DNA from: Streptomyces hygroscopicus | GTDB taxonomy: Bacteria; Actinomycetota; Actinomycetes; Streptomycetales; Streptomycetaceae | Direction of reading: 5' to 3' | Length of the DNA: 64,000 nt | Assembly: GCA_002021875.1 (NCBI GenBank) | Contig: CP018627.1 | Span: 9,300,001 to 9,364,000, forward strand | Shown: positions 1 through 64,000 of the stretch, piece after piece | Position numbering within the stretch: position 1 is the first letter of the stretch | Layout of the letters: each line of letters starts with the position of its first letter | The notes under the pieces: generated by a model | The model's database searches: none | What the model saw: only the letters and a program-made list of their open reading frames with translations | Told to the model about the DNA's origin: nothing | Made by a program: the position numbers and the translations under genes

Positions 1-2
1 AA

Positions 3-1301
3 CTCGGTGTGCGCGAGCCCTTCCCGATCCAAGCAGCCACGCTGCCCAACGCCCTTGCGGGACGCGATGTCCTGGGGCGCGGGCGCACCGGATCGGGCAA
101 GACGCTAGCTTTCGGCCTACCACTGCTCGCACGGATGGCTGGGCGGCGCGCGGAACCGAAGCAGCCCCTGGCTCTGATCCTGGTGCCTACCCGAGAGCTG
201 GCCCAACAGGTCACCGAGGCGCTTGCGCCGTACGCAAAGGCACTGCGGCTGCGGATGGCCACGGTCGTCGGCGGCATGTCGATCGGCCGGCAGGCCGCTG
301 CGCTGCGCGATGGAGCCGAGGTGGTCGTCGCCACCCCCGGCCGTCTGCACGACCTCATCGAGCGCAGGGCCTGCCGCCTGGGACGGGTAGGGATCACTGT
401 CCTCGACGAGGCCGACCAGATGTGCGACATGGGCTTCCTGCCGCACGTGACCGAGGTGCTCGACCAGGTATACCCCGACGGTCAGCGGTTGCTGTTCTCG
501 GCCACTCTGGACCGCGACGTCGACCACCTGGTCCGCCGCTACCTCCACGATCCCGTTGTCCACTCGGTCGACCCGTCCGCGGGCGCAGTCACGACGATGA
601 ACCACCATGTTCTGGTCGTCCACGGCCCCGACCGGTACGCCGTCACCACGGAGATCGCCGCCCGCGACGGCCGCGTACTGCTGTTCCTGGACACCAAGCA
701 CGCGGTTGACCAGCTCACCCGGCATCTGCGAGCCAGCGGAGTGCACGCCGCGGCCCTGCACAGCGGCAAGTCCCAGCCGCAGCGCACACGGGCCCTGGCG
801 CAGTTCAAGAACGGCCAGATCACCGTCCTGGTGGCGACCAATGTCGCGGCCCGTGGCCTGCACGTCGACGACCTCGATCTCGTGGTCAACGTCGACCCGC
901 CCACCGACCCCAAGGACTATGTGCACCGCGCGGGCCGTACCGCCCGGGCCGGTGAGTCCGGCAGCGTCGTCACGTTGGTGCTGGCGGGCCAGCGCCGCGA
1001 GATGAGCCGACTGATGGCAGAGGCCGGCATCGAGCCGACCATCACCAAGGTGCGCTCGGGCGAGGCGGAGCTGAGCCGGATCACCGGGGCCAAGGCCCCC
1101 TCCGGCACCCCGCTCGATGGCGGGCCGGCCGCGCCCCGGCCCAAGAACACCAACGTTCCCTTCCGCGGCCTGGGCACCAGCAAGGACACCTCCCGCGGCG
1201 CCGGCGGCAAGTCCCGAAAGGCTGGCAAGTCCCGAAAGGCTGGCGAGGCCCGCAAGCTCGCCGAAGCCCGCAAGGCGGCTATGGTGCGTCGCGGTGGCTG
1301 A
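3..1301 (+). CDS. DEAD-box RNA helicase (5' end cut by window edge)
   Basis: This is an ATP-dependent RNA helicase of superfamily 2, which remodels RNA in the cytoplasm. The frame is open to the first base, and the Q motif (FPIQ) sits at once after the edge, so the true start lies upstream; the GTG at 9 is probably internal. Counting from that GTG, the motifs are Walker A GSGKT at 28-32, PTRELAQ near 60, TPGR near 109, DEAD at 133-136, SAT at 164-166, ATNVAARG near 276 and HRAGRTAR at 306-313. Both RecA-like lobes are therefore complete. The C-terminus is a basic tail with repeated SRKAG/EARK units, common in actinobacterial cold-shock-type helicases. It is a housekeeping gene outside the cluster. 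Confidence in the family is high; the specific RNA substrate is unknown. Confidence 0.95.
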   Translation, partial: LGVREPFPIQAATLPNALAGRDVLGRGRTGSGKTLAFGLPLLARMAGRRAEPKQPLALILVPTRELAQQVTEALAPYAKALRLRMATVVGGMSIGRQAAALRDGAEVVVATPGRLHDLIERRACRLGRVGITVLDEADQMCDMGFLPHVTEVLDQVYPDGQRLLFSATLDRDVDHLVRRYLHDPVVHSVDPSAGAVTTMNHHVLVVHGPDRYAVTTEIAARDGRVLLFLDTKHAVDQLTRHLRASGVHAAALHSGKSQPQRTRALAQFKNGQITVLVATNVAARGLHVDDLDLVVNVDPPTDPKDYVHRAGRTARAGESGSVVTLVLAGQRREMSRLMAEAGIEPTITKVRSGEAELSRITGAKAPSGTPLDGGPAAPRPKNTNVPFRGLGTSKDTSRGAGGKSRKAGKSRKAGEARKLAEARKAAMVRRGG

Positions 1302-1460
1302 GAGCCGTCGCCCTGATAGTCGAAAACTTCCGACCCCGGAACGGAAAACCTCCAGCCCGGCCCGAAACCCTCCGGTGCATACACCTACGAGATGAACGCC
1401 CTCGTGGTGTGCTCGGCATGACAAGCTGTGCTTCCCACTACCCGAACCCAGGAGGTCGCC

Positions 1461-1703
1461 ATGACCGCAGAGTCTGTATCCGAAGAAGGTTCGGAGCCGA
1501 CCGACCCCGAGACGTCCGCCCTGGTGCCCGACAGCGACGGCCACTACGACCTGAAACGCAAGTTCCGGGAGGCCCTGGCGCGCAAGCGCAGTGTGCAGGC
1601 GGACGCCGCTGACCTCGCTGCGAACGTCGAGGCGTCGAAGGTCCGTAGGGCGAACGGTCCGGCTGCGAGCCAGCGGTCGTTCCGGCGCAAGAGCGGCGGC
1701 TGA
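1461..1703 (+). CDS. DUF5302-type small protein
   Basis: This is an 80-residue, highly charged protein. An acidic N-terminal third is followed by a YDLKRKFREALARK segment and a C-terminus ending SQRSFRRKSGG. I recognise this pattern as the small actinobacterial DUF5302 family, whose function is unknown. The ATG at 1461 is preferred because GGAGG lies at 1451-1455; the longer in-frame start at 1428 has no such site. No signal peptide or membrane segment is visible. It follows the helicase on the same strand after about 160 bp and is not obviously linked to the antibiotic genes. The family assignment rests on recalled sequence pattern and was not searched. Confidence 0.75.
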   Translation: MTAESVSEEGSEPTDPETSALVPDSDGHYDLKRKFREALARKRSVQADAADLAANVEASKVRRANGPAASQRSFRRKSGG

Positions 1704-1717
1704 GTCAATGAGCTCTT

Positions 1718-2093
1718 TCAGTATTGCCGCTCCAGAGTCGCGTAGCCGGTCCGAGGCCGTCCCGAGCGCTTGGGCCGGGAGGCGGCAGCATGGCGGCGGG
1801 CGAGAAGGTCGCGGTGCCGGCGCAGCACCGTTGTCCGGACGCACCAGCAGCCGCACTCCGCGGAGCATGGCATGTCCGTGGGGAGCCGGTGCAGCAGCGC
1901 CGCCAGAAATGCCCGGTCGCTCGGGGTGAACCGCACCCGCTCCTGGCCGAGTTGGCGCTCCAGCACCATGATCTGGTGGCGCAAGGCGAGTATTTCGACA
2001 GTTTTCTCTCGATCGCCCATTGGTAGCAGGCGCAGTATGGCGAACGCATTCGTCACGCCCAGGTAGGACAGTCGCAGCAGTACGGTCGATCAT
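1718..2093 (-). pseudogene. Decayed, truncated IS transposase N-terminal region
   Basis: Read on the minus strand, this carries the N-terminal helix-turn-helix region of an integrase-core transposase common in Streptomyces. Landmarks are YLGVTNAFAILRLLP, then EILALRHQIMVLERQLG, then RRHRDLLARRHAA and RPKRSGRPRT. The frame slips to a second frame for a stretch reading MLRGVRLLVRPD and then returns, so at least two compensating indels are present. The sequence stops at 1718, right after the Arg/Pro-rich linker, and no DDE catalytic core follows. No in-frame start codon is left upstream because a TGA interrupts. It is therefore a dead remnant of an insertion event at the cluster border. Confidence 0.8.
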
Positions 2094-2408
2094 CTTGCCG
2101 CGGTGAACGCCAACCTCGCGAGACGCCCGTTCGGGCGACTTCGCCGGTCGACCCCAGGTACACCGCGCGCACCGCCTCCCACCAGGGCGGATGATATTTT
2201 CGGCAAGGGCAGGGCTGCCGGGCGCGGTTCATGATTCGGGACCGGGAGGGGAAGTTCCTCACCCTCCATCACGCCAGCTCAGACTGAGGATGGAAAGGGC
2301 TCAATGAGGTGTTGCGACGACCAGTTGAATCCGCCCAATGAGTTTCTGATCAATATGATGCCCCACAATGCGATCACGCGCCGCGAAGCGAGTACCTTCC
2401 CGCCAACG
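2094..2408. other. Intergenic, no gene recognised
   Basis: About 315 bp lie between the transposase remnant and the 3' end of the minus-strand regulator. Codon bias is poor in every frame and I see no credible protein. The stretch near 2307-2335 could be the outer end of the old insertion sequence, but I could not define matching terminal repeats, so this is only a guess. Confidence 0.4.
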
Positions 2409-3683
2409 TCATTCGACGGAGACGATATCGGTCCAGACCCTGGCCAGTTCCACACGTGAGGATATCTGCAGCTTGGGGAATATTTTTTTCAGGTGGTAAG
2501 CCACAGTATGCGGAGACAGAAAGAGGTGCTTAGCCGTCTGGGTGTTGGTCATTCCCTGGGCCACCAATTGAGCTACCTTGTTTTCTGTCTCGGTGAGATT
2601 CGAGGTCGCCTTCCGTGGGGTTGTGCACCAACGGGATTGGTGGTGCCTGACACCGAGATCCCGTAGTCTTTTCTTGATCCGCAGGGCATCGCGTGGGGCT
2701 CCTGCTGCCATATAGACGTCAGCGCTCTGCTCGAGGATCCGTACGGCCTGATTCTGTTGTGACCGCTCACGGGCCAAGCATTTTCCGATGTCCTCCATGG
2801 CCGATGCTCGCGTCCAGGGGTGAACTTGTGTCTTGGCAGCGTGCCGCAGATCGACCAGGTTCTGCTCGAATAGGCCTTGCGCGTGGAGGGCTGATGCGGC
2901 CAGCGTATGATGCTGCGGGTTCATTTCTGCCAGTTTTTGAGCTGCCTTCACTGCTTGCTGCGCCATTGGTTTCTGGTCGGTTTTCAGTGCCAATCGCACT
3001 AGCCAGGGGGCGGCAGCCGACTGTGACAGGAATATATTGCGGCTCACCGGACCGAAGTCGACGAGTTCCTCGATAAACGGTGCCACACCCTCGACTCCCA
3101 TTTGTGCTTCGCGTACCCGCGTATTTACCCATGCGCACTGTCCCGCCAGCACAGTGAGGCGCCCCATGAGTGCATCGTTGGCGATCATCTGCATGTGTGA
3201 TGAAGCCGCGTTCACATCAACACGCCGTAAAGCGACCAACGCAAGGATGAGGCGACTGGCGATACGTAGTTGATCGGTACCCTCGACTTGTGCAAGCACC
3301 TGCTCACTCAGGGACGTAGCCGTGTCCAGGTCTCCGGCCATGAAAGCCAGGTGCGACCGGGCTAGCGATAGTCCGGCCGGGGAGATCACCGGACCAAAGA
3401 GGCTGATATCGGGATCCTCTGGATGGTAGAGAATTTTCGTTACCCGATCGATTTCCCCTCTACTTGTCAGCATGAAAGCCAACCATATTCCGGTACACGG
3501 TTCACAGTTGCACGAAGAGTCGGCCACTGTCTTCGAGGGGGATTCTTCAGCGAGGTGCAGACTGCGGTCGGACCAGCCATTTAGCCAGAGAGCTATTGCA
3601 TGCCCGATGAGTCGGCATTTTGCACATGATGATGTGCCAGACAGTGTGCGCACAGAACTTCCCGGAAATGTTCTTTTCGCCAT
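2409..3683 (-). CDS. LuxR-type transcriptional regulator 1 (TPR-like sensor part, C-terminal HTH)
   Basis: This is a 424-residue DNA-binding regulator. The last ~65 residues form a LuxR/GerE helix-turn-helix: LTETENKVAQLVAQG, then TNTQTAKHLFLSPHTVAYHLKKIF and SSRVELARVW. The rest is alpha-helical, TPR-like sequence. No Walker A motif is present, so it is not a full-length LAL-type ATPase regulator. It is clearly paralogous to the regulator at 7256-8605; both share the HPW/DPW-RASA-ED block and the LSPHTVA-HLKKIF helix. It also resembles in layout the pathway regulators of other ansamycin clusters. Base composition is noticeably lower in GC than its neighbours. A TTA codon lies at 3228-3230. 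The start at 3683 has no good ribosome site, so the true N-terminus is uncertain. Its target genes are inferred to be the ansamycin operons. Confidence 0.88.
   Translation of the reverse strand: MAKRTFPGSSVRTLSGTSSCAKCRLIGHAIALWLNGWSDRSLHLAEESPSKTVADSSCNCEPCTGIWLAFMLTSRGEIDRVTKILYHPEDPDISLFGPVISPAGLSLARSHLAFMAGDLDTATSLSEQVLAQVEGTDQLRIASRLILALVALRRVDVNAASSHMQMIANDALMGRLTVLAGQCAWVNTRVREAQMGVEGVAPFIEELVDFGPVSRNIFLSQSAAAPWLVRLALKTDQKPMAQQAVKAAQKLAEMNPQHHTLAASALHAQGLFEQNLVDLRHAAKTQVHPWTRASAMEDIGKCLARERSQQNQAVRILEQSADVYMAAGAPRDALRIKKRLRDLGVRHHQSRWCTTPRKATSNLTETENKVAQLVAQGMTNTQTAKHLFLSPHTVAYHLKKIFPKLQISSRVELARVWTDIVSVE
3228..3230 (-). promoter_or_regulatory. TTA leucine codon (bldA control point) in LuxR regulator 1
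   Basis: The plus strand reads TAA here, which is TTA in codon 152 of the minus-strand regulator (context VALRRV). In Streptomyces the rare TTA codon needs the bldA tRNA, so translation would be tied to developmental stage. The codon is seen directly; the control is inferred from genus knowledge. Confidence 0.8.
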
Positions 3684-5330
3684 TGAAAAATTCTGGAATG
3701 TGGGAGGGAGCGGGGAGTAGTCCGCAGCCGATCGGGCTGCTCCAGTTGCGTTCCATACGCCGTCCCGTGAGCTCCGTTGTTTGCGTGAGCTTCTTGGTGT
3801 CGGCCTGGGTGAGACGGACCTTTGCCAGGATCTCGCTGGCGGTCGCGGCGCAACTGATGGGGCTGGCCCCGGAGGTTCAGGAGTAGATCTACTTGTTTAT
3901 CTGCACGATCAGGCATTAAAGGACGGTTTCGGAAGAACGGTACTACGGTATTCCGGTGTCCGCGCTACCGGCAGCCGCAGCAGCAGTGAGGAGTGCTGCG
4001 AGTACGGAGGCACGGGCGCCGACGACGTCATTCCGCATGAATGCCGTCACGATGTAAGTGTGCTGGCCGACTTCAGCCATGCCTCAGCGGTGCCGACCTG
4101 CCAGGGCACCACCTGGACGGTGCGGACGCCTCAGATTCCCATCTGCTAAGCCCACTCACCTTTATCCCTCACTCCATACGAAGCTGTTGCCAAGTCACCA
4201 CTTTTAACGGGGTCTCTTCGGAACGCTCGGCGGTGCAGTCCACCTGACTGCACATGAGGAAAATCGGATGAGTGCGCAAGATGTGTCGACTGACTGCCAT
4301 GAGGGGAATTCTTTTCGCTGTCCCCTGGTAATCAGGTTTACAGATTCAGCTTAAACTTTCAAGTGACATGCTGAGGCTTTTCCATCTGACGTCTGGGTTT
4401 TTGGGTACTTGAGCAAGTCTGTGCGCACGGCGACGCTGGCGCATCGGTCTGGCGGGCGAAGCCGTGTCAGACCAGGGCTTGAGGGCATGTTCGACTTTGG
4501 TCTAGGTCGCATCGACCGGAGGTCTGATCTCTGAGGTAGGCGACCAGGGGTAACTGGACAGGGGTGCACGAATGTCGCGCCACAACTTGGGGTGTCAGTA
4601 GATGCGGTGCCTGGGGGCGGCTGCAGTCTTAACATCGATTCCGGCCCAGTCCCGGATATGCGAGCAGACGTCGGCGCCCGGTGGACAGTGGACGAGCCCC
4701 CACACGGTCGTGTATCTCACTCACGTTGGAATTCCTCTCACGGGGCTTCGCCCCTGACCTTGCTCTCTGACTCTGCAGCGTTTCCCGCTTACAGGCTGCC
4801 TTGTACGACTCGGCGTGTGCGTTGCCCGCGCTGCCGCCCACACCACTCAGTGGTTTTTTCTCCCGTTACTTCATCCCGAAGTCGGCGGTTAATGCGGATT
4901 TTCGTGGATGTGTCATCAGGCATCCATTTCGTAATCCGTCACTAACGTGAACGAAGCTCTCGCTACCCCGCCGAGTTCAGCGAGAACCGGGAGGGCCGCT
5001 CTAGGGCTTCTAGGCCGATCTCTCCAACTCACGCGATGAGTTCCTCGAAGGAGGGCTTCCCTTCTGGCGCGGCCCCGCATTCAGCTATTGCTGACTCGGG
5101 CTGTTGATGACTGTCGCGAAAGGAGTTCACTCTGCCACCTCGCATTTCTGCAACGTGGCCGACTGCGTCGGACGGTCTTCGTGCATGGCAGCTCTCTGGC
5201 CGGAAGGTAAGGGCTCCTGTGGTTCCCGGGCAGGAATCGCCCACAGATGGTGTAACGCGGCGGTCCCGTGTCACGAGGTCTCCAGACTGCCCTCGTACCC
5301 CCGCTCCGGTCCATAGGGGAATCCCTGAAT
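3684..5330. other. Long region without a recognisable gene
   Basis: About 1.65 kb lies between regulator 1 and the PucR-like remnant. Open frames here are short, lack actinomycete third-position GC bias, and give proteins I do not recognise. GC content is lower than in the coding regions, especially 3880-4400. A small perfect hairpin (GGGGC, 3-nt loop, GCCCC) lies at 4742-4754. The upstream sequences for regulator 1 should lie in its first few hundred bases, but I could not define a promoter by eye. It may be remnant DNA from old insertions or deletions. Confidence 0.5.
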
Positions 5331-6122
5331 CTAGCTTGCGGAATTCCGTGATTCCGACGAGATGGCGCTCCCGCCAGTTTGGCGTTCCCTGGCGACCAGT
5401 TCCACCGCGGTTCGGGAGGCCACCAGCCCTGTGACGGTCCGCACCTCCACGCCAGTCAGCTCCTTCCACCGTTCCCGGCGGTACGACAGCGTGTTGGGGT
5501 GTACGGTCAGCGACCGGGCGGCGGAACTGACCGTGAACCCGTAATCGGTGAACGCCCGCACCGCCTCGGCCAGATGCGGATGCCTGCGGGCCACCTCCGC
5601 CACTGGCCCGAGAAGCGGTTCCACTCGCTCCCCCGCCCCGAGGGCCAGCGCCATCGGCCACAGCTCCGCGAACTCCCACAGCCCGGCCCGTCCGCGCGCC
5701 ACCACGGCCGCCGCCCGCGCATCCCGCAGGCTCTCCCGCACCGCGTAGTCACCGGTCCGGACCAGCCCAACGGCCACACAGGTCAGCCCCTGCCTGCCGA
5801 AGGCATCCGCCACGCGATCCGCGTCCCCGTCCTGTACGAGGACGACGACCGCCCCCCGCTCCTGCCCGACCGCGTGCGTTCCGGACAGCAGATCGAAGCC
5901 GGGTCTGCAACCGCGCCGCCCAGCCATCTGGACCGTGCGGGCCCGTCCGCCCTTCCGTTAACGGAGCCATCCAGGCCCCGAACTCCCCGCCCGGCTCGGA
6001 CCCGGCTTGTTCTGCGGCTTCCCTCAACTCCCGCGCATCCCCGTTACCGGTGCTGCGGGCCAGATTCAGCAGCCGCATCCGCGCCGCGGCCAGCACAGCG
6101 TCGCGGCCCGCGCGCGCCGTGA
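5331..6122 (-). pseudogene. PucR/CdaR-family transcriptional regulator remnant, frameshifted and 5'-truncated
   Basis: The minus strand from about 5927 down to 5331 encodes a C-terminal PucR-type helix-turn-helix: AVRAFTDYGFTVSSAARSL, then VHPNTLSYRRERW and GVEVRTVTGL. The upstream part of the protein (AVLAAARMRLLNLARSTG, then ARELREAAEQAG) is in a different frame between about 5940 and 6110. One frameshift near 5920-5940 therefore splits the gene. The expected further N-terminal domain is missing: the sequence meets a piece of an unrelated gene (DciA-like) on the other strand at about 6123. Intact members usually have 400-550 residues, so this is a dead fragment. The family call is good; the original regulon cannot be told. 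Confidence 0.75.
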
Positions 6123-6380
6123 TGCCCGGCGGACCTCGCCGCGGCCGCGCCCGAACTCACCGGCCACGCAGGCGCGGTGGCGTTCGATGCGAACACCGGC
6201 CGCCTGGACGTCGTCCCCGACACCCCGGCCTACGGCACCAAGCTGCGCTGGAGCGCGCCGAAGCTGATCACGACGGCCAACACGAAGGTGCCGGACGTGA
6301 ACGTGCACACCCTGCATGTCCTGCCGCCCGCACCCGGCGACGCTGGCTCCGCCTCTGCGCCCGCCGAGGCGGACCCGCGG
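6123..6380 (+). pseudogene. DciA/DUF721-like protein, C-terminal fragment
   Basis: The frame reads DLAAAAPELTGHAGAVAFD, then GRLDVVPDTPAYGTKLRW, SAPKLITTAN and NVHTLHVLPPAP. I recognise this as the C-terminal half of the DUF721 (DciA-like) proteins that occur in one or more copies in Streptomyces. A TGA sits in frame at 6120-6122 and the N-terminal half is absent, so the gene is truncated just where the PucR-like remnant begins. The nearest in-frame start codon (GTG 6177) would give only the conserved strand region. Function in the intact family relates to DNA replication initiation in some bacteria. This copy is most likely inactive. Confidence 0.7.
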
Positions 6381-6508
6381 CCAGTTTTCCCTGGTCGCAG
6401 TCGTGTTAGCCGGATGTTAGCGGGACGGCGGCGTTACGGTAGCGGCCCCGGTCAGAGTTGTTGTCGTACCGAGCAGACCACGACACCGACCGCTCTGGGG
6501 GACCCGGA

Positions 6509-6784
6509 ATGCGCTCCGACACCACTGCCCGCATCGCCCGCCGTCGCACTCTTCGCGTCGCCGCCGCGGTCCTGACCGCGGCCGCCGCCCTGACCCTGAC
6601 GGCCTGCAACGGCTCGGACGCCGGCGACACGAAGTCCGCGGGCCAGGCCGACACGGCCCCGGCCGGGTCCGGCGGCTCCTCTGGTTCTTCCGGCGGTGCG
6701 CAGGGTTCCGACGCCAAGGCCAAGGGGGGCTCGGAGGCGGGCACCGTGGAGGATCAGTCGGGCGGTGGGCAGTCAACCCCGTAG
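6509..6784 (+). CDS. Short secreted lipoprotein, probably a truncated DUF4232-type lipoprotein
   Basis: This encodes 91 residues. The N-terminus is a clear lipoprotein signal: a basic stretch (RIARRRTLRV), an Ala/Leu-rich hydrophobic core, then a lipobox LTAC whose Cys would be lipidated and anchored outside the membrane. After the Cys comes only a Gly/Ser/Ala-rich linker, and two consecutive in-frame stops (TAG TAA at 6782-6787) end it. Longer Streptomyces lipoproteins with this same start and linker carry a C-terminal folded domain (DUF4232), so this one looks cut short. The ATG at 6509 is chosen over 6458 because the signal peptide begins there and a G-rich site precedes it. Whether it is still expressed is unknown. 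Confidence 0.6.
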   Translation: MRSDTTARIARRRTLRVAAAVLTAAAALTLTACNGSDAGDTKSAGQADTAPAGSGGSSGSSGGAQGSDAKAKGGSEAGTVEDQSGGGQSTP

Positions 6785-7255
6785 TAACGGGAGCGGACGC
6801 ATGATCAAGGAGTGGCGGCACCGTCGTGCCGTACAACGGGTCAGGCCCAGGGGCGGGCGAGAGTTGAAGCGCTTCCGCTGGTGGCGGTTGCCTTTCCGCG
6901 CGCTGTTCCCCGGGCGAACCGACCGGCGATAGGTCCCATGACCCCCTCGAACGCCTCGCGCCAGCGGCCGGGATCCATGCTGTGACCTGCGGCCACCGTC
7001 TCTTCGTAAGTCCCCACAACTCACGATGATCAGCGGTGGCCGCACCCGTTCCCGAGGCGCCCCCACCAGCAAGATCACGATCTACGGCTGTCGTATTAGA
7101 TCATGAGATCCCTCTCTGTCGCGTGGAACAAGACCGATCACACAGGTAGCGGGAGATGAGAGGAGGGCGTACACGCGCCCCGAGAGACGGCCGACACATC
7201 AAGGTGACGCCCCGGGAGTTCAGCAGGCTACCCGGATACACGTCGGAGGTTCGTA
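6785..7255. other. Intergenic region upstream of regulator 2
   Basis: About 470 bp contain no frame that I can support as a gene. The last ~150 bp should contain the promoter of the LuxR-type regulator that starts at 7256. I could not identify -35/-10 elements or an operator with confidence. A short near-palindrome around 7098-7112 (gatcatgagatc) is the only structured element noted. Confidence 0.45.
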
Positions 7256-8605
7256 GTGGCCCTGAGCCATTCAATGATGCCCGAGCAAAGCCTTCCGGAG
7301 TCGTCCTCCGAGCGAGGTCGTTCTATAGCCCAATCAGCGTCTTTCTGGCTCGAAGGACGGCTTGGCAGGAGCATGGAGTTAGCCGCCGCCGCTTCGAAAC
7401 GGGATGCGTCTGAGTTCCCCGGCCGTGACCCGTCGTTTGAGGCGAGCATCTGGTACGCGACGCTGCTGACACGCGTCCGCGGCCTCCGGTCCGCTGCACG
7501 GTTGCTCGCCGGCGTGCAGTCCGATGTCCAGGGACCGCACCGGCCGGAGGTGCAGGCCGCACTGCTGATCTGCGAGGCGGAGATCTCCCTGGCCGGGGGC
7601 CAGCTCACCAGGGCGGTGGCGGCTGCTGACGCGGGACTGCGGCTGGCGGCTCAGACTGGGAACTGTGGGCTCGTGCGGCGGGGACACGTGGCCATGGCCG
7701 TGTGCTCTATCCGCGCCTTGGACCTGACGACCGGATTGCTGTATGCCAACCACCTGCGGGACGCGGCGCTGCTCGGGCAGGAGAACCTCATCCCGGGGCA
7801 GAGTTTCTGGGCGGCTGCCCAGGCTCTGGAGGCTCGTGACGGCGTGGAGAGCGTGGCTCATCTCCTGAAGGGCGTTCTCTGTCACGACATGCTCATCCGT
7901 GAGTTGTTGGTGTCTCAGCCGGCCGCGGCCCCCTGGCTGGTCAGGGCCGGACAGCGACTCGGCGATGACGATCTCGCCGGGCGCGTCGTCGGCGTCATGC
8001 ACCGGCTCGCCGTGATGAACCGCTGTTTCCGCAGCGTCCGAGCGTCGGCCGAGCATGCCTCCGGGCTGTACGCACGCGATGCGGATGCCCTGGAGGCTGT
8101 GTCCGAGCGGCACTTGGATCCGTGGGCCCGCGCGTCCGCTCTGGAGGACGCGAGCCGGGTGCGTTCGGGGCGTGTCGCCGAACGCGGCCAGGCGGTGGAC
8201 CTGCTCAGACGCGCGGCCGGCGCCTATCTGGGCGCGGGGGCCTCCAGGGATCTGGCGCGGGTGCAAAGCCGGCTGCGTGAACTCGACGACCACGGCGGCC
8301 GACCGGCCCGTAGCCGGACTCGGATCAGTCAGCTCACCGACACCGAGTTCGCGGTGGCCGAGCTCGTCAGCGAGGGCCTCACCAACAGCAGAGTGGGCAG
8401 CCAGCTCTATATCTCTCCGCACACGGTGGCGTTCCACCTCAAGAAGATCTTTCGCAAGCTCGACGTGACCTCCCGGGTAGAACTGGCCCGCTCCTGGAAC
8501 CGGATCCTGGTGGAGGGGGGCGACGACCGGCTCGGCGAGTCCGGGGAAGGACTTCCTCGTCCGGCCCATGGCCCGGAAGGCCGGGTAGCCGCTCTACCAA
8601 CATGA
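7256..8605 (+). CDS. LuxR-type transcriptional regulator 2
   Basis: This is a 449-residue regulator with a helical TPR-like body and a C-terminal LuxR helix-turn-helix (LTDTEFAVAELVSEG, then TNSRVGSQLYISPHTVAFHLKKIF and SRVELARSW). A proline/glycine-rich tail of about 30 residues follows the domain. No P-loop is present. It is paralogous to the regulator at 2409-3683 and transcribed towards the biosynthetic genes. GTG at 7256 is supported by GGAGG at 7245-7249, six bases upstream. A TTA codon is at 7379-7381. The CCR gene begins only about 90 bp downstream, so the regulator and the extender-unit genes may share a transcript. It is probably a cluster-situated activator; this is inferred from position and family. 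Confidence 0.9.
   Translation: MALSHSMMPEQSLPESSSERGRSIAQSASFWLEGRLGRSMELAAAASKRDASEFPGRDPSFEASIWYATLLTRVRGLRSAARLLAGVQSDVQGPHRPEVQAALLICEAEISLAGGQLTRAVAAADAGLRLAAQTGNCGLVRRGHVAMAVCSIRALDLTTGLLYANHLRDAALLGQENLIPGQSFWAAAQALEARDGVESVAHLLKGVLCHDMLIRELLVSQPAAAPWLVRAGQRLGDDDLAGRVVGVMHRLAVMNRCFRSVRASAEHASGLYARDADALEAVSERHLDPWARASALEDASRVRSGRVAERGQAVDLLRRAAGAYLGAGASRDLARVQSRLRELDDHGGRPARSRTRISQLTDTEFAVAELVSEGLTNSRVGSQLYISPHTVAFHLKKIFRKLDVTSRVELARSWNRILVEGGDDRLGESGEGLPRPAHGPEGRVAALPT
7379..7381 (+). promoter_or_regulatory. TTA leucine codon in LuxR regulator 2
   Basis: Codon 42 is TTA (context MELAAA). The frame was checked against the GTG at 7256. As in regulator 1, this would make translation depend on the bldA tRNA in Streptomyces. 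Confidence 0.85.
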
Positions 8606-8698
8606 GGGATGCTGTGGCGGCGGGTCCGCACGTAGCGTCCAGCGAGGGAAGCCGTGTTGTCCCTTTCCGCCGGCCCGGCCCGCCCTGGAAGGAACGCA

Positions 8699-10063
8699 GT
8701 GAAAGAAATCCTCGATGCCATCATGTCCGGTACGGCCACCAGTGAGGACTACGCGGCCCTGCCGTTACCCGAGCACTACCGGGGCGTCGTGTTGCTGGCC
8801 GAGGAGGCGGAGAAGTACGCCGGGGCCGAGGACACCTGCCGCAGCCCGAGCGACTCGCTGCATCTCTTCGACGTGCCCACACCGGAACCGGGGCCCGGCG
8901 AGGTGCTGGTGGCGGTCATGGCCAGCAGCATCAACTACAACACGGTGTGGAGCGCGCTCTTCGAGCCCATCCCGACCTTCCGCTTCCTGTCCCGGTACGC
9001 CCGCACCGCACCGGAGGCGGCCCGCCACGACCAGCCGTTCCACGTCGTCGGCTCGGACCTGTCCGGCGTCGTCTTGCGCGTCGGTGCCGGGGTTCACAAG
9101 TTCAAGCCGGGCTCCGAGGTGGTCGCGCACTGTCTCTCCGTCGAGCTGAACGACGCGGACGGTCATGGCGACAGCATGCTCGACCCCGAGCAGCGGATCT
9201 GGGGCTTCGAGACGAACTACGGCGGGCTGGCGGAGATCGCCCTTGTCAAGGCCAATCAGCTGATGCCCAAGCCGGCCCATCTCACGTGGGAGGAAGCGGC
9301 GTGCTCACAGCTGGTGAACTCGACCGCATACCGTCAGTTGGTCTCTCGTAACGGTGCTGCCATGAAGCAGGGCGACGTCGTGCTGATCTGGGGCGCGGCC
9401 GGCGGGCTCGGGTCGTACGCCACTCAGATCGTGCTCAACGGCGGAGGTATCCCCGTCTGCGTCGTCTCCAGTGAGGCCAAGGCCGACCTGGTCCGCTCGA
9501 TGGGGGCCGAGATCGTCATCAACCGGTCGGCCGAGGGGTACCGCTTCTGGCGAGACGAGTCCACGCCCGACCCCAGGGAGTGGCGCCGCTTCGGGTCGCA
9601 GATCCGCGAGCTGACCGGCGGCGAGGACCCCGACATCGTCTTCGAGCACCCGGGCCGGGAGACCTTCGGCGCCAGCGTTTACGTGGCCCGGCGTGGCGGC
9701 ATCATTGTGACCTGCGCTTCCACGTCCGGGTACGACCACGCATTCGACAACCGTTACCTGTGGATGAACCTCAAACGGGTGGTCGGCACCCACTTCGCCA
9801 ACTATCGGGAGGCGTGGGAGGCCAACCGCCTCATCATCAAGGGAATGGTTCACCCCACGTTGTCCAGGTGCTACAGGCTGCACGAGACCGGTCGGGCGGT
9901 CGACGCCGTGCACCGTAACCAGCACAGCGGGAAGGTGGGTGTGCTCGCCCTCGCTCCCGAACGCGGCCTCGGGGTAACCGATCACGCCATGCGGGCGCGG
10001 CTGTTACCGCAGATCACCCGCTTCGAGGACGGTCACACTGATTGGCCAGGAGTCACTTCATGA
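8699..10063 (+). CDS. ccr: Crotonyl-CoA carboxylase/reductase (CCR)
   Basis: This enzyme reductively carboxylates an alpha,beta-unsaturated acyl-CoA with NADPH and CO2, giving ethylmalonyl-CoA or a longer 2-alkylmalonyl-CoA as PKS extender. The 454-residue protein is an MDR-family reductase with the NADPH loop WGAAGGLGSYATQ. CCR hallmark residues are visible: Asn in SSINYNTVWSALFEP, Phe-Glu in WGFETNYGG, and His in VVGTHFANYRE. The substrate-pocket segment is VNSTAYRQLV. GTG at 8699 is preferred to 8654 because AAGGA lies just upstream and family members begin KEILDAI. Two TTA codons (8765, 10004) are present. It precedes the methoxymalonyl-ACP genes on the same strand. Chain length of its substrate cannot be read by eye. 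Confidence 0.95.
   Translation: MKEILDAIMSGTATSEDYAALPLPEHYRGVVLLAEEAEKYAGAEDTCRSPSDSLHLFDVPTPEPGPGEVLVAVMASSINYNTVWSALFEPIPTFRFLSRYARTAPEAARHDQPFHVVGSDLSGVVLRVGAGVHKFKPGSEVVAHCLSVELNDADGHGDSMLDPEQRIWGFETNYGGLAEIALVKANQLMPKPAHLTWEEAACSQLVNSTAYRQLVSRNGAAMKQGDVVLIWGAAGGLGSYATQIVLNGGGIPVCVVSSEAKADLVRSMGAEIVINRSAEGYRFWRDESTPDPREWRRFGSQIRELTGGEDPDIVFEHPGRETFGASVYVARRGGIIVTCASTSGYDHAFDNRYLWMNLKRVVGTHFANYREAWEANRLIIKGMVHPTLSRCYRLHETGRAVDAVHRNQHSGKVGVLALAPERGLGVTDHAMRARLLPQITRFEDGHTDWPGVTS
8765..8767 (+). promoter_or_regulatory. TTA leucine codon in the CCR gene, first copy
   Basis: This is codon 23 (context AALPLPEH), in frame with GTG 8699. A TTA so early in a structural gene is unusual and would stall translation without the bldA tRNA. 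Confidence 0.85.
10004..10006 (+). promoter_or_regulatory. TTA leucine codon in the CCR gene, second copy
   Basis: This is codon 436, near the C-terminus (context RLLPQI), in frame with GTG 8699. Confidence 0.85.
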
Positions 10064-10194
10064 CCCATGAGCCCGTCCGGCGCGCTTGTGGTTCACGCGC
10101 TCACCCTCGCCGCGGAGTCCGGACGGTCCGGCCGACTGGCTGGACTCTGTCCTGCCCGGCACCATCCTGACCCCAAAGCGAGTAGGCGGCCGAT

Positions 10195-11055
10195 ATGCAG
10201 CAACCACACCACCACCTCGTCGTCCTCGGCGCTGGCGTCATGGGCGCGAGCATCGCGACCTTGGCGGTCGGCCACGGCGTCCCTGTCACCCTCATCGACG
10301 TGAACGACGCGAAACTCGCCGCCGCTGAGTCCAGGATCGCCGGGGAACTGCGCCTGGCCCGACTCATGGGGGCACTGCCCGAGCACGCCCCCGAGGTGAC
10401 CGTGACCACCAGCGGCCACCTTGCCGACGCCGCCGGTGCCACCGCCGTCGTCGAGGCCGTCACGGAGGACGCGGACATCAAGGAGAAGGTCCTTGCTGAG
10501 GTCTCCGCCGTGGTGGCGCCCGGCACGGTCCTGGTGTCCAACACCTCCTCCATCCCCATCGACGAACTCGCTTCGGCGGCCGCACGTCCGGCGGAGGTCG
10601 TCGGCACCCATTTCATGAACCCGCCCTACCTGATCCGCACCGTGGAGGTGATCCGCGGCGCCCGCACCGGCGAGCAGGCCCTGGCTGCCATCCACTCCCT
10701 TCTCGGCGCGCTGCGTCGGCAGCCGGTCGTAGTGCGGGACGCGCCGGGATTCGTGACCAGCAGACTGCTCCATCCCATGATCAACAACGCCGCCCGGGTG
10801 GTTCAGGAGGGCACCGCGACCGTCGAGGATGTCGACACCCTCATGCAGGGCTGCCTCGGCCACGCCACCGGCCCGCTGCGCACCGCGGATCTCATCGGCA
10901 TCGACAACCTTGTCGACTCACTCCGGGTGCTTCACGAGCGCACCGGGGACCCGGGCTGTCTGCCGTGCGACCTTCTCCTGGAGAAGGTGCGGGCCGGTGA
11001 CATCGGCCGCAAGTCCGGCCGGGGCTTCTACACCTACCAGGGAGATATGTCGTGA
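10195..11055 (+). CDS. fkbK: 3-hydroxyacyl-CoA dehydrogenase-like enzyme of methoxymalonyl-ACP synthesis (FkbK/Asm13 type)
   Basis: This enzyme oxidises the ACP-bound glyceryl/hydroxymalonyl intermediate on the way to methoxymalonyl-ACP. Its 286 residues begin with a Rossmann fold (VVLGAGVMGASIATLA). They continue with the family catalytic region SNTSSIPIDEL and GTHFMNPPYL (catalytic His), and the C-terminal helical domain of 3-hydroxyacyl-CoA dehydrogenases. The ATG at 10195 starts right at the Rossmann motif. It is first in a tightly packed set: its stop overlaps the ACP start by four bases (GTGA). The order dehydrogenase, ACP, acyl-CoA dehydrogenase, FkbH matches the ansamitocin asm13-16 set. 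Confidence 0.92.
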   Translation: MQQPHHHLVVLGAGVMGASIATLAVGHGVPVTLIDVNDAKLAAAESRIAGELRLARLMGALPEHAPEVTVTTSGHLADAAGATAVVEAVTEDADIKEKVLAEVSAVVAPGTVLVSNTSSIPIDELASAAARPAEVVGTHFMNPPYLIRTVEVIRGARTGEQALAAIHSLLGALRRQPVVVRDAPGFVTSRLLHPMINNAARVVQEGTATVEDVDTLMQGCLGHATGPLRTADLIGIDNLVDSLRVLHERTGDPGCLPCDLLLEKVRAGDIGRKSGRGFYTYQGDMS

Positions 11056-11321
11056 CCGTGTCACCGGAAAGCACCACCGAACAGGAACTCCTGGACTTTC
11101 TCCACAGCCGGACCAAGAAGGTGTGGCAGGAGGACGCCGACCTCTTCGCCTCCGGCGGTCTGTCCTCGCTCTTCGCGATGGAGATCGTCGTACACCTGGA
11201 GAAGAGCTACGGCGTCTCGGTCCGCGGCAAGGATTTGAAGCTGGACAACTTTCGCACCGTCAGGAGCATGGTATCCCTGGTCCGCCGGCTCCAGGGCGCG
11301 TACGGAGACGCCGGTGAGTGA
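11052..11321 (+). CDS. fkbJ: Stand-alone acyl carrier protein for methoxymalonyl unit (FkbJ/Asm14 type)
   Basis: This is an 89-residue discrete ACP on which the glycerate-derived unit is built before transfer to an acyltransferase (AT) of the PKS. The helix II region reads DLFASGGLSSLFAMEIV; the phosphopantetheine serine should be Ser39, just before Leu40. The usual Asp of the DSL motif is replaced by Ser, as in the FkbJ-type carriers I recall. GTG at 11052 overlaps the previous stop by four bases, and the gene overlaps the next start by eight, so translation is probably coupled. Confidence 0.92.
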   Translation: MTVSPESTTEQELLDFLHSRTKKVWQEDADLFASGGLSSLFAMEIVVHLEKSYGVSVRGKDLKLDNFRTVRSMVSLVRRLQGAYGDAGE

Positions 11322-12429
11322 TGAGTTCGCCGACGCGGCCGCCTTCGTCGCCGCCCTGGTCGGTGACCGGGCCGGGGGCTGGGACCTGGACGGCCTGATC
11401 CCTGAGCCGCTGCTGCGTGAACTCGGCGCGACCGGCCAACTGTGCGCCGGCGTCGCGACCGAGTACGGCGGCCCGGGCTGGAGCAGCCTCGCCGGCGGGG
11501 AGTTCACCGCGCACGTCGGCAGCCTGTGCAGCTCCCTGCGAAGCGTCATGACCTCCCAGGGCATGACCGCCTGGACCATCGAACGCCTCGGTACCACGGC
11601 CCAGTGCCGCGCCTATCTGCCCCGCCTGACCTCCGGCGAGCTCGCCGCCGTGGGCTTCAGCGAACTCGAGGCCGGCAGCGACCTTTCGGCCATCCGCACC
11701 ACCATCCGCAGCGAGGGCGACACCCTGGTCGTCGACGGTCACAAGGTCTGGGTAACCGCCGCCCACTACGCCGACCTGCTCGTCGTCTTCGGACGATACG
11801 GCGAGGGAGCCGCCGCCGTCGTGATCCCCGCCGACACGCCCGGTGTCCGGGTGCGACGGGTCGCAGACCCGATGGGCTGCCGCGCCGCGGGCCACGCCGA
11901 AGTGACCCTGCAAGGAGTACGGATCCCCGCCGATCAGTTGCTCGGCGGCGACGGAACGTCCTTGCCGTTGCTCGTGACCACCGCCCTCGCGTACGGCCGT
12001 ATCTCGGTCGCCTGGGGCTGTGTCGGCATCCTGCGCGCCTGTCTGGCAGCGGTCGCCTCCCACGCCACCGCGCGGCACCAGTTCGGCGTGCCACTCGCCT
12101 CCCACCAGCTCGTCGCGCGTCACGTCGCCGAGCTCTACATCGCCGAGCAGACCGCCACCCGCGCCTGCGAGCACGCGAGCCGCTGCTGGGACGACGGAAC
12201 GCCCGACATGGTGAGCGCTACCGTGCTCGCCAAACACGTCAGCGCGGTGCAGGCCGCCCGCGGAGCCGCCATCGCCGTACAGGTCATGGCCTCGGCAGGC
12301 GCAAGGGACGGTCACGTGGTGGCCCGCGCCTACCGCGACGCCAAACTCATGGAGATCATCGAAGGCAGCAATGAGATGTGTGAACTGATGCTCGCGCAGC
12401 ACGCGCTGGCCCCCATGGGAGCGTCATGA
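11314..12429 (+). CDS. fkbI: Acyl-CoA dehydrogenase-like enzyme of methoxymalonyl-ACP synthesis (FkbI/Asm15 type)
   Basis: This is a 371-residue FAD enzyme of the acyl-CoA dehydrogenase fold. It is thought to oxidise the carrier-bound three-carbon unit together with FkbK. Visible landmarks are the N-terminal helical region, the FAD/substrate strand GFSELEAGSDLSAI, the middle beta-domain (VDGHKVWVTAAHYADLLVV), ARHQFGVPLASHQLV in the C-terminal helices, and EIIEGSNEMCELM carrying the usual position of the catalytic Glu. The start overlaps the ACP gene by eight bases and the stop overlaps the fkbH start (ATGA). The substrate is inferred from the gene set. Confidence 0.92.
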   Translation: MSDEFADAAAFVAALVGDRAGGWDLDGLIPEPLLRELGATGQLCAGVATEYGGPGWSSLAGGEFTAHVGSLCSSLRSVMTSQGMTAWTIERLGTTAQCRAYLPRLTSGELAAVGFSELEAGSDLSAIRTTIRSEGDTLVVDGHKVWVTAAHYADLLVVFGRYGEGAAAVVIPADTPGVRVRRVADPMGCRAAGHAEVTLQGVRIPADQLLGGDGTSLPLLVTTALAYGRISVAWGCVGILRACLAAVASHATARHQFGVPLASHQLVARHVAELYIAEQTATRACEHASRCWDDGTPDMVSATVLAKHVSAVQAARGAAIAVQVMASAGARDGHVVARAYRDAKLMEIIEGSNEMCELMLAQHALAPMGAS

Positions 12430-13487
12430 GCGGCGCCCCGGTCGTGAAATGCCTGGTGTGGGACCTCGACAACACCCTGTGGAACGGCACCCTTCTGGAG
12501 GACGGCCAGGTCCTGCTGGACGACGGGATCCGCGCCGTGGTCACGGAACTCGACTCCCGCGGCATCCTGCAGTCGGTGTGCAGCCGCAACGACCACGACC
12601 AGGCGTGGGCCCGGTTGGAACAGCTCGGGATCGCCGAGTACTTCGTCCTGCCGGAGATCGGCTGGGGGCCCAAATCCAAGGCGGTGGAACGAATCGCGCA
12701 GCGCCTGAACTTCGCCCACGTCACCATCGCCTTCATCGACGACCAGCCGGCCGAACGCGCCGAGGTCACCTATCACCTGCCCGACGTCCGCTGCTATCCC
12801 GCCGACGCCGCCCGCACCCTTCCCGGCCTGGCCGAGTTCAGCCCTGCCGTCAGCACTGTGGACTCCCGGCGCCGCCGCGCCATGTATCAAGCCGCCGCCC
12901 GCAGGGACGCCGAACGGGACGCCTTCGAAGGACCCGACGAGGATTTCCTGCGCAGCCTGGAGCTTGTCATGGGAATCGGCCGGGCCACCCTGGAGGACCT
13001 CACCCGGGTCGAGGAACTGACGCAGCGCACCAGCCAGATGAATGCCACGGGCGTCCACTACTCCCACGACACCCTGCGTGCGCTGATGGCCGACCCCGCC
13101 CACGAAGTGCTGGTTACCACCCTCACCGACCGATTCGGGCCGCACGGCGCGGTCGGAGTGATCCTGCTGGAGAAGCACCCGGACCTGTGGCATCTGAAGC
13201 TGCTGGCGACCTCGTGCCGGGTGGTCTCCTTCGGCGCGGGATCGGTGATCCTGAACTGGCTGGTGGACCGGGCGTCCGCCGCCGGAGCACACGTGGTGGC
13301 CGACTTCCGGCGCACGGACCGTAACCGCATGATGGAGGTCGCCTACCGCTTCGCAGGCTTCGAGGAGTCACTCTGCTCCTGCGTCGAGGCCCTGGATGGC
13401 GCAGGCCGGGACGTCGAGCGGCTCCATCTCGTGGCCGATCCGAGACCGGCGCCGGCCACGATGCGCCTGGAGACCTCCGGCGTGTGA
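12426..13487 (+). CDS. fkbH: FkbH-like HAD protein, glyceryl-ACP forming (Asm16 type)
   Basis: This enzyme takes 1,3-bisphosphoglycerate, dephosphorylates it and loads glyceryl onto the dedicated ACP, starting the methoxymalonyl pathway. It has 353 residues. The HAD nucleophile motif is VWDLDNTLWNGTLLEDG near the N-terminus, followed by the second HAD-like motif FIDDQPAERAEV. The C-terminal half is an acetyltransferase-like domain with TQRTSQMNATG and HGAVGVILLEK. ATG at 12426 overlaps the preceding stop by four bases. It ends a four-gene overlapping operon; a strong hairpin follows at once. Confidence 0.94.
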   Translation: MSGAPVVKCLVWDLDNTLWNGTLLEDGQVLLDDGIRAVVTELDSRGILQSVCSRNDHDQAWARLEQLGIAEYFVLPEIGWGPKSKAVERIAQRLNFAHVTIAFIDDQPAERAEVTYHLPDVRCYPADAARTLPGLAEFSPAVSTVDSRRRRAMYQAAARRDAERDAFEGPDEDFLRSLELVMGIGRATLEDLTRVEELTQRTSQMNATGVHYSHDTLRALMADPAHEVLVTTLTDRFGPHGAVGVILLEKHPDLWHLKLLATSCRVVSFGAGSVILNWLVDRASAAGAHVVADFRRTDRNRMMEVAYRFAGFEESLCSCVEALDGAGRDVERLHLVADPRPAPATMRLETSGV

Positions 13488-13492
13488 CCAAT

Positions 13493-13536
13493 GTGCCTCG
13501 GGGCTGTGACGTCATCGGTTGTCACAGCCGAGGCAC
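13493..13536. terminator. Bidirectional terminator between fkbH and the O-methyltransferase gene
   Basis: The left arm (13493-13510, GTGCCTCGGGGCTGTGAC) pairs with the right arm (13521-13536, GTCACAGCCGAGGCAC). All 16 right-arm bases pair and two G bulge on the left, around a 10-base loop. It lies in the 56-bp gap between two converging genes, where a shared terminator is expected. No long T-run follows, as is usual in actinomycetes. Confidence 0.85.
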
Positions 13537-13543
13537 GTGTCAG

Positions 13544-14212
13544 TCAGGCCCCTTTACGGCGGGCGAGGGTGACACCGTCGGCGACGGTGAGCATGCTCAC
13601 CTCCACACGTTCGTCGTCGCGTAGCAGGGCGTTCAGCGCCCGAACCCCTTCGGTGTTCGCGTCCGTGAAGGCCGGGTCGGCGACCTGCCCGAAGAACAGC
13701 GTGTTGTCCACGACGATCAGACCGCCGGGCCGCACCAGTTCCAGCGACTGCTCGTAGTACCGGGGGTAGTTGACCTTGTCCGCGTCGATGAACACCAAGT
13801 CGAAGCTTGCCGGACCCCGCTCGGCGAGCAGCTCCCCGAGGACGGCGAACGCGTCCTCGACGCGCTGCTCCACGCGGTCGGCCACCCCCGCCCGCTTCCA
13901 GTAGGGCACGCCGATAGACGGCCAACGACCGGTGATGTCGCAGGTCACCAGGTGCCCGTCGGCCGTCAGCGCCCGCGCCATGCACAGAGCGCTGTAGCCC
14001 GTGTAGGTGCCCAGCTCCAGCACGTCGGCCGCGCCTGTCATCCGAACCAGCAGGGCGAGGAACTGCCCCTCCTCCGGATTTATCTGCAGCGCAGTTCCGC
14101 CGGGCAGCCCGGCCGTCTCCTCCCGCAGCTCACGCAGGACGTCGTCCTCCCGTAGAGAGAAGTCGCGAACGTAGTCCAGCAGTGGTGAACTCAGGATCAG
14201 CTGGTCGGCCAC
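13544..14212 (-). CDS. fkbG: SAM-dependent O-methyltransferase for methoxymalonyl-ACP (FkbG/Asm17 type)
   Basis: This enzyme should methylate the hydroxyl of hydroxymalonyl-ACP. It is a 222-residue class I methyltransferase of the caffeoyl-CoA/catechol type. The SAM-binding motif is [16 protein letters not shown], the metal-binding region [14 protein letters not shown], and the next strand [13 protein letters not shown]. It starts at a GTG on the minus strand with a GGAGAG-like site upstream. Unlike the ansamitocin arrangement it is on the opposite strand to the other four methoxymalonyl genes, converging on fkbH and diverging from the PKS. Assignment to this pathway rests on position and on fold. 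Confidence 0.88.
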
Positions 14213-14538
14213 GTGGTGCTCTCCATCCGGTACACGCGGCGCACCGGGCAGAACCGGCTGTGATAGCCGCGGGCCGCGAATGCTTTCGAAATCTACCTGA
14301 CACCGGCACGGGTCTCATGCCTTCGGGCGGGAGCTACCAGACCAAGGGATGCCGCGCGCAGGTCGTCCTGTCTAGTGTCGTTCGGGTCAGAGCTTGATCT
14401 TCGCGAAGCAGCCTGATGCCTGCACGCCCGCCGAACGACGAGATTCCCTTGCCGGCAAAGGAATCCGTGTTCTTTGTGAAGACCCTCCGAGCTGACTCGC
14501 CCCCGAATGGAGAAAGCCGGAAGGAGAATCGAGCCAAG
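14213..14538. promoter_or_regulatory. Divergent intergenic region between fkbG and the PKS operon
   Basis: This ~325-bp gap separates the minus-strand methyltransferase from the first PKS gene. It must hold the promoter of the long PKS-AHBA operon, and that of fkbG. An in-frame ATG at 14416 would extend the PKS by 41 residues, but that extension shows no family pattern. No consensus promoter could be called by eye. Confidence 0.5.
14521..14526 (+). promoter_or_regulatory. Ribosome binding site deciding the PKS A start
   Basis: AAGGAG lies 12 bases before the GTG at 14539. Residues from that GTG ([20 protein letters not shown]) line up with the N-termini of AHBA loading modules such as RifA, which favours this start over ATG 14416. 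Confidence 0.6.
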
Positions 14539-17500
14539 GTGCTTCCCGACTTGCTCACCCCGCTATCGGTCGTCCTCAGCCAGAACGCGCGCCGGTTCCC
14601 GGACAAGATCGCTTTCGAGGACGACCGGCGCGCGATCACCTACCGAGAACTCGAAGCACGGACCCGGAGACTCGCCGGTCACCTGGTCGGCCTCGGTGTC
14701 CGGCGCGGCGACCGGGTGGCTCTGTGTCTCGGCAACTCGGTCGCGATGGTGGAGAGCTACCTCGCCGTGGTACGGGCCGGCGGCATCGGCGTACCGATCA
14801 ACCCGCAGGCCGCCCCGGCGGAAATGAAATACCTCCTGGCCGACAGCGCAGCGACGCTCGCCCTCACCGGCACCGCGAATGCCGAGACATTTCTTCAGTC
14901 GATTCCCCGAGCGACACGCGAGGTGTCCGTCGTCGTGGCCGACGCCCTCGGCCCCGATGCCGGACACACCTTGCCCCCGGGCACCGTGGCGTACGAGGAA
15001 ATCGTCGCCACCGAGCCCGTCACCGAAGCCCCCGATGACCTCGGCCTGGACGAGGTGGCCTGGATGTTCTACACCTCGGGCACCACCGGCCGCCCCAAGG
15101 GCGTCCTGTCCACCCAGCGCAACTGCCTCTACTCCGTTGCCTCCTGCTACATTCCCGTGCCCGGACTCACCGAGCATGACCGCGTCCTGTGGCCACTGCC
15201 GCTCTTCCACAGCCTGTCGCACATCGCCTGCGTCCTGTCGGTCACCGTCTCCGGAGCCACCGCACGGATCATGGACGGCAGTTCGGCCGACGACATCCTG
15301 ACCGCTCTCCGCGAGAACCGTTCCACCTTGCTGGCAGGCGTCCCCACCACGTACCACCACTTGGTCGGCGTCGCCCGCCGCACCGGGCTGTCTCTGCCCG
15401 ACCTGAGGATCGGCCTTGTCGGGGGTGCCGTCACCGGCCCCGGACTGCGCCGTTCCTTCGAGGCGGCCTTCGGCGTCCCGCTCGTCGACGCCTACGGCAG
15501 CACCGAGACCTGCGGCGCCATCACCATCAACCCGCCCGACGGCCACGTGGTCGAGGGCTCCTGCGGCCTGCCCGTGCCCGGCGTCGGCGTCCGGATCGTC
15601 GATCCCCGCACCGGACAGGAGGTGCCCGCCGGGCAGGAGGGCGAGGTCTGGGTCAACGGGCCGAACGTCATGGTCGGTTACCACAACAACCCGCAAGCCA
15701 CCGCCGAGGTCCTGCAGGACGGCTGGTTCCACACCGGCGACCTGGCCCGGCGCGACGAAGCCGGCTACTTCACCATCTGCGGCCGTCTCAAGGATGTCAT
15801 CATCCGCGGCGGCGAGAACATCCACCCCGACGAGATCGAGGCCGCCCTGCGCGGGGCCGAGGGCGTGGCCGACGCCGCAGTCGCGGGCATGCCCCACGAC
15901 ACCCTCGGCGAGGTCCCCGTCGCCTGGGTGGTTCCCGGTCCGGACGGCGTCGACCTCACCCGGCTGCTCGACCACTGCCGCACCCAGCTCTCCCCGTACA
16001 AGCTCCCCGAACGCATCCATGAGGCCCGGACCATCCCCAGGACCGCCTCGGGGAAGGTCATCCGTCGACTCCTCACCGACCTGCCGGCCCGGCTGCGATA
16101 CGCCACCGACGGTCACTACGAGGGACTGATGCTGAGGGACTGGAGCAACGCGGCAGTCTCCTCCGACGAGCCGGAAGAGCTTCGCTGGGCGGTGGTGGGC
16201 CGCAGCGCCGACACCGATGGTCTGGCCGCCGCTCTTCGGAAGGCCGGCGTCGCCGACGTACGGCAATACCCTGACCTGTCAACGTCACGCACCACCCCTG
16301 ACGCGGCCACCGACGTGACTGTCCTCGCCGAGGCGGACGCGGACACGCTGACGCCGTCCCGTGCTGGATCGGCCGAGAAGACAAGCTCCCGGCTTGTCGT
16401 CCTCACCCGGGGCGCGACGGCTGTTACCGACCGGGACGGGACGCCAGCGCGCACCGAAGTCACGCTGTGGGCCGCCGCACGGGCCGCGCAGGCCGACGGA
16501 GGGTACGGCGCACCGCTGACAATCGTCGACGTCGAAGCCTCCACCCCGGAGTCCGTGTACGCCGGAGCGCTGATCGCCGCCGTCGCCTCGGGCCTGCCCC
16601 AGCTCGCCGTACGGGACGGGAACCTGCTGCGGCCCAGGCTGGTCCGCCTCCCCGTCGTGGACGGACCGGATTCCGCCACGCCGGCACTCGACGGCCCCGT
16701 GATCGTCACAGGCGCCGACACGAAGACAGGTGCCGCCCTCGCCCGCCATCTGGTCACCGCGTACGGAACACGCCACCTCGTGCTCGTCCAGGCAACCGAT
16801 ACCGTCGACGACCGGGGCCGGGCCGAGCTACCGGCGGACGGCGTGGAGATCGTCCGTGTCGTGGCCGACGGCTCGGATCCGCTGGAGCTCCGTGCGGCCC
16901 TGACCAGGACCGGTCCGGTGACCGCGGTCGTGCACACCGCTGACGACCCCGAACTCGCCCGAACACTGGACGACCTCACCGCCGCCGACGATCTCGCCGC
17001 GTTCGTGGTGGTGACCGACGCTGCCGCACTGTTGGGCGCACAGCCCGACAGTCTTGCCCCGACGGTGGTCACCGCCGCCCTCACCGAGGCGGTGGTCCGC
17101 GACCGCCGGCTGCGCGGACTACCCGGCTCGCTGCTGGCCCTCGGCCGGCCGGAGGAGGGCCCCGGCGCCTTCGACGCACTGATCGAGACCGGAACCCCGG
17201 CCCTGGTGGCACTTTGGCCGACCACCGTCAACCCGGGCGACCGAGTACAGACGCTCCTCGACACCCTGACCGGCCAGGAGCCTCGCGCCACAGCACAGGC
17301 CGACGAGACGATCACCGCCGCCCTACGCGCGCGCCTCGCAGACCTGCACGAGCGGGACCAGCTCGCCCTGCTCGGCGAGATGATCCGCCAGGAGATCGCC
17401 TCCGTCCACACCCGCACGAGCACCGAACTCACCGTGGCAGGCCGGTCCTTCCGCGATCTCGGCCTCGGCTCCCTCGCCGTCGTCGAGCTGCGCAACCGGC

Positions 17501-17600
17501 TGACCGGACGAACCGGGCTGCGCCTGCCCACCACCGTGACCTTCGACCACCCGACTCCCGAGGCTCTTGCCGGACACCTTCGGGCCAGGGTCCTGGGTCT
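14539..17600 (+). other. PKS A loading module: adenylation - vestigial KR-like - ACP
   Basis: The adenylation domain (to about 16110) has [58 protein letters not shown] and the terminal Lys loop [11 protein letters not shown]. It would activate AHBA as an adenylate and load the ACP, whose phosphopantetheine Ser is at 17470-17472 (LGLGSLAV). Between them, about 16180-17230, lies a KR-like region whose nucleotide loop reads [13 protein letters not shown] instead of the usual GGTGxLG. It has no Ser-Tyr-Asn catalytic set, so it is structural or vestigial. Confidence 0.88.
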
Positions 17601-20600
17601 GTACGACGTGGCCAGGGAGGCGACGTCGGACAAGGATCGGACGGGGGCCACCGCCCCTGCGGAGCCGATCGCGATCGTCGGTATGGCGTGCCGCCTTCCG
17701 GGCGGTGTGGCGAGCCCTCAGGACTTGTGGCGGCTGGTCAGCGAGGGCCGGGACGTCGTGTCCGGCTTCCCGGAGGACCGAGGCTGGGATCTGGGCAGTC
17801 TGTTCGACGCCGACCCGGAGAAGACCGGCACGTCGTATGCCGATCAGGGCGGATTTCTACGCGAGGCGGGCCTGTTCGATGCGGGCTTCTTCGGGATTTC
17901 GCCGCGTGAGGCGCTCGCCATGGATCCGCAGCAGCGGCTGTTGCTGGAGACCTCGTGGGAGGCGCTGGAGCGGGCCGGGATTGACCCAGGGACATTGAAA
18001 GGTCATGACGTCGGGGTCTTTTCAGGCCTCATGGCACAGGGGTACGGGCTGTCGGGTGCGGCTCCGGCGGAACTCGAGGGCTTCGGCGAGACGGGCACGG
18101 CGTCGAGCGTGGCATCCGGGCGTGTGTCGTACGTGTTCGGTTTCGAGGGCCCCGCGATCACGGTGGACACGGCCTGCTCGTCCTCGCTGGTAGCCATGCA
18201 CCTGGCGGCGCAGGCGTTGCGTCAGGGTGAGTGCTCGATGGCGTTGGCGGGTGGCGCGACAGTGATGGCGAACCCATCCACGTTCGTGGAGTTCTCCCGC
18301 CAACGCGCATTGTCCTCGGACGGCCGGTGCAAGTCGTACGCGGACGCCGCGGATGGCACGGGCTGGGCCGAGGGCGCCGGTGTCGTGGTCCTCGAGCGGC
18401 TGTCGGACGCGCGCCGCAACGGGCACCAGGTGCTTGCGGTGATCCGTGGCAGCGCGATCAGTCAGGACGGCGCGTCGAACGGTCTGACGGCGCCGAGTGG
18501 TCTTGCGCAGCAGCGGGTGATCCGTAAGGCGCTTGCCAGTGCGGGTTTGTCGGCGGCTGATGTGGATGTGGTGGAGGGGCATGGCACGGGCACGGTGCTC
18601 GGTGATCCCATCGAAGCGCAGGCGCTGCTGGCGACGTACGGCCAGGACCGGGAACCCGAGCGTCCATTGTGGCTCGGTTCGCTGAAGTCGAACGTGGGCC
18701 ATACTCAGGCCGCCGCCGGTGTGGCTGGTGTGATCAAGATGGTGGAGGCGTTGCGGCACGGCGTGATGCCGGCGACGCTGCATGCCGATACCCCGTCGTC
18801 ACAGGTGGACTGGTCGGTGGGTGCCGTCGAGGTGCTGACCGAGGCTCGCACCTGGCCGGAGACCGGCCGGCCGCGCCGCGCTGGTGTCTCGTCTTTCGGC
18901 CTCAGCGGGACGAATGCGCACCTGATTCTGGAGCATTCCCCGGAGCCTGCGTCTGAGCCGGTGGTGGACGCCGTTGATGGTGTGGTGCCCCTGGTGGTGT
19001 CGGCGGCTGCGGCCGCCTCGCTGACCGGCCAGGCGCAGCGGCTTGCGTCGTTCGTCGGTTCGGAAGGGGGTGTGGTGCTGCCGGAGGTTGCGGCGGCGTT
19101 GGTGTCGCGGCGTGCGGTGTTGTCCGAGCGTGCGGTGGTGGTGGCGGGTTCGCGTGATGAGGCGTTGTCGGGGCTGGGTGCGCTGGCTCGTGGTGAGGAC
19201 GTTCGTGGGGTGGTTGTTGGTGGTGGGTTGAGGTCGGGTGGGGACGGCAAGGTTGTGTTGGTGTTTCCGGGTCAGGGTTCGCCGTGGGTTGGTATGGGTC
19301 GTGAGTTGTTGGATTGTTCGGCGGTGTTTGCGGCGCGGGTGGGGGAGTGTGCGGTGGCGTTGGAGCGGTGGGTGGATTGGTCGTTGGTGGATGTGTTGCG
19401 GGGGGATTGTTCGGCGGAGTTTTTTGAGCGTGAGGATGTGCGGCAGCCGGCGAGTTTTGCGGTGATGGTGGGTTTGGCCGCGGTGTGGGAGTCGGTGGGT
19501 GTGGTGGCGGATGTGGTGGTGGGTCATTCGGGTGGTGAGGTTGCTGCCGCGTATGTGTCGGGTGCGTTGTCGTTGGAGGATGCGGTTCGGGTTGTGGCGG
19601 TGCGGAGTCAGATCATTTCCGGTGTTCTTTCGGGTCGGGGTGGTATGGCGTCGGTGGGGTTGTCGGAGGAGGAGGTGGTTGCTCGTCTGCAGGAGTGGGA
19701 TGGTCGGGTTGAGATCGGGGCGGTCAACAGTCCGTCCTCGGTGGTGATTTCTGGTGACGCCGAAGCCCTTGGTCAAGCCCTCGACGCCCTTGCGGCGGAC
19801 GGCGTCAGCGCGCGCCGGGTCGCGATCGACTACGCCTCCCACACGAAGCACGTCGAAGCGATCGAAGACGCACTGGCAGCCGCGTTCGCCGACATCCGTG
19901 CCCAGGCGCCGCTGATTCCCTTCTACTCGACCGTGACCGGTGAGTGGGTGCGGGAGGCGGGTGTCCTGGACGGCGGTTACTGGTATCGGAACCTGCGCAG
20001 TCAGGTCCGCTTCGGCCCCGCGATCGCTGACCTGCTGGCCGACGGCCACACCGTCTTCGTGGAGTCCAGCGCGCACCCCGTCCTGGTCCAGCCGATCAAC
20101 GAGATCGTCGACCAGGCCGGCACCGGCGCCGTGGTGAGTGGATCGCTACGTCGTGACGAGGGCACCTCGCGCCGGCTGCTGACCTCGATGGCGGAACTCT
20201 TCGTCCGAGGCGTTCCCGTCGACTGGACCGGTGTCCTCCCGGCCGGTGCCGTCGCCGCCCGGGCCGACCTCCCCACCTACGCCTTCGACCACCAGCACTA
20301 CTGGCTCCGCCCTGCTCCCGCCGTCGACGCCGTCGCGCTCGGACAAGCCGCCGGCGACCACCCGCTCATCGGGGCGATCGTCGGCCGACCGGACTCCGGC
20401 GGCCTCATGACCACCTCGCGGTGGTCGGCGGCCACCCACCCCTGGCTCGGCGATCACACCGTCGGTGATGTCGTGGTCGTACCGAGCGCGGCGCTGGTCG
20501 AGCTGGCCATCCGGCTCGGTGACGAAGTCGGCAGCCCCGTGATCGAGGAGCTGACCGTGGACCGGCCCATCCTGCTGCCGCTGCGCGGCGGCGGCCGAGC

Positions 20601-23600
20601 AGTACAGATGACCGTCGGAAAGGCCGACGAGCAGGGGCGGCGACCGGTCGAGGCATACTCCCGCCCGGACGACGCGAGCCCGGACGCGGTGTGGACACGC
20701 CACGCCCACGGCACATTGATGCCCGGACCGGTGACCCCACCGGCTTCCAGCAGCAGGTGGCCCACCACCAGTCCCACAACCGACGTCGCCCTCCATGAGG
20801 CAATCGGCGACGCCGACCGCTACGGCCTGCACCCGGCGCTGCTCGACGCGGCGATCTGCACGACCCTGCCCCCAGACATGATCGCAACCCGGTGGAGCGG
20901 GGTGACCTTGCTGGCCTCCGGCGCCGCGGCGGTACGGGTCCGCGCAGCCCGTGACGCCGCTGGAGTGACCCGCCTCGAGCTGGTGGATGCCACCGACGCG
21001 CCGGTGCTGATCGCTGATGCCGTCGTCGCCGAGCCGTTTTCGCCCGAGAAGGCGGACGCGTCGGCGCCCGGCGCCCTGTTCCAGGTCGATTGGGTCGAAC
21101 TCCTCCCGCCCCCGGGGGAAACGACTGAGGAAGCCGTCACCACGGCGACCATCGCCGACGCCGAAGACCTCGCTGACCTCACAGCCGTACCAGACCTTCT
21201 GATGTACGAGGCCGGGCACTCGCCCGCCGACCCGCGCGAGGCCGTCGCCGCCGCGTTGGCCGTTCTCCAGACATGGCTGGCAGCACCGGCCCTGGCGCAC
21301 ACCCGCCTCGTCGTGATGATCCCCGGGGCTGAGGACGATCTCACCGCGGCCGCCGTGTCCGGCCTGCTGCGTTCGGCACAGTCGGAGCACCCCGACCGCA
21401 TCGTCCTTGTCGACCGCGAGAATGCCGAACACCACGACAGCGCAGCGACCGTGAAGGCCGTGCGACTCGCGTCGGTCACGGGCGAGCCCCAAATCCGTGT
21501 GCGAGATGGCGTGACCCTCGTACCTCGGCTCAAACGCGCCCCACTCACCGAAAATCCCCGGCGCGAGTTCACCCCTGACGGCACCGTCCTCGTCACCGGC
21601 GGCACGGGGACGCTCGGCAGTCTCGTAGCCCGGCACCTGGCTACCGAACACGGCGTACGGCACCTGCTGCTGACCAGCCGGAGCGGACCGAACGCCGAAG
21701 GGGCGGCGGCGCTGTACGAGGAACTGACAAACCTCGGCACGACCGTCACCATCGCCGCGTGCGACACCGCCGACCGAGACGCTGTCGCCGCGCTCCTCGC
21801 CGCCGTACCGGACGCACACCCGCTCACCGCCGTCGTCCATACCGCCGGAGTCCTCGACGACGCCGTGGTCACCACCCTGACCCCGGCCCGTCTCGACACA
21901 GTCCTGCGGCCGAAACTTGACGCCGCACTGCACCTGCACGACCTGACCCGACACATCGACCTCGCGGCGTTCGTCCTCTTCTCCTCCGCCGCCGGCGTCC
22001 TCGGCAACCCCGGCCAGGGCAACTACGCCGCCGCGAACGCCTCCCTGGACGCCCTCGCCCTGCACCGCCGCCGCTCCGGCCTGCCCGGCATCTCCCTCGC
22101 CTGGGGTTACTGGAACGCGGCCACCGCCATGACCCGGCACCTCGGCGCCGCAGACCTGCACCGCACCCGGAGCCTCGGCATGGCCGGGCTCTCCACCGCC
22201 GAGGGCATGGCGCTGCTCGACATGGCCCTGCGGGCGGGCGAGGAGACTCCCGCGGCTCTTGTGGCAACTCGGTTCGACCTTCCCGCCCTGCGGGCATCCA
22301 CCCGCGCCGGAACTCCCGTGGCACCGCTCCTGCGCGGCCTCGCACCCGTTCCTCGGCCGGCCGCCACGTCCTCGCATACGGCCGTAACCGGCTCCCTGCG
22401 TCAGCGGCTCGACCGCCTGGGCGCCAGGGAGCGCACAGAGGCGCTGGTGGAACTGGTCCGGCAGAACGCCGCCCAGGTGCTCGGCCACTCCGGCGCTGAC
22501 GACATCCGCGTCGACCGCGCCTTCAAGGACGCCGGCTTCGACTCGCTGACCGCCATCGAGCTGCGCAACCGGCTCGCGGCCGCGACGACTCTCACCCTGC
22601 CCTCCACCATCGTCTTCGATCACCCGAAGCCGCTGCTGCTCGCCGACCACCTGCGCGTACAGCTCTTCGGCGACGACGAACAACGACATGAGAACGACCA
22701 GCACGGCGACGGCACCGTGGCTACCCTCTCCGACGACCCGATCGCCATCGTCGCGATGGCCTGCCGCTTCCCCGGCGGTGTGGAAAGCCCCGAAGACCTG
22801 TGGCGCCTGGTCACCGAAGACACCGCGGTCATCGGCGAGTTCCCCGACGACCGCGGCTGGGACATCGATTCGCACTACGACGCTGATCCTGACCGAATCG
22901 GCAAGACCTACGTACGGCACGGCGCGTTCCTGGACGACGCAACCGGATTCGACGCCGCCTTCTTCGGGATCTCACCGAACGAGGCGCTCGCGATGGACCC
23001 CCAGCAGCGGCTGTTCCTGGAAACCTCCTGGGAGGCGTTCGAACGCGCCGCGATCGACCCGACCGGACCCGGCAGTAAGGACGTCGGCGTCTTCGTCGGC
23101 GTCAACAGCCACGACTACACCGTTCGGACGCACCACGCGCCCGGCGTCGAGGGCTTCCGCCTCACCGGCAACTCCGGCAGCGTCATCTCCGGCCGGATCG
23201 CCTACCAGTTCGGCTTCGAAGGCCCGGCTATCACGATCGACACAGCCTGCTCGTCCTCGCTCGTCGCCCTCCACCTGGCGGCCCGCGCACTCCAGCAGGG
23301 CGAGTGCTCCATGGCCCTCGCCGGCGGCGTGATGGTCATGGGCAATCTGGAGACCTTCGTCGAGTTCTCCCGGCAGCGCGGCCTCTCGCCGGACGGCCGC
23401 TGCAAGGCCTTCGCCGACGCGGCGGATGGAACCGGCTGGTCCGAGGGCGTCGGCGTGCTCCTCGTCGAACGACTCTCCGACGCACGCCGCCGAGGTCACC
23501 AGGTCCTCGCGGTGGTCAAAGGCACCGCAGTCAACCAGGACGGCGCGTCCAACGGACTCACAGCGCCCAACGGCCTCTCACAGCAGCGAGTGATCCGCAA

Positions 23601-26600
23601 GGCGCTCGCCGACGCCGGCCTGTCGACATCGGATGTGGACGCGGTCGAGGGCCACGGCACGGGAACGGTCCTCGGAGACCCCATCGAGGCGCAGGCGCTG
23701 CTCGCCACCTACGGGCAGAACCGGCCCGCCGACCGCCCGCTGTGGCTCGGCTCGGTCAAGTCCAACATCGGTCACACCCAAGCCGCGGCCGGCGTGGCAG
23801 GCGTCATCAAGATGGTGATGGCGATGCGGGACGGCGTCATGCCCCGCACGCTGCATGTGGACCGGCCCTCAACCCACGTGGACTGGTCCACCGGCGCGGT
23901 GCAGCTACTCGCTGAGGCCCGTCAGTGGCCCGATGCCGGGCATCCGCGATGCGCCGGCGTCTCGTCCTTCGGCATCAGCGGCACCAACGCGCACGTCGTG
24001 ATCCAGCAGGCGCCGGCCGAAGACGCCACCTCGGACCAGACGCACGGCACCGAACCCGCACCATCACATTCCGCTGGTCTGCCCACGCCCGTTCCTGTGT
24101 CGGCCCGGACAGCGGCGGCTCTGCGCGCCCAGGCCGGACGCCTCGCTCGCTTCGTCGACGCGCGGCCCGAGCTGTTCCTCACCGACACCGCGCACGCGCT
24201 GGCCACTACCCGTGCCCAACTCGGCCACCGGGCTGTGCTGCTGGCCACCGACCGGCAGCAGCTCGCTGACGCGCTGCGCGCACTCAGCAACGGCACACCC
24301 ACCGCCGCCACTATCACCGGCCGCCCCTCCGAGGGGAAACTGGCCTTCCTCTTCACGGGGCAGGGCAGCCAGTGGGCCGGCATGGGCCGCGAACTCGCTG
24401 AACGACACCCGGTCTTCCGCGAGGCATTCACCGCCGCATGCGATGCCGTCGAACGACACCTGGACGGTCACCTGACGCGTCCGTTGCACCACGTGCTGTT
24501 CGCCGAGTCCGGCACGGCGGAAGCCGCATTGCTCGACCAGACCCTGTACACACAGGCAGGTCTCTTCGCCCTGGAGACCGCGCTGTTCCGGCTCTTCGGC
24601 TCCTGGGGCGTACATCCGGACCTCGTGGCCGGACACTCGGTCGGCGAGATCTCCGCCGCCCATGCCGCCGGAATACTCGACCTGGCGGAGGCAGGCGAAC
24701 TGGTCGCCGCCCGCGGCCGGTTGATGCAGGCCCTGCCGGAGGGCGGCGCGATGGTCGCCGTCCAGGCAACGGAGGCCGAGGTCGCACTGTTGCTGGACGA
24801 GACGACAGGCGAGATCGCCATCGCCGCGGTCAACGGACCCGACGCCATCGTGCTCTCCGGCGCCCAGGACACCGTCCTCGACGTGGCCGCGCGACTGGCC
24901 GACCAGGGCCGGAAGACCAAACGCCTGAAGGTCAGTCACGCCTTCCACTCGCCACTGATGGCCCCCATGCTCGACGAGTTCCGAGCTGTCGTTGCCCGGC
25001 TGCGTCCCCGCCCGGCCACCATCCCGGTCGTCTCCACGCTCACCGGCACCCCCGCGAAGGACGGCCAGTTCGCCACCCCGGAGTACTGGGCCGACCAGGT
25101 GCGCCATGCCGTACGGTTCGCCGACGCGGTCACCGCACTGCGCGACCAGGGCGCCCGAACCTTCCTGGAGATCGGACCCGGCAGCGGCCTGACCTCTTTG
25201 GCCCTCGGCGCTCTCGGCACGGATCACGGGGGCTGCTTCGCCACCATGAGTGAGGACGACTCAGAGGAGACCTCCGTCCTCACCGCACTCGCCGAACTGC
25301 ACGTCCGTGACACGGGCGTCGACTGGCCGGCGCTCCTCGGCACCCCGGCCACCGAGATCGGCACCGAACTGCCCACGTACGCCTTCCAGCACCAGCGTTA
25401 CTGGGTCGAACCCGAGATCTCCGCCGCGGGCGCCGAGGCGCTCGGCGCCCGCGCCACCGGACACCCGTTGCTCAGCACGGCCATCGAGATTCCCGGGGAC
25501 GGCCCCACCTGTTTGGTGCTCACAGGCCGGCTCGACCGGCGGGCCCTCGGCCGGCTCCTCGACCCCGGCACCGGTGCCGTTCCGGCAGCCGCACTTCTCG
25601 ACCTCCTGGTCCACGCAGGCACCCTGGCGGGCAGCGGCGCGGTCGAACAGATCATCATCGACTCGCCGCTGACCGTGCCCGAACACAGCCACCTCCAGCT
25701 CCGCGTCCGCGTCGATGGTCCCGGCCGGGACGGGCTGCGCCCGGTCGTCATCCACAGCAGGCGGTCCGGCGACGAGGACAGCACCTGGACGCGCCACGCC
25801 CGCGCCCTGCTCCGGCCCGGCCTGCCCACACCATCCTTCGACCTGCGCACCTGGCCGGCCGCTGGAGCCGACGCCCTGGCCGACCTGCTCGACCCCCAAG
25901 AGAGCGGGGGCATACACGGCCTGACGGAACAGGACGGCCAGCTCTTCGCCAACCTTTCCCTGCCACCGGAACTCGTCGATCAAGCCGCGGGGTTCACCCT
26001 CCATCCCGCACTCCTCGACTCCGTCCTTCGCCTCCTGGCAGACCGCACCGGCGAGAGCGGGCGCGACCTCACAACCTGCACCGACCTGGCCGTGTTCGCC
26101 GAGGGCGCCACAGCCCTGCGGCTACGGGCGACGCCCGTGGACGGCGGACGCCATCTTGTGGAGCTCGCCGACCACACGGGCGAACCAGTCGCTGTGCTCG
26201 GCCCACTGGCCCTGGGCAGCCCCACCAGCGTCACCATCGCCGCCACGGTTGCCACCCCTGCCCCCGGCGAGACGCATACGACGAAGGACGGTCAGCTGGT
26301 CCGACGCATCGTCGGCCGCCCGGCCGCCGAGAAGGGATCACTGGCCCACCGGCTCGCCGCGCTGGACGCCACCGAACAGCAGCGGGCACTGCTGGACCTC
26401 GTGAAGGAGAGCGCGGCCGTCGTCCTCGGCCACACCGGCGCCGAAGCACTGGAGGAGAACCGGCCGTTCAAGGACCTCGGCTTCGACTCGCTCAGCGCCG
26501 TCAAACTCCGCAACCGGTTGCACGACTTCACTGGCGTGAGCCTGCCCAGCACTGTCGTCTTCGACCACCCCACCCCTTCCACTCTCGCCGGGCACCTGCG

Positions 26601-29600
26601 CATCGAACTGCTGGGCGAGGAAGTCGTACCCGAACCGGCTGAAGGCATCCGACCCGGACCTGCCGTGCCGGCGGAATCCGACGAGCCGATCGCCATCATC
26701 GCCATGAGCACCCGCCTGCCCGGTGGTGTCGACACCCCTGAGGACTTGTGGCGATTGGTCATCGACGAGCGCGACGCGCTCTCCGTCTTCCCGCACAACC
26801 GGGACTGGGACGTCGACGCGCTGTACCACCCGGACCCTGCCCACCCCGGCACCACCTACACCCGCGTCGGCGGATTCCTGCACGACGCCGCCCAGTTCGA
26901 CGCCAAACTCTTCGGGATCTCACCGCGCGAGGCCCTCGCGATGGATCCGCAGCAGCGGCTGCTCCTGGAGACCTCGTGGGAGGCCCTGGAACGCGCCGGA
27001 ATCGACCCCCTCTCCGTCCGGGGCCACGACATCGGCGTTTTCACCGGCATCGTCCACCACGACTACGTCACCCGGCTGAGGCAGGTCCCCGAGGACGTCC
27101 GGGGCTACGTGATGACCGGCACGTCGCCGAGCGTGGCGTCGGGGCGCGTGGCGTACGTGTTCGGCTTCGAAGGGCCGGCGGTGACCATCGACACGGCTTG
27201 CTCGTCCTCGCTCGTAGCGATGCACCTGGCGGCCCAGGCGATCCGGCGCGGAGAGTGCTCGCTCGCGCTCGCCGGAGGTGCGACCGTCATGTCCAGCCCG
27301 GATGCCTTCGTCGAATTCGCCGGCCAGCGCGGACTATCCCCCGACGGCCGGTGCAAGGCGTACTCCTCGACCGCGGACGGCACGGGTTTCGCCGAGGGCG
27401 TCGGCGTGATCGTCCTGGAGCGCCTGTCGCAAGCCCGTCGCAACGGCCACCGGATCCTGGCCGTGGTGCGCGGCAGCGCGGTCAACCAGGACGGCGCCTC
27501 GAACGGGCTGTCCGCCCCCAGCGGACCATCCCAGCAACGCGTCATCCGACGCGCCCTGTCTGACGCCGGCCTGTCGACGAAGGACATCGACATCGTCGAG
27601 GGCCACGGCACCGGCACCCCCCTGGGCGACCCGATCGAGGTCCAGGCGCTACTCGCCACCTACGGCCAGGACCGGCCCGCCGACAGTCCCCTGTGGCTCG
27701 GCTCGCTGAAGTCCAACATCGGCCACACCCAGGCAGCCGCGGGCATCTCCGGCGTCATCAAAATGGTCCAAGCGCTACAGCACGGCGTCATGCCGCCGAC
27801 GCTCCACGTCGCCGAGCCGACACCGCAGGTGGATTGGGCGACCAACGCGATCGCCCTGCTCACGCAGGCACGGGAATGGCCGGCCACCGGCCGCCCGCGC
27901 CGAGCCGCCGTCTCCTCCTTCGGCGTGAGCGGCACGAACGCGCACGTGATCCTGGAACAGGCTCCCGTAGAGCAGCCCGCAGCGATGGCCACGCCGACCG
28001 AAGCGGTGGGCCCGCTGGTCGTGTCCGCCGCATCGAAGGCATCCCTGGCAGGGCAGGCAGCGCGCCTCGCGACGTTCCTCGAGACCTCCGAGAACTCCGC
28101 GCCGCTGGATGCCGTGGCGGCGGGGTTGGTGTCGCAGCGGACGGTGTTGTCCGAGCGTGCAGTGGTGGTGGCCGGTTCCCGTGCCGAGGCGCTGGCGGGT
28201 CTGCACGGGCTCGCGCGGGGTGAATCTCATCCCGATGTCGTCGCCGGGAGCGCGGTGGCTGCGGGCCGGACGGTGCTGGTGTTCCCGGGCCAGGGTTCGC
28301 AGTGGGAGGGCATGGGCCGTGAACTCCTTGACTCCTCACCGGTGTTCGCGCAGCGGGTCGGGGAGTGCGCAGCGGCGCTTGAGCAATGGGTTGACTGGTC
28401 GTTGGAGGACGTGCTGCGGGGGGATGTTCCGGCCGAGATGCTGGACAGGATCGAGGTGATCCAGCCGGCGCTGTTCTCCGTGATGGTGGGGCTTGCCGCG
28501 GTGTGGGCGTCGATGGGCGTGGTGCCGGATGCGGTGGTCGGTCACTCGCAGGGTGAGATCGCCGCCGCGTGTGTCTCGGGCGCGCTGTCATTGGAGGACG
28601 CAGCTCGGATTGTAGTGCTGCGCTCACAGCTGTTCGCCGACGAACTGGTGGGGCGAGGCGCCGTGGCATCCGTGGCGCTGTCCAGGCAAGACGCGGAAGA
28701 GTTGCTGGCGCCGTACGGAGACCGGTTGGCTATCGCGGGCGTGAACAGCCCCCGCTCGGTGACCGTGGCCGGGGCGCACGAGCCGCTCGAGGAGCTGGTT
28801 GCGGCGCTGACCGAGCGAGGGATCCGGGCCCGGATCGTGCCCTCGACAGTCGCCTCGCACTCCCCGCAGGTCGACAGGCTGCGCGACCGCATCACCGAAC
28901 TGCTGTCCTTCGTACGCCCCGGCAAGGGCCGCGTGCCGCTCTACTCGACCGTCACCGGCGAGGTCCTGCACGGCCCTGAACTGACGGCCGACTACTGGTT
29001 CGAGAACTGCCGCCGACCGGTCGATTTCGAGCCCGTCGTCCGCAAGCTGCTGGCCGGCGGTCACACCGTGTTCGTGGAGTCGAGCGCCCACCCGGTCCTG
29101 GTCCAGCCGCTCAATCAGATCGTGGACGAGGAGGATGACAACGTCCGGCTGCGTACCGTTGTCGGCAGCACGCTGCGCCGTGACGAGGGCGGCCCGCGCC
29201 GCCTGCTCGCCTCGATGGCCGAGCTCTTCGTCCGGGGTGTTCCCGTCGACTGGACCAACGTCCTCATGGCCGGGGCCGGACACGTCGACCTTCCGACGTA
29301 CGCCTTCGACCGGCGCCACTACTGGTTGCAGGATGCTGAGAAAGCCGACGACAGCGGCGCCCCTGACAACGCCGCCGACGCGGACTTCTGGAGCGCAGTC
29401 GAGCAGACCGACGCGGACTCGCTCGCCGGGCTCCTCGCCCCGGACTCCGCCGGTCTGCGCGACGCCTTGCGCACCGTCGTGCCAGCGCTTGCGGACTGGC
29501 GCGGCAGGAGCCTGCGGCGCTCCAGCGCTGAACGCCTCCGCTACGCTGTCGCCTGGCGGCCCCTGGACCGTGAGGTGTCGGGGGTACCCGCGGGCCGCTG

Positions 29601-31539
29601 GCTCGCCGTCCTGCCGCCGGGATGCCCGGCCGAAACCGTGACCGGCTCCCGGGCGGCCGAGCTCATCGCGGAGCTCGGTGCCCAGGGACTCGACGTGGTG
29701 CCCTTCGAGACCGTTCCCTCCGCCTTCACCCGCACCGGACTCACCGCGCGCCTGAGCGACATCCGGGCCGAGTACGAGCCCGCAGGAGTTCTCTCCCTGC
29801 TCGCCCTCGACGGCGTGCAGGACGCCATCGACACCGTCGCCAGGACCCTCGCGCTGGTTCAGGCGCTGGGGGACGCGGGCTTGAACGGGCCGCTGTGGTG
29901 CCTGACCCGGGGCGCGGTGAACACCGGCATTCAGGACACTGCCGGCGAGCCCGGCGACGCCGCGATCTGGGGTCTGGGCCGCGCCGTGGCTCTCGAGCAC
30001 CCCGACCGGTGGGGCGGCCTGATCGACCTGCCGGCGACCGCCGACGCCCGCACCGCGCAGTACCTCGTGGGCGCGCTGAACGGCACTGCGGGCGACGACC
30101 AGCTCGCCGTACGCCGCCCCGGCCTCTACAGCCGGCGGCTCGTACGCAAGCCCGCATCTCAGACCCCCGCCGACGGCGGCTGGCGGCCCCACGGCACAGT
30201 CCTCGTGACCGGCGGCGCCGAGGCCCTCGGCACCCATGCCTCGCTCTGGCTCGCCCGGTCCGGCGCGCGCCGTCTCATCGTCACAACCACGGCTCAGGTC
30301 CCCGCCGACGCCGTCACCGAGTTGCGGGGCAAGCTCGCGGCCACCGGGGTGGAGACGACAGTCGTCTCATGTGCCGACGCCGACCGTGAGACGCTCGCCC
30401 GGCTCATCGCCGAGACCCCGCGGGAACAGCCGCTGACCGCCGTCGTGCACGCCGCCGACGCTCCCTGGACCAGTGCCGTCGCCGACACCGGCCACGCCGA
30501 CCTCACCGAGGTCTTCGCGGGCAAGGTCGACACCGCTGTATGGCTCGACGAACTGTTCACCGGCGCCAACGCCGCCCCGCTCGACGCCTTCGTGGTCTTC
30601 TCCTCGATCGCCGGCATCTGGGGCGGCGGTGGCCAGGGTGTCTCCGGCGCGGCCGGCGCAGTCCTGGACGCCCTTGTCGAACGGCGCCGCGGCCGAGGAC
30701 TCGCGGCCACCTCGATCGCCTGGGGAGCCCTCGACGGGATCGGCCTCGGCATGGATGAGGCGGCCGCCGCGCAGCTGCGCCGCCGCGGTGTCCTGCCGAT
30801 GGCCCATCAGGTCGCCGTGACCGCGTTCGAACAAGCCGCGGAGGCACGGGAGAAGGCCGTGACGGTTGTCGACATGGATTGGGAAGCGTTCATCCCGGCG
30901 TTCACCTCCGCACGGGTCAGCCCGCTCTTCGCCGACTTGCCCGAAGCCGCGGCCGCACTGCGCTCCTCCCAACCCGATGCCGAGAACAGCGACATCACCT
31001 CATCCCTGGTCGACTCTCTGCGGGACGTCCCCCAGGCCGAACAGAACCGTCTCCTGCTCCGGCTGGTCTGTGGGCAGGCCGCGACCGTCCTCGGACACAG
31101 CAGTGGGGAGAGCATCGGTCCGCTCCAGTCCTTCCAGGAGGTCGGCTTCGACTCGCTCGGCGCCGTCAACCTCCGCAACAGCCTGCACGTCGCCACCGGT
31201 CTACGACTGCCCGCGACACTCGTCTTCGACTACCCGACCCCGGACGCCGTCGTCGGCTTCCTGCGCTCCGAGCTGCTGACGGAAACGAGCGACGACCCGG
31301 AAGGGCGGGAGGACGACCTGCGACGCGTGCTCGCACAGGTTCCGCTCTCCCGCCTTCGGGAGGCCGGCCTTCTCGACACGCTGCTCAGCCTCGGCGGCTC
31401 AGTGGACGGCTCCATCCCCGGGGCGGCGACGCCCGAGCCGGCCCCGGCGGCGCCCGCCGCTGAGGACGCCACAGCCCTGATCGACGTGATGGACGTCGCC
31501 GCCCTCGTCAAGCGAGCCCTCGGTAACGAAACCCACTGA
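14539..31539 (+). CDS. Type I PKS A: AHBA loading module plus extension modules 1-3
   Basis: This is a giant assembly-line synthase of about 5,666 residues. Order: adenylation domain, KR-like domain, ACP; module 1 KS-AT-DH(dead)-KR-ACP; module 2 KS-AT-DH(dead)-ACP; module 3 KS-AT-KR(dead)-ACP; C-terminal docking helix region. It activates AHBA, adds three units and passes the chain to PKS B. The size and content match RifA of the rifamycin system. GTG 14539 is chosen over ATG 14416 because the family alignment begins there and AAGGAG precedes it. The C-terminus ([16 protein letters not shown]) is a typical docking tail and fits the coiled-coil start of PKS B. The gap to PKS B is 48 bp, so one transcript is likely. 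Separate entries give the modules. Confidence 0.97.
18523..18773 (+). repeat. KS repeat, module 1 copy (251 bp, identical to 45643-45893)
   Basis: Line-by-line comparison shows complete identity with the module 6 KS at a constant offset of 27,120 bp. It covers the KS segment from RKALASAGL through the EGHGTGT region to the conserved KSNVGHT and beyond. Both edges end in ordinary silent differences, as expected for gene conversion. Confidence 0.9.
19177..19817 (+). repeat. AT repeat, module 1 copy
   Basis: Bases 19177-19739 match module 4 at 33214-33776 with one difference in 563 bp (G at 19584, T at 33621). Bases 19264-19817 match module 5 at 39846-40399 across 554 bp with no difference seen. 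The block includes the GHSGG nucleophile. It is strikingly rich in G and T on the coding strand, with many TTG, GTG and TTT codons unlike the flanking GC-ending codons. Confidence 0.92.
22730..26620 (+). other. PKS A module 2: KS-AT-(DH)-ACP, no ketoreductase
   Basis: The KS Cys is at 23248-23250. The AT Ser is at 24637-24639 (GHSVG) and HAFH is at 24937-24948, a clear malonyl-CoA pair. The DH-like segment (about 25450-26230) has lost the catalytic His motif altogether. The ACP follows directly (Ser 26488-26490, GFDSLSAV) with no KR sequence between. Predicted outcome: an acetate unit with an unreduced beta-ketone. Confidence 0.88.
26680..31539 (+). other. PKS A module 3: KS-AT-(KR)-ACP and C-terminal docking region
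   Basis: The KS Cys is at 27199-27201. The AT Ser is at 28546-28548 (GHSQG) with VASH at 28849-28860, not the usual YASH. No DH is present. The KR (about 30180-30760) has TGGAEALG in place of GGTGxLG, and the catalytic stretch reads [14 protein letters not shown], so the Tyr and the following Asn are both lost. It is almost certainly dead and leaves a ketone. The ACP Ser is at 31153-31155. The last ~70 residues are a Pro/Ala linker and docking helix. Confidence 0.87.
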
Positions 31540-31587
31540 TCACCTGACTTTCCGACACCACGGCGACAAAGATGGAGGCGTACCGAG

Positions 31588-34500
31588 ATGACGGCGCCGG
31601 ACGAAGAGATCGTCACCGCACTGCGTGCCTCGCTCAAGGAGAACATGCGGCTCCAACAGGAGAACCAGCGTCTCTCCGAGTCCTCGGTCGAGCCCGTCGC
31701 GATCGTGTCGATGGCTTGTCGGTACGCGGGCGGCATACGCAATCCCGAGGACCTCTGGCGGGTGGTGACCGACGGCACCGACGTCTACACCTCCTTCCCC
31801 GAGAACCGCGGCTGGGACCTGGAGGGCATCTACCACCCCGACCCGGACAACCCCGGCACGACGTACGTCCGCGAGGGTGCGTTCCTGCACGACGCCAACT
31901 TGTTCGACGCCGCGTTGTTCGGGATCTCGCCGCTTGAGGCGCTCGCGATGGAACCTCAACAGCGGCAGCTCCTCGAGATCTGCTGGGAGGCCCTCGAACG
32001 AGCCGGCATCGACCCGCACTCCGTACGCGGCGCCGACATCGGCGTATACGCCGGCCTGGTCCACCAGGACTACGCGCCCGACCTCAGCGGCCTCGAAGGC
32101 TACCTCAGCCTGGAGCGTGCTCTGGGCAGCGCGGGCGGCATCGCCTCGGGACGGGTCGCCTACGCACTCGGCCTCGAAGGCCCCGCCGTCACCGTCGACA
32201 CCATGTGCTCCTCCACCCTGGTCGCCGTGCACGTAGCCACACAGGCGCTTCGGCGCGGTGAGTGCGCCATGGCCCTGGCCGGCGGCGCGACCGTCATGTC
32301 GACCCCCGGAGGGTTCATCGGCTTTGCCCGGCAGCGCGCCCTCGCCTTCGACGGCCGCTGCAAGTCGTACGGGGCCGCCGCGGACGGCTCCAGCTGGGCC
32401 GAAGGCGCCGGTGTCGTCCTCCTCGAGCGGCTGTCGGACGCGCGCCGCAACGGACACCGGGTCCTCGCGGTGATCCGCGGCTCCGCCCTCAACCAGGACG
32501 GCGCCTCCAACGGTCTGACGGCGCCCAATGGCCCGGCGCAGCGGCGCGTCATCCGCAAGGCGCTGGAGAACGCCGGCCTCACCACAGCCGACGTCGACAT
32601 GGTCGAGGGCCACGGCACCGGCACCGTTCTCGGCGACCCGATCGAGGCCCAGGCCCTGATCGCCACGTACGGCCAGGACCGGCCCGAGGGCCGGCCACTA
32701 TGGCTCGGCTCGGTCAAGTCGGTGATCGGACACACCCAGAGCGGCTCCGGCGTGGCCGGACTGATCAACGCGGTGCAGGCGCTCAGGCACGGCGTCATGC
32801 CCGCCACCCGGCACGTCGACGCCCCCAACCCGCAGGTGAACTGGACGGCGGGCTCGGTGGAGCTGCTGACCGAGGCCCGCGCGTGGCCGGAGCTGGGCCG
32901 GCCACGCCGGGCCGGTGTGTCCTCGTTCGGCGCCAGCGGTACGAACGCCCACATGATCCTGGAACAGGCGCCGGAAGAACCCGCAGCGGAGTCCCCCTCC
33001 GGCCCAGCGCTCGATGGAGTGGTACCGCTGGTGCTGTCGGCGGCTGCGGCCGCCTCGCTGACCGGCCAGGCGGAGCGACTGGGGTCGTTCCTCGAGGCGT
33101 CCGGCACGGTCGCGCTCGCCGATGTGGCGGCCGCACTGGTCACCGGCCGGGCGACGCTGGCCCAGCGCGCGGTCGTCGTGACCGACTCGCCCGAGGAGGC
33201 CCTGGCAGGTCTCGGTGCGCTGGCTCGTGGTGAGGACGTTCGTGGGGTGGTTGTTGGTGGTGGGTTGAGGTCGGGTGGGGACGGCAAGGTTGTGTTGGTG
33301 TTTCCGGGTCAGGGTTCGCCGTGGGTTGGTATGGGTCGTGAGTTGTTGGATTGTTCGGCGGTGTTTGCGGCGCGGGTGGGGGAGTGTGCGGTGGCGTTGG
33401 AGCGGTGGGTGGATTGGTCGTTGGTGGATGTGTTGCGGGGGGATTGTTCGGCGGAGTTTTTTGAGCGTGAGGATGTGCGGCAGCCGGCGAGTTTTGCGGT
33501 GATGGTGGGTTTGGCCGCGGTGTGGGAGTCGGTGGGTGTGGTGGCGGATGTGGTGGTGGGTCATTCGGGTGGTGAGGTTGCTGCCGCGTATGTGTCGGGT
33601 GCGTTGTCGTTGGAGGATGCTGTTCGGGTTGTGGCGGTGCGGAGTCAGATCATTTCCGGTGTTCTTTCGGGTCGGGGTGGTATGGCGTCGGTGGGGTTGT
33701 CGGAGGAGGAGGTGGTTGCTCGTCTGCAGGAGTGGGATGGTCGGGTTGAGATCGGGGCGGTCAACAGTCCGTCCTCAGTGGCCATCACCGCTGACACCGA
33801 AGCCCTCGACGAAGCCATCGAGACTTTGGAGGACCAGGGCGTCCGCGTACGCCGCATCGCGATCGACTACGCCTCGCACTCCCGGCACGTCGGGGCTGTC
33901 CAGGAGATCCTGAACGAGGCCTTCGCCGACATCCGCAGCCAAGCTCCTACCGTGCCATTCCTCTCCACTGTCACCGGCGAGTGGATCCGCGAGGCGGGTG
34001 CCCTGGACGGCAGCTACTGGTACCGCAACCTGCGCAGCCAGGTCCGCTTCGGCCCCGCGATCGCTGACCTGCTGGCCGACGGCCACACCGTGTTCGTGGA
34101 GTCCAGCGCGCACCCCGTCCTGGTCCAGCCGATCAGCGAGATCGTGGCCAGCGCCGAGGCAGACGCCGTCGTGACCGGCTCCCTGCGCCGTCACGAGGGA
34201 GGTACGCGCCGCCTGTTCACCTCGATGGCCGACCTCTTCGTCCGAGGCATCAGCGTCGACTGGAGCGGCGTCCTCGCGGCCGGAGCCGATGCCCGCCGCG
34301 TCGACCTTCCGACGTACGCCTTCGATCACAAGAACTACTGGATGGAGCTGGCGGGTACCGCCAACGATGTCGCCTCGCTCGGCTTGTCGGGGGCTGATCA
34401 TCCGTTGCTGGGTGCGGTGGTTCCGGTGCCGGAGACGAGCGGTGTGTTGTGTACGTCGCGGTTGTCGCTTCGTACGCATCCGTGGCTTGCGGATCACGCT

Positions 34501-37500
34501 GTGGGCGGTGTCGTGCTTGTCCCTGGCACTGCTTTGGTGGAGTTGGCGGTGCGTGCGGGTGACGAGGTGGGCTGCGGCACGTTGGAGGAATTGGTCATTG
34601 AGACGCCGCTTGTCGTACCCGCGCAAGGGAGTATGCGCGTTCAGGTCGCGGTGGGCGGCCCTGAGGAGAACGGCGCGCGTTCGGTGGCCGTGTACTCGGC
34701 TCGTGATGACGACGGTGGCGGCACCGGTACGGACGTTTGGACCCGTCACGCTGCCGGCACTCTGACGGCGGCTGCTGTCCCTGCTGCTGGTTTCGATTTC
34801 ACGGTGTGGCCGCCGGTCGGCGCGGAGCGTGTGTCGTTCGATGCGGTCGGGTTCTATGAGGAGATGGCGGGCCGCGGCTACGTTTACGGTCCGGCGTTCC
34901 AGGGTTTGCGTGGGGTGTGGCGGCGGGGCGAGGAGGTGTTCGCCGAGGTCGCTCTGCCGGACGAGCAGCGTGGTGAGGCGAGCCGTTTCGGGTTGCACCC
35001 GGCGTTGCTCGACGCTGCCCTGCAGAGCGGGCTCGTCCGGCCGGCCGATGCCGGGGCGGGTATGCGTGTGCCGTTCGCTTGGAACGGGCTGCGCCTGCAT
35101 GCTGCGGGTGCCTCGGAGTTGCGGGTGCGGACGGTGCCGTCCGGGCCGGACGCGGTGTCGTTGCAGGCGGCTGATGGGGCCGGTGGTCCGGTGCTGAGCC
35201 TGGAGTCGCTGGTTGCCCGGGCGGTGGACGTGGAGCAGTTGGATCGGGTGGCGACTGATGACGGTCGCGACGCGCTGTTCGAGGTGGACTGGAGCGAACT
35301 GCCCGCGCCTGCTTCGAGCGTGGAGTCTCTGCCGTCGTGGGCGCTGGTGGCTTCGGCCGAGGACGTGACGGATCTGGCAGATGCCGCGGTGGTTCCTGCG
35401 GTAGCGGTTCTTCAGGCTGTTGGCGGTGACGGCGAACACGACGCGCTCGCCCTGACCGTCAGGGTGCTCGAGGTCGTCCAGGCGTGGTTCGCTGCTGCGG
35501 ATCTGGCGGAATCCCGGCTGGTGGTGGTCACACGGGGCGCGGTTCCGGTTGGTGGTGAGGGAGATGTCGCCGATCCTGCTGGTGCTGCGGTGTGGGGTCT
35601 GGTTCGGGCGGCTCAGGCCGAGAACCCGGACCGAATCGTCCTGCTCGATCTCGCTGCCGACGTCGATATGGGATCGGTTCTGCCTGCCGTATTGGCCGCC
35701 GATGAGCCGCAGGTCGCGGTCCGAGGCACCACGCTGTCCGTGCCGCGGCTCGTTCCTGCCGGTAAGCGGGCCTTGCAGCTCCCCGAAGCGGGCGAGTGGC
35801 GGTTGGGGGTGGGTACTACCAGTGTTGGCACGCTCGACAGCCTTTCCCTGCTGCCGGAGCCCCGTGTTACGACGCCGCTGGCCGCAGGCCAGGTCCGCGT
35901 CGGCCTGCGGGCGTTGGGCCTCAACTTCCGGGACGTCCTTATCGCGTTGGGGATGTATCCGGGCGCGGCCGAGCTGGGTGGTGAGGGCGCCGGTGTCGTC
36001 CTGGAGGTCGGCGAGGGCGTTACGGGTCTGGCCGTCGGCGACCGGGTGATGGGTTTGACAGGCATCGGATATGGATCGATGACCGTCACCGATCATCGGT
36101 GTCTGGTCCGGATACCGCAGGGGTGGTCGTTCCAGCAGGCGGCCACGGTCCCCGTAGTGTTCCTCACGGCCTATTACGGTTTGCGTGATCTGGCGGGTCT
36201 GCGGGCCGGTGAGTCGGTGCTCGTCCACGCTGCTGCCGGTGGTGTGGGTATGGCCGCGACGCAGCTCGCCCGGCATCTGGGTGCCCGGGTGTTCGGCACG
36301 GCAAGCCCCGGCAAATGGGGAGTACTGCGGGAACTGGGATTCGACGACGCCGGCATCGCCTCGTCACGGACGGCGGAGTTCGAGGAGCATTTCCTGACGG
36401 GGACCTCGGGTGCCGGAATGGATGTGGTCCTGGACTGTCTGGCCGGAGAGCTGGTGGATGCCTCGCTGCGGTTGTTGCCGCGCGGTGGCAGGTTCATCGA
36501 GATGGGCAAAACTGATATCCGGGATGCGGGCGTTGTCGCCGGAGAACATCCGGGGGTGGCTTACCAGGCGTTCGACGTTTTCGACGCCGGCCTCGACCGT
36601 ATCCAGCAGATGCTCGTCGAATTGGCGAGACTGTTCGAAACCGGAGACCTCACCCCACTGCCGTTCGCCGCATGGGACGTGCGTCGCGCCCCGGACGCAT
36701 TCCGTCACATGAGCCAGGCCCGGCATACCGGCAAAATGGTATTGAGCGTTCCGAAGCCCCTCGACCTCGAGGGCACGGTTGTGCTGACCGGCGGCACCGG
36801 CTCCCTGGGCGCTGTGGTGGCCCGGCACCTGGTCGGTGAACACGGCGTGCGTCATCTCGTCCTCGCGAGCCGGCGTGGACCGAACGCCGAAGGAGCACGA
36901 GAGCTGGTTGCCGAACTCGGTGAGGCCGGCGCGACGGTGACGGCGGTGGCGTGCGATGTCACCAACCGAGACGCACTCGCCGAACTGCTCGCGGCCCTAC
37001 CAGCCGAACACCCACTGACCGGCGTCGTCCATACCGCAGGCGTGCTGGACGACGGCGTGATCGCAACGCTGACACCGGAACGCGTCGCAGCCGTCTTCGC
37101 TCCCAAAGTCACCGCCGTGAGTCATCTCGACGAGTTGACACGGGAGATGGACCTGTCGATGTTCGCGGTGTTCTCATCCGCGGCGGGTGTGTTCGGCTCG
37201 GCGGGACAAGGCAACTACGGCGCCGCCAACGCGTTCCTCGACGGTTGGATGGCCAAACGCCGCGCCGACGGACTGCCCGGTATCGCGATGGCCTGGGGCC
37301 TGTGGAAACAAAACACGGGCATGACCGCGAACCTCAGCCAAGCCGACCAGGCACGCATGAGCCGCGGCGGCCTCCTGCCTATCGGCGTGGCTGAGGGCAT
37401 GCGACTGTTCGACACAGCCCTACGAATGCCAACCGCACTCGCAGTGCCGATCAAGCTGGACCTCCGAGGGCTGCGCGCCGACGCGACAGCCGGCGGGAGC

Positions 37501-38085
37501 GTCCTGGCCCTGCTGCGTGCTCTGGTACAAACCGGGCGGCGGCAGGCACAAGCCGGGGAGAACGGCAGCGGACTTACCGCGAGGTTGGTCAGTCTCACAC
37601 CACAGGAGCAAGAGAAGCTGCTGCTCGACCTGGTCCTGACCCAGGTAGCCACCGTTCTCGGCTATACCGAGATAACCAATGTCGAAGCCCACAAAGCATT
37701 CGTGGACGCTGGCTTCGACTCCCTCACCTCGGTCGAACTGCGCAACCGCCTGCGCGAAGCCACCGGCCTCAAACTCGCCGCGACAGTCGTCTTCGACTAC
37801 CCCACCCCACTCGCCCTCGCCCGCCACCTGCACGACGGCCTCAAGCCCGCACAGTCCCCCGCCGGAACGCATCCGCTGTTGGCCGAACTGAGCAAGCTGG
37901 AAGCCAGGCTGGTCGAGACACCTGTCGACGACTCGATCCGCGCCCAGGTGGCTACCCGGCTCCAGGTCCTCCTGACCACCTGGTCGACGGCGAACGGAAC
38001 CCCGCCGGGCGACGAGGCGCTCGACTTCGACGCCGCCTCCGACGACGACCTCTTCGACCTCATTGACACGACGTTCAGCAACTAG
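31588..38085 (+). CDS. Type I PKS B: extension module 4 (KS-AT-DH-ER-KR-ACP)
   Basis: This is a single-module synthase of 2,165 residues with a full reductive loop. The N-terminal docking helix ([24 protein letters not shown]) matches the tail of PKS A. The KS (Cys 32206-32208) is unusual: DTMCSSTL instead of DTACSSSL and [12 protein letters not shown] instead of [12 protein letters not shown]. The AT has GHSGG and YASH. The DH has [17 protein letters not shown] and DAALQ, all intact. The ER has [11 protein letters not shown]. The KR has GGTGSLG, LDD and GQGNYGAAN. The ACP Ser is at 37720-37722. Predicted outcome: a saturated unit. The C-terminal acidic tail (DDDLFDLID) is a docking region for PKS C. 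Start ATG 31588 follows GGAGG at 31574-31578. Confidence 0.96.
33214..33776 (+). repeat. AT repeat, module 4 copy
   Basis: This is the module 4 copy of the 563-bp AT block. On both sides the sequence changes abruptly to C-rich codon use (before 33214 and after 33776), which marks the conversion edges. Confidence 0.92.
34381..37840 (+). repeat. DH-ER-KR-ACP duplication, module 4 copy (pairs with about 40921-44388)
   Basis: The DH, ER, KR and ACP of module 4 are very similar at DNA and protein level to those of module 5, with long stretches that differ only at scattered bases, for example around the ER near 36121 and 42671. Edges are approximate. Confidence 0.8.
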
Positions 38086-38144
38086 CCCGCGGCAGGCAAC
38101 GCTGCCACACCCCGATACCACTGCCTTCCAGGAGCTGAACTTTG

Positions 38145-41100
38145 ATGGCGGATGAAGACAAGCTTCGCGACTATCTCAAGCGCGTTCTCGGCGAAGCGCA
38201 ACGCTCCCGGCAGCGTGTGCTGGAGCTCGAGGCCGAGAAGTCGCAGCCGGTAGCGATTGTGGGTATGGCGTGCCGTCTTCCGGGTGGTGTGGCGAGCCCT
38301 CAGGACCTGTGGCGGTTGGTTAGTGAGGGTCGGGAGGGTGTGTCGGGTTTTCCTGAGGATCGTGGCTGGGATGTGGAGGGGTTGTTCGACGCTGATCCGG
38401 GTAGGGCGGGTAAGTCGTACACCGACCGGGGTGGGTTTTTGCCTGGGGCGGGCCTGTTCGATGCGGGCTTTTTTGGGATTTCGCCGCGTGAGGCGTTGGC
38501 GATGGATCCGCAGCAGCGGTTGTTGCTGGAGGTCTCGTGGGAGGCGTTGGAGCGGGCCGGGATCGACCCAGGTGCGTTGAAAGGATCGGATGTCGGTGTC
38601 TTCTCCGGTGTGATCACCCAGGGGTACGGGATGCGGGGAGAGACCCCGCCGGAACTGGGCGGCTACCTCGCGACAGGGGTCGTGTCGAGTGTGGCATCCG
38701 GGCGTGTGTCGTATGTCTTCGGTTTCGAAGGCCCCGCGATCACGGTCGACACGGCCTGCTCGTCCTCCCTCGTAGCAATGCACTTGGCGGCCCAGGCGCT
38801 ACGTCAGGGTGAGTGCTCGATGGCGTTGGCGGGTGGCGCGACAGTGATGGCGAACCCCGCCACATTCGTCGAGTTCTCCCGCCAACGCGTGATGTCTTCG
38901 GACGGCCGATGCAAGGCCTACTCCGCGACCGCGGACGGCACCGGCTGGGCCGAGGGCGCTGGTGTCGTGGTCCTGGAACTGTTGTCAGAGGCCCGGCGTA
39001 ACGGGCATCAGGTGCTTGCGGTCATCCGGAGTTCTGCGGTCAATCAGGATGGTGCGTCGAATGGTTTGACGGCGCCGAATGGGCCGTCGCAGCAGCGGGT
39101 GATTCGTAAGGCGCTTGCCAGTGCGGGTTTGTCGGCGGCTGATGTGGATGTGGTGGAGGGGCATGGCACGGGCACAGTGCTCGGTGATCCCATCGAAGCG
39201 CAGGCGCTGCTGGCCACTTACGGCCAGAACCGTCACCCGGAGCGCCCATTGTGGCTGGGCTCGCTGAAGTCGAACCTCGGGCATACCCAAGCCGCCGCCG
39301 GTGTGGCTAGTGTGATCAAGACGGTGGAGGCGCTGCGGCACGGCGTGATGCCGGCCACGTTGCACGCCGATACCCCGTCGTCACAGGTGGACTGGTCGGC
39401 GGGTGCGGTGGAGCTGCTGACCGAGGCTCGCGACTGGCCCGATACCGGCCGACCTCGCCGTGCTGCGGTGTCCTCCTTCAGCATGAGTGGGACCAACGCG
39501 CACCTGATCCTGGAGCATTCCCCCGAGCCGCAGGCGGAGTCTGTGTCTGAGCCGGTGTCGGATGTGGTGCCGCTGGTGGTGTCGGCGAGGAGTGCTCGTT
39601 CGCTGGTGGGCCAGGCGCAGCGACTCGCGTCCTTCGTCGGTTCCCAATCGGATGTGGTGCTGCCGGAGGTCGCGGCGGCGTTGGTGTCCCGGCGTGCGGT
39701 GTTGTCCGAGCGTGCGGTGGTGGTGGCGGGTTCGCGTGATGAGGCGTTGTCGGGGCTGGGCGCATTGGCGCGGGATGAGTCGCATCCCGGTGTTGTGACC
39801 GGCGGGTCGTTGGGTGCCGCTGTCTCGGGACGGAAGGTTCTGGTCTTTCCGGGTCAGGGTTCGCCGTGGGTTGGTATGGGTCGTGAGTTGTTGGATTGTT
39901 CGGCGGTGTTTGCGGCGCGGGTGGGGGAGTGTGCGGTGGCGTTGGAGCGGTGGGTGGATTGGTCGTTGGTGGATGTGTTGCGGGGGGATTGTTCGGCGGA
40001 GTTTTTTGAGCGTGAGGATGTGCGGCAGCCGGCGAGTTTTGCGGTGATGGTGGGTTTGGCCGCGGTGTGGGAGTCGGTGGGTGTGGTGGCGGATGTGGTG
40101 GTGGGTCATTCGGGTGGTGAGGTTGCTGCCGCGTATGTGTCGGGTGCGTTGTCGTTGGAGGATGCGGTTCGGGTTGTGGCGGTGCGGAGTCAGATCATTT
40201 CCGGTGTTCTTTCGGGTCGGGGTGGTATGGCGTCGGTGGGGTTGTCGGAGGAGGAGGTGGTTGCTCGTCTGCAGGAGTGGGATGGTCGGGTTGAGATCGG
40301 GGCGGTCAACAGTCCGTCCTCGGTGGTGATTTCTGGTGACGCCGAAGCCCTTGGTCAAGCCCTCGACGCCCTTGCGGCGGACGGCGTCAGCGCGCGCCGC
40401 ATCGAAGTCGACTTCGCCTCCCACTCCCGGCAAGTCGAAGCGGCCGAGGAGATTCTGCGTGAAGCGTTCGCCGACATCCGTGCCCAGGCGCCGCTGATTC
40501 CCTTCTACTCGACCGTGACCGGTGAGTGGGTGCGGGAGGCGGGTGTCCTGGACGGCGGTTACTGGTATCGGAACCTGCGCAGTCAGGTCCGCTTCGGCCC
40601 CGCGATCGCTGACCTGCTGGCCGACGGCCACACCGTCTTCGTGGAATCGAGTGCCCATCCAGCACTCGTCTGGCTCATCAACGAGATCGCCGACGAGGCG
40701 AACACCGAGGTCCTGGTGAGCGGTTCGCTGCGCTATGAGGACGGCGGTCTGCGCCGCCTGTTCACCTCGATGGCCGACCTCTTCGTCCGAGGCATCAGCG
40801 TCGACTGGAGCGGCATCCTCGCGCCCAAAACCGACGCCAGCCGCGTCGACCTTCCGACGTACGCCTTCGAACACGAGCACTACTGGCTGCCGACCATGTC
40901 TACGACCGACGCGGCGTCGCTCGGACTGTCCGGGGCCGATCATCCACTACTGGGTGCGGTGGTGGCGGTGCCCGAGACCGATGGCGTGTTGGGTACCTCG
41001 TGGCTGTCGCTTCGTACGCATCCGTGGCTAGCGGACCATGCCGTGGGCGACGTCGTTCTCGTCCCCGGCACTGGTCTGGCGGAGTTGGTAGTGCGGGCGG

Positions 41101-44100
41101 GCGACGAAGTGGGCTGCGGCACGTTGGAAGAGCTGGTCATTGAGACGCCGCTTGTCGTACCCGCGCAAGGGGGTGTCCGTGTTCAGGTCGCGGTGGGCGG
41201 CCCTGAGGAGAACGGCACCCGCTCGGTGGCCGTGTACTCAGCTCGTGAGGACAACGGTGGCGGCACCGGTACGGACGTTTGGACCCGTCACGCTGCCGGC
41301 ACCCTCACGGCGGCGGCTGTCCCCGCTACTGGTTTCGACTTCACGGTGTGGCCGCCGAGCGGTGCGGAGCGGGTGCCGTTCGACGCCGCCGAGTTCTATG
41401 AGGATCTGGCAGACCGCGGCTACGTTTACGGTCCGGCGTTCCAGGGTCTGCGTGGGGTGTGGCGGCGGGGCGAGGAAGTATTCGCCGAGGTCGCTCTGCC
41501 GGACGAGCAGCGTGGTGAGGCGAGCCGTTTCGGGTTGCACCCCGCATTGCTCGACGCCGCCCTGCACAGCGGGTTCGTCCAGCCGGCCGGCACCGAGGCC
41601 GGCATTCGTGTGCCGTTCGCTTGGAACGGGCTGCGCCTGCATGCTGCGGGTGCCTCGGAGTTGCGGGTGCGATCGGTACCGTCCGGGCCGGACGCGGTGT
41701 CGTTGCAAGCGGCCGACGGGGCCGGTGGTCCGGTGCTGAGCCTGCAATCACTGATTGCCCGGCCGGTGGACGTCGAGCAACTGGATCGGGTGGCGACTGA
41801 TGACGGTCGCGACGCGCTGTTCGAGGTGGACTGGACCGAACTACCCGCGCCTGCTCCGGGCGCCGAACCTCTGCCGTCGTGGGCGCTGGTGGCTTCGGCC
41901 GAGGACGTAACGGAACTGGCAGGCGCCACGGAGGTGCCAGCGGTAGCGGTTCTTCAGGCCCTCGGCGGTGATGGCGAACACGACGCGCTCGCCCTGACCG
42001 TCAGGGTGCTCGAGGTCGTCCAGGCGTGGTTCGCTGCTGCGGATCTGGCGGAATCCCGGCTGGTGGTGCTCACACGGGGTGCGGTTCCAGCTGGTGGTGA
42101 GGGGGACGTCAGCGATCCTGCTGGTGCTGCGGTGTGGGGTCTGGTTCGGGCGGCTCAGGCCGAGAACCCGGACCGAATCGTCCTGCTCGATCTCGCTGCC
42201 GACTCCGGCCTCGACCTCGCTGGTACCGGGATGGGCTCGGTTCTGTCTGCCGTATTGGCCGCCGATGAGCCGCAGGTCGCGGTCCGAGGCACCACGCTGT
42301 CCGTGCCGCGGCTCGTTCCTGCCGGTAAGCGGGCCTTGCAGATCCCCGAAGCGCGTGAGTGGCGGTTGAGTGCTACTGGTGGCACGCTCGACAGCCTTGC
42401 TCTGGTGCCGGAGCCCGGTGCTGCGGCGCCGCTGGCTGCGGGCCAGGTCCGCGTTGGTCTGCGGGCGTTGGGCCTCAACTTCCGCGACGTTCTTATCGCG
42501 TTGGGGATGTATCCAGGCGCGGCCGAGCTGGGTGGTGAGGGCGCCGGTGTCGTCCTGGAGGTCGGCGAGGGCGTTACGGGTCTGGCCGTCGGCGATCGGG
42601 TTATGGGTTTGACAGGTGTCGGATATGGACCGGTGGCTGTCGCTGACCATCGGTGTCTGGTCCGGATACCGCAGGGGTGGTCGTTCCAGCAGGCAGCCAC
42701 GGTCCCCGTAGTGTTCCTCACGGCCTATTACGGTTTGCGTGATCTGGCGGGTCTGCGGGCCGGTGAGTCGGTGCTCGTCCACGCTGCTACTGGTGGTGTG
42801 GGTATGGCCGCGACGCAGCTCGCCCGGCATCTGGGCGCCCGGGTGTTCGGCACGGCAAGCCCCGGCAAATGGGGAGTACTACGGGAACTGGGATTCGATG
42901 ATGCCGGCATCGCCTCATCGCGGACGGCGGAGTTCGAGAAGCATTTCCTGACGGGGACCTCGGGCGCCGGAATGGATGTGGTCCTGGACTGTCTGGCCGG
43001 AGAGCTGGTGGATGCCTCGCTGCGGTTGTTGCCGCGCGGCGGCAGGTTCATCGAGATGGGCAAAACCGATATCCGGGATGCGGGCGTTGTCGCCGGAGAA
43101 CATCCGGGGGTGGCTTACCAGGCGTTCGACGTTTTCGATGCCGGCCTCGACCGTATCCAGCAGATGCTCGTCGAATTGGTGGGACTGTTCGAAGCGGGCG
43201 AGCTCACCCCGTTGCCGTTTACTGCATGGGACGTGCGCCGTGCCCCGGACGCATTCCGTTACATGAGTCAGGCCCGGCACGTCGGCAAGATCGTGTTGAG
43301 TGTTCCGGAGCCCCTCGATCTCGAGGGCACGGTTGTGGTGACCGGTGGTACCGGCTCTCTGGGCGCTGTGGTGGCCCGGCACCTGGTTGGTGAGCATGGT
43401 GTGCGCCATCTGGTTCTCGCGAGCCGGCGTGGACCGGACGCCAAGGGAGCGCGAGAGCTGGTCGCCGAACTCGGTGAGGCCGGCGCGACGGTGACGGCGG
43501 TGGCGTGTGATGTCACCGACCGGGACGCGGTGGCGGCACTGCTGGCGGCCGTACCGGCCGAGCATCCACTGACTGGTGTCGTCCATACCGCGGGTGTGTT
43601 GGACGACGGTGTGATCGGAACGCTGACACCGGAACGTGTCGAAAGCGTCTTCGCTCCCAAGGTCACCGCTCTGTGTCATTTGGACGAGCTGACGCGGGAG
43701 ATGGACCTGTCGATGTTCGCGGCGTTCTCATCCGCGGCGGGTGTGTTCGGCTCGGCGGGACAAGGCAACTACGGCGCCGCCAACGCGTTCCTGGACGGTT
43801 GGATGGCCAGGCGCCGCGCTGAGGGATTGCCCGGTATCGCGATGGCCTGGGGCCTGTGGGAACAAACCACGGGCATGACCGCACACCTCAGTCAGGCCGA
43901 CCAGGCACGTATGAGCCGTGGCGGAACACTGCCCATCGGCGTGGCTGAGGGCATGCGGCTGTTCGACGGGGCCCTGCGGATGCCTGCCGCGCTGGCGGTG
44001 CCGATCAAGCTGGACCTGCGGGGGCTGCGCGCTGATGCAGCGGCCGGCCGGGGTACTCTGGCTCTGCTGCGTGCTCTGGTGCATGCCGGTCGGCGGCAGG

Positions 44101-44639
44101 CGCAGGCCGGGGAGAACGGCGGTGGACTTGCCGCGAGGCTCGCCGGTCTCACACCGCAGGAGCAGGAAGCACTGCTGCTCGACCTGGTCCGGGCACAGGT
44201 GGCGATCGTCCTCGGCCACACCGCAGTAGCGAACGTCGAAGCGGACAAAGCGTTCAAGGACGCTGGCTTCGACTCCCTCACCTCGGTCGAGCTGCGCAAC
44301 CGCCTGCGCGAAGCCACCGGCCTCAAGCTGGCGGCGACAGTCGTCTTCGACTACCCCACCCCACTCGCCCTCGCCCGCCACCTGCACGACGAGGCCGACA
44401 TCACCGACGACGCCCAATCACTGGTGAATTCCAAGATTGACGACATCGAATCACTGATCACCGGATCGCTCTCCAACGATGCCAAGAAGGCCGGAGTCAT
44501 ACTCCGTCTCCAGAGGCTGGTGACGAAGCTCAACGGACTCGGCGATCAGAAGACGGACTCTGCAGTGGCAGAGCAACTGGAATCCGCCTCCGCTGATGAG
44601 GTCCTTGACTTCATCAACGAAGAGCTCGGACTCTCCTGA
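38145..44639 (+). CDS. Type I PKS C: extension module 5 (KS-AT-DH-ER-KR-ACP)
   Basis: This single-module synthase of 2,164 residues is very close to PKS B from the AT to the ACP. The N-terminal docking helix is [20 protein letters not shown]. The KS has DTACSSSL. The AT carries GHSGG and, at the specificity site, FASH instead of YASH. The DH has [10 protein letters not shown] (Asp at the usual Gly), YGPAFQG and DAALH. The ER ([11 protein letters not shown]) and KR ([19 protein letters not shown]) look active. The ACP Ser is at 44274-44276. Predicted outcome: a saturated unit if the DH tolerates Asp. A long C-terminal docking tail ends the protein. ATG 38145 is preferred to TTG 38142; AGGAG lies at 38130-38134. 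Confidence 0.96.
38250..38662 (+). repeat. KS N-terminal repeat, module 5 copy (pairs with 44788-45200)
   Basis: These 413 bp match the start of the module 6 KS at offset 6,538 with only about four or five base differences. The match begins right after the docking helix and ends at the point where the two KS domains diverge (LGGYLAT versus LGGLVGT). Confidence 0.85.
39846..40399 (+). repeat. AT repeat, module 5 copy
   Basis: This is the module 5 copy, identical to module 1 over 554 bp. Identity with module 1 resumes for another 182 bp at 40464-40645 (19882-20063 in module 1). The short gap between contains the specificity motif (FASH here, YASH in module 1). Confidence 0.92.
40921..44388 (+). 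repeat. DH-ER-KR-ACP duplication, module 5 copy
   Basis: This is the partner of 34381-37840. The two proteins diverge again in their C-terminal docking tails. Confidence 0.8.
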
Positions 44640-44691
44640 GAAATCACGCCTTCACTGATTGCCGCTCCCCAGCCCAGCTAAGGAATCGAAG

Positions 44692-47600
44692 ATGGCCACG
44701 GCCGAGAAGCTCCTCAAGTCCCTCAAGCTTGTCACAGCCGAGCTGCACGCCCTACGGCAACAGGTCGCGCGCGGAACCGACGAGCCGGTAGCGATTGTGG
44801 GTATGGCGTGCCGTCTTCCGGGTGGTGTGGCGAGCCCTCAGGACCTGTGGCGGTTGGTTAGTGAGGGTCGGGAGGGTGTGTCGGGTTTTCCTGAGGGTCG
44901 TGGCTGGGATGTGGAGGGGTTGTTCGACGCTGATCCGGGTAGGGCGGGTAAGTCGTACACCGACCGGGGTGGGTTTTTGCATGGGGCGGGCCTGTTCGAT
45001 GCGGGCTTTTTTGGGATTTCGCCGCGTGAGGCGTTGGCGATGGATCCGCAGCAGCGGTTGTTGCTGGAGGTCTCGTGGGAGGCGTTGGAGCGGGCCGGGA
45101 TCGACCCAGGGACGTTGAAAGGATCGGATGTCGGTGTCTTCTCCGGTGTGATCACCCAGGGGTACGGGATGCGGGGAGAGACCCCGCCGGAACTGGGCGG
45201 TCTCGTCGGGACAGGGTCGACGGCGAGTGTGGCGTCCGGCCGTGTGTCGTACGTGTTCGGCTTCGAAGGGCCGTCGGTGTCCGTCGACACGGCGTGTTCG
45301 TCCTCGCTGGTGGCGATGCACTTGGCGGCGCAGGCGCTACGTCAGGGTGAGTGCTCGATGGCGTTGGCGGGTGGTGCGACGGTGATGGCGAACCCATCCA
45401 CGTTCGTCGAGTTCTCCCGTCAGCAGGGGTTGTCGTCCGACGGTCGGTGCAAGGCCTTCTCCGCTGCCGCGGATGGTACGGGTCTGGCCGAGGGCGCTGG
45501 TGTCGTGGTCCTGGAACTGTTGTCAGAGGCCCGGCGTAACGGGCATCAGGTGCTTGCGGTCATCCGGAGTTCTGCGGTCAATCAGGATGGTGCGTCGAAT
45601 GGTTTGACGGCGCCGAATGGGCCGTCGCAGCAGCGGGTGATTCGTAAGGCGCTTGCCAGTGCGGGTTTGTCGGCGGCTGATGTGGATGTGGTGGAGGGGC
45701 ATGGCACGGGCACGGTGCTCGGTGATCCCATCGAAGCGCAGGCGCTGCTGGCGACGTACGGCCAGGACCGGGAACCCGAGCGTCCATTGTGGCTCGGTTC
45801 GCTGAAGTCGAACGTGGGCCATACTCAGGCCGCCGCCGGTGTGGCTGGTGTGATCAAGATGGTGGAGGCGTTGCGGCACGGCGTGATGCCGGCCACGTTG
45901 CACGCCGATACCCCGTCGTCACAGGTGGACTGGTCGGCGGGTGCGGTGGAGCTGCTGACCGAGGCTCGCGACTGGCCCGATACCGGCCGACCTCGCCGTG
46001 CTGCGGTGTCCTCCTTCGGCGTGAGTGGGACCAACGCGCACCTGATCCTCGAACAGGCTCCTGTGGAGCAGTCCGCAGTGCCGGTGCCTGGGGAGTCGGG
46101 GCTGGTGGGAACCGATGGGGGAGTGGTGCCGCTGGTCCTGTCAGCGCGTGGTGCGGCTGGACTGGCGGGGCAGGCGGACAGGTTGGGGTCGTTCCTGTCC
46201 GCACACACCGACCTCGACCTGGCCGAGGTCGCTCGGTCGCTGGTGTCGACGCGGGGTGCGCTGTCCGATCGGGCCGTGATCGTGGCGGGGAGCCGGGATG
46301 AGGCTCTGACAAGTCTCGACGCCCTCGCGCTGGGCCATTCCGCGGCAGGCGTGGTGACAGGCTCGGCACGGGACCCGAACGCAGCCGGCCGGGTGGTGTT
46401 CGTGTTTCCGGGGCAGGGCGCTCAGTGGGCCGGAATGGGCGCGGATCTGCTGGAGTCGTCGTCGGTGTTCGCGACCCGGTTCGATGAGTGTGCCCGTGTG
46501 CTGGACCCGCTGACAGGTTGGTCCTTGATGGATGTGGCACACGGGGCGGAGCGGGCTCCGTCGCTGGATGCCGTTGATGTCGTGCAACCGTTGTCGTGGG
46601 CGGTGATGGTCTCGCTGGCTGCGGTGTGGCAGGCCGCGGGCGTGGTGCCCGACGCTGTGGTGGGTCATTCACAAGGTGAGATCGCCGCAGCGTGTGTGGC
46701 TGGTGGATTGTCGCTGGACGATGCGGCTCGGGTGGTGGTGCTCCGCAGTCGTGCGATCGCGGCGGGTCTGTCGGGACATGGCGGCATGGTGTCCGTCGCC
46801 TGTGATGTGCGGCGGGCGCGGGAGCTGCTCGCGGCCTGGCCGGATCGTGTGGAGGTCGCGGCGGTCAACGGTCGCGCGTCGGTAGTGGTCGCGGGTGACC
46901 CGGATGCTCTGAGCGAGCTGCTGGCTGTGTGTGAGACGGAGGGCGTGCGGGCGCGGCGGATCCCGGTGGACTACGCCTCGCATTCGGCACACGTGGAGGC
47001 GATCGAGCAAAACCTGATGGACACCCTGGTGGGAATCAGGCCCCAGCCGGGTTCTGTCCCGTTCTACTCCACGGTGACCGGTGGTCTGCTGGACATGGCC
47101 GCTCTGGGAGCGGGGTACTGGTACCGGAACCTGCGTCAGACAGTCCAGTTCGCCCCGGTCATCCGCTCCTTGGCAGCCGGCGGGCACGGCGTGTTCGTCG
47201 AGGTCAGCTCCCACCCTGTCCTGGCTCCCGCTATTGAGGAGACCGTGGAGGGGGCAGCCGCAGGTCCCGTAGTGGTGATCGGGACGTTGCGTCGTGAGGA
47301 GAGCGGTCCGCGTCGAGTACTGGAGGCGCTGGGCCGACTGCATGCCCATGGTGTCGCGGTTGATTGGCCGGCCGTGGTCGGGCGCAGTGCCGGACGGCCG
47401 ATGGAACTGCCGACATATGCCTTCCAGCAGGAGCACTTCTGGCTGGCAGGCGGGGCGGGCACCAATGACGCCACCGCCCTCGGTCTGGGCGTGGTGGATC
47501 ATCCCCTTCTGGGGGCGGTGACCTCGTTGCCCGGTTCCGGAGGTGTCCTGTTCGCTTCCCGCTGGTCCCGGCGTACCCACCCCTGGCTCTCCGATCATGC

Positions 47601-50148
47601 TGCCGGCACGGAACTGGTTTTTGCCGAGGCGTTTGTCGAGGTGCTGCTGCGTGCGGCTGATGAGGTCGGCTGCGGGCTGCTTGCTGAACTCGACGTCGAG
47701 GTCCCCTTGCGGCTGCCTCCGCACGGTGGCGTACGAGTGCACATCGAGATCGGCGAACCGGATGAGTCCGGTGAACGCCGGGCCCATGTGTACTCCCGGT
47801 GCGAGGACGCGGCTGAGCAGGAGGACTGGACCCGCCACATCACGGCCCTCATCGCACCCGACAGCAGCCTGCCCGACTTCGAGCTGACTCAATGGCCACC
47901 GCAGGGCAGCACGGCGGTGGATGTACTCGGTCATGAGGGGCTGGACGCGGTCTGGACACGGGGTGGGGAGATTTTCGCGGAAGTCTCCTTGCCCGAGGAA
48001 TCTGCGGAATCCGGCAAGTTCTGTCTGCATCCCGTACTGCTCGAAGCCGCAGCGGGTGCACGGTCCTCGACCGAACCGGCTGCGGAGTACTCAGAGCCGG
48101 AACTCCGAACCCTGTGGCGGCACGTACGCCTGCACGCTACCGGCGCCTCGATGCTGCGCGTGCACGTGCTGCCGGGCGCCTCTGGCACCTTCGGTCTGCG
48201 TCTTGCCGACGCGGCGGGAGCTCCGGTCGCGTCGGTGGCAGCGATTACGGTCCGCTCGACCTCACCAGAGGAGCTCAGCGCCGTTCCGGGATCGCGTGGG
48301 TTGCGAGATTCCTTGTTCCGGATGGAATGGTCGGAGTCGGCGGTGTCGTCTTCGGGTGGTTCTGCCGAGGTCCGGTGTGTGTCCACAGGTGCGGATCTGG
48401 CGGCGCTGGTGTCGGCCGGGACGCCGACGGCTGTGGTGGTGGCCGACCTGACGGACCTGTCGGGCGGGCTTCGGCCGGTCCTGGTGCAGGCGTTGGAGCT
48501 GGTGCAGGGGTGGTTGGCGGAACCGGCGCTGGACGGCATCCGGCTGGTGGTGGTGACCCCGGATGTCAGCGATCCGGTGGCTGCCGCGGTGTGGGGCCTG
48601 GTGCGTTCGGCGCAGGCTGAGCATCCGGACCGGTTCGTCCTGGTGAGTACGGACGGCACGGACGAGGGTACGGAGGCGCCTCGGCGTATGCCTGTGGGCG
48701 TACTGGCGGATGTGCACGCATCCGGCGAGCCGCAGGTCGCACTCCGATCGGGCGCGGTCCTCGTCCCGCGTCTCGCTCGTGTCGCCGATACAGACCAGGC
48801 TTCCACCGGCCGTCGTCTCAACCCCGATGGCACCGCGCTGATAACCGGTGGTACCGGTGCGCTCGGTGCGCTGGTGGCCCGGCATCTGGTCGTCGAGCAC
48901 AAGATCCGGAGTCTGGTCCTGGTAAGTCGTCGGGGCCCGGGCGCCCCGGGGGCCGCCGATCTCGACGCGGAGCTGACTGCCCTGGGTGCCCGCGTGCGAA
49001 TTGTCGCCTGCGACATCGCAGACCGAGAGGCGGCCGGGGAACTGATCGCCTCTGTACCGCGGGACGCGCCGCTCACCGCTGTGGTGCACACGGCCGGTGT
49101 GTTCGACGACGGCGTGGTCACGGCCCTTACACCGGAGCGGCTTGACGCGGTTCTCCGCCAGAAGGCGGACGCGGCGCTGGTCCTGGACGAGCTGACCCGC
49201 CACCTGGACTTGGCGGCCTTCGTCCTGTTCTCTTCCGCCGCCGGAACTTTCGGCAACCCCGGCCAGGGAAACCTGGCCGCCTCGAACGCGTATCTTGACG
49301 CGCTGGCGGTACTACGCCGGGCTGCCGGGCTACCCGCCACATCTGTTGCCTGGGGGGTGTGGGACCAGACCGGCATCAGCGGGGACCTGGGCGTGGCCGA
49401 TCAGCGGAGGATGGCCCGGTGGGGCCTGGTCGCACACTCCGCCCAGGAGGGTCTGGAGCTGTTCGACGCGGCGCTGCAGGCAGACGACGCGGTGCTCGTG
49501 GCCGCGAGGCTGGACTTCGCCGGGCTGCGCGCCCAGGCCGCCTCCGAACCCGTACACCCACTGCTGCGGCGCCTCGTGCGGGCCGGCCGTCGCGCAGCTC
49601 AGCAGGCACCCTTCCGCGAGGGCAGCCTCGCCGGACAGCTGGCTGCCACGCCCCCGGTTCAGCGGGAGCAGATCCTGCTGGATCTGGTGCGGCGCGAGGT
49701 CGCTGTGGTCCTCGGCTATTCGACACCACGCAAGGTCGACCCCGACCGGGCCTTCCAGGACGTCGGGTTCACCTCGGTGCTGGCCGTCGAACTCCGTAAC
49801 CGACTCGCCGGGCTCGCAGGGATCCGGCTCCCGGCATCGATCGCCTTCGACCATCCCACACCGCGGCGCATGATGCGCCATCTGCTCGCGGAACTGTGCC
49901 CAGAGGATGGCAGCGAGTCGGCGGATCGGGAGGATGAGATCCGGAGGGCCCTGGCGACCACACCTCTGTCCCGGTTCCGCGAGCTTGGGCTCATGGAGCA
50001 GATCCTGCACCTGGTGGCGCATCCCAGTGGTGAAAGTGCCGCAGCACCGGACACCGCCGAACCGAAGCAGGACGCCGAGCCGCTGATCGCGGAGATGGAC
50101 GTCGACAACCTTGTGAAGCGGGCGATGGAAAAGGCCCGGAAGCCGTAG
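44692..50148 (+). CDS. Type I PKS D: extension module 6 (KS-AT-(DH)-(KR)-ACP)
   Basis: This single-module synthase has 1,818 residues and no ER. The KS is normal; the AT has GHSQG and YASH (methylmalonyl-type). The DH is degenerate: [10 protein letters not shown] for HxxxGxxxxP, LLEAAAG for LLDAALH, and no YGP region. The KR keeps GGTGALG and Ser, but the catalytic Tyr is Leu ([12 protein letters not shown] at 49273-49275), so the module probably leaves a ketone. The ACP reads GFTSVLAV (Ser 49774-49776) instead of GFDSL. ATG 44692 is chosen over 44659 because AAGGA lies at 44680-44684. The C-terminal tail ([16 protein letters not shown]) resembles that of PKS A. Its stop overlaps the frame of PKS E. 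Confidence 0.95.
44788..45200 (+). repeat. KS N-terminal repeat, module 6 copy
   Basis: This is the partner of 38250-38662. Together with the module 1-derived block further downstream it makes the module 6 KS a mosaic. Confidence 0.85.
45643..45893 (+). repeat. KS repeat, module 6 copy (identical to 18523-18773)
   Basis: This is the second copy of the 251-bp identical KS block, inside PKS D. Much of the same KS also matches module 5. Confidence 0.9.
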
Positions 50149-50177
50149 TGGACGCACGCCGGAACAGGGAGATAGCA

Positions 50178-53100
50178 GTGGCCAGTTCAGAGAGCAAGGT
50201 CGTCGAAGCACTGCGCGCTTCACTGATGGAGAACGAACGGCTGGAGAACGAGGTCCAGAGCATCCGCGACAGCCTCACCGAGCCGATCGCCATCGTCGGC
50301 ATGGCGTGCCGGTTCCCCGGGGGGGTGTCGTCGCCGGAAGAGTTGTGGGAATTGATCGCGGACGGCCGTTCCGCGGTCGAGGGGTTCCCCACCAACCGGG
50401 GCTGGGACCTGGAGAACCTGTACGACCCGGACCTCGACCGGCCCGGCACGACGTACGTACGGGAGGGCGCGTTCCTACACGACGCGGGCGAGTTCGACGC
50501 CGGCTTCTTCGGCATCTCCCAAAGCGAGACGATGGTCATGGACCCACAGCAGCGCCTGATGCTGGAAACATCTTGGGAGGCGTTCGAACGGGCGGGCATC
50601 GACCCGGCCGCTATGCGTGGCAAGAACGTCGGCGTGTTCGCCGGCATGGCCGCCGGGCAGGAATACGGGACCGCTTTCCACAGCATCCCCGACGAGCTCG
50701 AGGGCTACGTGATGACCGGCGGTCTGGCGAGCGTCCTTTCGGGACGGGTCTCCTATACGTTCGGATTCGAGGGGCCGGCAGTCACGATCGACACGGCCTG
50801 CTCCTCGTCCCTGGTGGCCCTGCACATGGCAGCGCAGTCCCTGCGTTCGGGCGAGTCGTCGCTGGCGCTGGTCGGAGGCACCAACGTGATGGCCACGCCC
50901 GCTGCCTTCGTGCTGACCGCGCGTGCAGGAGGCCTGGCGAAGGACGGCCGGTGCAAGGCGTTCGCGGCATCCGCGGATGGAACGAACTGGGCCGAGGGCG
51001 TGGGCGTCCTGCTGCTGGAGCGGCTCTCCGATGCCGTCCGCAACGGCCGTGAGGTCCTCGGCGTCGTACGGGCCACCGCGGTGAACCAGGATGGCGCGTC
51101 CAACGGACTCGCCGCGCCCAACGGGCCCTCGCAGCAGCGGGTGATCCGCCAGGCACTCGCGGCCGGCGGCCTGTCGCCGGCCGAAGTCGACATCGTCGAG
51201 GCGCACGGCACCGGAACCGCCCTCGGCGACCCCATCGAGGCACAGGCGCTCCTCACCACCTATGGTCAGAACCGTGCCCCCGGACTGCCGCTGTGGCTCG
51301 GTTCGGTGAAGTCGAACCTTGGACACGCGGGCGCTGCGGCGGGCGTCGCCGGTGTGATCAAGATGGTGATGGCGATGCGGCATGGTGTGCTGCCGCGGAC
51401 ACTGCATGTGGACGAGCCGACGCCTGAGGTCGACTGGTCTGCCGGAGCGGTCGAGCTGCTGACCGAGGCGCACGAGTGGCCCGAGGCCGGCCGTCCTCGC
51501 CGTGCGGGGGTCTCCGGCTTCGGCGCCAGCGGCACCAACGCACACGTCATCCTGGAGCAGGCGACCGAGCAGACATCCGGGAACCTGCCCGACGAGAAGG
51601 CACGCGTGCTGGGCGACTCGGTTGTGCCGCTGGTCGTCTCGGCCCGTGGCAAGGCGGGTCTTGCCGGCCAGGCTCGCCGTCTCGGCTCGTTCCTGACACA
51701 GCGTCAAGAAACAGACGTGCTCGACGTCGGCCAGTCGCTGGTGCGGAGCCGGGGTCCACTCCCGGACCGTGCGGTCGTGCTCGCCGCGGACCGGGACGAG
51801 GCGCTGGCCGGACTCGACGCGGTGGCCCGCGCCGAGTCCGCGCCCGGTGTGGTCACGGGATTTGCCGAGAGCACAGTGGGCCGGACCGTCCTCGTGTTCC
51901 CCGGCCAGGGCACACAGTGGGCGGGAATGGGAGCGGAACTGCTCGAAGCCTCACCTGTGTTCGCAACCAGGATGACCGAGTGCGCCGAGGTGCTCGACCC
52001 GCTCACCGGCTGGTCGCTGCTCGATGTGGTACGGCAGGTGGAGGGCGCCCGGTCTCTTGAAGACGTCGACGTCTTGCAGCCGGTGTCGTGGGCACTGATG
52101 GTGTCGCTGGCCGCGTTGTGGGAGGCGTGCGGGGTCGTCCCGGACGCGGTCGTGGGTCATTCCCTGGGCGAGATCGCCGCTGCCTGCTATGCCGGTGCGC
52201 TGTCCCTTCCCGACGCCGCCCGCCTCATGGTTCACCGGTCCAGGATTGCCGAAGCCGAGCTGGTGGGACGCGGAGGAATGGCGTCCCTCACCGCCGATGT
52301 CAAGGCCGTCTCCGTGCTGATCGAGGAGTGGCCGGGTCTGGAGATCGCCGCGGTCAACGGACCCGCCTCCGTGGTCGTGACCGGTGAACTGCCCTCCCTG
52401 GAAGAGCTGCTCGCCCGATGCGAAGCCGACGGCATCCGCGCCCGCAGGATTCGCGGCATCAACGGCGCCGCACACTCCTCACAGATCGACGTGCTGCACG
52501 ACTCTTTCCTGGAGGCCCTCGCCTCGGTCTCCGCCGGGCCTTCGCGCGTACCGCTGTACTCCACGGTGACCGGGCGACTCCACGACACCACGGAGTTCGA
52601 CGTCGAGCACTGGTTCCGCAACATGCGGCAGACCGTGCAGTTCGACCCGGCCATCCGGTCCCTGGTCGGCGACGGGCACGGCGTGTTCATCGAGGTCAGT
52701 GCTCATCCTGTGCTGACGTCGAGCGTCCAGGACGTGCTGGAGGACCTCGATGCCGGACCGGCTGTCGTCACCGGGACGCTGCGCCGCGACGACGGCGGCC
52801 CGCGCCGGTTCCTCGCCTCGCTGGCCCACCTGTACGCCCACGGCGTACGGGTCAACTGGGAAGCCGTCCTCGGCCGCGGCAGGGAACGGCCCGTAGACCT
52901 GCCGACGTACGCCTTCCAGCGCCAGCGGTACTGGCTGGAGACGGCGGAGTCCCGTGGGGACGCACCGGGCCTCGGTCTGGAGGTAGCGAACCATCCCCTG
53001 CTCGGCGCGGTTACCGAGATCCCCGGCTCGGACGGCGTGCTGTTCACTTCCCGGCTGTCGCTGCGCACACACCCCTGGCTCGCCGACCACGCGGGCGCCG

Positions 53101-55466
53101 GAGTCGTCCTCTTGCCGGGAGCGGCCTTCGTGGAACTCGCGGTCCGTGCCGCGGACGAGGTCGGCTACGGGTTGGTCGGCGAACTGGTCATCGAGCGCCC
53201 CCTGGTGCTGCCCGAGAGCGGCGGCGTCCAGGTACGCGTGTGGGCCGGCGAGCCCGACGAGTCCGGCCACCGTACCGTCCAGGTTCACTCCCGCCGGGAG
53301 GAAGCCGGCCCGCGAGGGAGCTGGACCCGTCATGTCTCCGGGCGCTTGGTGCCGGAGGACGGACGGGCCGAGTTCGACCTCACCCAGTGGCCGCCGCCCG
53401 GCGCCACCGCGGTCGACCCGGACGCGTTCGCCCACGCGTACGACCACTTGGCAGAGGCGGGATACCACTATGGTCCGGCCTTTCAGGGACTGCGTGCGGC
53501 TTGGACTCGTGGCGAGGAGGTGTTCGCCGAGGTCTCACTGCCGGAGTCAGCGGGCAAGGCCGATGAGTACGGGCTGCACCCGGCCCTGCTGGACGCGGCC
53601 ATGCACTCCAGTCTCTTCCGCCCCGATCTGAGCGACGAGAGCCCGAAGCTGGCCCTGCCGTTCGTCTGGCGCGACGTCCGGCTGCAGGCCGACGGAGCCT
53701 CGGCACTGCGGGTGCGCCTCACCCCGCTCGCCCCCGACACGATCCGCCTACAGCTGGCCGACACCTCCGGCGCACCCGTGGTTTCCGTCGACTCGATGGT
53801 CCTGCGCCCCGTGGTCCCGGAACTGCTGCGCGTCGGCTCAGGCGCGGCCAAGGACCAGATGTTCCGGGTGGCCTGGGAGCCCATCTCCGTCAGGAGCGTG
53901 GACGACGAGCTGAACGCCGTACGCGTGACGACTGCCGAGGACGTCCGTGCCGTGGCCGCAACGGCCCCGCGTGTGCTCCTGCTCGATGTGGCCGGCGATG
54001 GACGTACGGACCCCGACGCGGCCCGGGACCTCAGCGGGCGGGTGCTGGAGGCCGTCCAGGCGTGGCTGGCAGAGCTCGCCTTCCAGGACACCGTTCTCCT
54101 CGCTCTCACACACTCCGGGGCGGCCGTCCGGGATGGGGACCCGGCTCCCGATCTCGCCGTCGCGACGGCCGCCGGCCTGCTGCGTGCGGCGCAGTCCGAG
54201 AACGTGGGCCGCATCATCCTGGTCGACACGGACGGCACGGAGGCGTCAGCCCGGCGCCTGCCCGATGTGCTCGCGACCGGGGAACCGCAGGCGGCACTTC
54301 GGTCAGGCTCGGTGGCGGTGCCGAGGCTCGTCAGGGCCTCGCCCGCCGAGGTCCAGGACCGTCCGCTGAACCCCGGGGGTACGGTTCTGATCACCGGCGG
54401 TACGGGTTCGCTGGGTCGCCTGGCGGCCGGGCACCTGGTTACCGAGCACAAGATCAGGAGTCTGCTCCTGGTGAGCCGGCAAGGACCGGACGCACCGGGC
54501 GCGGCCGAGCTGGAGGCCGAACTCACTGGACTCGGCGCGAACGTCCGGATCGTTGCGTGCGACGTCTCCGACCGGGACTCCGTGGCCGCGCTGCTGGCCT
54601 CTGTTCCCCACGACGCCCCTCTCACCGGCGTGATCCACACAGCCGGTGTGCTGGATGACGGTGTGGTCACCTCCCTGACGCCCGAACGGCTCGACACGGT
54701 GCTCCGTCCCAAGGCCGACGCGGCACAGATCCTGGACGAACTCACGCGCGATCTCGACCTTTCCGTCTTCGTCCTGTACTCCTCTATTGCGGGGATCTTC
54801 GGTGCAGCGGGCCAGAGCAGCTATGCCGCCGCGAACTCCTTCCTCGACGCGCTCGCTGAACGCCGTCGCGCTTGCGGACTGCCGGCGACCTCACTGGTGT
54901 GGGGATGGTGGGGCCAGGTGTCCGGCATAGTGGACAAGCTCGCCGAGGTCGACCTGAAGCGCTTCGACCGGCTCAACATGATCGAGTTCACCGCACAAGA
55001 GGGCATGGAGCTGTTCGACCTTGCGCTGTCCGATCGCAGCGCTGCCTTGGTCCTGGCGAAGATGGACCTGCAAGCAATGCGGGACCAAACTGACTCCGCA
55101 TCTGTCGCCCCACTGCTGCGCGGCCTCGTCCGCGTGGGTCGACGAGCCGCCAGTGATGGGGCGCCCGGGGCCGGCGGGCTGGCCGGGCGGCTGGCCGAGG
55201 CGTCCCCCGACCAGCGCGGAAAGATCTTGGCTGACTTGGTCCAGCGCGAGGTCTCCGCGATCCTCGGCCACCTGTCGCCGGACGAGATCGGATTGGACCT
55301 GTCCTTCTTCGACATCGGGTTCGACTCGCTGACCGCCGTCGAGCTCGCGAACCGGCTGTCGGCGCTGACCGGCCTCCGCATCCCGTCCACCTTCGCCTTC
55401 GACCGCCCCACGGTGGACCTGGCTGTCGAGGCGCTGCTGGAGAGCCTCGAACTCCACGCGGACTAG
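50178..55466 (+). CDS. Type I PKS E: extension module 7 (KS-AT-DH-KR-ACP), final module
   Basis: This is the last module, 1,762 residues, with no thioesterase; the chain is handed to the amide synthase encoded next. The docking start is [21 protein letters not shown]. The KS is TACSSSL with EAHGTGT. The AT has GHSLG (Ser 52161-52163) and an unusual specificity site, NGAAH (around 52461-52475), matching neither YASH nor HAFH. The DH has [17 protein letters not shown] and DAAMH; the KR has GGTGSLG, LDD and GQSSYAAAN, all apparently active. Predicted outcome: an alpha,beta-double bond with an uncommon alpha substituent. GTG 50178 is preferred to GTG 50148 because AGGGAG lies at 50166-50171. The ACP Ser is at 55326-55328. 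Confidence 0.95.
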
Positions 55467-55548
55467 CCGGAACCTTCGCGCATAGGTGCGGAGCTGGACC
55501 AGAGTCAATGCAAACGTTGTTTCCTTCCCGGATGAAGTGGAGTTCGGC

Positions 55549-56319
55549 GTGTTCGTCAAAAAAGATTATCTGCAGCGCATAGGTTACGAAGGATCCGGCA
55601 TTCCGAACCTTCACACCCTGGCGGAACTTCAGTGGCTGCATCTCTGCAGTCTCCCCTACGACACCGGATACATTCTGCATCAGCCGTACGAGGATTTTGA
55701 CATGCCCCGCGTATTCGAAGCGGTGATGAAACGGGGCGGAGTCTGTTTCGAGTTGAATTTCCTCTTCCATCGTCTCCTTGTCGAGATGGGATTCGATGCG
55801 CACGTGAATTCCGCCAGCACGGCTCTCCCTGGCGGCCAGTGGGGTTCCGAGATCGAGCACATGGCTATCCGCGTCCGTATAGACGACGTGGATTGGCTCG
55901 TCGACGTCGGGCACGGAAGCGTGGCCATCACGGAGCCCCTGCGTATCGATGAACAGGGGGGAAGCGTGGTTCAGATGGGCACGGAGTTCCGCTTGGCCAC
56001 GCGGGGCGAGTGGCGCGTCCTTCAATACAAGCCAAAGGGCAGGGATTGGCGTGACGCATATCGGATGAAAATCAAAGATCGTGCCATTTCCGATTGGAAT
56101 ACGTGGCGAGAAGAACTGCCGCCCGACGCGGACCCTGTGGTGCCGCGGAAGCGGCGACGCGGTGTGGAGAACGGGCAGGTGACCCTCGTCGCCAATCTCT
56201 TCAGGTCCATCATCGGGGGCGAGGAGACGGTGAAGCACGTACGTGATGAAGCAGAGCTGATCGAGATCATGACTACTTACTGGGGAGAGTCCGCACCTAT
56301 CGTCGGGTACGAACGATGA
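55549..56319 (+). CDS. rifF: Amide synthase (RifF type, arylamine N-acetyltransferase fold)
   Basis: This enzyme releases the finished chain from the last ACP and closes the macrolactam on the AHBA amino group, replacing a thioesterase. The arylamine N-acetyltransferase catalytic triad is visible: Cys in KRGGVCFELNF, His in EIEHMAIRV, Asp in WLVDVGHG. GTG 55549 (GGAG at 55539-55542) gives about 256 residues, beginning VFVKKDYLQRIGY, which fits the usual start and length of the family; the longer frame from 55486 would add 21 unrelated residues. It lies immediately after the last PKS gene and before the AHBA genes, as in the rifamycin cluster. Base composition is lower in GC than its neighbours. 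Confidence 0.94.
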   Translation: MFVKKDYLQRIGYEGSGIPNLHTLAELQWLHLCSLPYDTGYILHQPYEDFDMPRVFEAVMKRGGVCFELNFLFHRLLVEMGFDAHVNSASTALPGGQWGSEIEHMAIRVRIDDVDWLVDVGHGSVAITEPLRIDEQGGSVVQMGTEFRLATRGEWRVLQYKPKGRDWRDAYRMKIKDRAISDWNTWREELPPDADPVVPRKRRRGVENGQVTLVANLFRSIIGGEETVKHVRDEAELIEIMTTYWGESAPIVGYER

Positions 56320-56360
56320 CATTTCCGCTGCCGCCCCGCCCCGTATGAAACGGGCCTTGA

Positions 56361-57449
56361 ATGAGAGAGCGAGACGGCGTGAGAGGCCAGATCCCGGTGA
56401 GCATCGGCGACCGTTCGTACGATGTGCTGGTCGGCCGGGGGGTGCGTTCCTCGCTGGCCGAAGTGATCCAGGGCCTCGGCGCCCGGCGGGTCGCCGTCGT
56501 GTCAGCCCGGCCCGCGCAATGGGTGCCCGACACCGGCGTGGAGACCCTGCTGCTGCCCGCCCGCGACGGTGAGCGGGACAAGACCCTCGCCACCGTCGAG
56601 GCACTGTGCGCGGAGTTCGTACGCTTCGGCCTCACCCGCAACGACGCGGTCGTCTCCTGCGGGGGTGGAACCACCACCGATGTCGTCGGCCTGGCCGCCG
56701 CCCTGTACCACCGGGGCGTGCCAGTGGTGCATCTGCCGACCACGTTGCTGGCGCAGGTCGACGCGAGCGTCGGCGGTAAGACGGCGGTCAACCTGCCCTC
56801 CGGTAAGAACCTGGTGGGCGCCTATTGGCAGCCTGCCGCCGTATTGTGCGACACCGAGTACCTGTCCACCCTGCCCCGGCGCGAGATGCTCAACGGCTTG
56901 GGCGAGATCGCCCGCTGCCATTTCATCGGCGCCGGCGACCTGCGCGAGCTCGGCCTCACGGAGCGAATCGCGGCCAGTGTGACGCTCAAGGCCGACGTCG
57001 TCTCGGCCGATGAGCGCGACACCGGTCTGCGGCACATCCTCAACTACGGCCACACCCTGGGCCACGCGCTGGAATCCGCCAGCGGCTTTGCGCTTCGGCA
57101 CGGCGAGGCCGTCGCTGTCGGCACGATTTTCGCGGGCCTGCTCGCCGGCGCTCTGGACCGGATCGGCCCCGGGCGGGTGGCGGAGCACCGGGAGGTCGTC
57201 GAGTTCTACGGCCTGCCGGCCGCGCTGCCCGAGGAGATCGAGACAGCTGAGCTGATCCGCCTGATGCGCAGGGACAAGAAGGCGCTCACCGGCCTCGCGT
57301 TCGTCCTCGACGGCCCCAGCGGCGTGGAGCTGGTCCACGACGTATCCGAACAAGTCGTCGCCGATGTCCTGGAGTCCATGCCACGGCAGCCACTCGGCCG
57401 ACTCGTCGAGCCGGCACACTTCCACGGAACAGGAGATCCGCTGGCATGA
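56361..57449 (+). CDS. rifG: Aminodehydroquinate synthase
   Basis: This enzyme cyclises aminoDAHP to aminodehydroquinate in the aminoshikimate route to AHBA. It is a 362-residue dehydroquinate synthase-like enzyme. Motifs are the NAD-binding GGGTTTDVVGLAAALYHRG, then PTTLLAQVDASVGGKTAVN, PSGKNLVGAYWQP, and the metal-binding HILNYGHTLGHALE and FALRHGEAVAVG. The GEIARCHFIG segment differs from primary-metabolism enzymes, as in the secondary-metabolism branch. Its stop overlaps the next start by four bases (ATGA). Confidence 0.95.
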   Translation: MRERDGVRGQIPVSIGDRSYDVLVGRGVRSSLAEVIQGLGARRVAVVSARPAQWVPDTGVETLLLPARDGERDKTLATVEALCAEFVRFGLTRNDAVVSCGGGTTTDVVGLAAALYHRGVPVVHLPTTLLAQVDASVGGKTAVNLPSGKNLVGAYWQPAAVLCDTEYLSTLPRREMLNGLGEIARCHFIGAGDLRELGLTERIAASVTLKADVVSADERDTGLRHILNYGHTLGHALESASGFALRHGEAVAVGTIFAGLLAGALDRIGPGRVAEHREVVEFYGLPAALPEEIETAELIRLMRRDKKALTGLAFVLDGPSGVELVHDVSEQVVADVLESMPRQPLGRLVEPAHFHGTGDPLA

Positions 57450-58720
57450 CGCGCTCATCAGAGGCAGCGCACGGCGAGGCCCGGGTCTGGGCCACGCGGG
57501 AGCCAGGACTCGCGGACCGCCTCGCCGCGGCCCTGGACAGACGTGCGGCGCAGCAGCCTGAGTGGCCGGACCCCGCCCTGGCCCGGATGGTGATGGACCG
57601 GCTGCGCGACGCACCCCCGATCGTGGCCGAGTCCGAGACTGCACAGCTCTCCGAGAAATTTGCGGCGGTCACCCGCGGCGAGGCATTCCTGCTGCAGAGC
57701 GGGGACTGCGCGGAGACCTTCGCCGAGACCACCGAACCGCACCTGCGGGCCAACCTCAGCCTCCTGAAGCGCATGGCCCTGATCCTGACCCACGCCGCTG
57801 AGCTGCCGGTGATTCCCCTCGCCCGCATGGCCGGCCAGTACGCGAAGCCACGCTCCCAGCCCGCCGATGCGGACGGCCTACCGGTCTACCGAGGTGACAT
57901 GGTCAACTCCGCCGCACGCATCCTTGCCGCCCGCACTCCCGACCCCGAGCGGATGCTGCTCGCCCACAAACATGCGGCTCGCGCGATGGCGCTCGCCCGC
58001 CGGGCCGGACAGATCTATGTGAGCCACGAGATGCTCCTGCTCGACTACGAATGCGCCCCACTCCACATCGCCAGGTTCACCACCGGTCCGGAGCCTCTGC
58101 TCGCCAGCCCACTCGCCCACTTCCTGTGGATCGGTGAGCGCACGCGAGGCCTCGACGACGCGCACCTCGCCGTCGCCGAACTACTCGCCAACCCCATCGG
58201 GGTGAAGATCGGGCCCGGCACCACCCCGGAACAAGCCGTCGAGTACGTCCGCAGGCTCGACCCCCACGGCACGCCCGGGCGGCTGACGCTGATCAGCAGA
58301 ATGGGCCACGCCCTGGTCCGCGAGGTGCTGCCGCCGATAGTGGAGAAGGTCACCGCCACCGGCCACCAGGTGGTCTGGCAGTGCGACCCGATGCACGGCA
58401 ACTCCCGCACGACCGCAGGCGGTCGAAAAACCCGCCACTTCGACGACATCGTCGCGGAGATCAGCGGCTTCTTCGACGTCCACCGCACCCTCGGCACTCA
58501 CCCCGGCGGCATCCACCTGGAGGCGACCGGCGAGGACGTCACCGAGTGCCTGGGCGGGGCCCGCGGCCTGGGTGAGGACGACCTTTCGGCCCGCTTCCGT
58601 ACCGCCTGCGACCCCCGCCTGAACGAGGAGCAGGCCATCGAGCTCGCCTACACCGTCGCCGATCTGCTCGCTGCTGCTGTCCGGCCGGTCACCGACACAG
58701 GCTCTCGGAACCCGAGATGA
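57446..58720 (+). CDS. rifH: AminoDAHP synthase (class II DAHP synthase-like)
   Basis: This enzyme condenses phosphoenolpyruvate with iminoerythrose 4-phosphate to aminoDAHP, the first step of the aminoshikimate pathway. It has 424 residues and is of class II (plant-like) type: LLQSGDCAETF near residue 85, KPRSQP, SHEMLLLDYE, GVKIGPGTTPEQ, CDPMHGNSR with TRHFDDI, and THPGGIHLEATGEDVTECLGG. It overlaps both neighbours by four bases, so translation is coupled within G-H-I. The ordinary aromatic amino acid DAHP synthase is ruled out by context, not by sequence alone. Confidence 0.94.
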   Translation: MTRSSEAAHGEARVWATREPGLADRLAAALDRRAAQQPEWPDPALARMVMDRLRDAPPIVAESETAQLSEKFAAVTRGEAFLLQSGDCAETFAETTEPHLRANLSLLKRMALILTHAAELPVIPLARMAGQYAKPRSQPADADGLPVYRGDMVNSAARILAARTPDPERMLLAHKHAARAMALARRAGQIYVSHEMLLLDYECAPLHIARFTTGPEPLLASPLAHFLWIGERTRGLDDAHLAVAELLANPIGVKIGPGTTPEQAVEYVRRLDPHGTPGRLTLISRMGHALVREVLPPIVEKVTATGHQVVWQCDPMHGNSRTTAGGRKTRHFDDIVAEISGFFDVHRTLGTHPGGIHLEATGEDVTECLGGARGLGEDDLSARFRTACDPRLNEEQAIELAYTVADLLAAAVRPVTDTGSRNPR

Positions 58721-59550
58721 CCGCCACCGCCCCGTCGCCACAGCCCTCGATCAGCGGCACCACCCGCTTGTACGCCGTCGTCGGCGATCCGGTTGCACAG
58801 GTCCAGTCTCCCGGCCTGCTCAATCCGCTCTTCGCCGACCAGGGACTCGACGCGGTGCTGGTGCCGGTGGAGGTTCGCCCTGACGATCTGGAACAGGTCA
58901 TCCGCGGCCTGCAGCGCATCGGCAACCTCGACGGCATCTTCGTCACCGTCCCCCACAAGGCGGACGCCGCCCGACTCGCCGACCGGCACAGCCGCACTGT
59001 CGAGATCGCCGGAACGTCCAACGTGCTGCGCCGCGAGACCGACGGCAGGTGGTTCGCCGAGAACTTCGACGGTGCCGGTTTCGTGGCCGGCCTCGCCCGT
59101 GCCGGGCACGAGATTCGCGGCAGCCGGGTCGCGCTCGCCGGGGCCGGCGGAGCGGGCAGCGCCATCGCGGCGGCGCTGCTGACGGCCGGCGCGACCCGGA
59201 TCGCCGTGACCGACCCGGACCGGCCCAAACTGGACGCACTCGTCGGCCGGCTCGCCAGGTACTGGCCCGGCCGGGTACACGCCGTTGCCGAACCGGCCCT
59301 GAAGGACAGCGACCTCGCGGTCAACGCGACTCCGCTCGGGCTGCGATCCAGCGACCCGCTGCCGTTCCCGCCCGAAGCGCTCGCCCCCGGAGCGGCCGTG
59401 GCCGACATCATCATGAAACCCCACGAGACGCCTCTGCTGCGGCAGGCCGCCGCCCTTGGCCACCACGTCCACCACGGCATTGACATGCTGAAAGGGCAAG
59501 TGGAGTTCTACTGCGAGTTCTTCGGTCTGCGCGCACCCGGGACCGGCTGA
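58717..59550 (+). CDS. rifI: Aminoquinate/shikimate dehydrogenase-like protein
   Basis: This 277-residue oxidoreductase has the shikimate dehydrogenase fold: substrate region VGDPVAQVQSPGLLNP, catalytic Lys in VTVPHK, NENF-like region FAENFDGAGFV, and nucleotide loop LAGAGGAGSAIAAALL. In the rifamycin cluster the equivalent gene lies at the same place. It was found dispensable for AHBA formation there, possibly recycling or shunting aminoquinate. ATG 58717 overlaps the rifH stop by four bases. About 190 bp without a gene follow. Confidence 0.92.
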   Translation: MTATAPSPQPSISGTTRLYAVVGDPVAQVQSPGLLNPLFADQGLDAVLVPVEVRPDDLEQVIRGLQRIGNLDGIFVTVPHKADAARLADRHSRTVEIAGTSNVLRRETDGRWFAENFDGAGFVAGLARAGHEIRGSRVALAGAGGAGSAIAAALLTAGATRIAVTDPDRPKLDALVGRLARYWPGRVHAVAEPALKDSDLAVNATPLGLRSSDPLPFPPEALAPGAAVADIIMKPHETPLLRQAAALGHHVHHGIDMLKGQVEFYCEFFGLRAPGTG

Positions 59551-59741
59551 CGCCCGCACCGGCCACACTCGCACGTCCAGCCGGCCCACATCCGGGCGGA
59601 CGGCTACCAAGCCGAGGGATGCGGGGCGGTAAGAGCGGTGCCTACCGTGAACGTCGCACATCCGGCCACGTGCCCCGCCCCGCGCTATGCCGTCCGTCGG
59701 CCATCGGCCGAGAAATGTTCGAAATGAAGATTTGGAGACGC

Positions 59742-60902
59742 ATGAACGCGCGACCGACACCAGAGTTCCCCACCTGGCCGCAGTACGACGACGGCGAGCG
59801 CACCGGCCTGATCCGGGCCCTGGAGCAGGGCCAGTGGTGGCGCATGGGAGGGTCGGAGGTGGACTCCTTCGAGAGTGAGTTCGCGGACTTCCACGGCGCC
59901 CCACACGCTTTGGCCGTCACCAACGGCACCCACGCCCTGGAGTTGGCGTTGCAGTGTCTGGGCGTCGGGCCGGGCACCGAGGTCATCGTGCCGGCCTTCA
60001 CCTTCATCTCCTCCTCCCAGGCCGCTCAGCGGCTGGGAGCGGTTGCCGTCCCCGTCGACGTCGATCTCGATACCTACAACATCGACGTGGCTGCCGCGGC
60101 TTCCGCCGTCACCCCCCTCACCAAGGTGATCATGCCTGTGCACATGGCGGGGCTCATCGCCGACATGGACGCGCTCGGCGAACTCTCCGCTGACACCGGT
60201 GTGCCTCTTCTCCAGGACGCCGCCCACGCACACGGTGCCCGCTGGCAGGGCAAACGGGTGGGCGAGTTGGGTACGGTCGCCTCGTTCAGCTTCCAGAACG
60301 GCAAGCTGATGACCGCCGGCGAGGGCGGTGCGCTGCTCCTGCCCGACGAGGAGACCTACGAGGCCGCGTTCCTGCGGCACAGTTGTGGCCGGCCACGTAC
60401 CGACCGCCGATACATGCACCAGACCGCCGGCACCAACATGCGGCTCAACGAGTTCTCCGCGGCCGTGCTCCGCGCCCAGCTGGGCCGCCTCGACGCCCAG
60501 ATCACGCTCCGCGATCAGCGCTGGACGCTGCTGTCCCGGCTGCTCGGTGAGATCGACGGCGTCGTACCCCAGGGCAGCGACCCGCGCGCCGACCGGAACT
60601 CTCACTACATGGCGATGTTCCGGATCCCCGGCATATCCGAGGAGGCCCGCAACGCCCTCGTCGACACGCTCGTCGAGGCCGGCCTGCCCGCCTTCGCCGC
60701 CTTCCGGGCGATCTACCGCACCAACGCGTTCTGGGAGACAGCCGCGCCCGACACCACCGTCGACAAGCTCGCCGAAAGCTGCCCGCACACCGAGGCGATC
60801 AGCACCGACTGCATCTGGCTGCACCATCGAGCGCTGCTCGCCTCAGAGGAAGCCCTCTATGCCACAGCCGAGATCATCGCCGACGCCTTGGCCGCACGGT
60901 GA
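59742..60902 (+). CDS. rifK: AHBA synthase / UDP-3-keto-glucose aminotransferase
   Basis: This is a PLP enzyme with two roles in AHBA biosynthesis: aromatising aminodehydroshikimate to AHBA, and, with RifL, transaminating UDP-3-keto-glucose towards UDP-kanosamine. It has 386 residues; the PLP lysine is Lys188 (FSFQNGKLMTAGEGG). Family landmarks are EQGQWWRMGG, PAFTFISSSQAAQRLGA, PVHMAGL, QDAAHAHGARW and ADRNSHYMAMFRIPG. ATG 59742 matches the family start (MNARPTPEFPTWPQYDD) and follows GGAG at 59734-59737; the frame from 59619 is an extension. This gene is the standard marker of ansamycin clusters. Confidence 0.97.
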   Translation: MNARPTPEFPTWPQYDDGERTGLIRALEQGQWWRMGGSEVDSFESEFADFHGAPHALAVTNGTHALELALQCLGVGPGTEVIVPAFTFISSSQAAQRLGAVAVPVDVDLDTYNIDVAAAASAVTPLTKVIMPVHMAGLIADMDALGELSADTGVPLLQDAAHAHGARWQGKRVGELGTVASFSFQNGKLMTAGEGGALLLPDEETYEAAFLRHSCGRPRTDRRYMHQTAGTNMRLNEFSAAVLRAQLGRLDAQITLRDQRWTLLSRLLGEIDGVVPQGSDPRADRNSHYMAMFRIPGISEEARNALVDTLVEAGLPAFAAFRAIYRTNAFWETAAPDTTVDKLAESCPHTEAISTDCIWLHHRALLASEEALYATAEIIADALAAR

Positions 60903-61999
60903 GGGTCCGGGCTGCCGTCGTCGGGCTCGGCTGGGCGGGCCGCGACCTATGGCTCAGGCTGCTGCGCGAGCACAAGGACTTCGAGGTGGTCGCCGGCGTC
61001 GACCCCGACCCCGGCTCCCGGGCGGCGGCTGTGGCCACCGGGCTGCGCGCCCACTCCACCGTGGACGCCCTCGATCCCCGCACGATCGACATCGCCGTCG
61101 TCGCGGTACCCAACCATCTGCACGCTGAGGTCGCGGCCGCCCTGCTCCGTCGAGGGATCTCCGTCTTCCTGGAGAAGCCGGTCTGCCTCACCGCTGCCGA
61201 GGCCGACGCCCTCGCCGCGGCCGAACGCAACGGCGCGGTGCTGCTCGCCGGCAGTGCCGCCGCCCACCGCGGCGACATCCGCGAGCTCTCCGGGCTGCTT
61301 CCCCAGCTCGGCCGGATCCGCCATGCCGACCTGACCTGGGTCAGGGCGCGCGGAGTGCCGCAGCCCGGCGGCTGGTTCACCCAGCGCAGCAGGGCCGGTG
61401 GCGGTGCGCTCGTCGACCTCGGCTGGCACCTTCTCGACGTCCTCGCCTTCCTCCTCGGCCCCGCCCCCGTCGCCCAGGTGATCGGCTCGATCTCCGACGA
61501 CTTCGTCAGCAGCAGAGCCTGGTCCGCCACATGGCGTGAGGACCGGCTCACCGACGCCCCGACCGGCGACGTCGAGGACACCGCCCGCGGTTTCCTGGTC
61601 CGCGAGGACGGTATCTCTGTCTCGTTGCGGGCCAGCTGGGCCTCACACGAGGCGCTGGACGGCTCCGTCATCACCATCGAGGGCAGCGATGGAACGGCAC
61701 GGCTGCACTGCACCTTCGGCTTCAGCCCGAACCGGGCTCCCGAATCGGTGCTCACCCTCACGCAGGACGGCTCCACACAGCGGATCCCGCTGCCCGCCGA
61801 ACCCATCGGCATTGAGTACGGTCGCCAGCTCGACGGCCTCACCCGGCTCCTGGCCGACCCGGGCCGACGAGGCCAGGCCGTCGCCCAGGCCCGCAGCACC
61901 GTCCGGTTGATCGAAAGCTTCTATGCATCGGCGCGCGCTGCCCCACCCGTGGATCGCGCGTCCGAATTCACCGCCCACAAAGAGGTGAGGATCGCATGA
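60899..61999 (+). CDS. rifL: UDP-glucose 3-dehydrogenase-like oxidoreductase
   Basis: This 366-residue Gfo/Idh/MocA-family dehydrogenase is thought to oxidise UDP-glucose at C3 so RifK can install the amino group of kanosamine. The NAD loop VVGLGWAGRDLW is at the N-terminus, followed by the family motif FLEKPVCLTAAEA and the catalytic region VDLGWHLLDVL. GTG 60899 overlaps the rifK stop by four bases, which fits the functional pairing. Confidence 0.93.
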   Translation: MRVRAAVVGLGWAGRDLWLRLLREHKDFEVVAGVDPDPGSRAAAVATGLRAHSTVDALDPRTIDIAVVAVPNHLHAEVAAALLRRGISVFLEKPVCLTAAEADALAAAERNGAVLLAGSAAAHRGDIRELSGLLPQLGRIRHADLTWVRARGVPQPGGWFTQRSRAGGGALVDLGWHLLDVLAFLLGPAPVAQVIGSISDDFVSSRAWSATWREDRLTDAPTGDVEDTARGFLVREDGISVSLRASWASHEALDGSVITIEGSDGTARLHCTFGFSPNRAPESVLTLTQDGSTQRIPLPAEPIGIEYGRQLDGLTRLLADPGRRGQAVAQARSTVRLIESFYASARAAPPVDRASEFTAHKEVRIA

Positions 62000-62694
62000 C
62001 CAGAGGGCCGGAATTCCATGCGGCACCGACCATCGAACAGCGCCCCCCGGTCCCCAGACACGCTGTCATCTTCGATCTCGACGGGGTCGTCGTCGACAGC
62101 TTCGAGGTGATGGGTGAGGCGTTCTCCCTGGCGTACGCCGAGGTCGTCGGCACCGGCGAGGCACCTTTCGAGGAGTACCGGCGCCACCAGGGCCGCTACT
62201 TTCCCGACATCATGCGGATCATGGGCCTTCCGCTGGAGATGGAAGAGCCCTTCGTCCGCGAGAGCTACCGGCTCGCCGACCGCGTCCAGGTGTACGACGG
62301 TGTCGTCGACGTCCTGCGGACGCTGAACGAACGCGGCCTCCGGCTGGCCATCGCCACCGGCAAGGCAGGCGAGCGCGCCCGGTCCCTGCTCGATGTCCTC
62401 GGCCTGCTCCCGTACTTCGCCCACGTCATCGGCTCCGACGAGGTGCCCCGGCCCAAGCCCGCCCCTGACATCATCAGACGCGCACTCGAACTCCTCGAGG
62501 TTCCGGCGGAGCGGGCCATCATGATCGGCGACGCCCCCACCGACCTGGCCAGCGCTCACAGCGCCGACGTCACCGCCGTAGCCGCGCTGTGGGGTTGCCA
62601 GGCAGGGGCCGAATTGCTCGCCGCCGACCCCGATGTCGTCCTGCGGTGGCCCGTCGACCTGCTCGCCCTCTGCCCGGCTCTGCCCGGCCACTGA
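61996..62694 (+). CDS. rifM: HAD-family phosphatase of AHBA (kanosamine) supply
   Basis: This 232-residue haloacid dehalogenase-type hydrolase has the motifs VIFDLDGVVVDSF (nucleophile Asp), IATGKAGERA, RPKPAPDI and MIGDAPTDLASA. It is assigned a role in releasing kanosamine or its phosphate from the UDP-sugar route. The exact reaction is less certain than the fold. ATG 61996 overlaps the rifL stop by four bases. Confidence 0.92.
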   Translation: MTRGPEFHAAPTIEQRPPVPRHAVIFDLDGVVVDSFEVMGEAFSLAYAEVVGTGEAPFEEYRRHQGRYFPDIMRIMGLPLEMEEPFVRESYRLADRVQVYDGVVDVLRTLNERGLRLAIATGKAGERARSLLDVLGLLPYFAHVIGSDEVPRPKPAPDIIRRALELLEVPAERAIMIGDAPTDLASAHSADVTAVAALWGCQAGAELLAADPDVVLRWPVDLLALCPALPGH

Positions 62695-62701
62695 ACCGCC
62701 A

Positions 62702-63631
62702 GTGGCAGCCGCACCGCCGTCCTGGCACCTCGGCATCGACATAGGGGGCACCAAGGTCGCCCTGCGCGCCGAGTCGGCAGACGGACGCATCGAGGAGCAC
62801 ACGTTCCTCTGGCCGAACGACCAGGACGGACCGGACCGAGACCTGGCCCTGCTGTCAGAGGGCGTCGCCACCCTGGCGGCCCGGACGGGTGACGGTTTCC
62901 AGGCCGCAGGGGTCGCCGTCCCCGCCACGGTGGGCCCGGACGAGCAGGTCGTCTCCTGGCCCAGCCGACCGTCCTGGACCGGCCTCGCCCTCGGTCCCGT
63001 ACTGCGTGTCCTCGTACCCGGAGCGGCCATCGCCTGGGCGGACGACGGCGATGTGGCCGCCCTCGCCGAGGCCGAGGCGGCCGACTGCGCCGACCTGCTC
63101 TACATCGGCGTCGGAACCGGCATCGGCGGCGGCCTGCTCCTGGGCGGCCGCCTCTGCCCCGGCCCGGGTCGGGGCTCCTTCGAACTGGGCCATCTGGTCG
63201 TCGCGTCGGGCGGTCCGGTGTGCGTCTGCGGCCGTCAGGGCTGCCTCCAGGCGATCGCCTCGGGCCCGGCCACTCTGGCCCGGGCCCGCGAACTGCACGG
63301 CGCGCCGGTCACCTACGAAGAGCTGCGCGAAGCCCTCCGTACCGCCCGCCCATGGGCTATGGCCGCGATCGACGGCACCTGCCAGGCCCTGGCCACCGCC
63401 ATCATGGGGGTCACCGAACTGCTGCACCCCGGCCTCGCTGTGATCGGAGGCGGATTCACGGCAGGCATCGACAACCTGGTCGAGCGCGTAGCCACCCACC
63501 TGACACCCATGTCGCGCTCAGGCTGCCCCGCCCCGCCCGTCGCCGCGGCGCGGCTGGGCGGCCTTTCGTCGCTCCGAGGCGCGGTCCTGCTTGCCCGAGC
63601 CGTCACAGCCGGAGCCGTACCGCTTCTGTAG
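62702..63631 (+). CDS. rifN: Kanosamine kinase (ROK family)
   Basis: This enzyme phosphorylates kanosamine at C6, the last step before the aminoshikimate pathway proper. It has 309 residues with the ATP loop GIDIGGTKVALR, the second phosphate loop IGVGTGIGGGLLLGG, and the ROK zinc-binding signature: His in ELGHLVV followed by CVCGRQGCLQ. GTG 62702 is preferred to 62633, which would place 23 unrelated residues in front and overlap rifM by 62 bases. No strong ribosome site is seen, so it probably relies on coupling to rifM seven bases upstream. Confidence 0.93.
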   Translation: MAAAPPSWHLGIDIGGTKVALRAESADGRIEEHTFLWPNDQDGPDRDLALLSEGVATLAARTGDGFQAAGVAVPATVGPDEQVVSWPSRPSWTGLALGPVLRVLVPGAAIAWADDGDVAALAEAEAADCADLLYIGVGTGIGGGLLLGGRLCPGPGRGSFELGHLVVASGGPVCVCGRQGCLQAIASGPATLARARELHGAPVTYEELREALRTARPWAMAAIDGTCQALATAIMGVTELLHPGLAVIGGGFTAGIDNLVERVATHLTPMSRSGCPAPPVAAARLGGLSSLRGAVLLARAVTAGAVPLL

Positions 63632-63710
63632 CTGCCGCTGCCCCGGTTCGCGGGGACACACGCGGCGCCGCGTCTACGACACCCCCGCTCTTCATCAAGA
63701 GGAGGCACGA

Positions 63711-64000
63711 ATGTACGAACGCCAGTCCGTCTTCGCCGACATCCAGGATCCGCTGTGGCCACCCACCGCCGTCCGGCCGTCCGCCGAAGCCATCGAGAGA
63801 TATCGGCGGGAGGGCCAGTGGCGCGCTGAGCACTTCCTGACGGATCTGCATCGGCACCGCCGGGAGCGGCCGGGCGAGATCGCCGTCATCGGTTATCGCG
63901 CGGACGGCACCACCGAGACGTTGTCGTGGTCGCGGTATGCCGATCAGGTCGAGCAGTTCGCGTCGGCGTTGCGCGCGCTCGGTGTGGGGCCGGGCCAGGT
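63711..64000 (+). CDS. Acyl-CoA synthetase / AMP-dependent ligase, N-terminal part (3' end cut by window edge)
   Basis: The ATG at 63711 follows AAGAGGAGG (about 63697-63705), a strong site. The 96 complete codons read through TVRPSAEAIERYRREGQWRAE-like sequence and then IAVIGYRADGTTETLSWSRY and FASALRALGVGPGQ. This is the N-terminal sub-fold of carboxylic acid-CoA ligases, before the P-loop. It could activate a short or branched acid whose CoA ester feeds the CCR, or a side-chain acid for tailoring. The substrate cannot be told from this part. Confidence 0.8.
   Translation, partial: MYERQSVFADIQDPLWPPTAVRPSAEAIERYRREGQWRAEHFLTDLHRHRRERPGEIAVIGYRADGTTETLSWSRYADQVEQFASALRALGVGPGQ

Follow-up and report, generated by a model that had tools for sequence, protein, structure and literature searches.

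The rifamycin cluster shares an AHBA starter, the gene order F-G-H-I-K-L-M-N, NAT release and a Rif-Orf19-type hydroxylase with the locus described here, which was found in a 64,000-nucleotide stretch of Streptomyces hygroscopicus DNA (the window). However, it has ten modules and is not known to have a long-alkyl extender or a methoxymalonyl set. Neoansamycins, in the portions of the printed descriptions on which we rely, are naphthalenic octaketides built with n-pentyl- or n-butylmalonyl-CoA (PMC5869933), butyl- or pentylmalonyl being accepted by the AT of NamE (PMC6273641), and one table of a secondary paper gives the formula of neoansamycin A as C30H37NO7 (PMC9740855). The same descriptions of the nam cluster of Streptomyces sp. 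LZ35 mention the Nam7 hydroxylase and activation through transcription regulation.

What the sequence shows directly is which genes are present, the domains of the PKS, the motifs and relationships of the ATs and the CCR residues; substrates, chemistry and product are inferred. Most of what is likely a naphthalenic octaketide ansamycin cluster of the neoansamycin (nam) type lies in the window (Table 1). As an earlier sequence-only reading had proposed, there are five PKS genes, each an open frame (14416-31539, 31588-38085, 38142-44639, 44659-50148 and 50148-55466), whose Pfam domains form seven extension modules, mostly one per protein, with three in gene A and one each in genes B to E. The complete methoxymalonyl-ACP set and the CCR that it had placed upstream of PKS A were likewise identified in all their parts, and gene content matching that of the rif genes, in the rifamycin order F-G-H-I-K-L-M-N, was found downstream. 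Its span, 14539..63631, begins within the frame of gene A (the longest frame starts at 14416, and 14539, in the same frame, is possibly a later start), but 63631 is not the end of the cluster. It extends about 9 kb beyond the window, to about window position 72,871, in the right-hand continuation L001 (L001:1408 is window position 65408), which carries a Rif-Orf19/Nam7-type hydroxylase, a type II thioesterase, a dehydroquinase, a second CCR (CCR2), a fatty-acyl-AMP ligase (FAAL) and a KSIII. Insertion-sequence-like fragments, judged by eye only, lie to the left of the cluster.

Table 1. Features of the cluster, in window positions unless L001 is given, with the basis of each assignment.
Feature	Position	Strand	Basis
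LuxR-family regulator (GerE C-terminal domain), cluster-situated, 449 aa	7256..8605	+	domain match
CCR1, crotonyl-CoA carboxylase/reductase, ethylmalonyl-CoA type	8654..10063	+	TIGR01751 574.5 bits; pocket Ile, Phe
3-Hydroxyacyl-CoA dehydrogenase, methoxymalonyl-ACP set	10195..11055	+	sequence match
Acyl carrier protein, methoxymalonyl-ACP set	11052..11321	+	sequence, PP-binding
Acyl-CoA dehydrogenase, methoxymalonyl-ACP set	11314..12429	+	role by place in set
FkbH, methoxymalonyl-ACP set	12426..13487	+	TIGR01686 367 bits
O-methyltransferase, methoxymalonyl-ACP set	13544..14212	-	PF01596 221 bits
PKS A putative AHBA loading module: AMP-binding, ACP, weak KR-like stretch between	14416..17640	+	Pfam; substrate inferred
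PKS A module 1: KS-AT(GHSGG/YASH)-truncated DH-KR(catalytic Tyr present)-ACP	17641..22710	+	domains, motifs
PKS A module 2: KS-AT(GHSVG/HAFH, malonyl type)-DH remnant-ACP, no KR match	22711..26670	+	domains, motifs
PKS A module 3: KS-AT(GHSQG/VASH)-KR without catalytic Tyr-ACP; AT apparently exchanged relative to G229	26671..31539	+	domains, motifs, tree
PKS B module 4: KS-AT(GHSGG/YASH)-DH-ER-KR-ACP	31588..38085	+	domains, motifs
PKS C module 5: KS-AT(GHSGG/FASH)-DH-ER-KR-ACP	38142..44639	+	domains, motifs
PKS D module 6: KS-AT(GHSQG/YASH)-degenerate DH-KR (Leu for Tyr)-ACP	44659..50148	+	domains, motifs
PKS E module 7: KS-AT(GHSLG/GAAH, predicted long-alkylmalonyl)-DH-KR-ACP	50148..55466	+	domains, motifs, tree
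NAT/RifF-type amide synthase; predicted macrolactam release	55486..56319	+	sequence match
AroB-like, aminodehydroquinate synthase, RifG-like by place	56361..57449	+	sequence match
Class II DAHP synthase-like, aminoDAHP synthase, RifH-like by place	57446..58720	+	sequence match
AroE-like dehydrogenase, RifI-like by place	58717..59550	+	sequence match
PLP aminotransferase (LegC-type), AHBA synthase, RifK-like	59619..60902	+	role by neighbours
Oxidoreductase, RifL-like by place	60899..61999	+	sequence match
AHBA-associated HAD phosphatase, RifM-like	61996..62694	+	TIGR01454 348 bits
Sugar kinase, ROK kind, RifN-like	62633..63631	+	sequence match
Acyl-CoA ligase start region, start codon unsure, ends L001:1408 (window 65408)	63591..64000	+	frame across edge
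Rif-Orf19/Nam7-type hydroxylase (outside window)	L001:1525-3222		sequence match

The cluster has the make-up of the AHBA-primed type, with AHBA synthase-type and aminoshikimate-type genes beside an AMP-binding loading module, and a RifF-type NAT amide synthase stands in place of a terminal thioesterase domain, which was not found among the PKS E matches (E<=1e-5). The seven extension modules counted here are those of an octaketide, as in nam. Module 2 has no KR match and the KR of module 3 lacks the catalytic Tyr, and these are the unreduced steps expected of a naphthalenic ansamycin; the Tyr is also absent from the KR of module 6, where the DH lacks its motif. On the fifth PKS protein, PKS E, the module-7 AT (GAAH) is the atypical AT of the line, as the special AT of nam is on NamE, and in a tree it forms one clade with two cousin module-7 ATs (support 100/100). 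CCR2 scored 944 bits against the octenoyl-CoA carboxylase 4A0S versus at most 484 against crotonyl enzymes, and its pocket has Ala and Gly at the places of Ile and Phe in crotonyl types. A long-alkylmalonyl (n-butyl/n-pentyl) extender is thus supported at the level of sequence by the GAAH AT in PKS E, the CinF-like CCR2, the FAAL and the KSIII. Module number, the Nam7-type hydroxylase in L001, the long-alkyl genes and the AT of the fifth protein agree with neoansamycins as far as the printed accounts go (PMC5869933, PMC6273641, PMC13000494). This agreement, including the alkylmalonyl-type AT of PKS E, weakens the earlier suggestion of a possibly new product, and the cluster probably does not make a new scaffold.

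In the biosynthesis that we propose, AHBA would be made by the G-to-N genes and the dehydroquinase just outside the window and then loaded on PKS A. Modules 1 and 4 to 6 are predicted to take methylmalonyl, module 2 malonyl, module 3 methyl- or ethylmalonyl, and module 7 a butyl- or pentylmalonyl unit that would be supplied by the FAAL, the KSIII and CCR2. The NAT would close the macrolactam, and the Nam7/Rif-Orf19-type hydroxylase would trigger closure of the naphthalene ring. When products were enumerated strictly, with the module-3 and module-6 KRs and the module-6 DH inactive, C30H37NO7 arose in one of 16 variants; that variant has no methoxy unit and requires methylmalonyl at module 3, where ethyl leads to C31 or C32. 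A loose enumeration, in which the module-6 KR was taken as active, gave the formula in 12 of 576 variants, six of them with a methoxy unit. The analysis as a whole places a previously unassigned cluster beside the neoansamycins, with extender assignments that are open to test.

The best solved structures for CCR1 are crotonyl-CoA reductases. By its pocket residues Ile and Phe, CCR1 should make ethylmalonyl-CoA, for which module 3 would be the best candidate consumer. Compared with its counterpart in the Streptomyces genome G229, module 3 is 92% identical in the KS, 90% in the KR and 91% in the ACP versus 63% in the AT. In a tree this AT joins the VASH ATs of two hygrocin-like clusters, a grouping that comes from the tree only, identity being 60-61% to these ATs and 60-63% to the methylmalonyl-type ATs of G229. 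Lying between a KS and a KR so close to those of G229, the AT of module 3 has the look of a natural exchange, of the kind that PKS engineers try to copy. Methoxymalonyl at module 3, the outlier among the ATs, was considered and is not preferred: the AT reads RAR, a CoA-type motif, and groups with the hygrocin-like VASH ATs.

MXW(X)5 is given as the methoxymalonyl-ACP signature of ATs in the part of the source used here (PMC4207774). In our alignment, filtered for GHSxG with an upstream FxGQG and no stop (which may miss ATs), none of the seven ATs of the cluster has an MXW-type signature, which is present in 3 of the 20 ATs examined elsewhere in the genome. Of the features of methoxymalonyl-using ansamycins of the geldanamycin/ansamitocin kind, the five-gene set is thus present and the MXW(X)5 AT absent (0/7). 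Because the signature is missing throughout the PKS, the set looks like an orphan and is probably unused by the adjacent PKS. The two special extender pathways of the earlier reading are only half supported, and the CCR-based routes number two, not one. Absence of the signature is by itself no proof of disuse, since an FkbH set at 4.01 Mb in the same genome has two visible ATs, both without it. Copies of the 3-hydroxyacyl-CoA dehydrogenase (62-63% identical) and the O-methyltransferase (59%) occur in the genome's FkbH sets at 4.0 and 10.05 Mb. The geldanamycin-type cluster at 10.04-10.12 Mb, which we take by family to be benzenic, resembles the window in having seven ATs, a NAT, a methoxymalonyl set and an aminodehydroquinate synthase-like gene. 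In contrast to the window, it has the AT order P-Mx-P-P-Mx-A-P with MXW-type ATs, and a carbamoyltransferase. A methoxymalonyl cassette with no AT to match it offers a test of whether co-location of supply genes predicts their use.

One AT, likeliest that of module 5, might instead have come through point changes to accept methoxymalonyl-ACP, supplied by the adjacent set, in place of methylmalonyl-CoA, which would make the product a new methoxylated neoansamycin variant. The complete set adjoins PKS A upstream, two cousins were found to lack it at the corresponding position and gave no FkbH match at E<=1e-30 in their genomes, and the module-5 AT is off consensus (GHSGG, SAR and FASH, versus RVR and YASH in module 4), its Phe being common to the three signature ATs of the genome (FAGH, FAGH and FAAH). 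However, the module-1 AT, 90% identical to that of module 5, also has SAR and GHSGG, with YASH, so that two of the three changes occur outside module 5 too. The hydrophobic-x-Trp signature is in none of the seven ATs, and although six of the 12 loose fits admit a methoxy unit, strict bookkeeping gives no methoxy product of C30H37NO7. We consider this variant unlikely. It is quite unlikely that three non-standard extender routes serve this one seven-module line, with ethylmalonyl-CoA (from CCR1) entering through a naturally exchanged AT at module 3, module 7 taking long-alkylmalonyl-CoA (from CCR2, the FAAL and the KSIII), and module 5 taking methoxymalonyl-ACP through an AT moved away from the CoA-type signature by point changes. 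If true, the product would be a naphthalenic ansamycin with a methoxy group and with ethyl and butyl/pentyl branches, and AT specificity would have changed naturally; we know of no such compound.

A scaffold unrelated to the neoansamycins is very unlikely. The combination of a methoxymalonyl set, two CCRs, seven modules and a Nam7-type hydroxylase was not found in the five other clusters compared (G011, G229, G055, G096 and G340), but the core features agree with the neoansamycins as described in print, and the NAT falls in a protein cluster at 98% identity that has 28 members and is labelled MULTISPECIES [Streptomyces], so this kind of cluster is not unique to the strain. It is highly improbable that the cluster is silent, decaying and without a product, as its degenerate DHs and KRs and the fragments seen by eye to its left could suggest, for all five PKS frames are open, and the KR loss of module 3 is common to G229 and the KR change of module 6 to S. 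pseudovenezuelae, so that both seem to belong to the programme (the G229 counterpart of module 6 retains its KR Tyr).

The cluster was also compared with relatives. The nam-type cluster of S. pseudovenezuelae GGS1 (L011, taken as G011) resembles the window in PKS E (83%), the AHBA genes (79-90%), the NAT (76%) and a PKS D whose KR carries the same change, and the end of its module-3 AT is the most like that of the window (84%). It differs in that its genome gave no FkbH match at E<=1e-30 and in a module-7 AT with CAGH versus GAAH; its two CCRs (E<=1e-60) are both crotonyl-type, one adjoining a dehydroquinase fragment, and its assembly is broken. G229 is like the window in its loading module (84%), PKS E (81%), AHBA genes (74-91%), a Nam7-like protein (84%), a CCR2-like protein (64%) and a distant KSIII (36%), but it has eight modules, YASH in the module-3 AT and NATs of only 46-48% identity, and the methoxymalonyl set and CCR1 were not found in the 100 kb examined. 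No CCR match was found in the 80 kb examined of G055 or G096. Draws of 392, 365 and 342 genomes of the genus, which seem to overlap heavily, returned at E<=1e-55 or better only the strain itself, G011, G229 and G340, and a search of 199 relatives only the strain itself and G011. A contig search with the NAT found S. pseudovenezuelae GGS1 and a distant locus of Streptomyces sp. SBT349; plasmids gave two NATs at 32-34%, and the viral contigs searched gave no match. A hygrocin-type NAT was not found in this genome, so the strain is not LZ35.

Among the relatives listed for the NAT, and among the best 120 for the hydroxylase and FkbH, none bears the nam name; a hydroxylase relative at 72% (P0035, among those best 120) is named Rif-Orf19. 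Among the same 120 best matches, the hydroxylase has two protein clusters at 98%, of 38 and 1 members, and FkbH a 98% relative in S. antimycoticus, in a cluster of 6 members, against the 28 of the NAT cluster. These cluster sizes, which carry no genomic context, hint that the methoxymalonyl set is patchily present among nam-type clusters. In G229, a LuxR-like gene with 33% identity to the LuxR-family gene of the window lies upstream of PKS A.

The genome is a single 12.01-Mb contig in which the window occupies positions 9300001-9364000. Reading frames, together with domain and profile matches, confirmed what had been described from sequence alone: five PKS genes followed by genes in the rifamycin order F-G-H-I-K-L-M-N. 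The upstream CCR, 3-hydroxyacyl-CoA dehydrogenase, ACP, acyl-CoA dehydrogenase, FkbH and O-methyltransferase were all found, and domain scans gave the seven claimed extension modules, three in PKS A and one each in B, C, D and E; the parts list was correct overall. This gene set and order exceed chance by far. For genes G, H, I and K, the putative "amino-" roles were assigned from position and neighbours, without a specific model. The cluster extends past the window to about position 72,871 (L001:1-8871, where L001 is the stretch directly right of the window). The genes beyond, their translations judged by eye only, seem catabolic or regulatory. A second LuxR-family gene at window 2409-3683 (minus strand), 33% identical to the cluster LuxR and low in third-position GC (0.61), is perhaps foreign or decaying.

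Genes right of the window and motifs of the seven module acyltransferases (ATs)
Feature	Position	Strand	Motifs
Acyl-CoA ligase	within L001:1-8871		
FAD hydroxylase, Rif-Orf19/Nam7 kind	window 65525-67222	minus	
Type II thioesterase	within L001:1-8871		
Type II dehydroquinase	within L001:1-8871		
CCR2	within L001:1-8871		
Fatty-acyl-AMP ligase	within L001:1-8871		
KSIII	within L001:1-8871		
Module 1 AT			GHSGG/YASH
Module 2 AT			GHSVG/HAFH
Module 3 AT			GHSQG/VASH
Module 4 AT			GHSGG/YASH
Module 5 AT			GHSGG/FASH
Module 6 AT			GHSQG/YASH
Module 7 AT			GHSLG/GAAH

The in-window CCR1 scored highest against crotonyl-CoA reductases (723 bits against 3HZZ), and CCR2 gave 944 bits against the octenoyl-CoA reductase/carboxylase 4A0S and at most 484 against crotonyl enzymes. 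At two pocket places of the CinF structure, residues 163 and 362 of 4A0S as counted on the alignment, CCR1 and five others of the eight aligned CCRs have Ile and Phe; the corresponding residues are Ala and Gly in CCR2, and Ala and Val in the CCR of a related cluster in genome G229. Judged by these scores and residues, the expected product is ethylmalonyl-CoA for CCR1 and a longer alkylmalonyl-CoA for CCR2.

Three printed descriptions of neoansamycins or their nam cluster all agree with features of this cluster; among them, the NamE AT accepts butyl- and pentylmalonyl-CoA (excerpt of PMC6273641) and the Nam7 hydroxylase forms the naphthalenic ring (excerpt of PMC13000494). We modelled the product from AHBA, one malonyl, an alkyl unit, post-PKS hydroxylation and oxidation, and the observed domain states. 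The module 3 KR lacks its catalytic Tyr, as in G229; in the module 6 KR, Leu replaces this Tyr, a change shared with genome G011 of the same genus, taken to be Streptomyces pseudovenezuelae GGS1, whereas the G229 counterpart retains Tyr. The HxxxGxxxxP motif is missing from the module 6 DH. Both module 4 and module 5 contain DH-ER-KR, with the predicted activity of the module 5 DH less certain because Asp replaces the motif Gly. Combining methyl or ethyl at module 3, methyl or methoxy at module 5, a butyl or pentyl unit, and a hydroquinone or quinone gave 16 variants, of which only methyl, methyl, butyl, quinone had C30H37NO7, the formula listed second-hand for neoansamycin A (table in PMC9740855). 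A looser model reached it in 12 of 576 ways, six with a methoxy unit; the match is consistent with neoansamycin A, short of proof. The agreement with printed features weakens the earlier suggestion of a possibly new product: on sequence grounds, the cluster is very probably nam-type, producing neoansamycins or close variants. The nam strain LZ35 additionally carries a hygrocin cluster (table in PMC11213898), and our NAT search (E<=1e-5) found no hygrocin-type NAT in the window's genome; thus, this strain is other than LZ35.

The sequence-only reading also proposed a working methoxymalonyl pathway, which the ATs do not support. ATs for CoA-bound units read RXR(X)5YASH; for methoxymalonyl-ACP the motif is MXW(X)5YASH, in which alternative hydrophobic residues are tolerated (excerpt of PMC4207774). 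The latter signature was found in none of the seven window ATs and in 3 of 20 control ATs from three other stretches of the genome. Two of the three belong to a geldanamycin-like cluster at 10.04-10.12 Mb; the third, MRW...DFAAH, lies close to an FkbH fragment (11.1 Mb). However, a methoxymalonyl set is not always accompanied by a visible signature AT, since the FkbH-containing set adjoining a PKS at G000:C1:4004000-4016000 in the same genome (4.01 Mb) has two visible ATs in the 60 kb examined, both without it; this counts against the AT-based reading. The window's cassette is seemingly an orphan, and it and the apparent module 3 AT exchange are the remaining points of interest.

The G229 cluster resembles ours in its loading module (84%), PKS E (81%), Nam7-like gene (84%), CCR2-like gene (64%) and distant KSIII (36%), but has eight modules, and the methoxymalonyl set and CCR1 are both absent from the 100 kb examined. 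In S. pseudovenezuelae, parts of the loading module and of modules 1-4, 6 and 7 are present at 75-85%, with NAT at 76% and AHBA genes at 79-90%; a crotonyl-type CCR there adjoins a dehydroquinase fragment. FkbH (E<=1e-30) was present in one of three genomes searched, the window's own. No methoxymalonyl gene matched in the 1.6 kb upstream of the S. pseudovenezuelae loading module or the 3.5 kb between LuxR and loading module in G229, so the CCR1-methoxymalonyl block looks like a gain in the window's lineage or a loss from both cousins. PKS A of G229 (G229:C1:7547832-7565262) is split between two overlapping frames of 2000 and 3941 aa, a frameshift or sequencing error. Another AHBA/Nam7-like cluster, at G340:C1:7277001-7357000, has an unusual AT motif (QTRELTLANGVAGH), a weak KSIII match and no CCR match in that stretch.

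Module 3 is 92% (KS), 90% (KR) and 91% (ACP) identical to G229, versus 63% for its AT; the ATs of modules 1, 2, 4, 5 and 7 share 80, 88, 79, 75 and 81%. These values suggest an apparent exchange of the module 3 AT relative to G229. Module 6 is low in AT (58%), KS (80%) and KR (69%), and has therefore diverged more broadly. A maximum-likelihood tree built from 58 ATs placed the module 3 AT with one AT each of genomes G055 and G096 (100/99), although its plain identity to these (60-61%) does not exceed that to G229 ATs (60-63%). The G055 and G096 clusters (Nam7-like gene 52-55%, NAT 37-38%; no CCR match within the stretch examined) we infer to be hygrocin/divergolide-like; a luciferase-like monooxygenase adjoins NAT in G096, with a similar reading frame in G055. 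Because of this grouping and the ethyl branch of hygrolansamycin A, a hygrocin C congener (excerpt of PMC9668088), a fair reading is that module 3 would take ethylmalonyl supplied by CCR1; methylmalonyl is possible. In S. pseudovenezuelae, the module 3 AT motif falls inside an assembly gap, and the last 77 residues are closest to the window's (84% versus 78% for G229).

The genome has three AHBA-synthase-like genes (E<=1e-20) and two NAT-like genes (E<=1e-5), the window's own included. The further AHBA-synthase-like genes, G000:C1:1222394-1223542 (72%) and 2936347-2937486 (54%), are not near a NAT match. A geldanamycin-like cluster (G000:C1:10040001-10120000) has three PKS frames, a methoxymalonyl set, NAT, a carbamoyltransferase and an aminodehydroquinate synthase-like gene; its seven ATs run P-Mx-P-P-Mx-A-P, two reading YRW...DFAGH. 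As a guess, the gene at 1222394-1223542 may serve it remotely. Within the window's PKS (31588-44639), modules 4 and 5 share 95% (ER), 91% (KR) and 89% (DH) but only 67% (KS) identity, and the ATs of modules 1 and 5 match at 90%, a sign of inter-module gene conversion.
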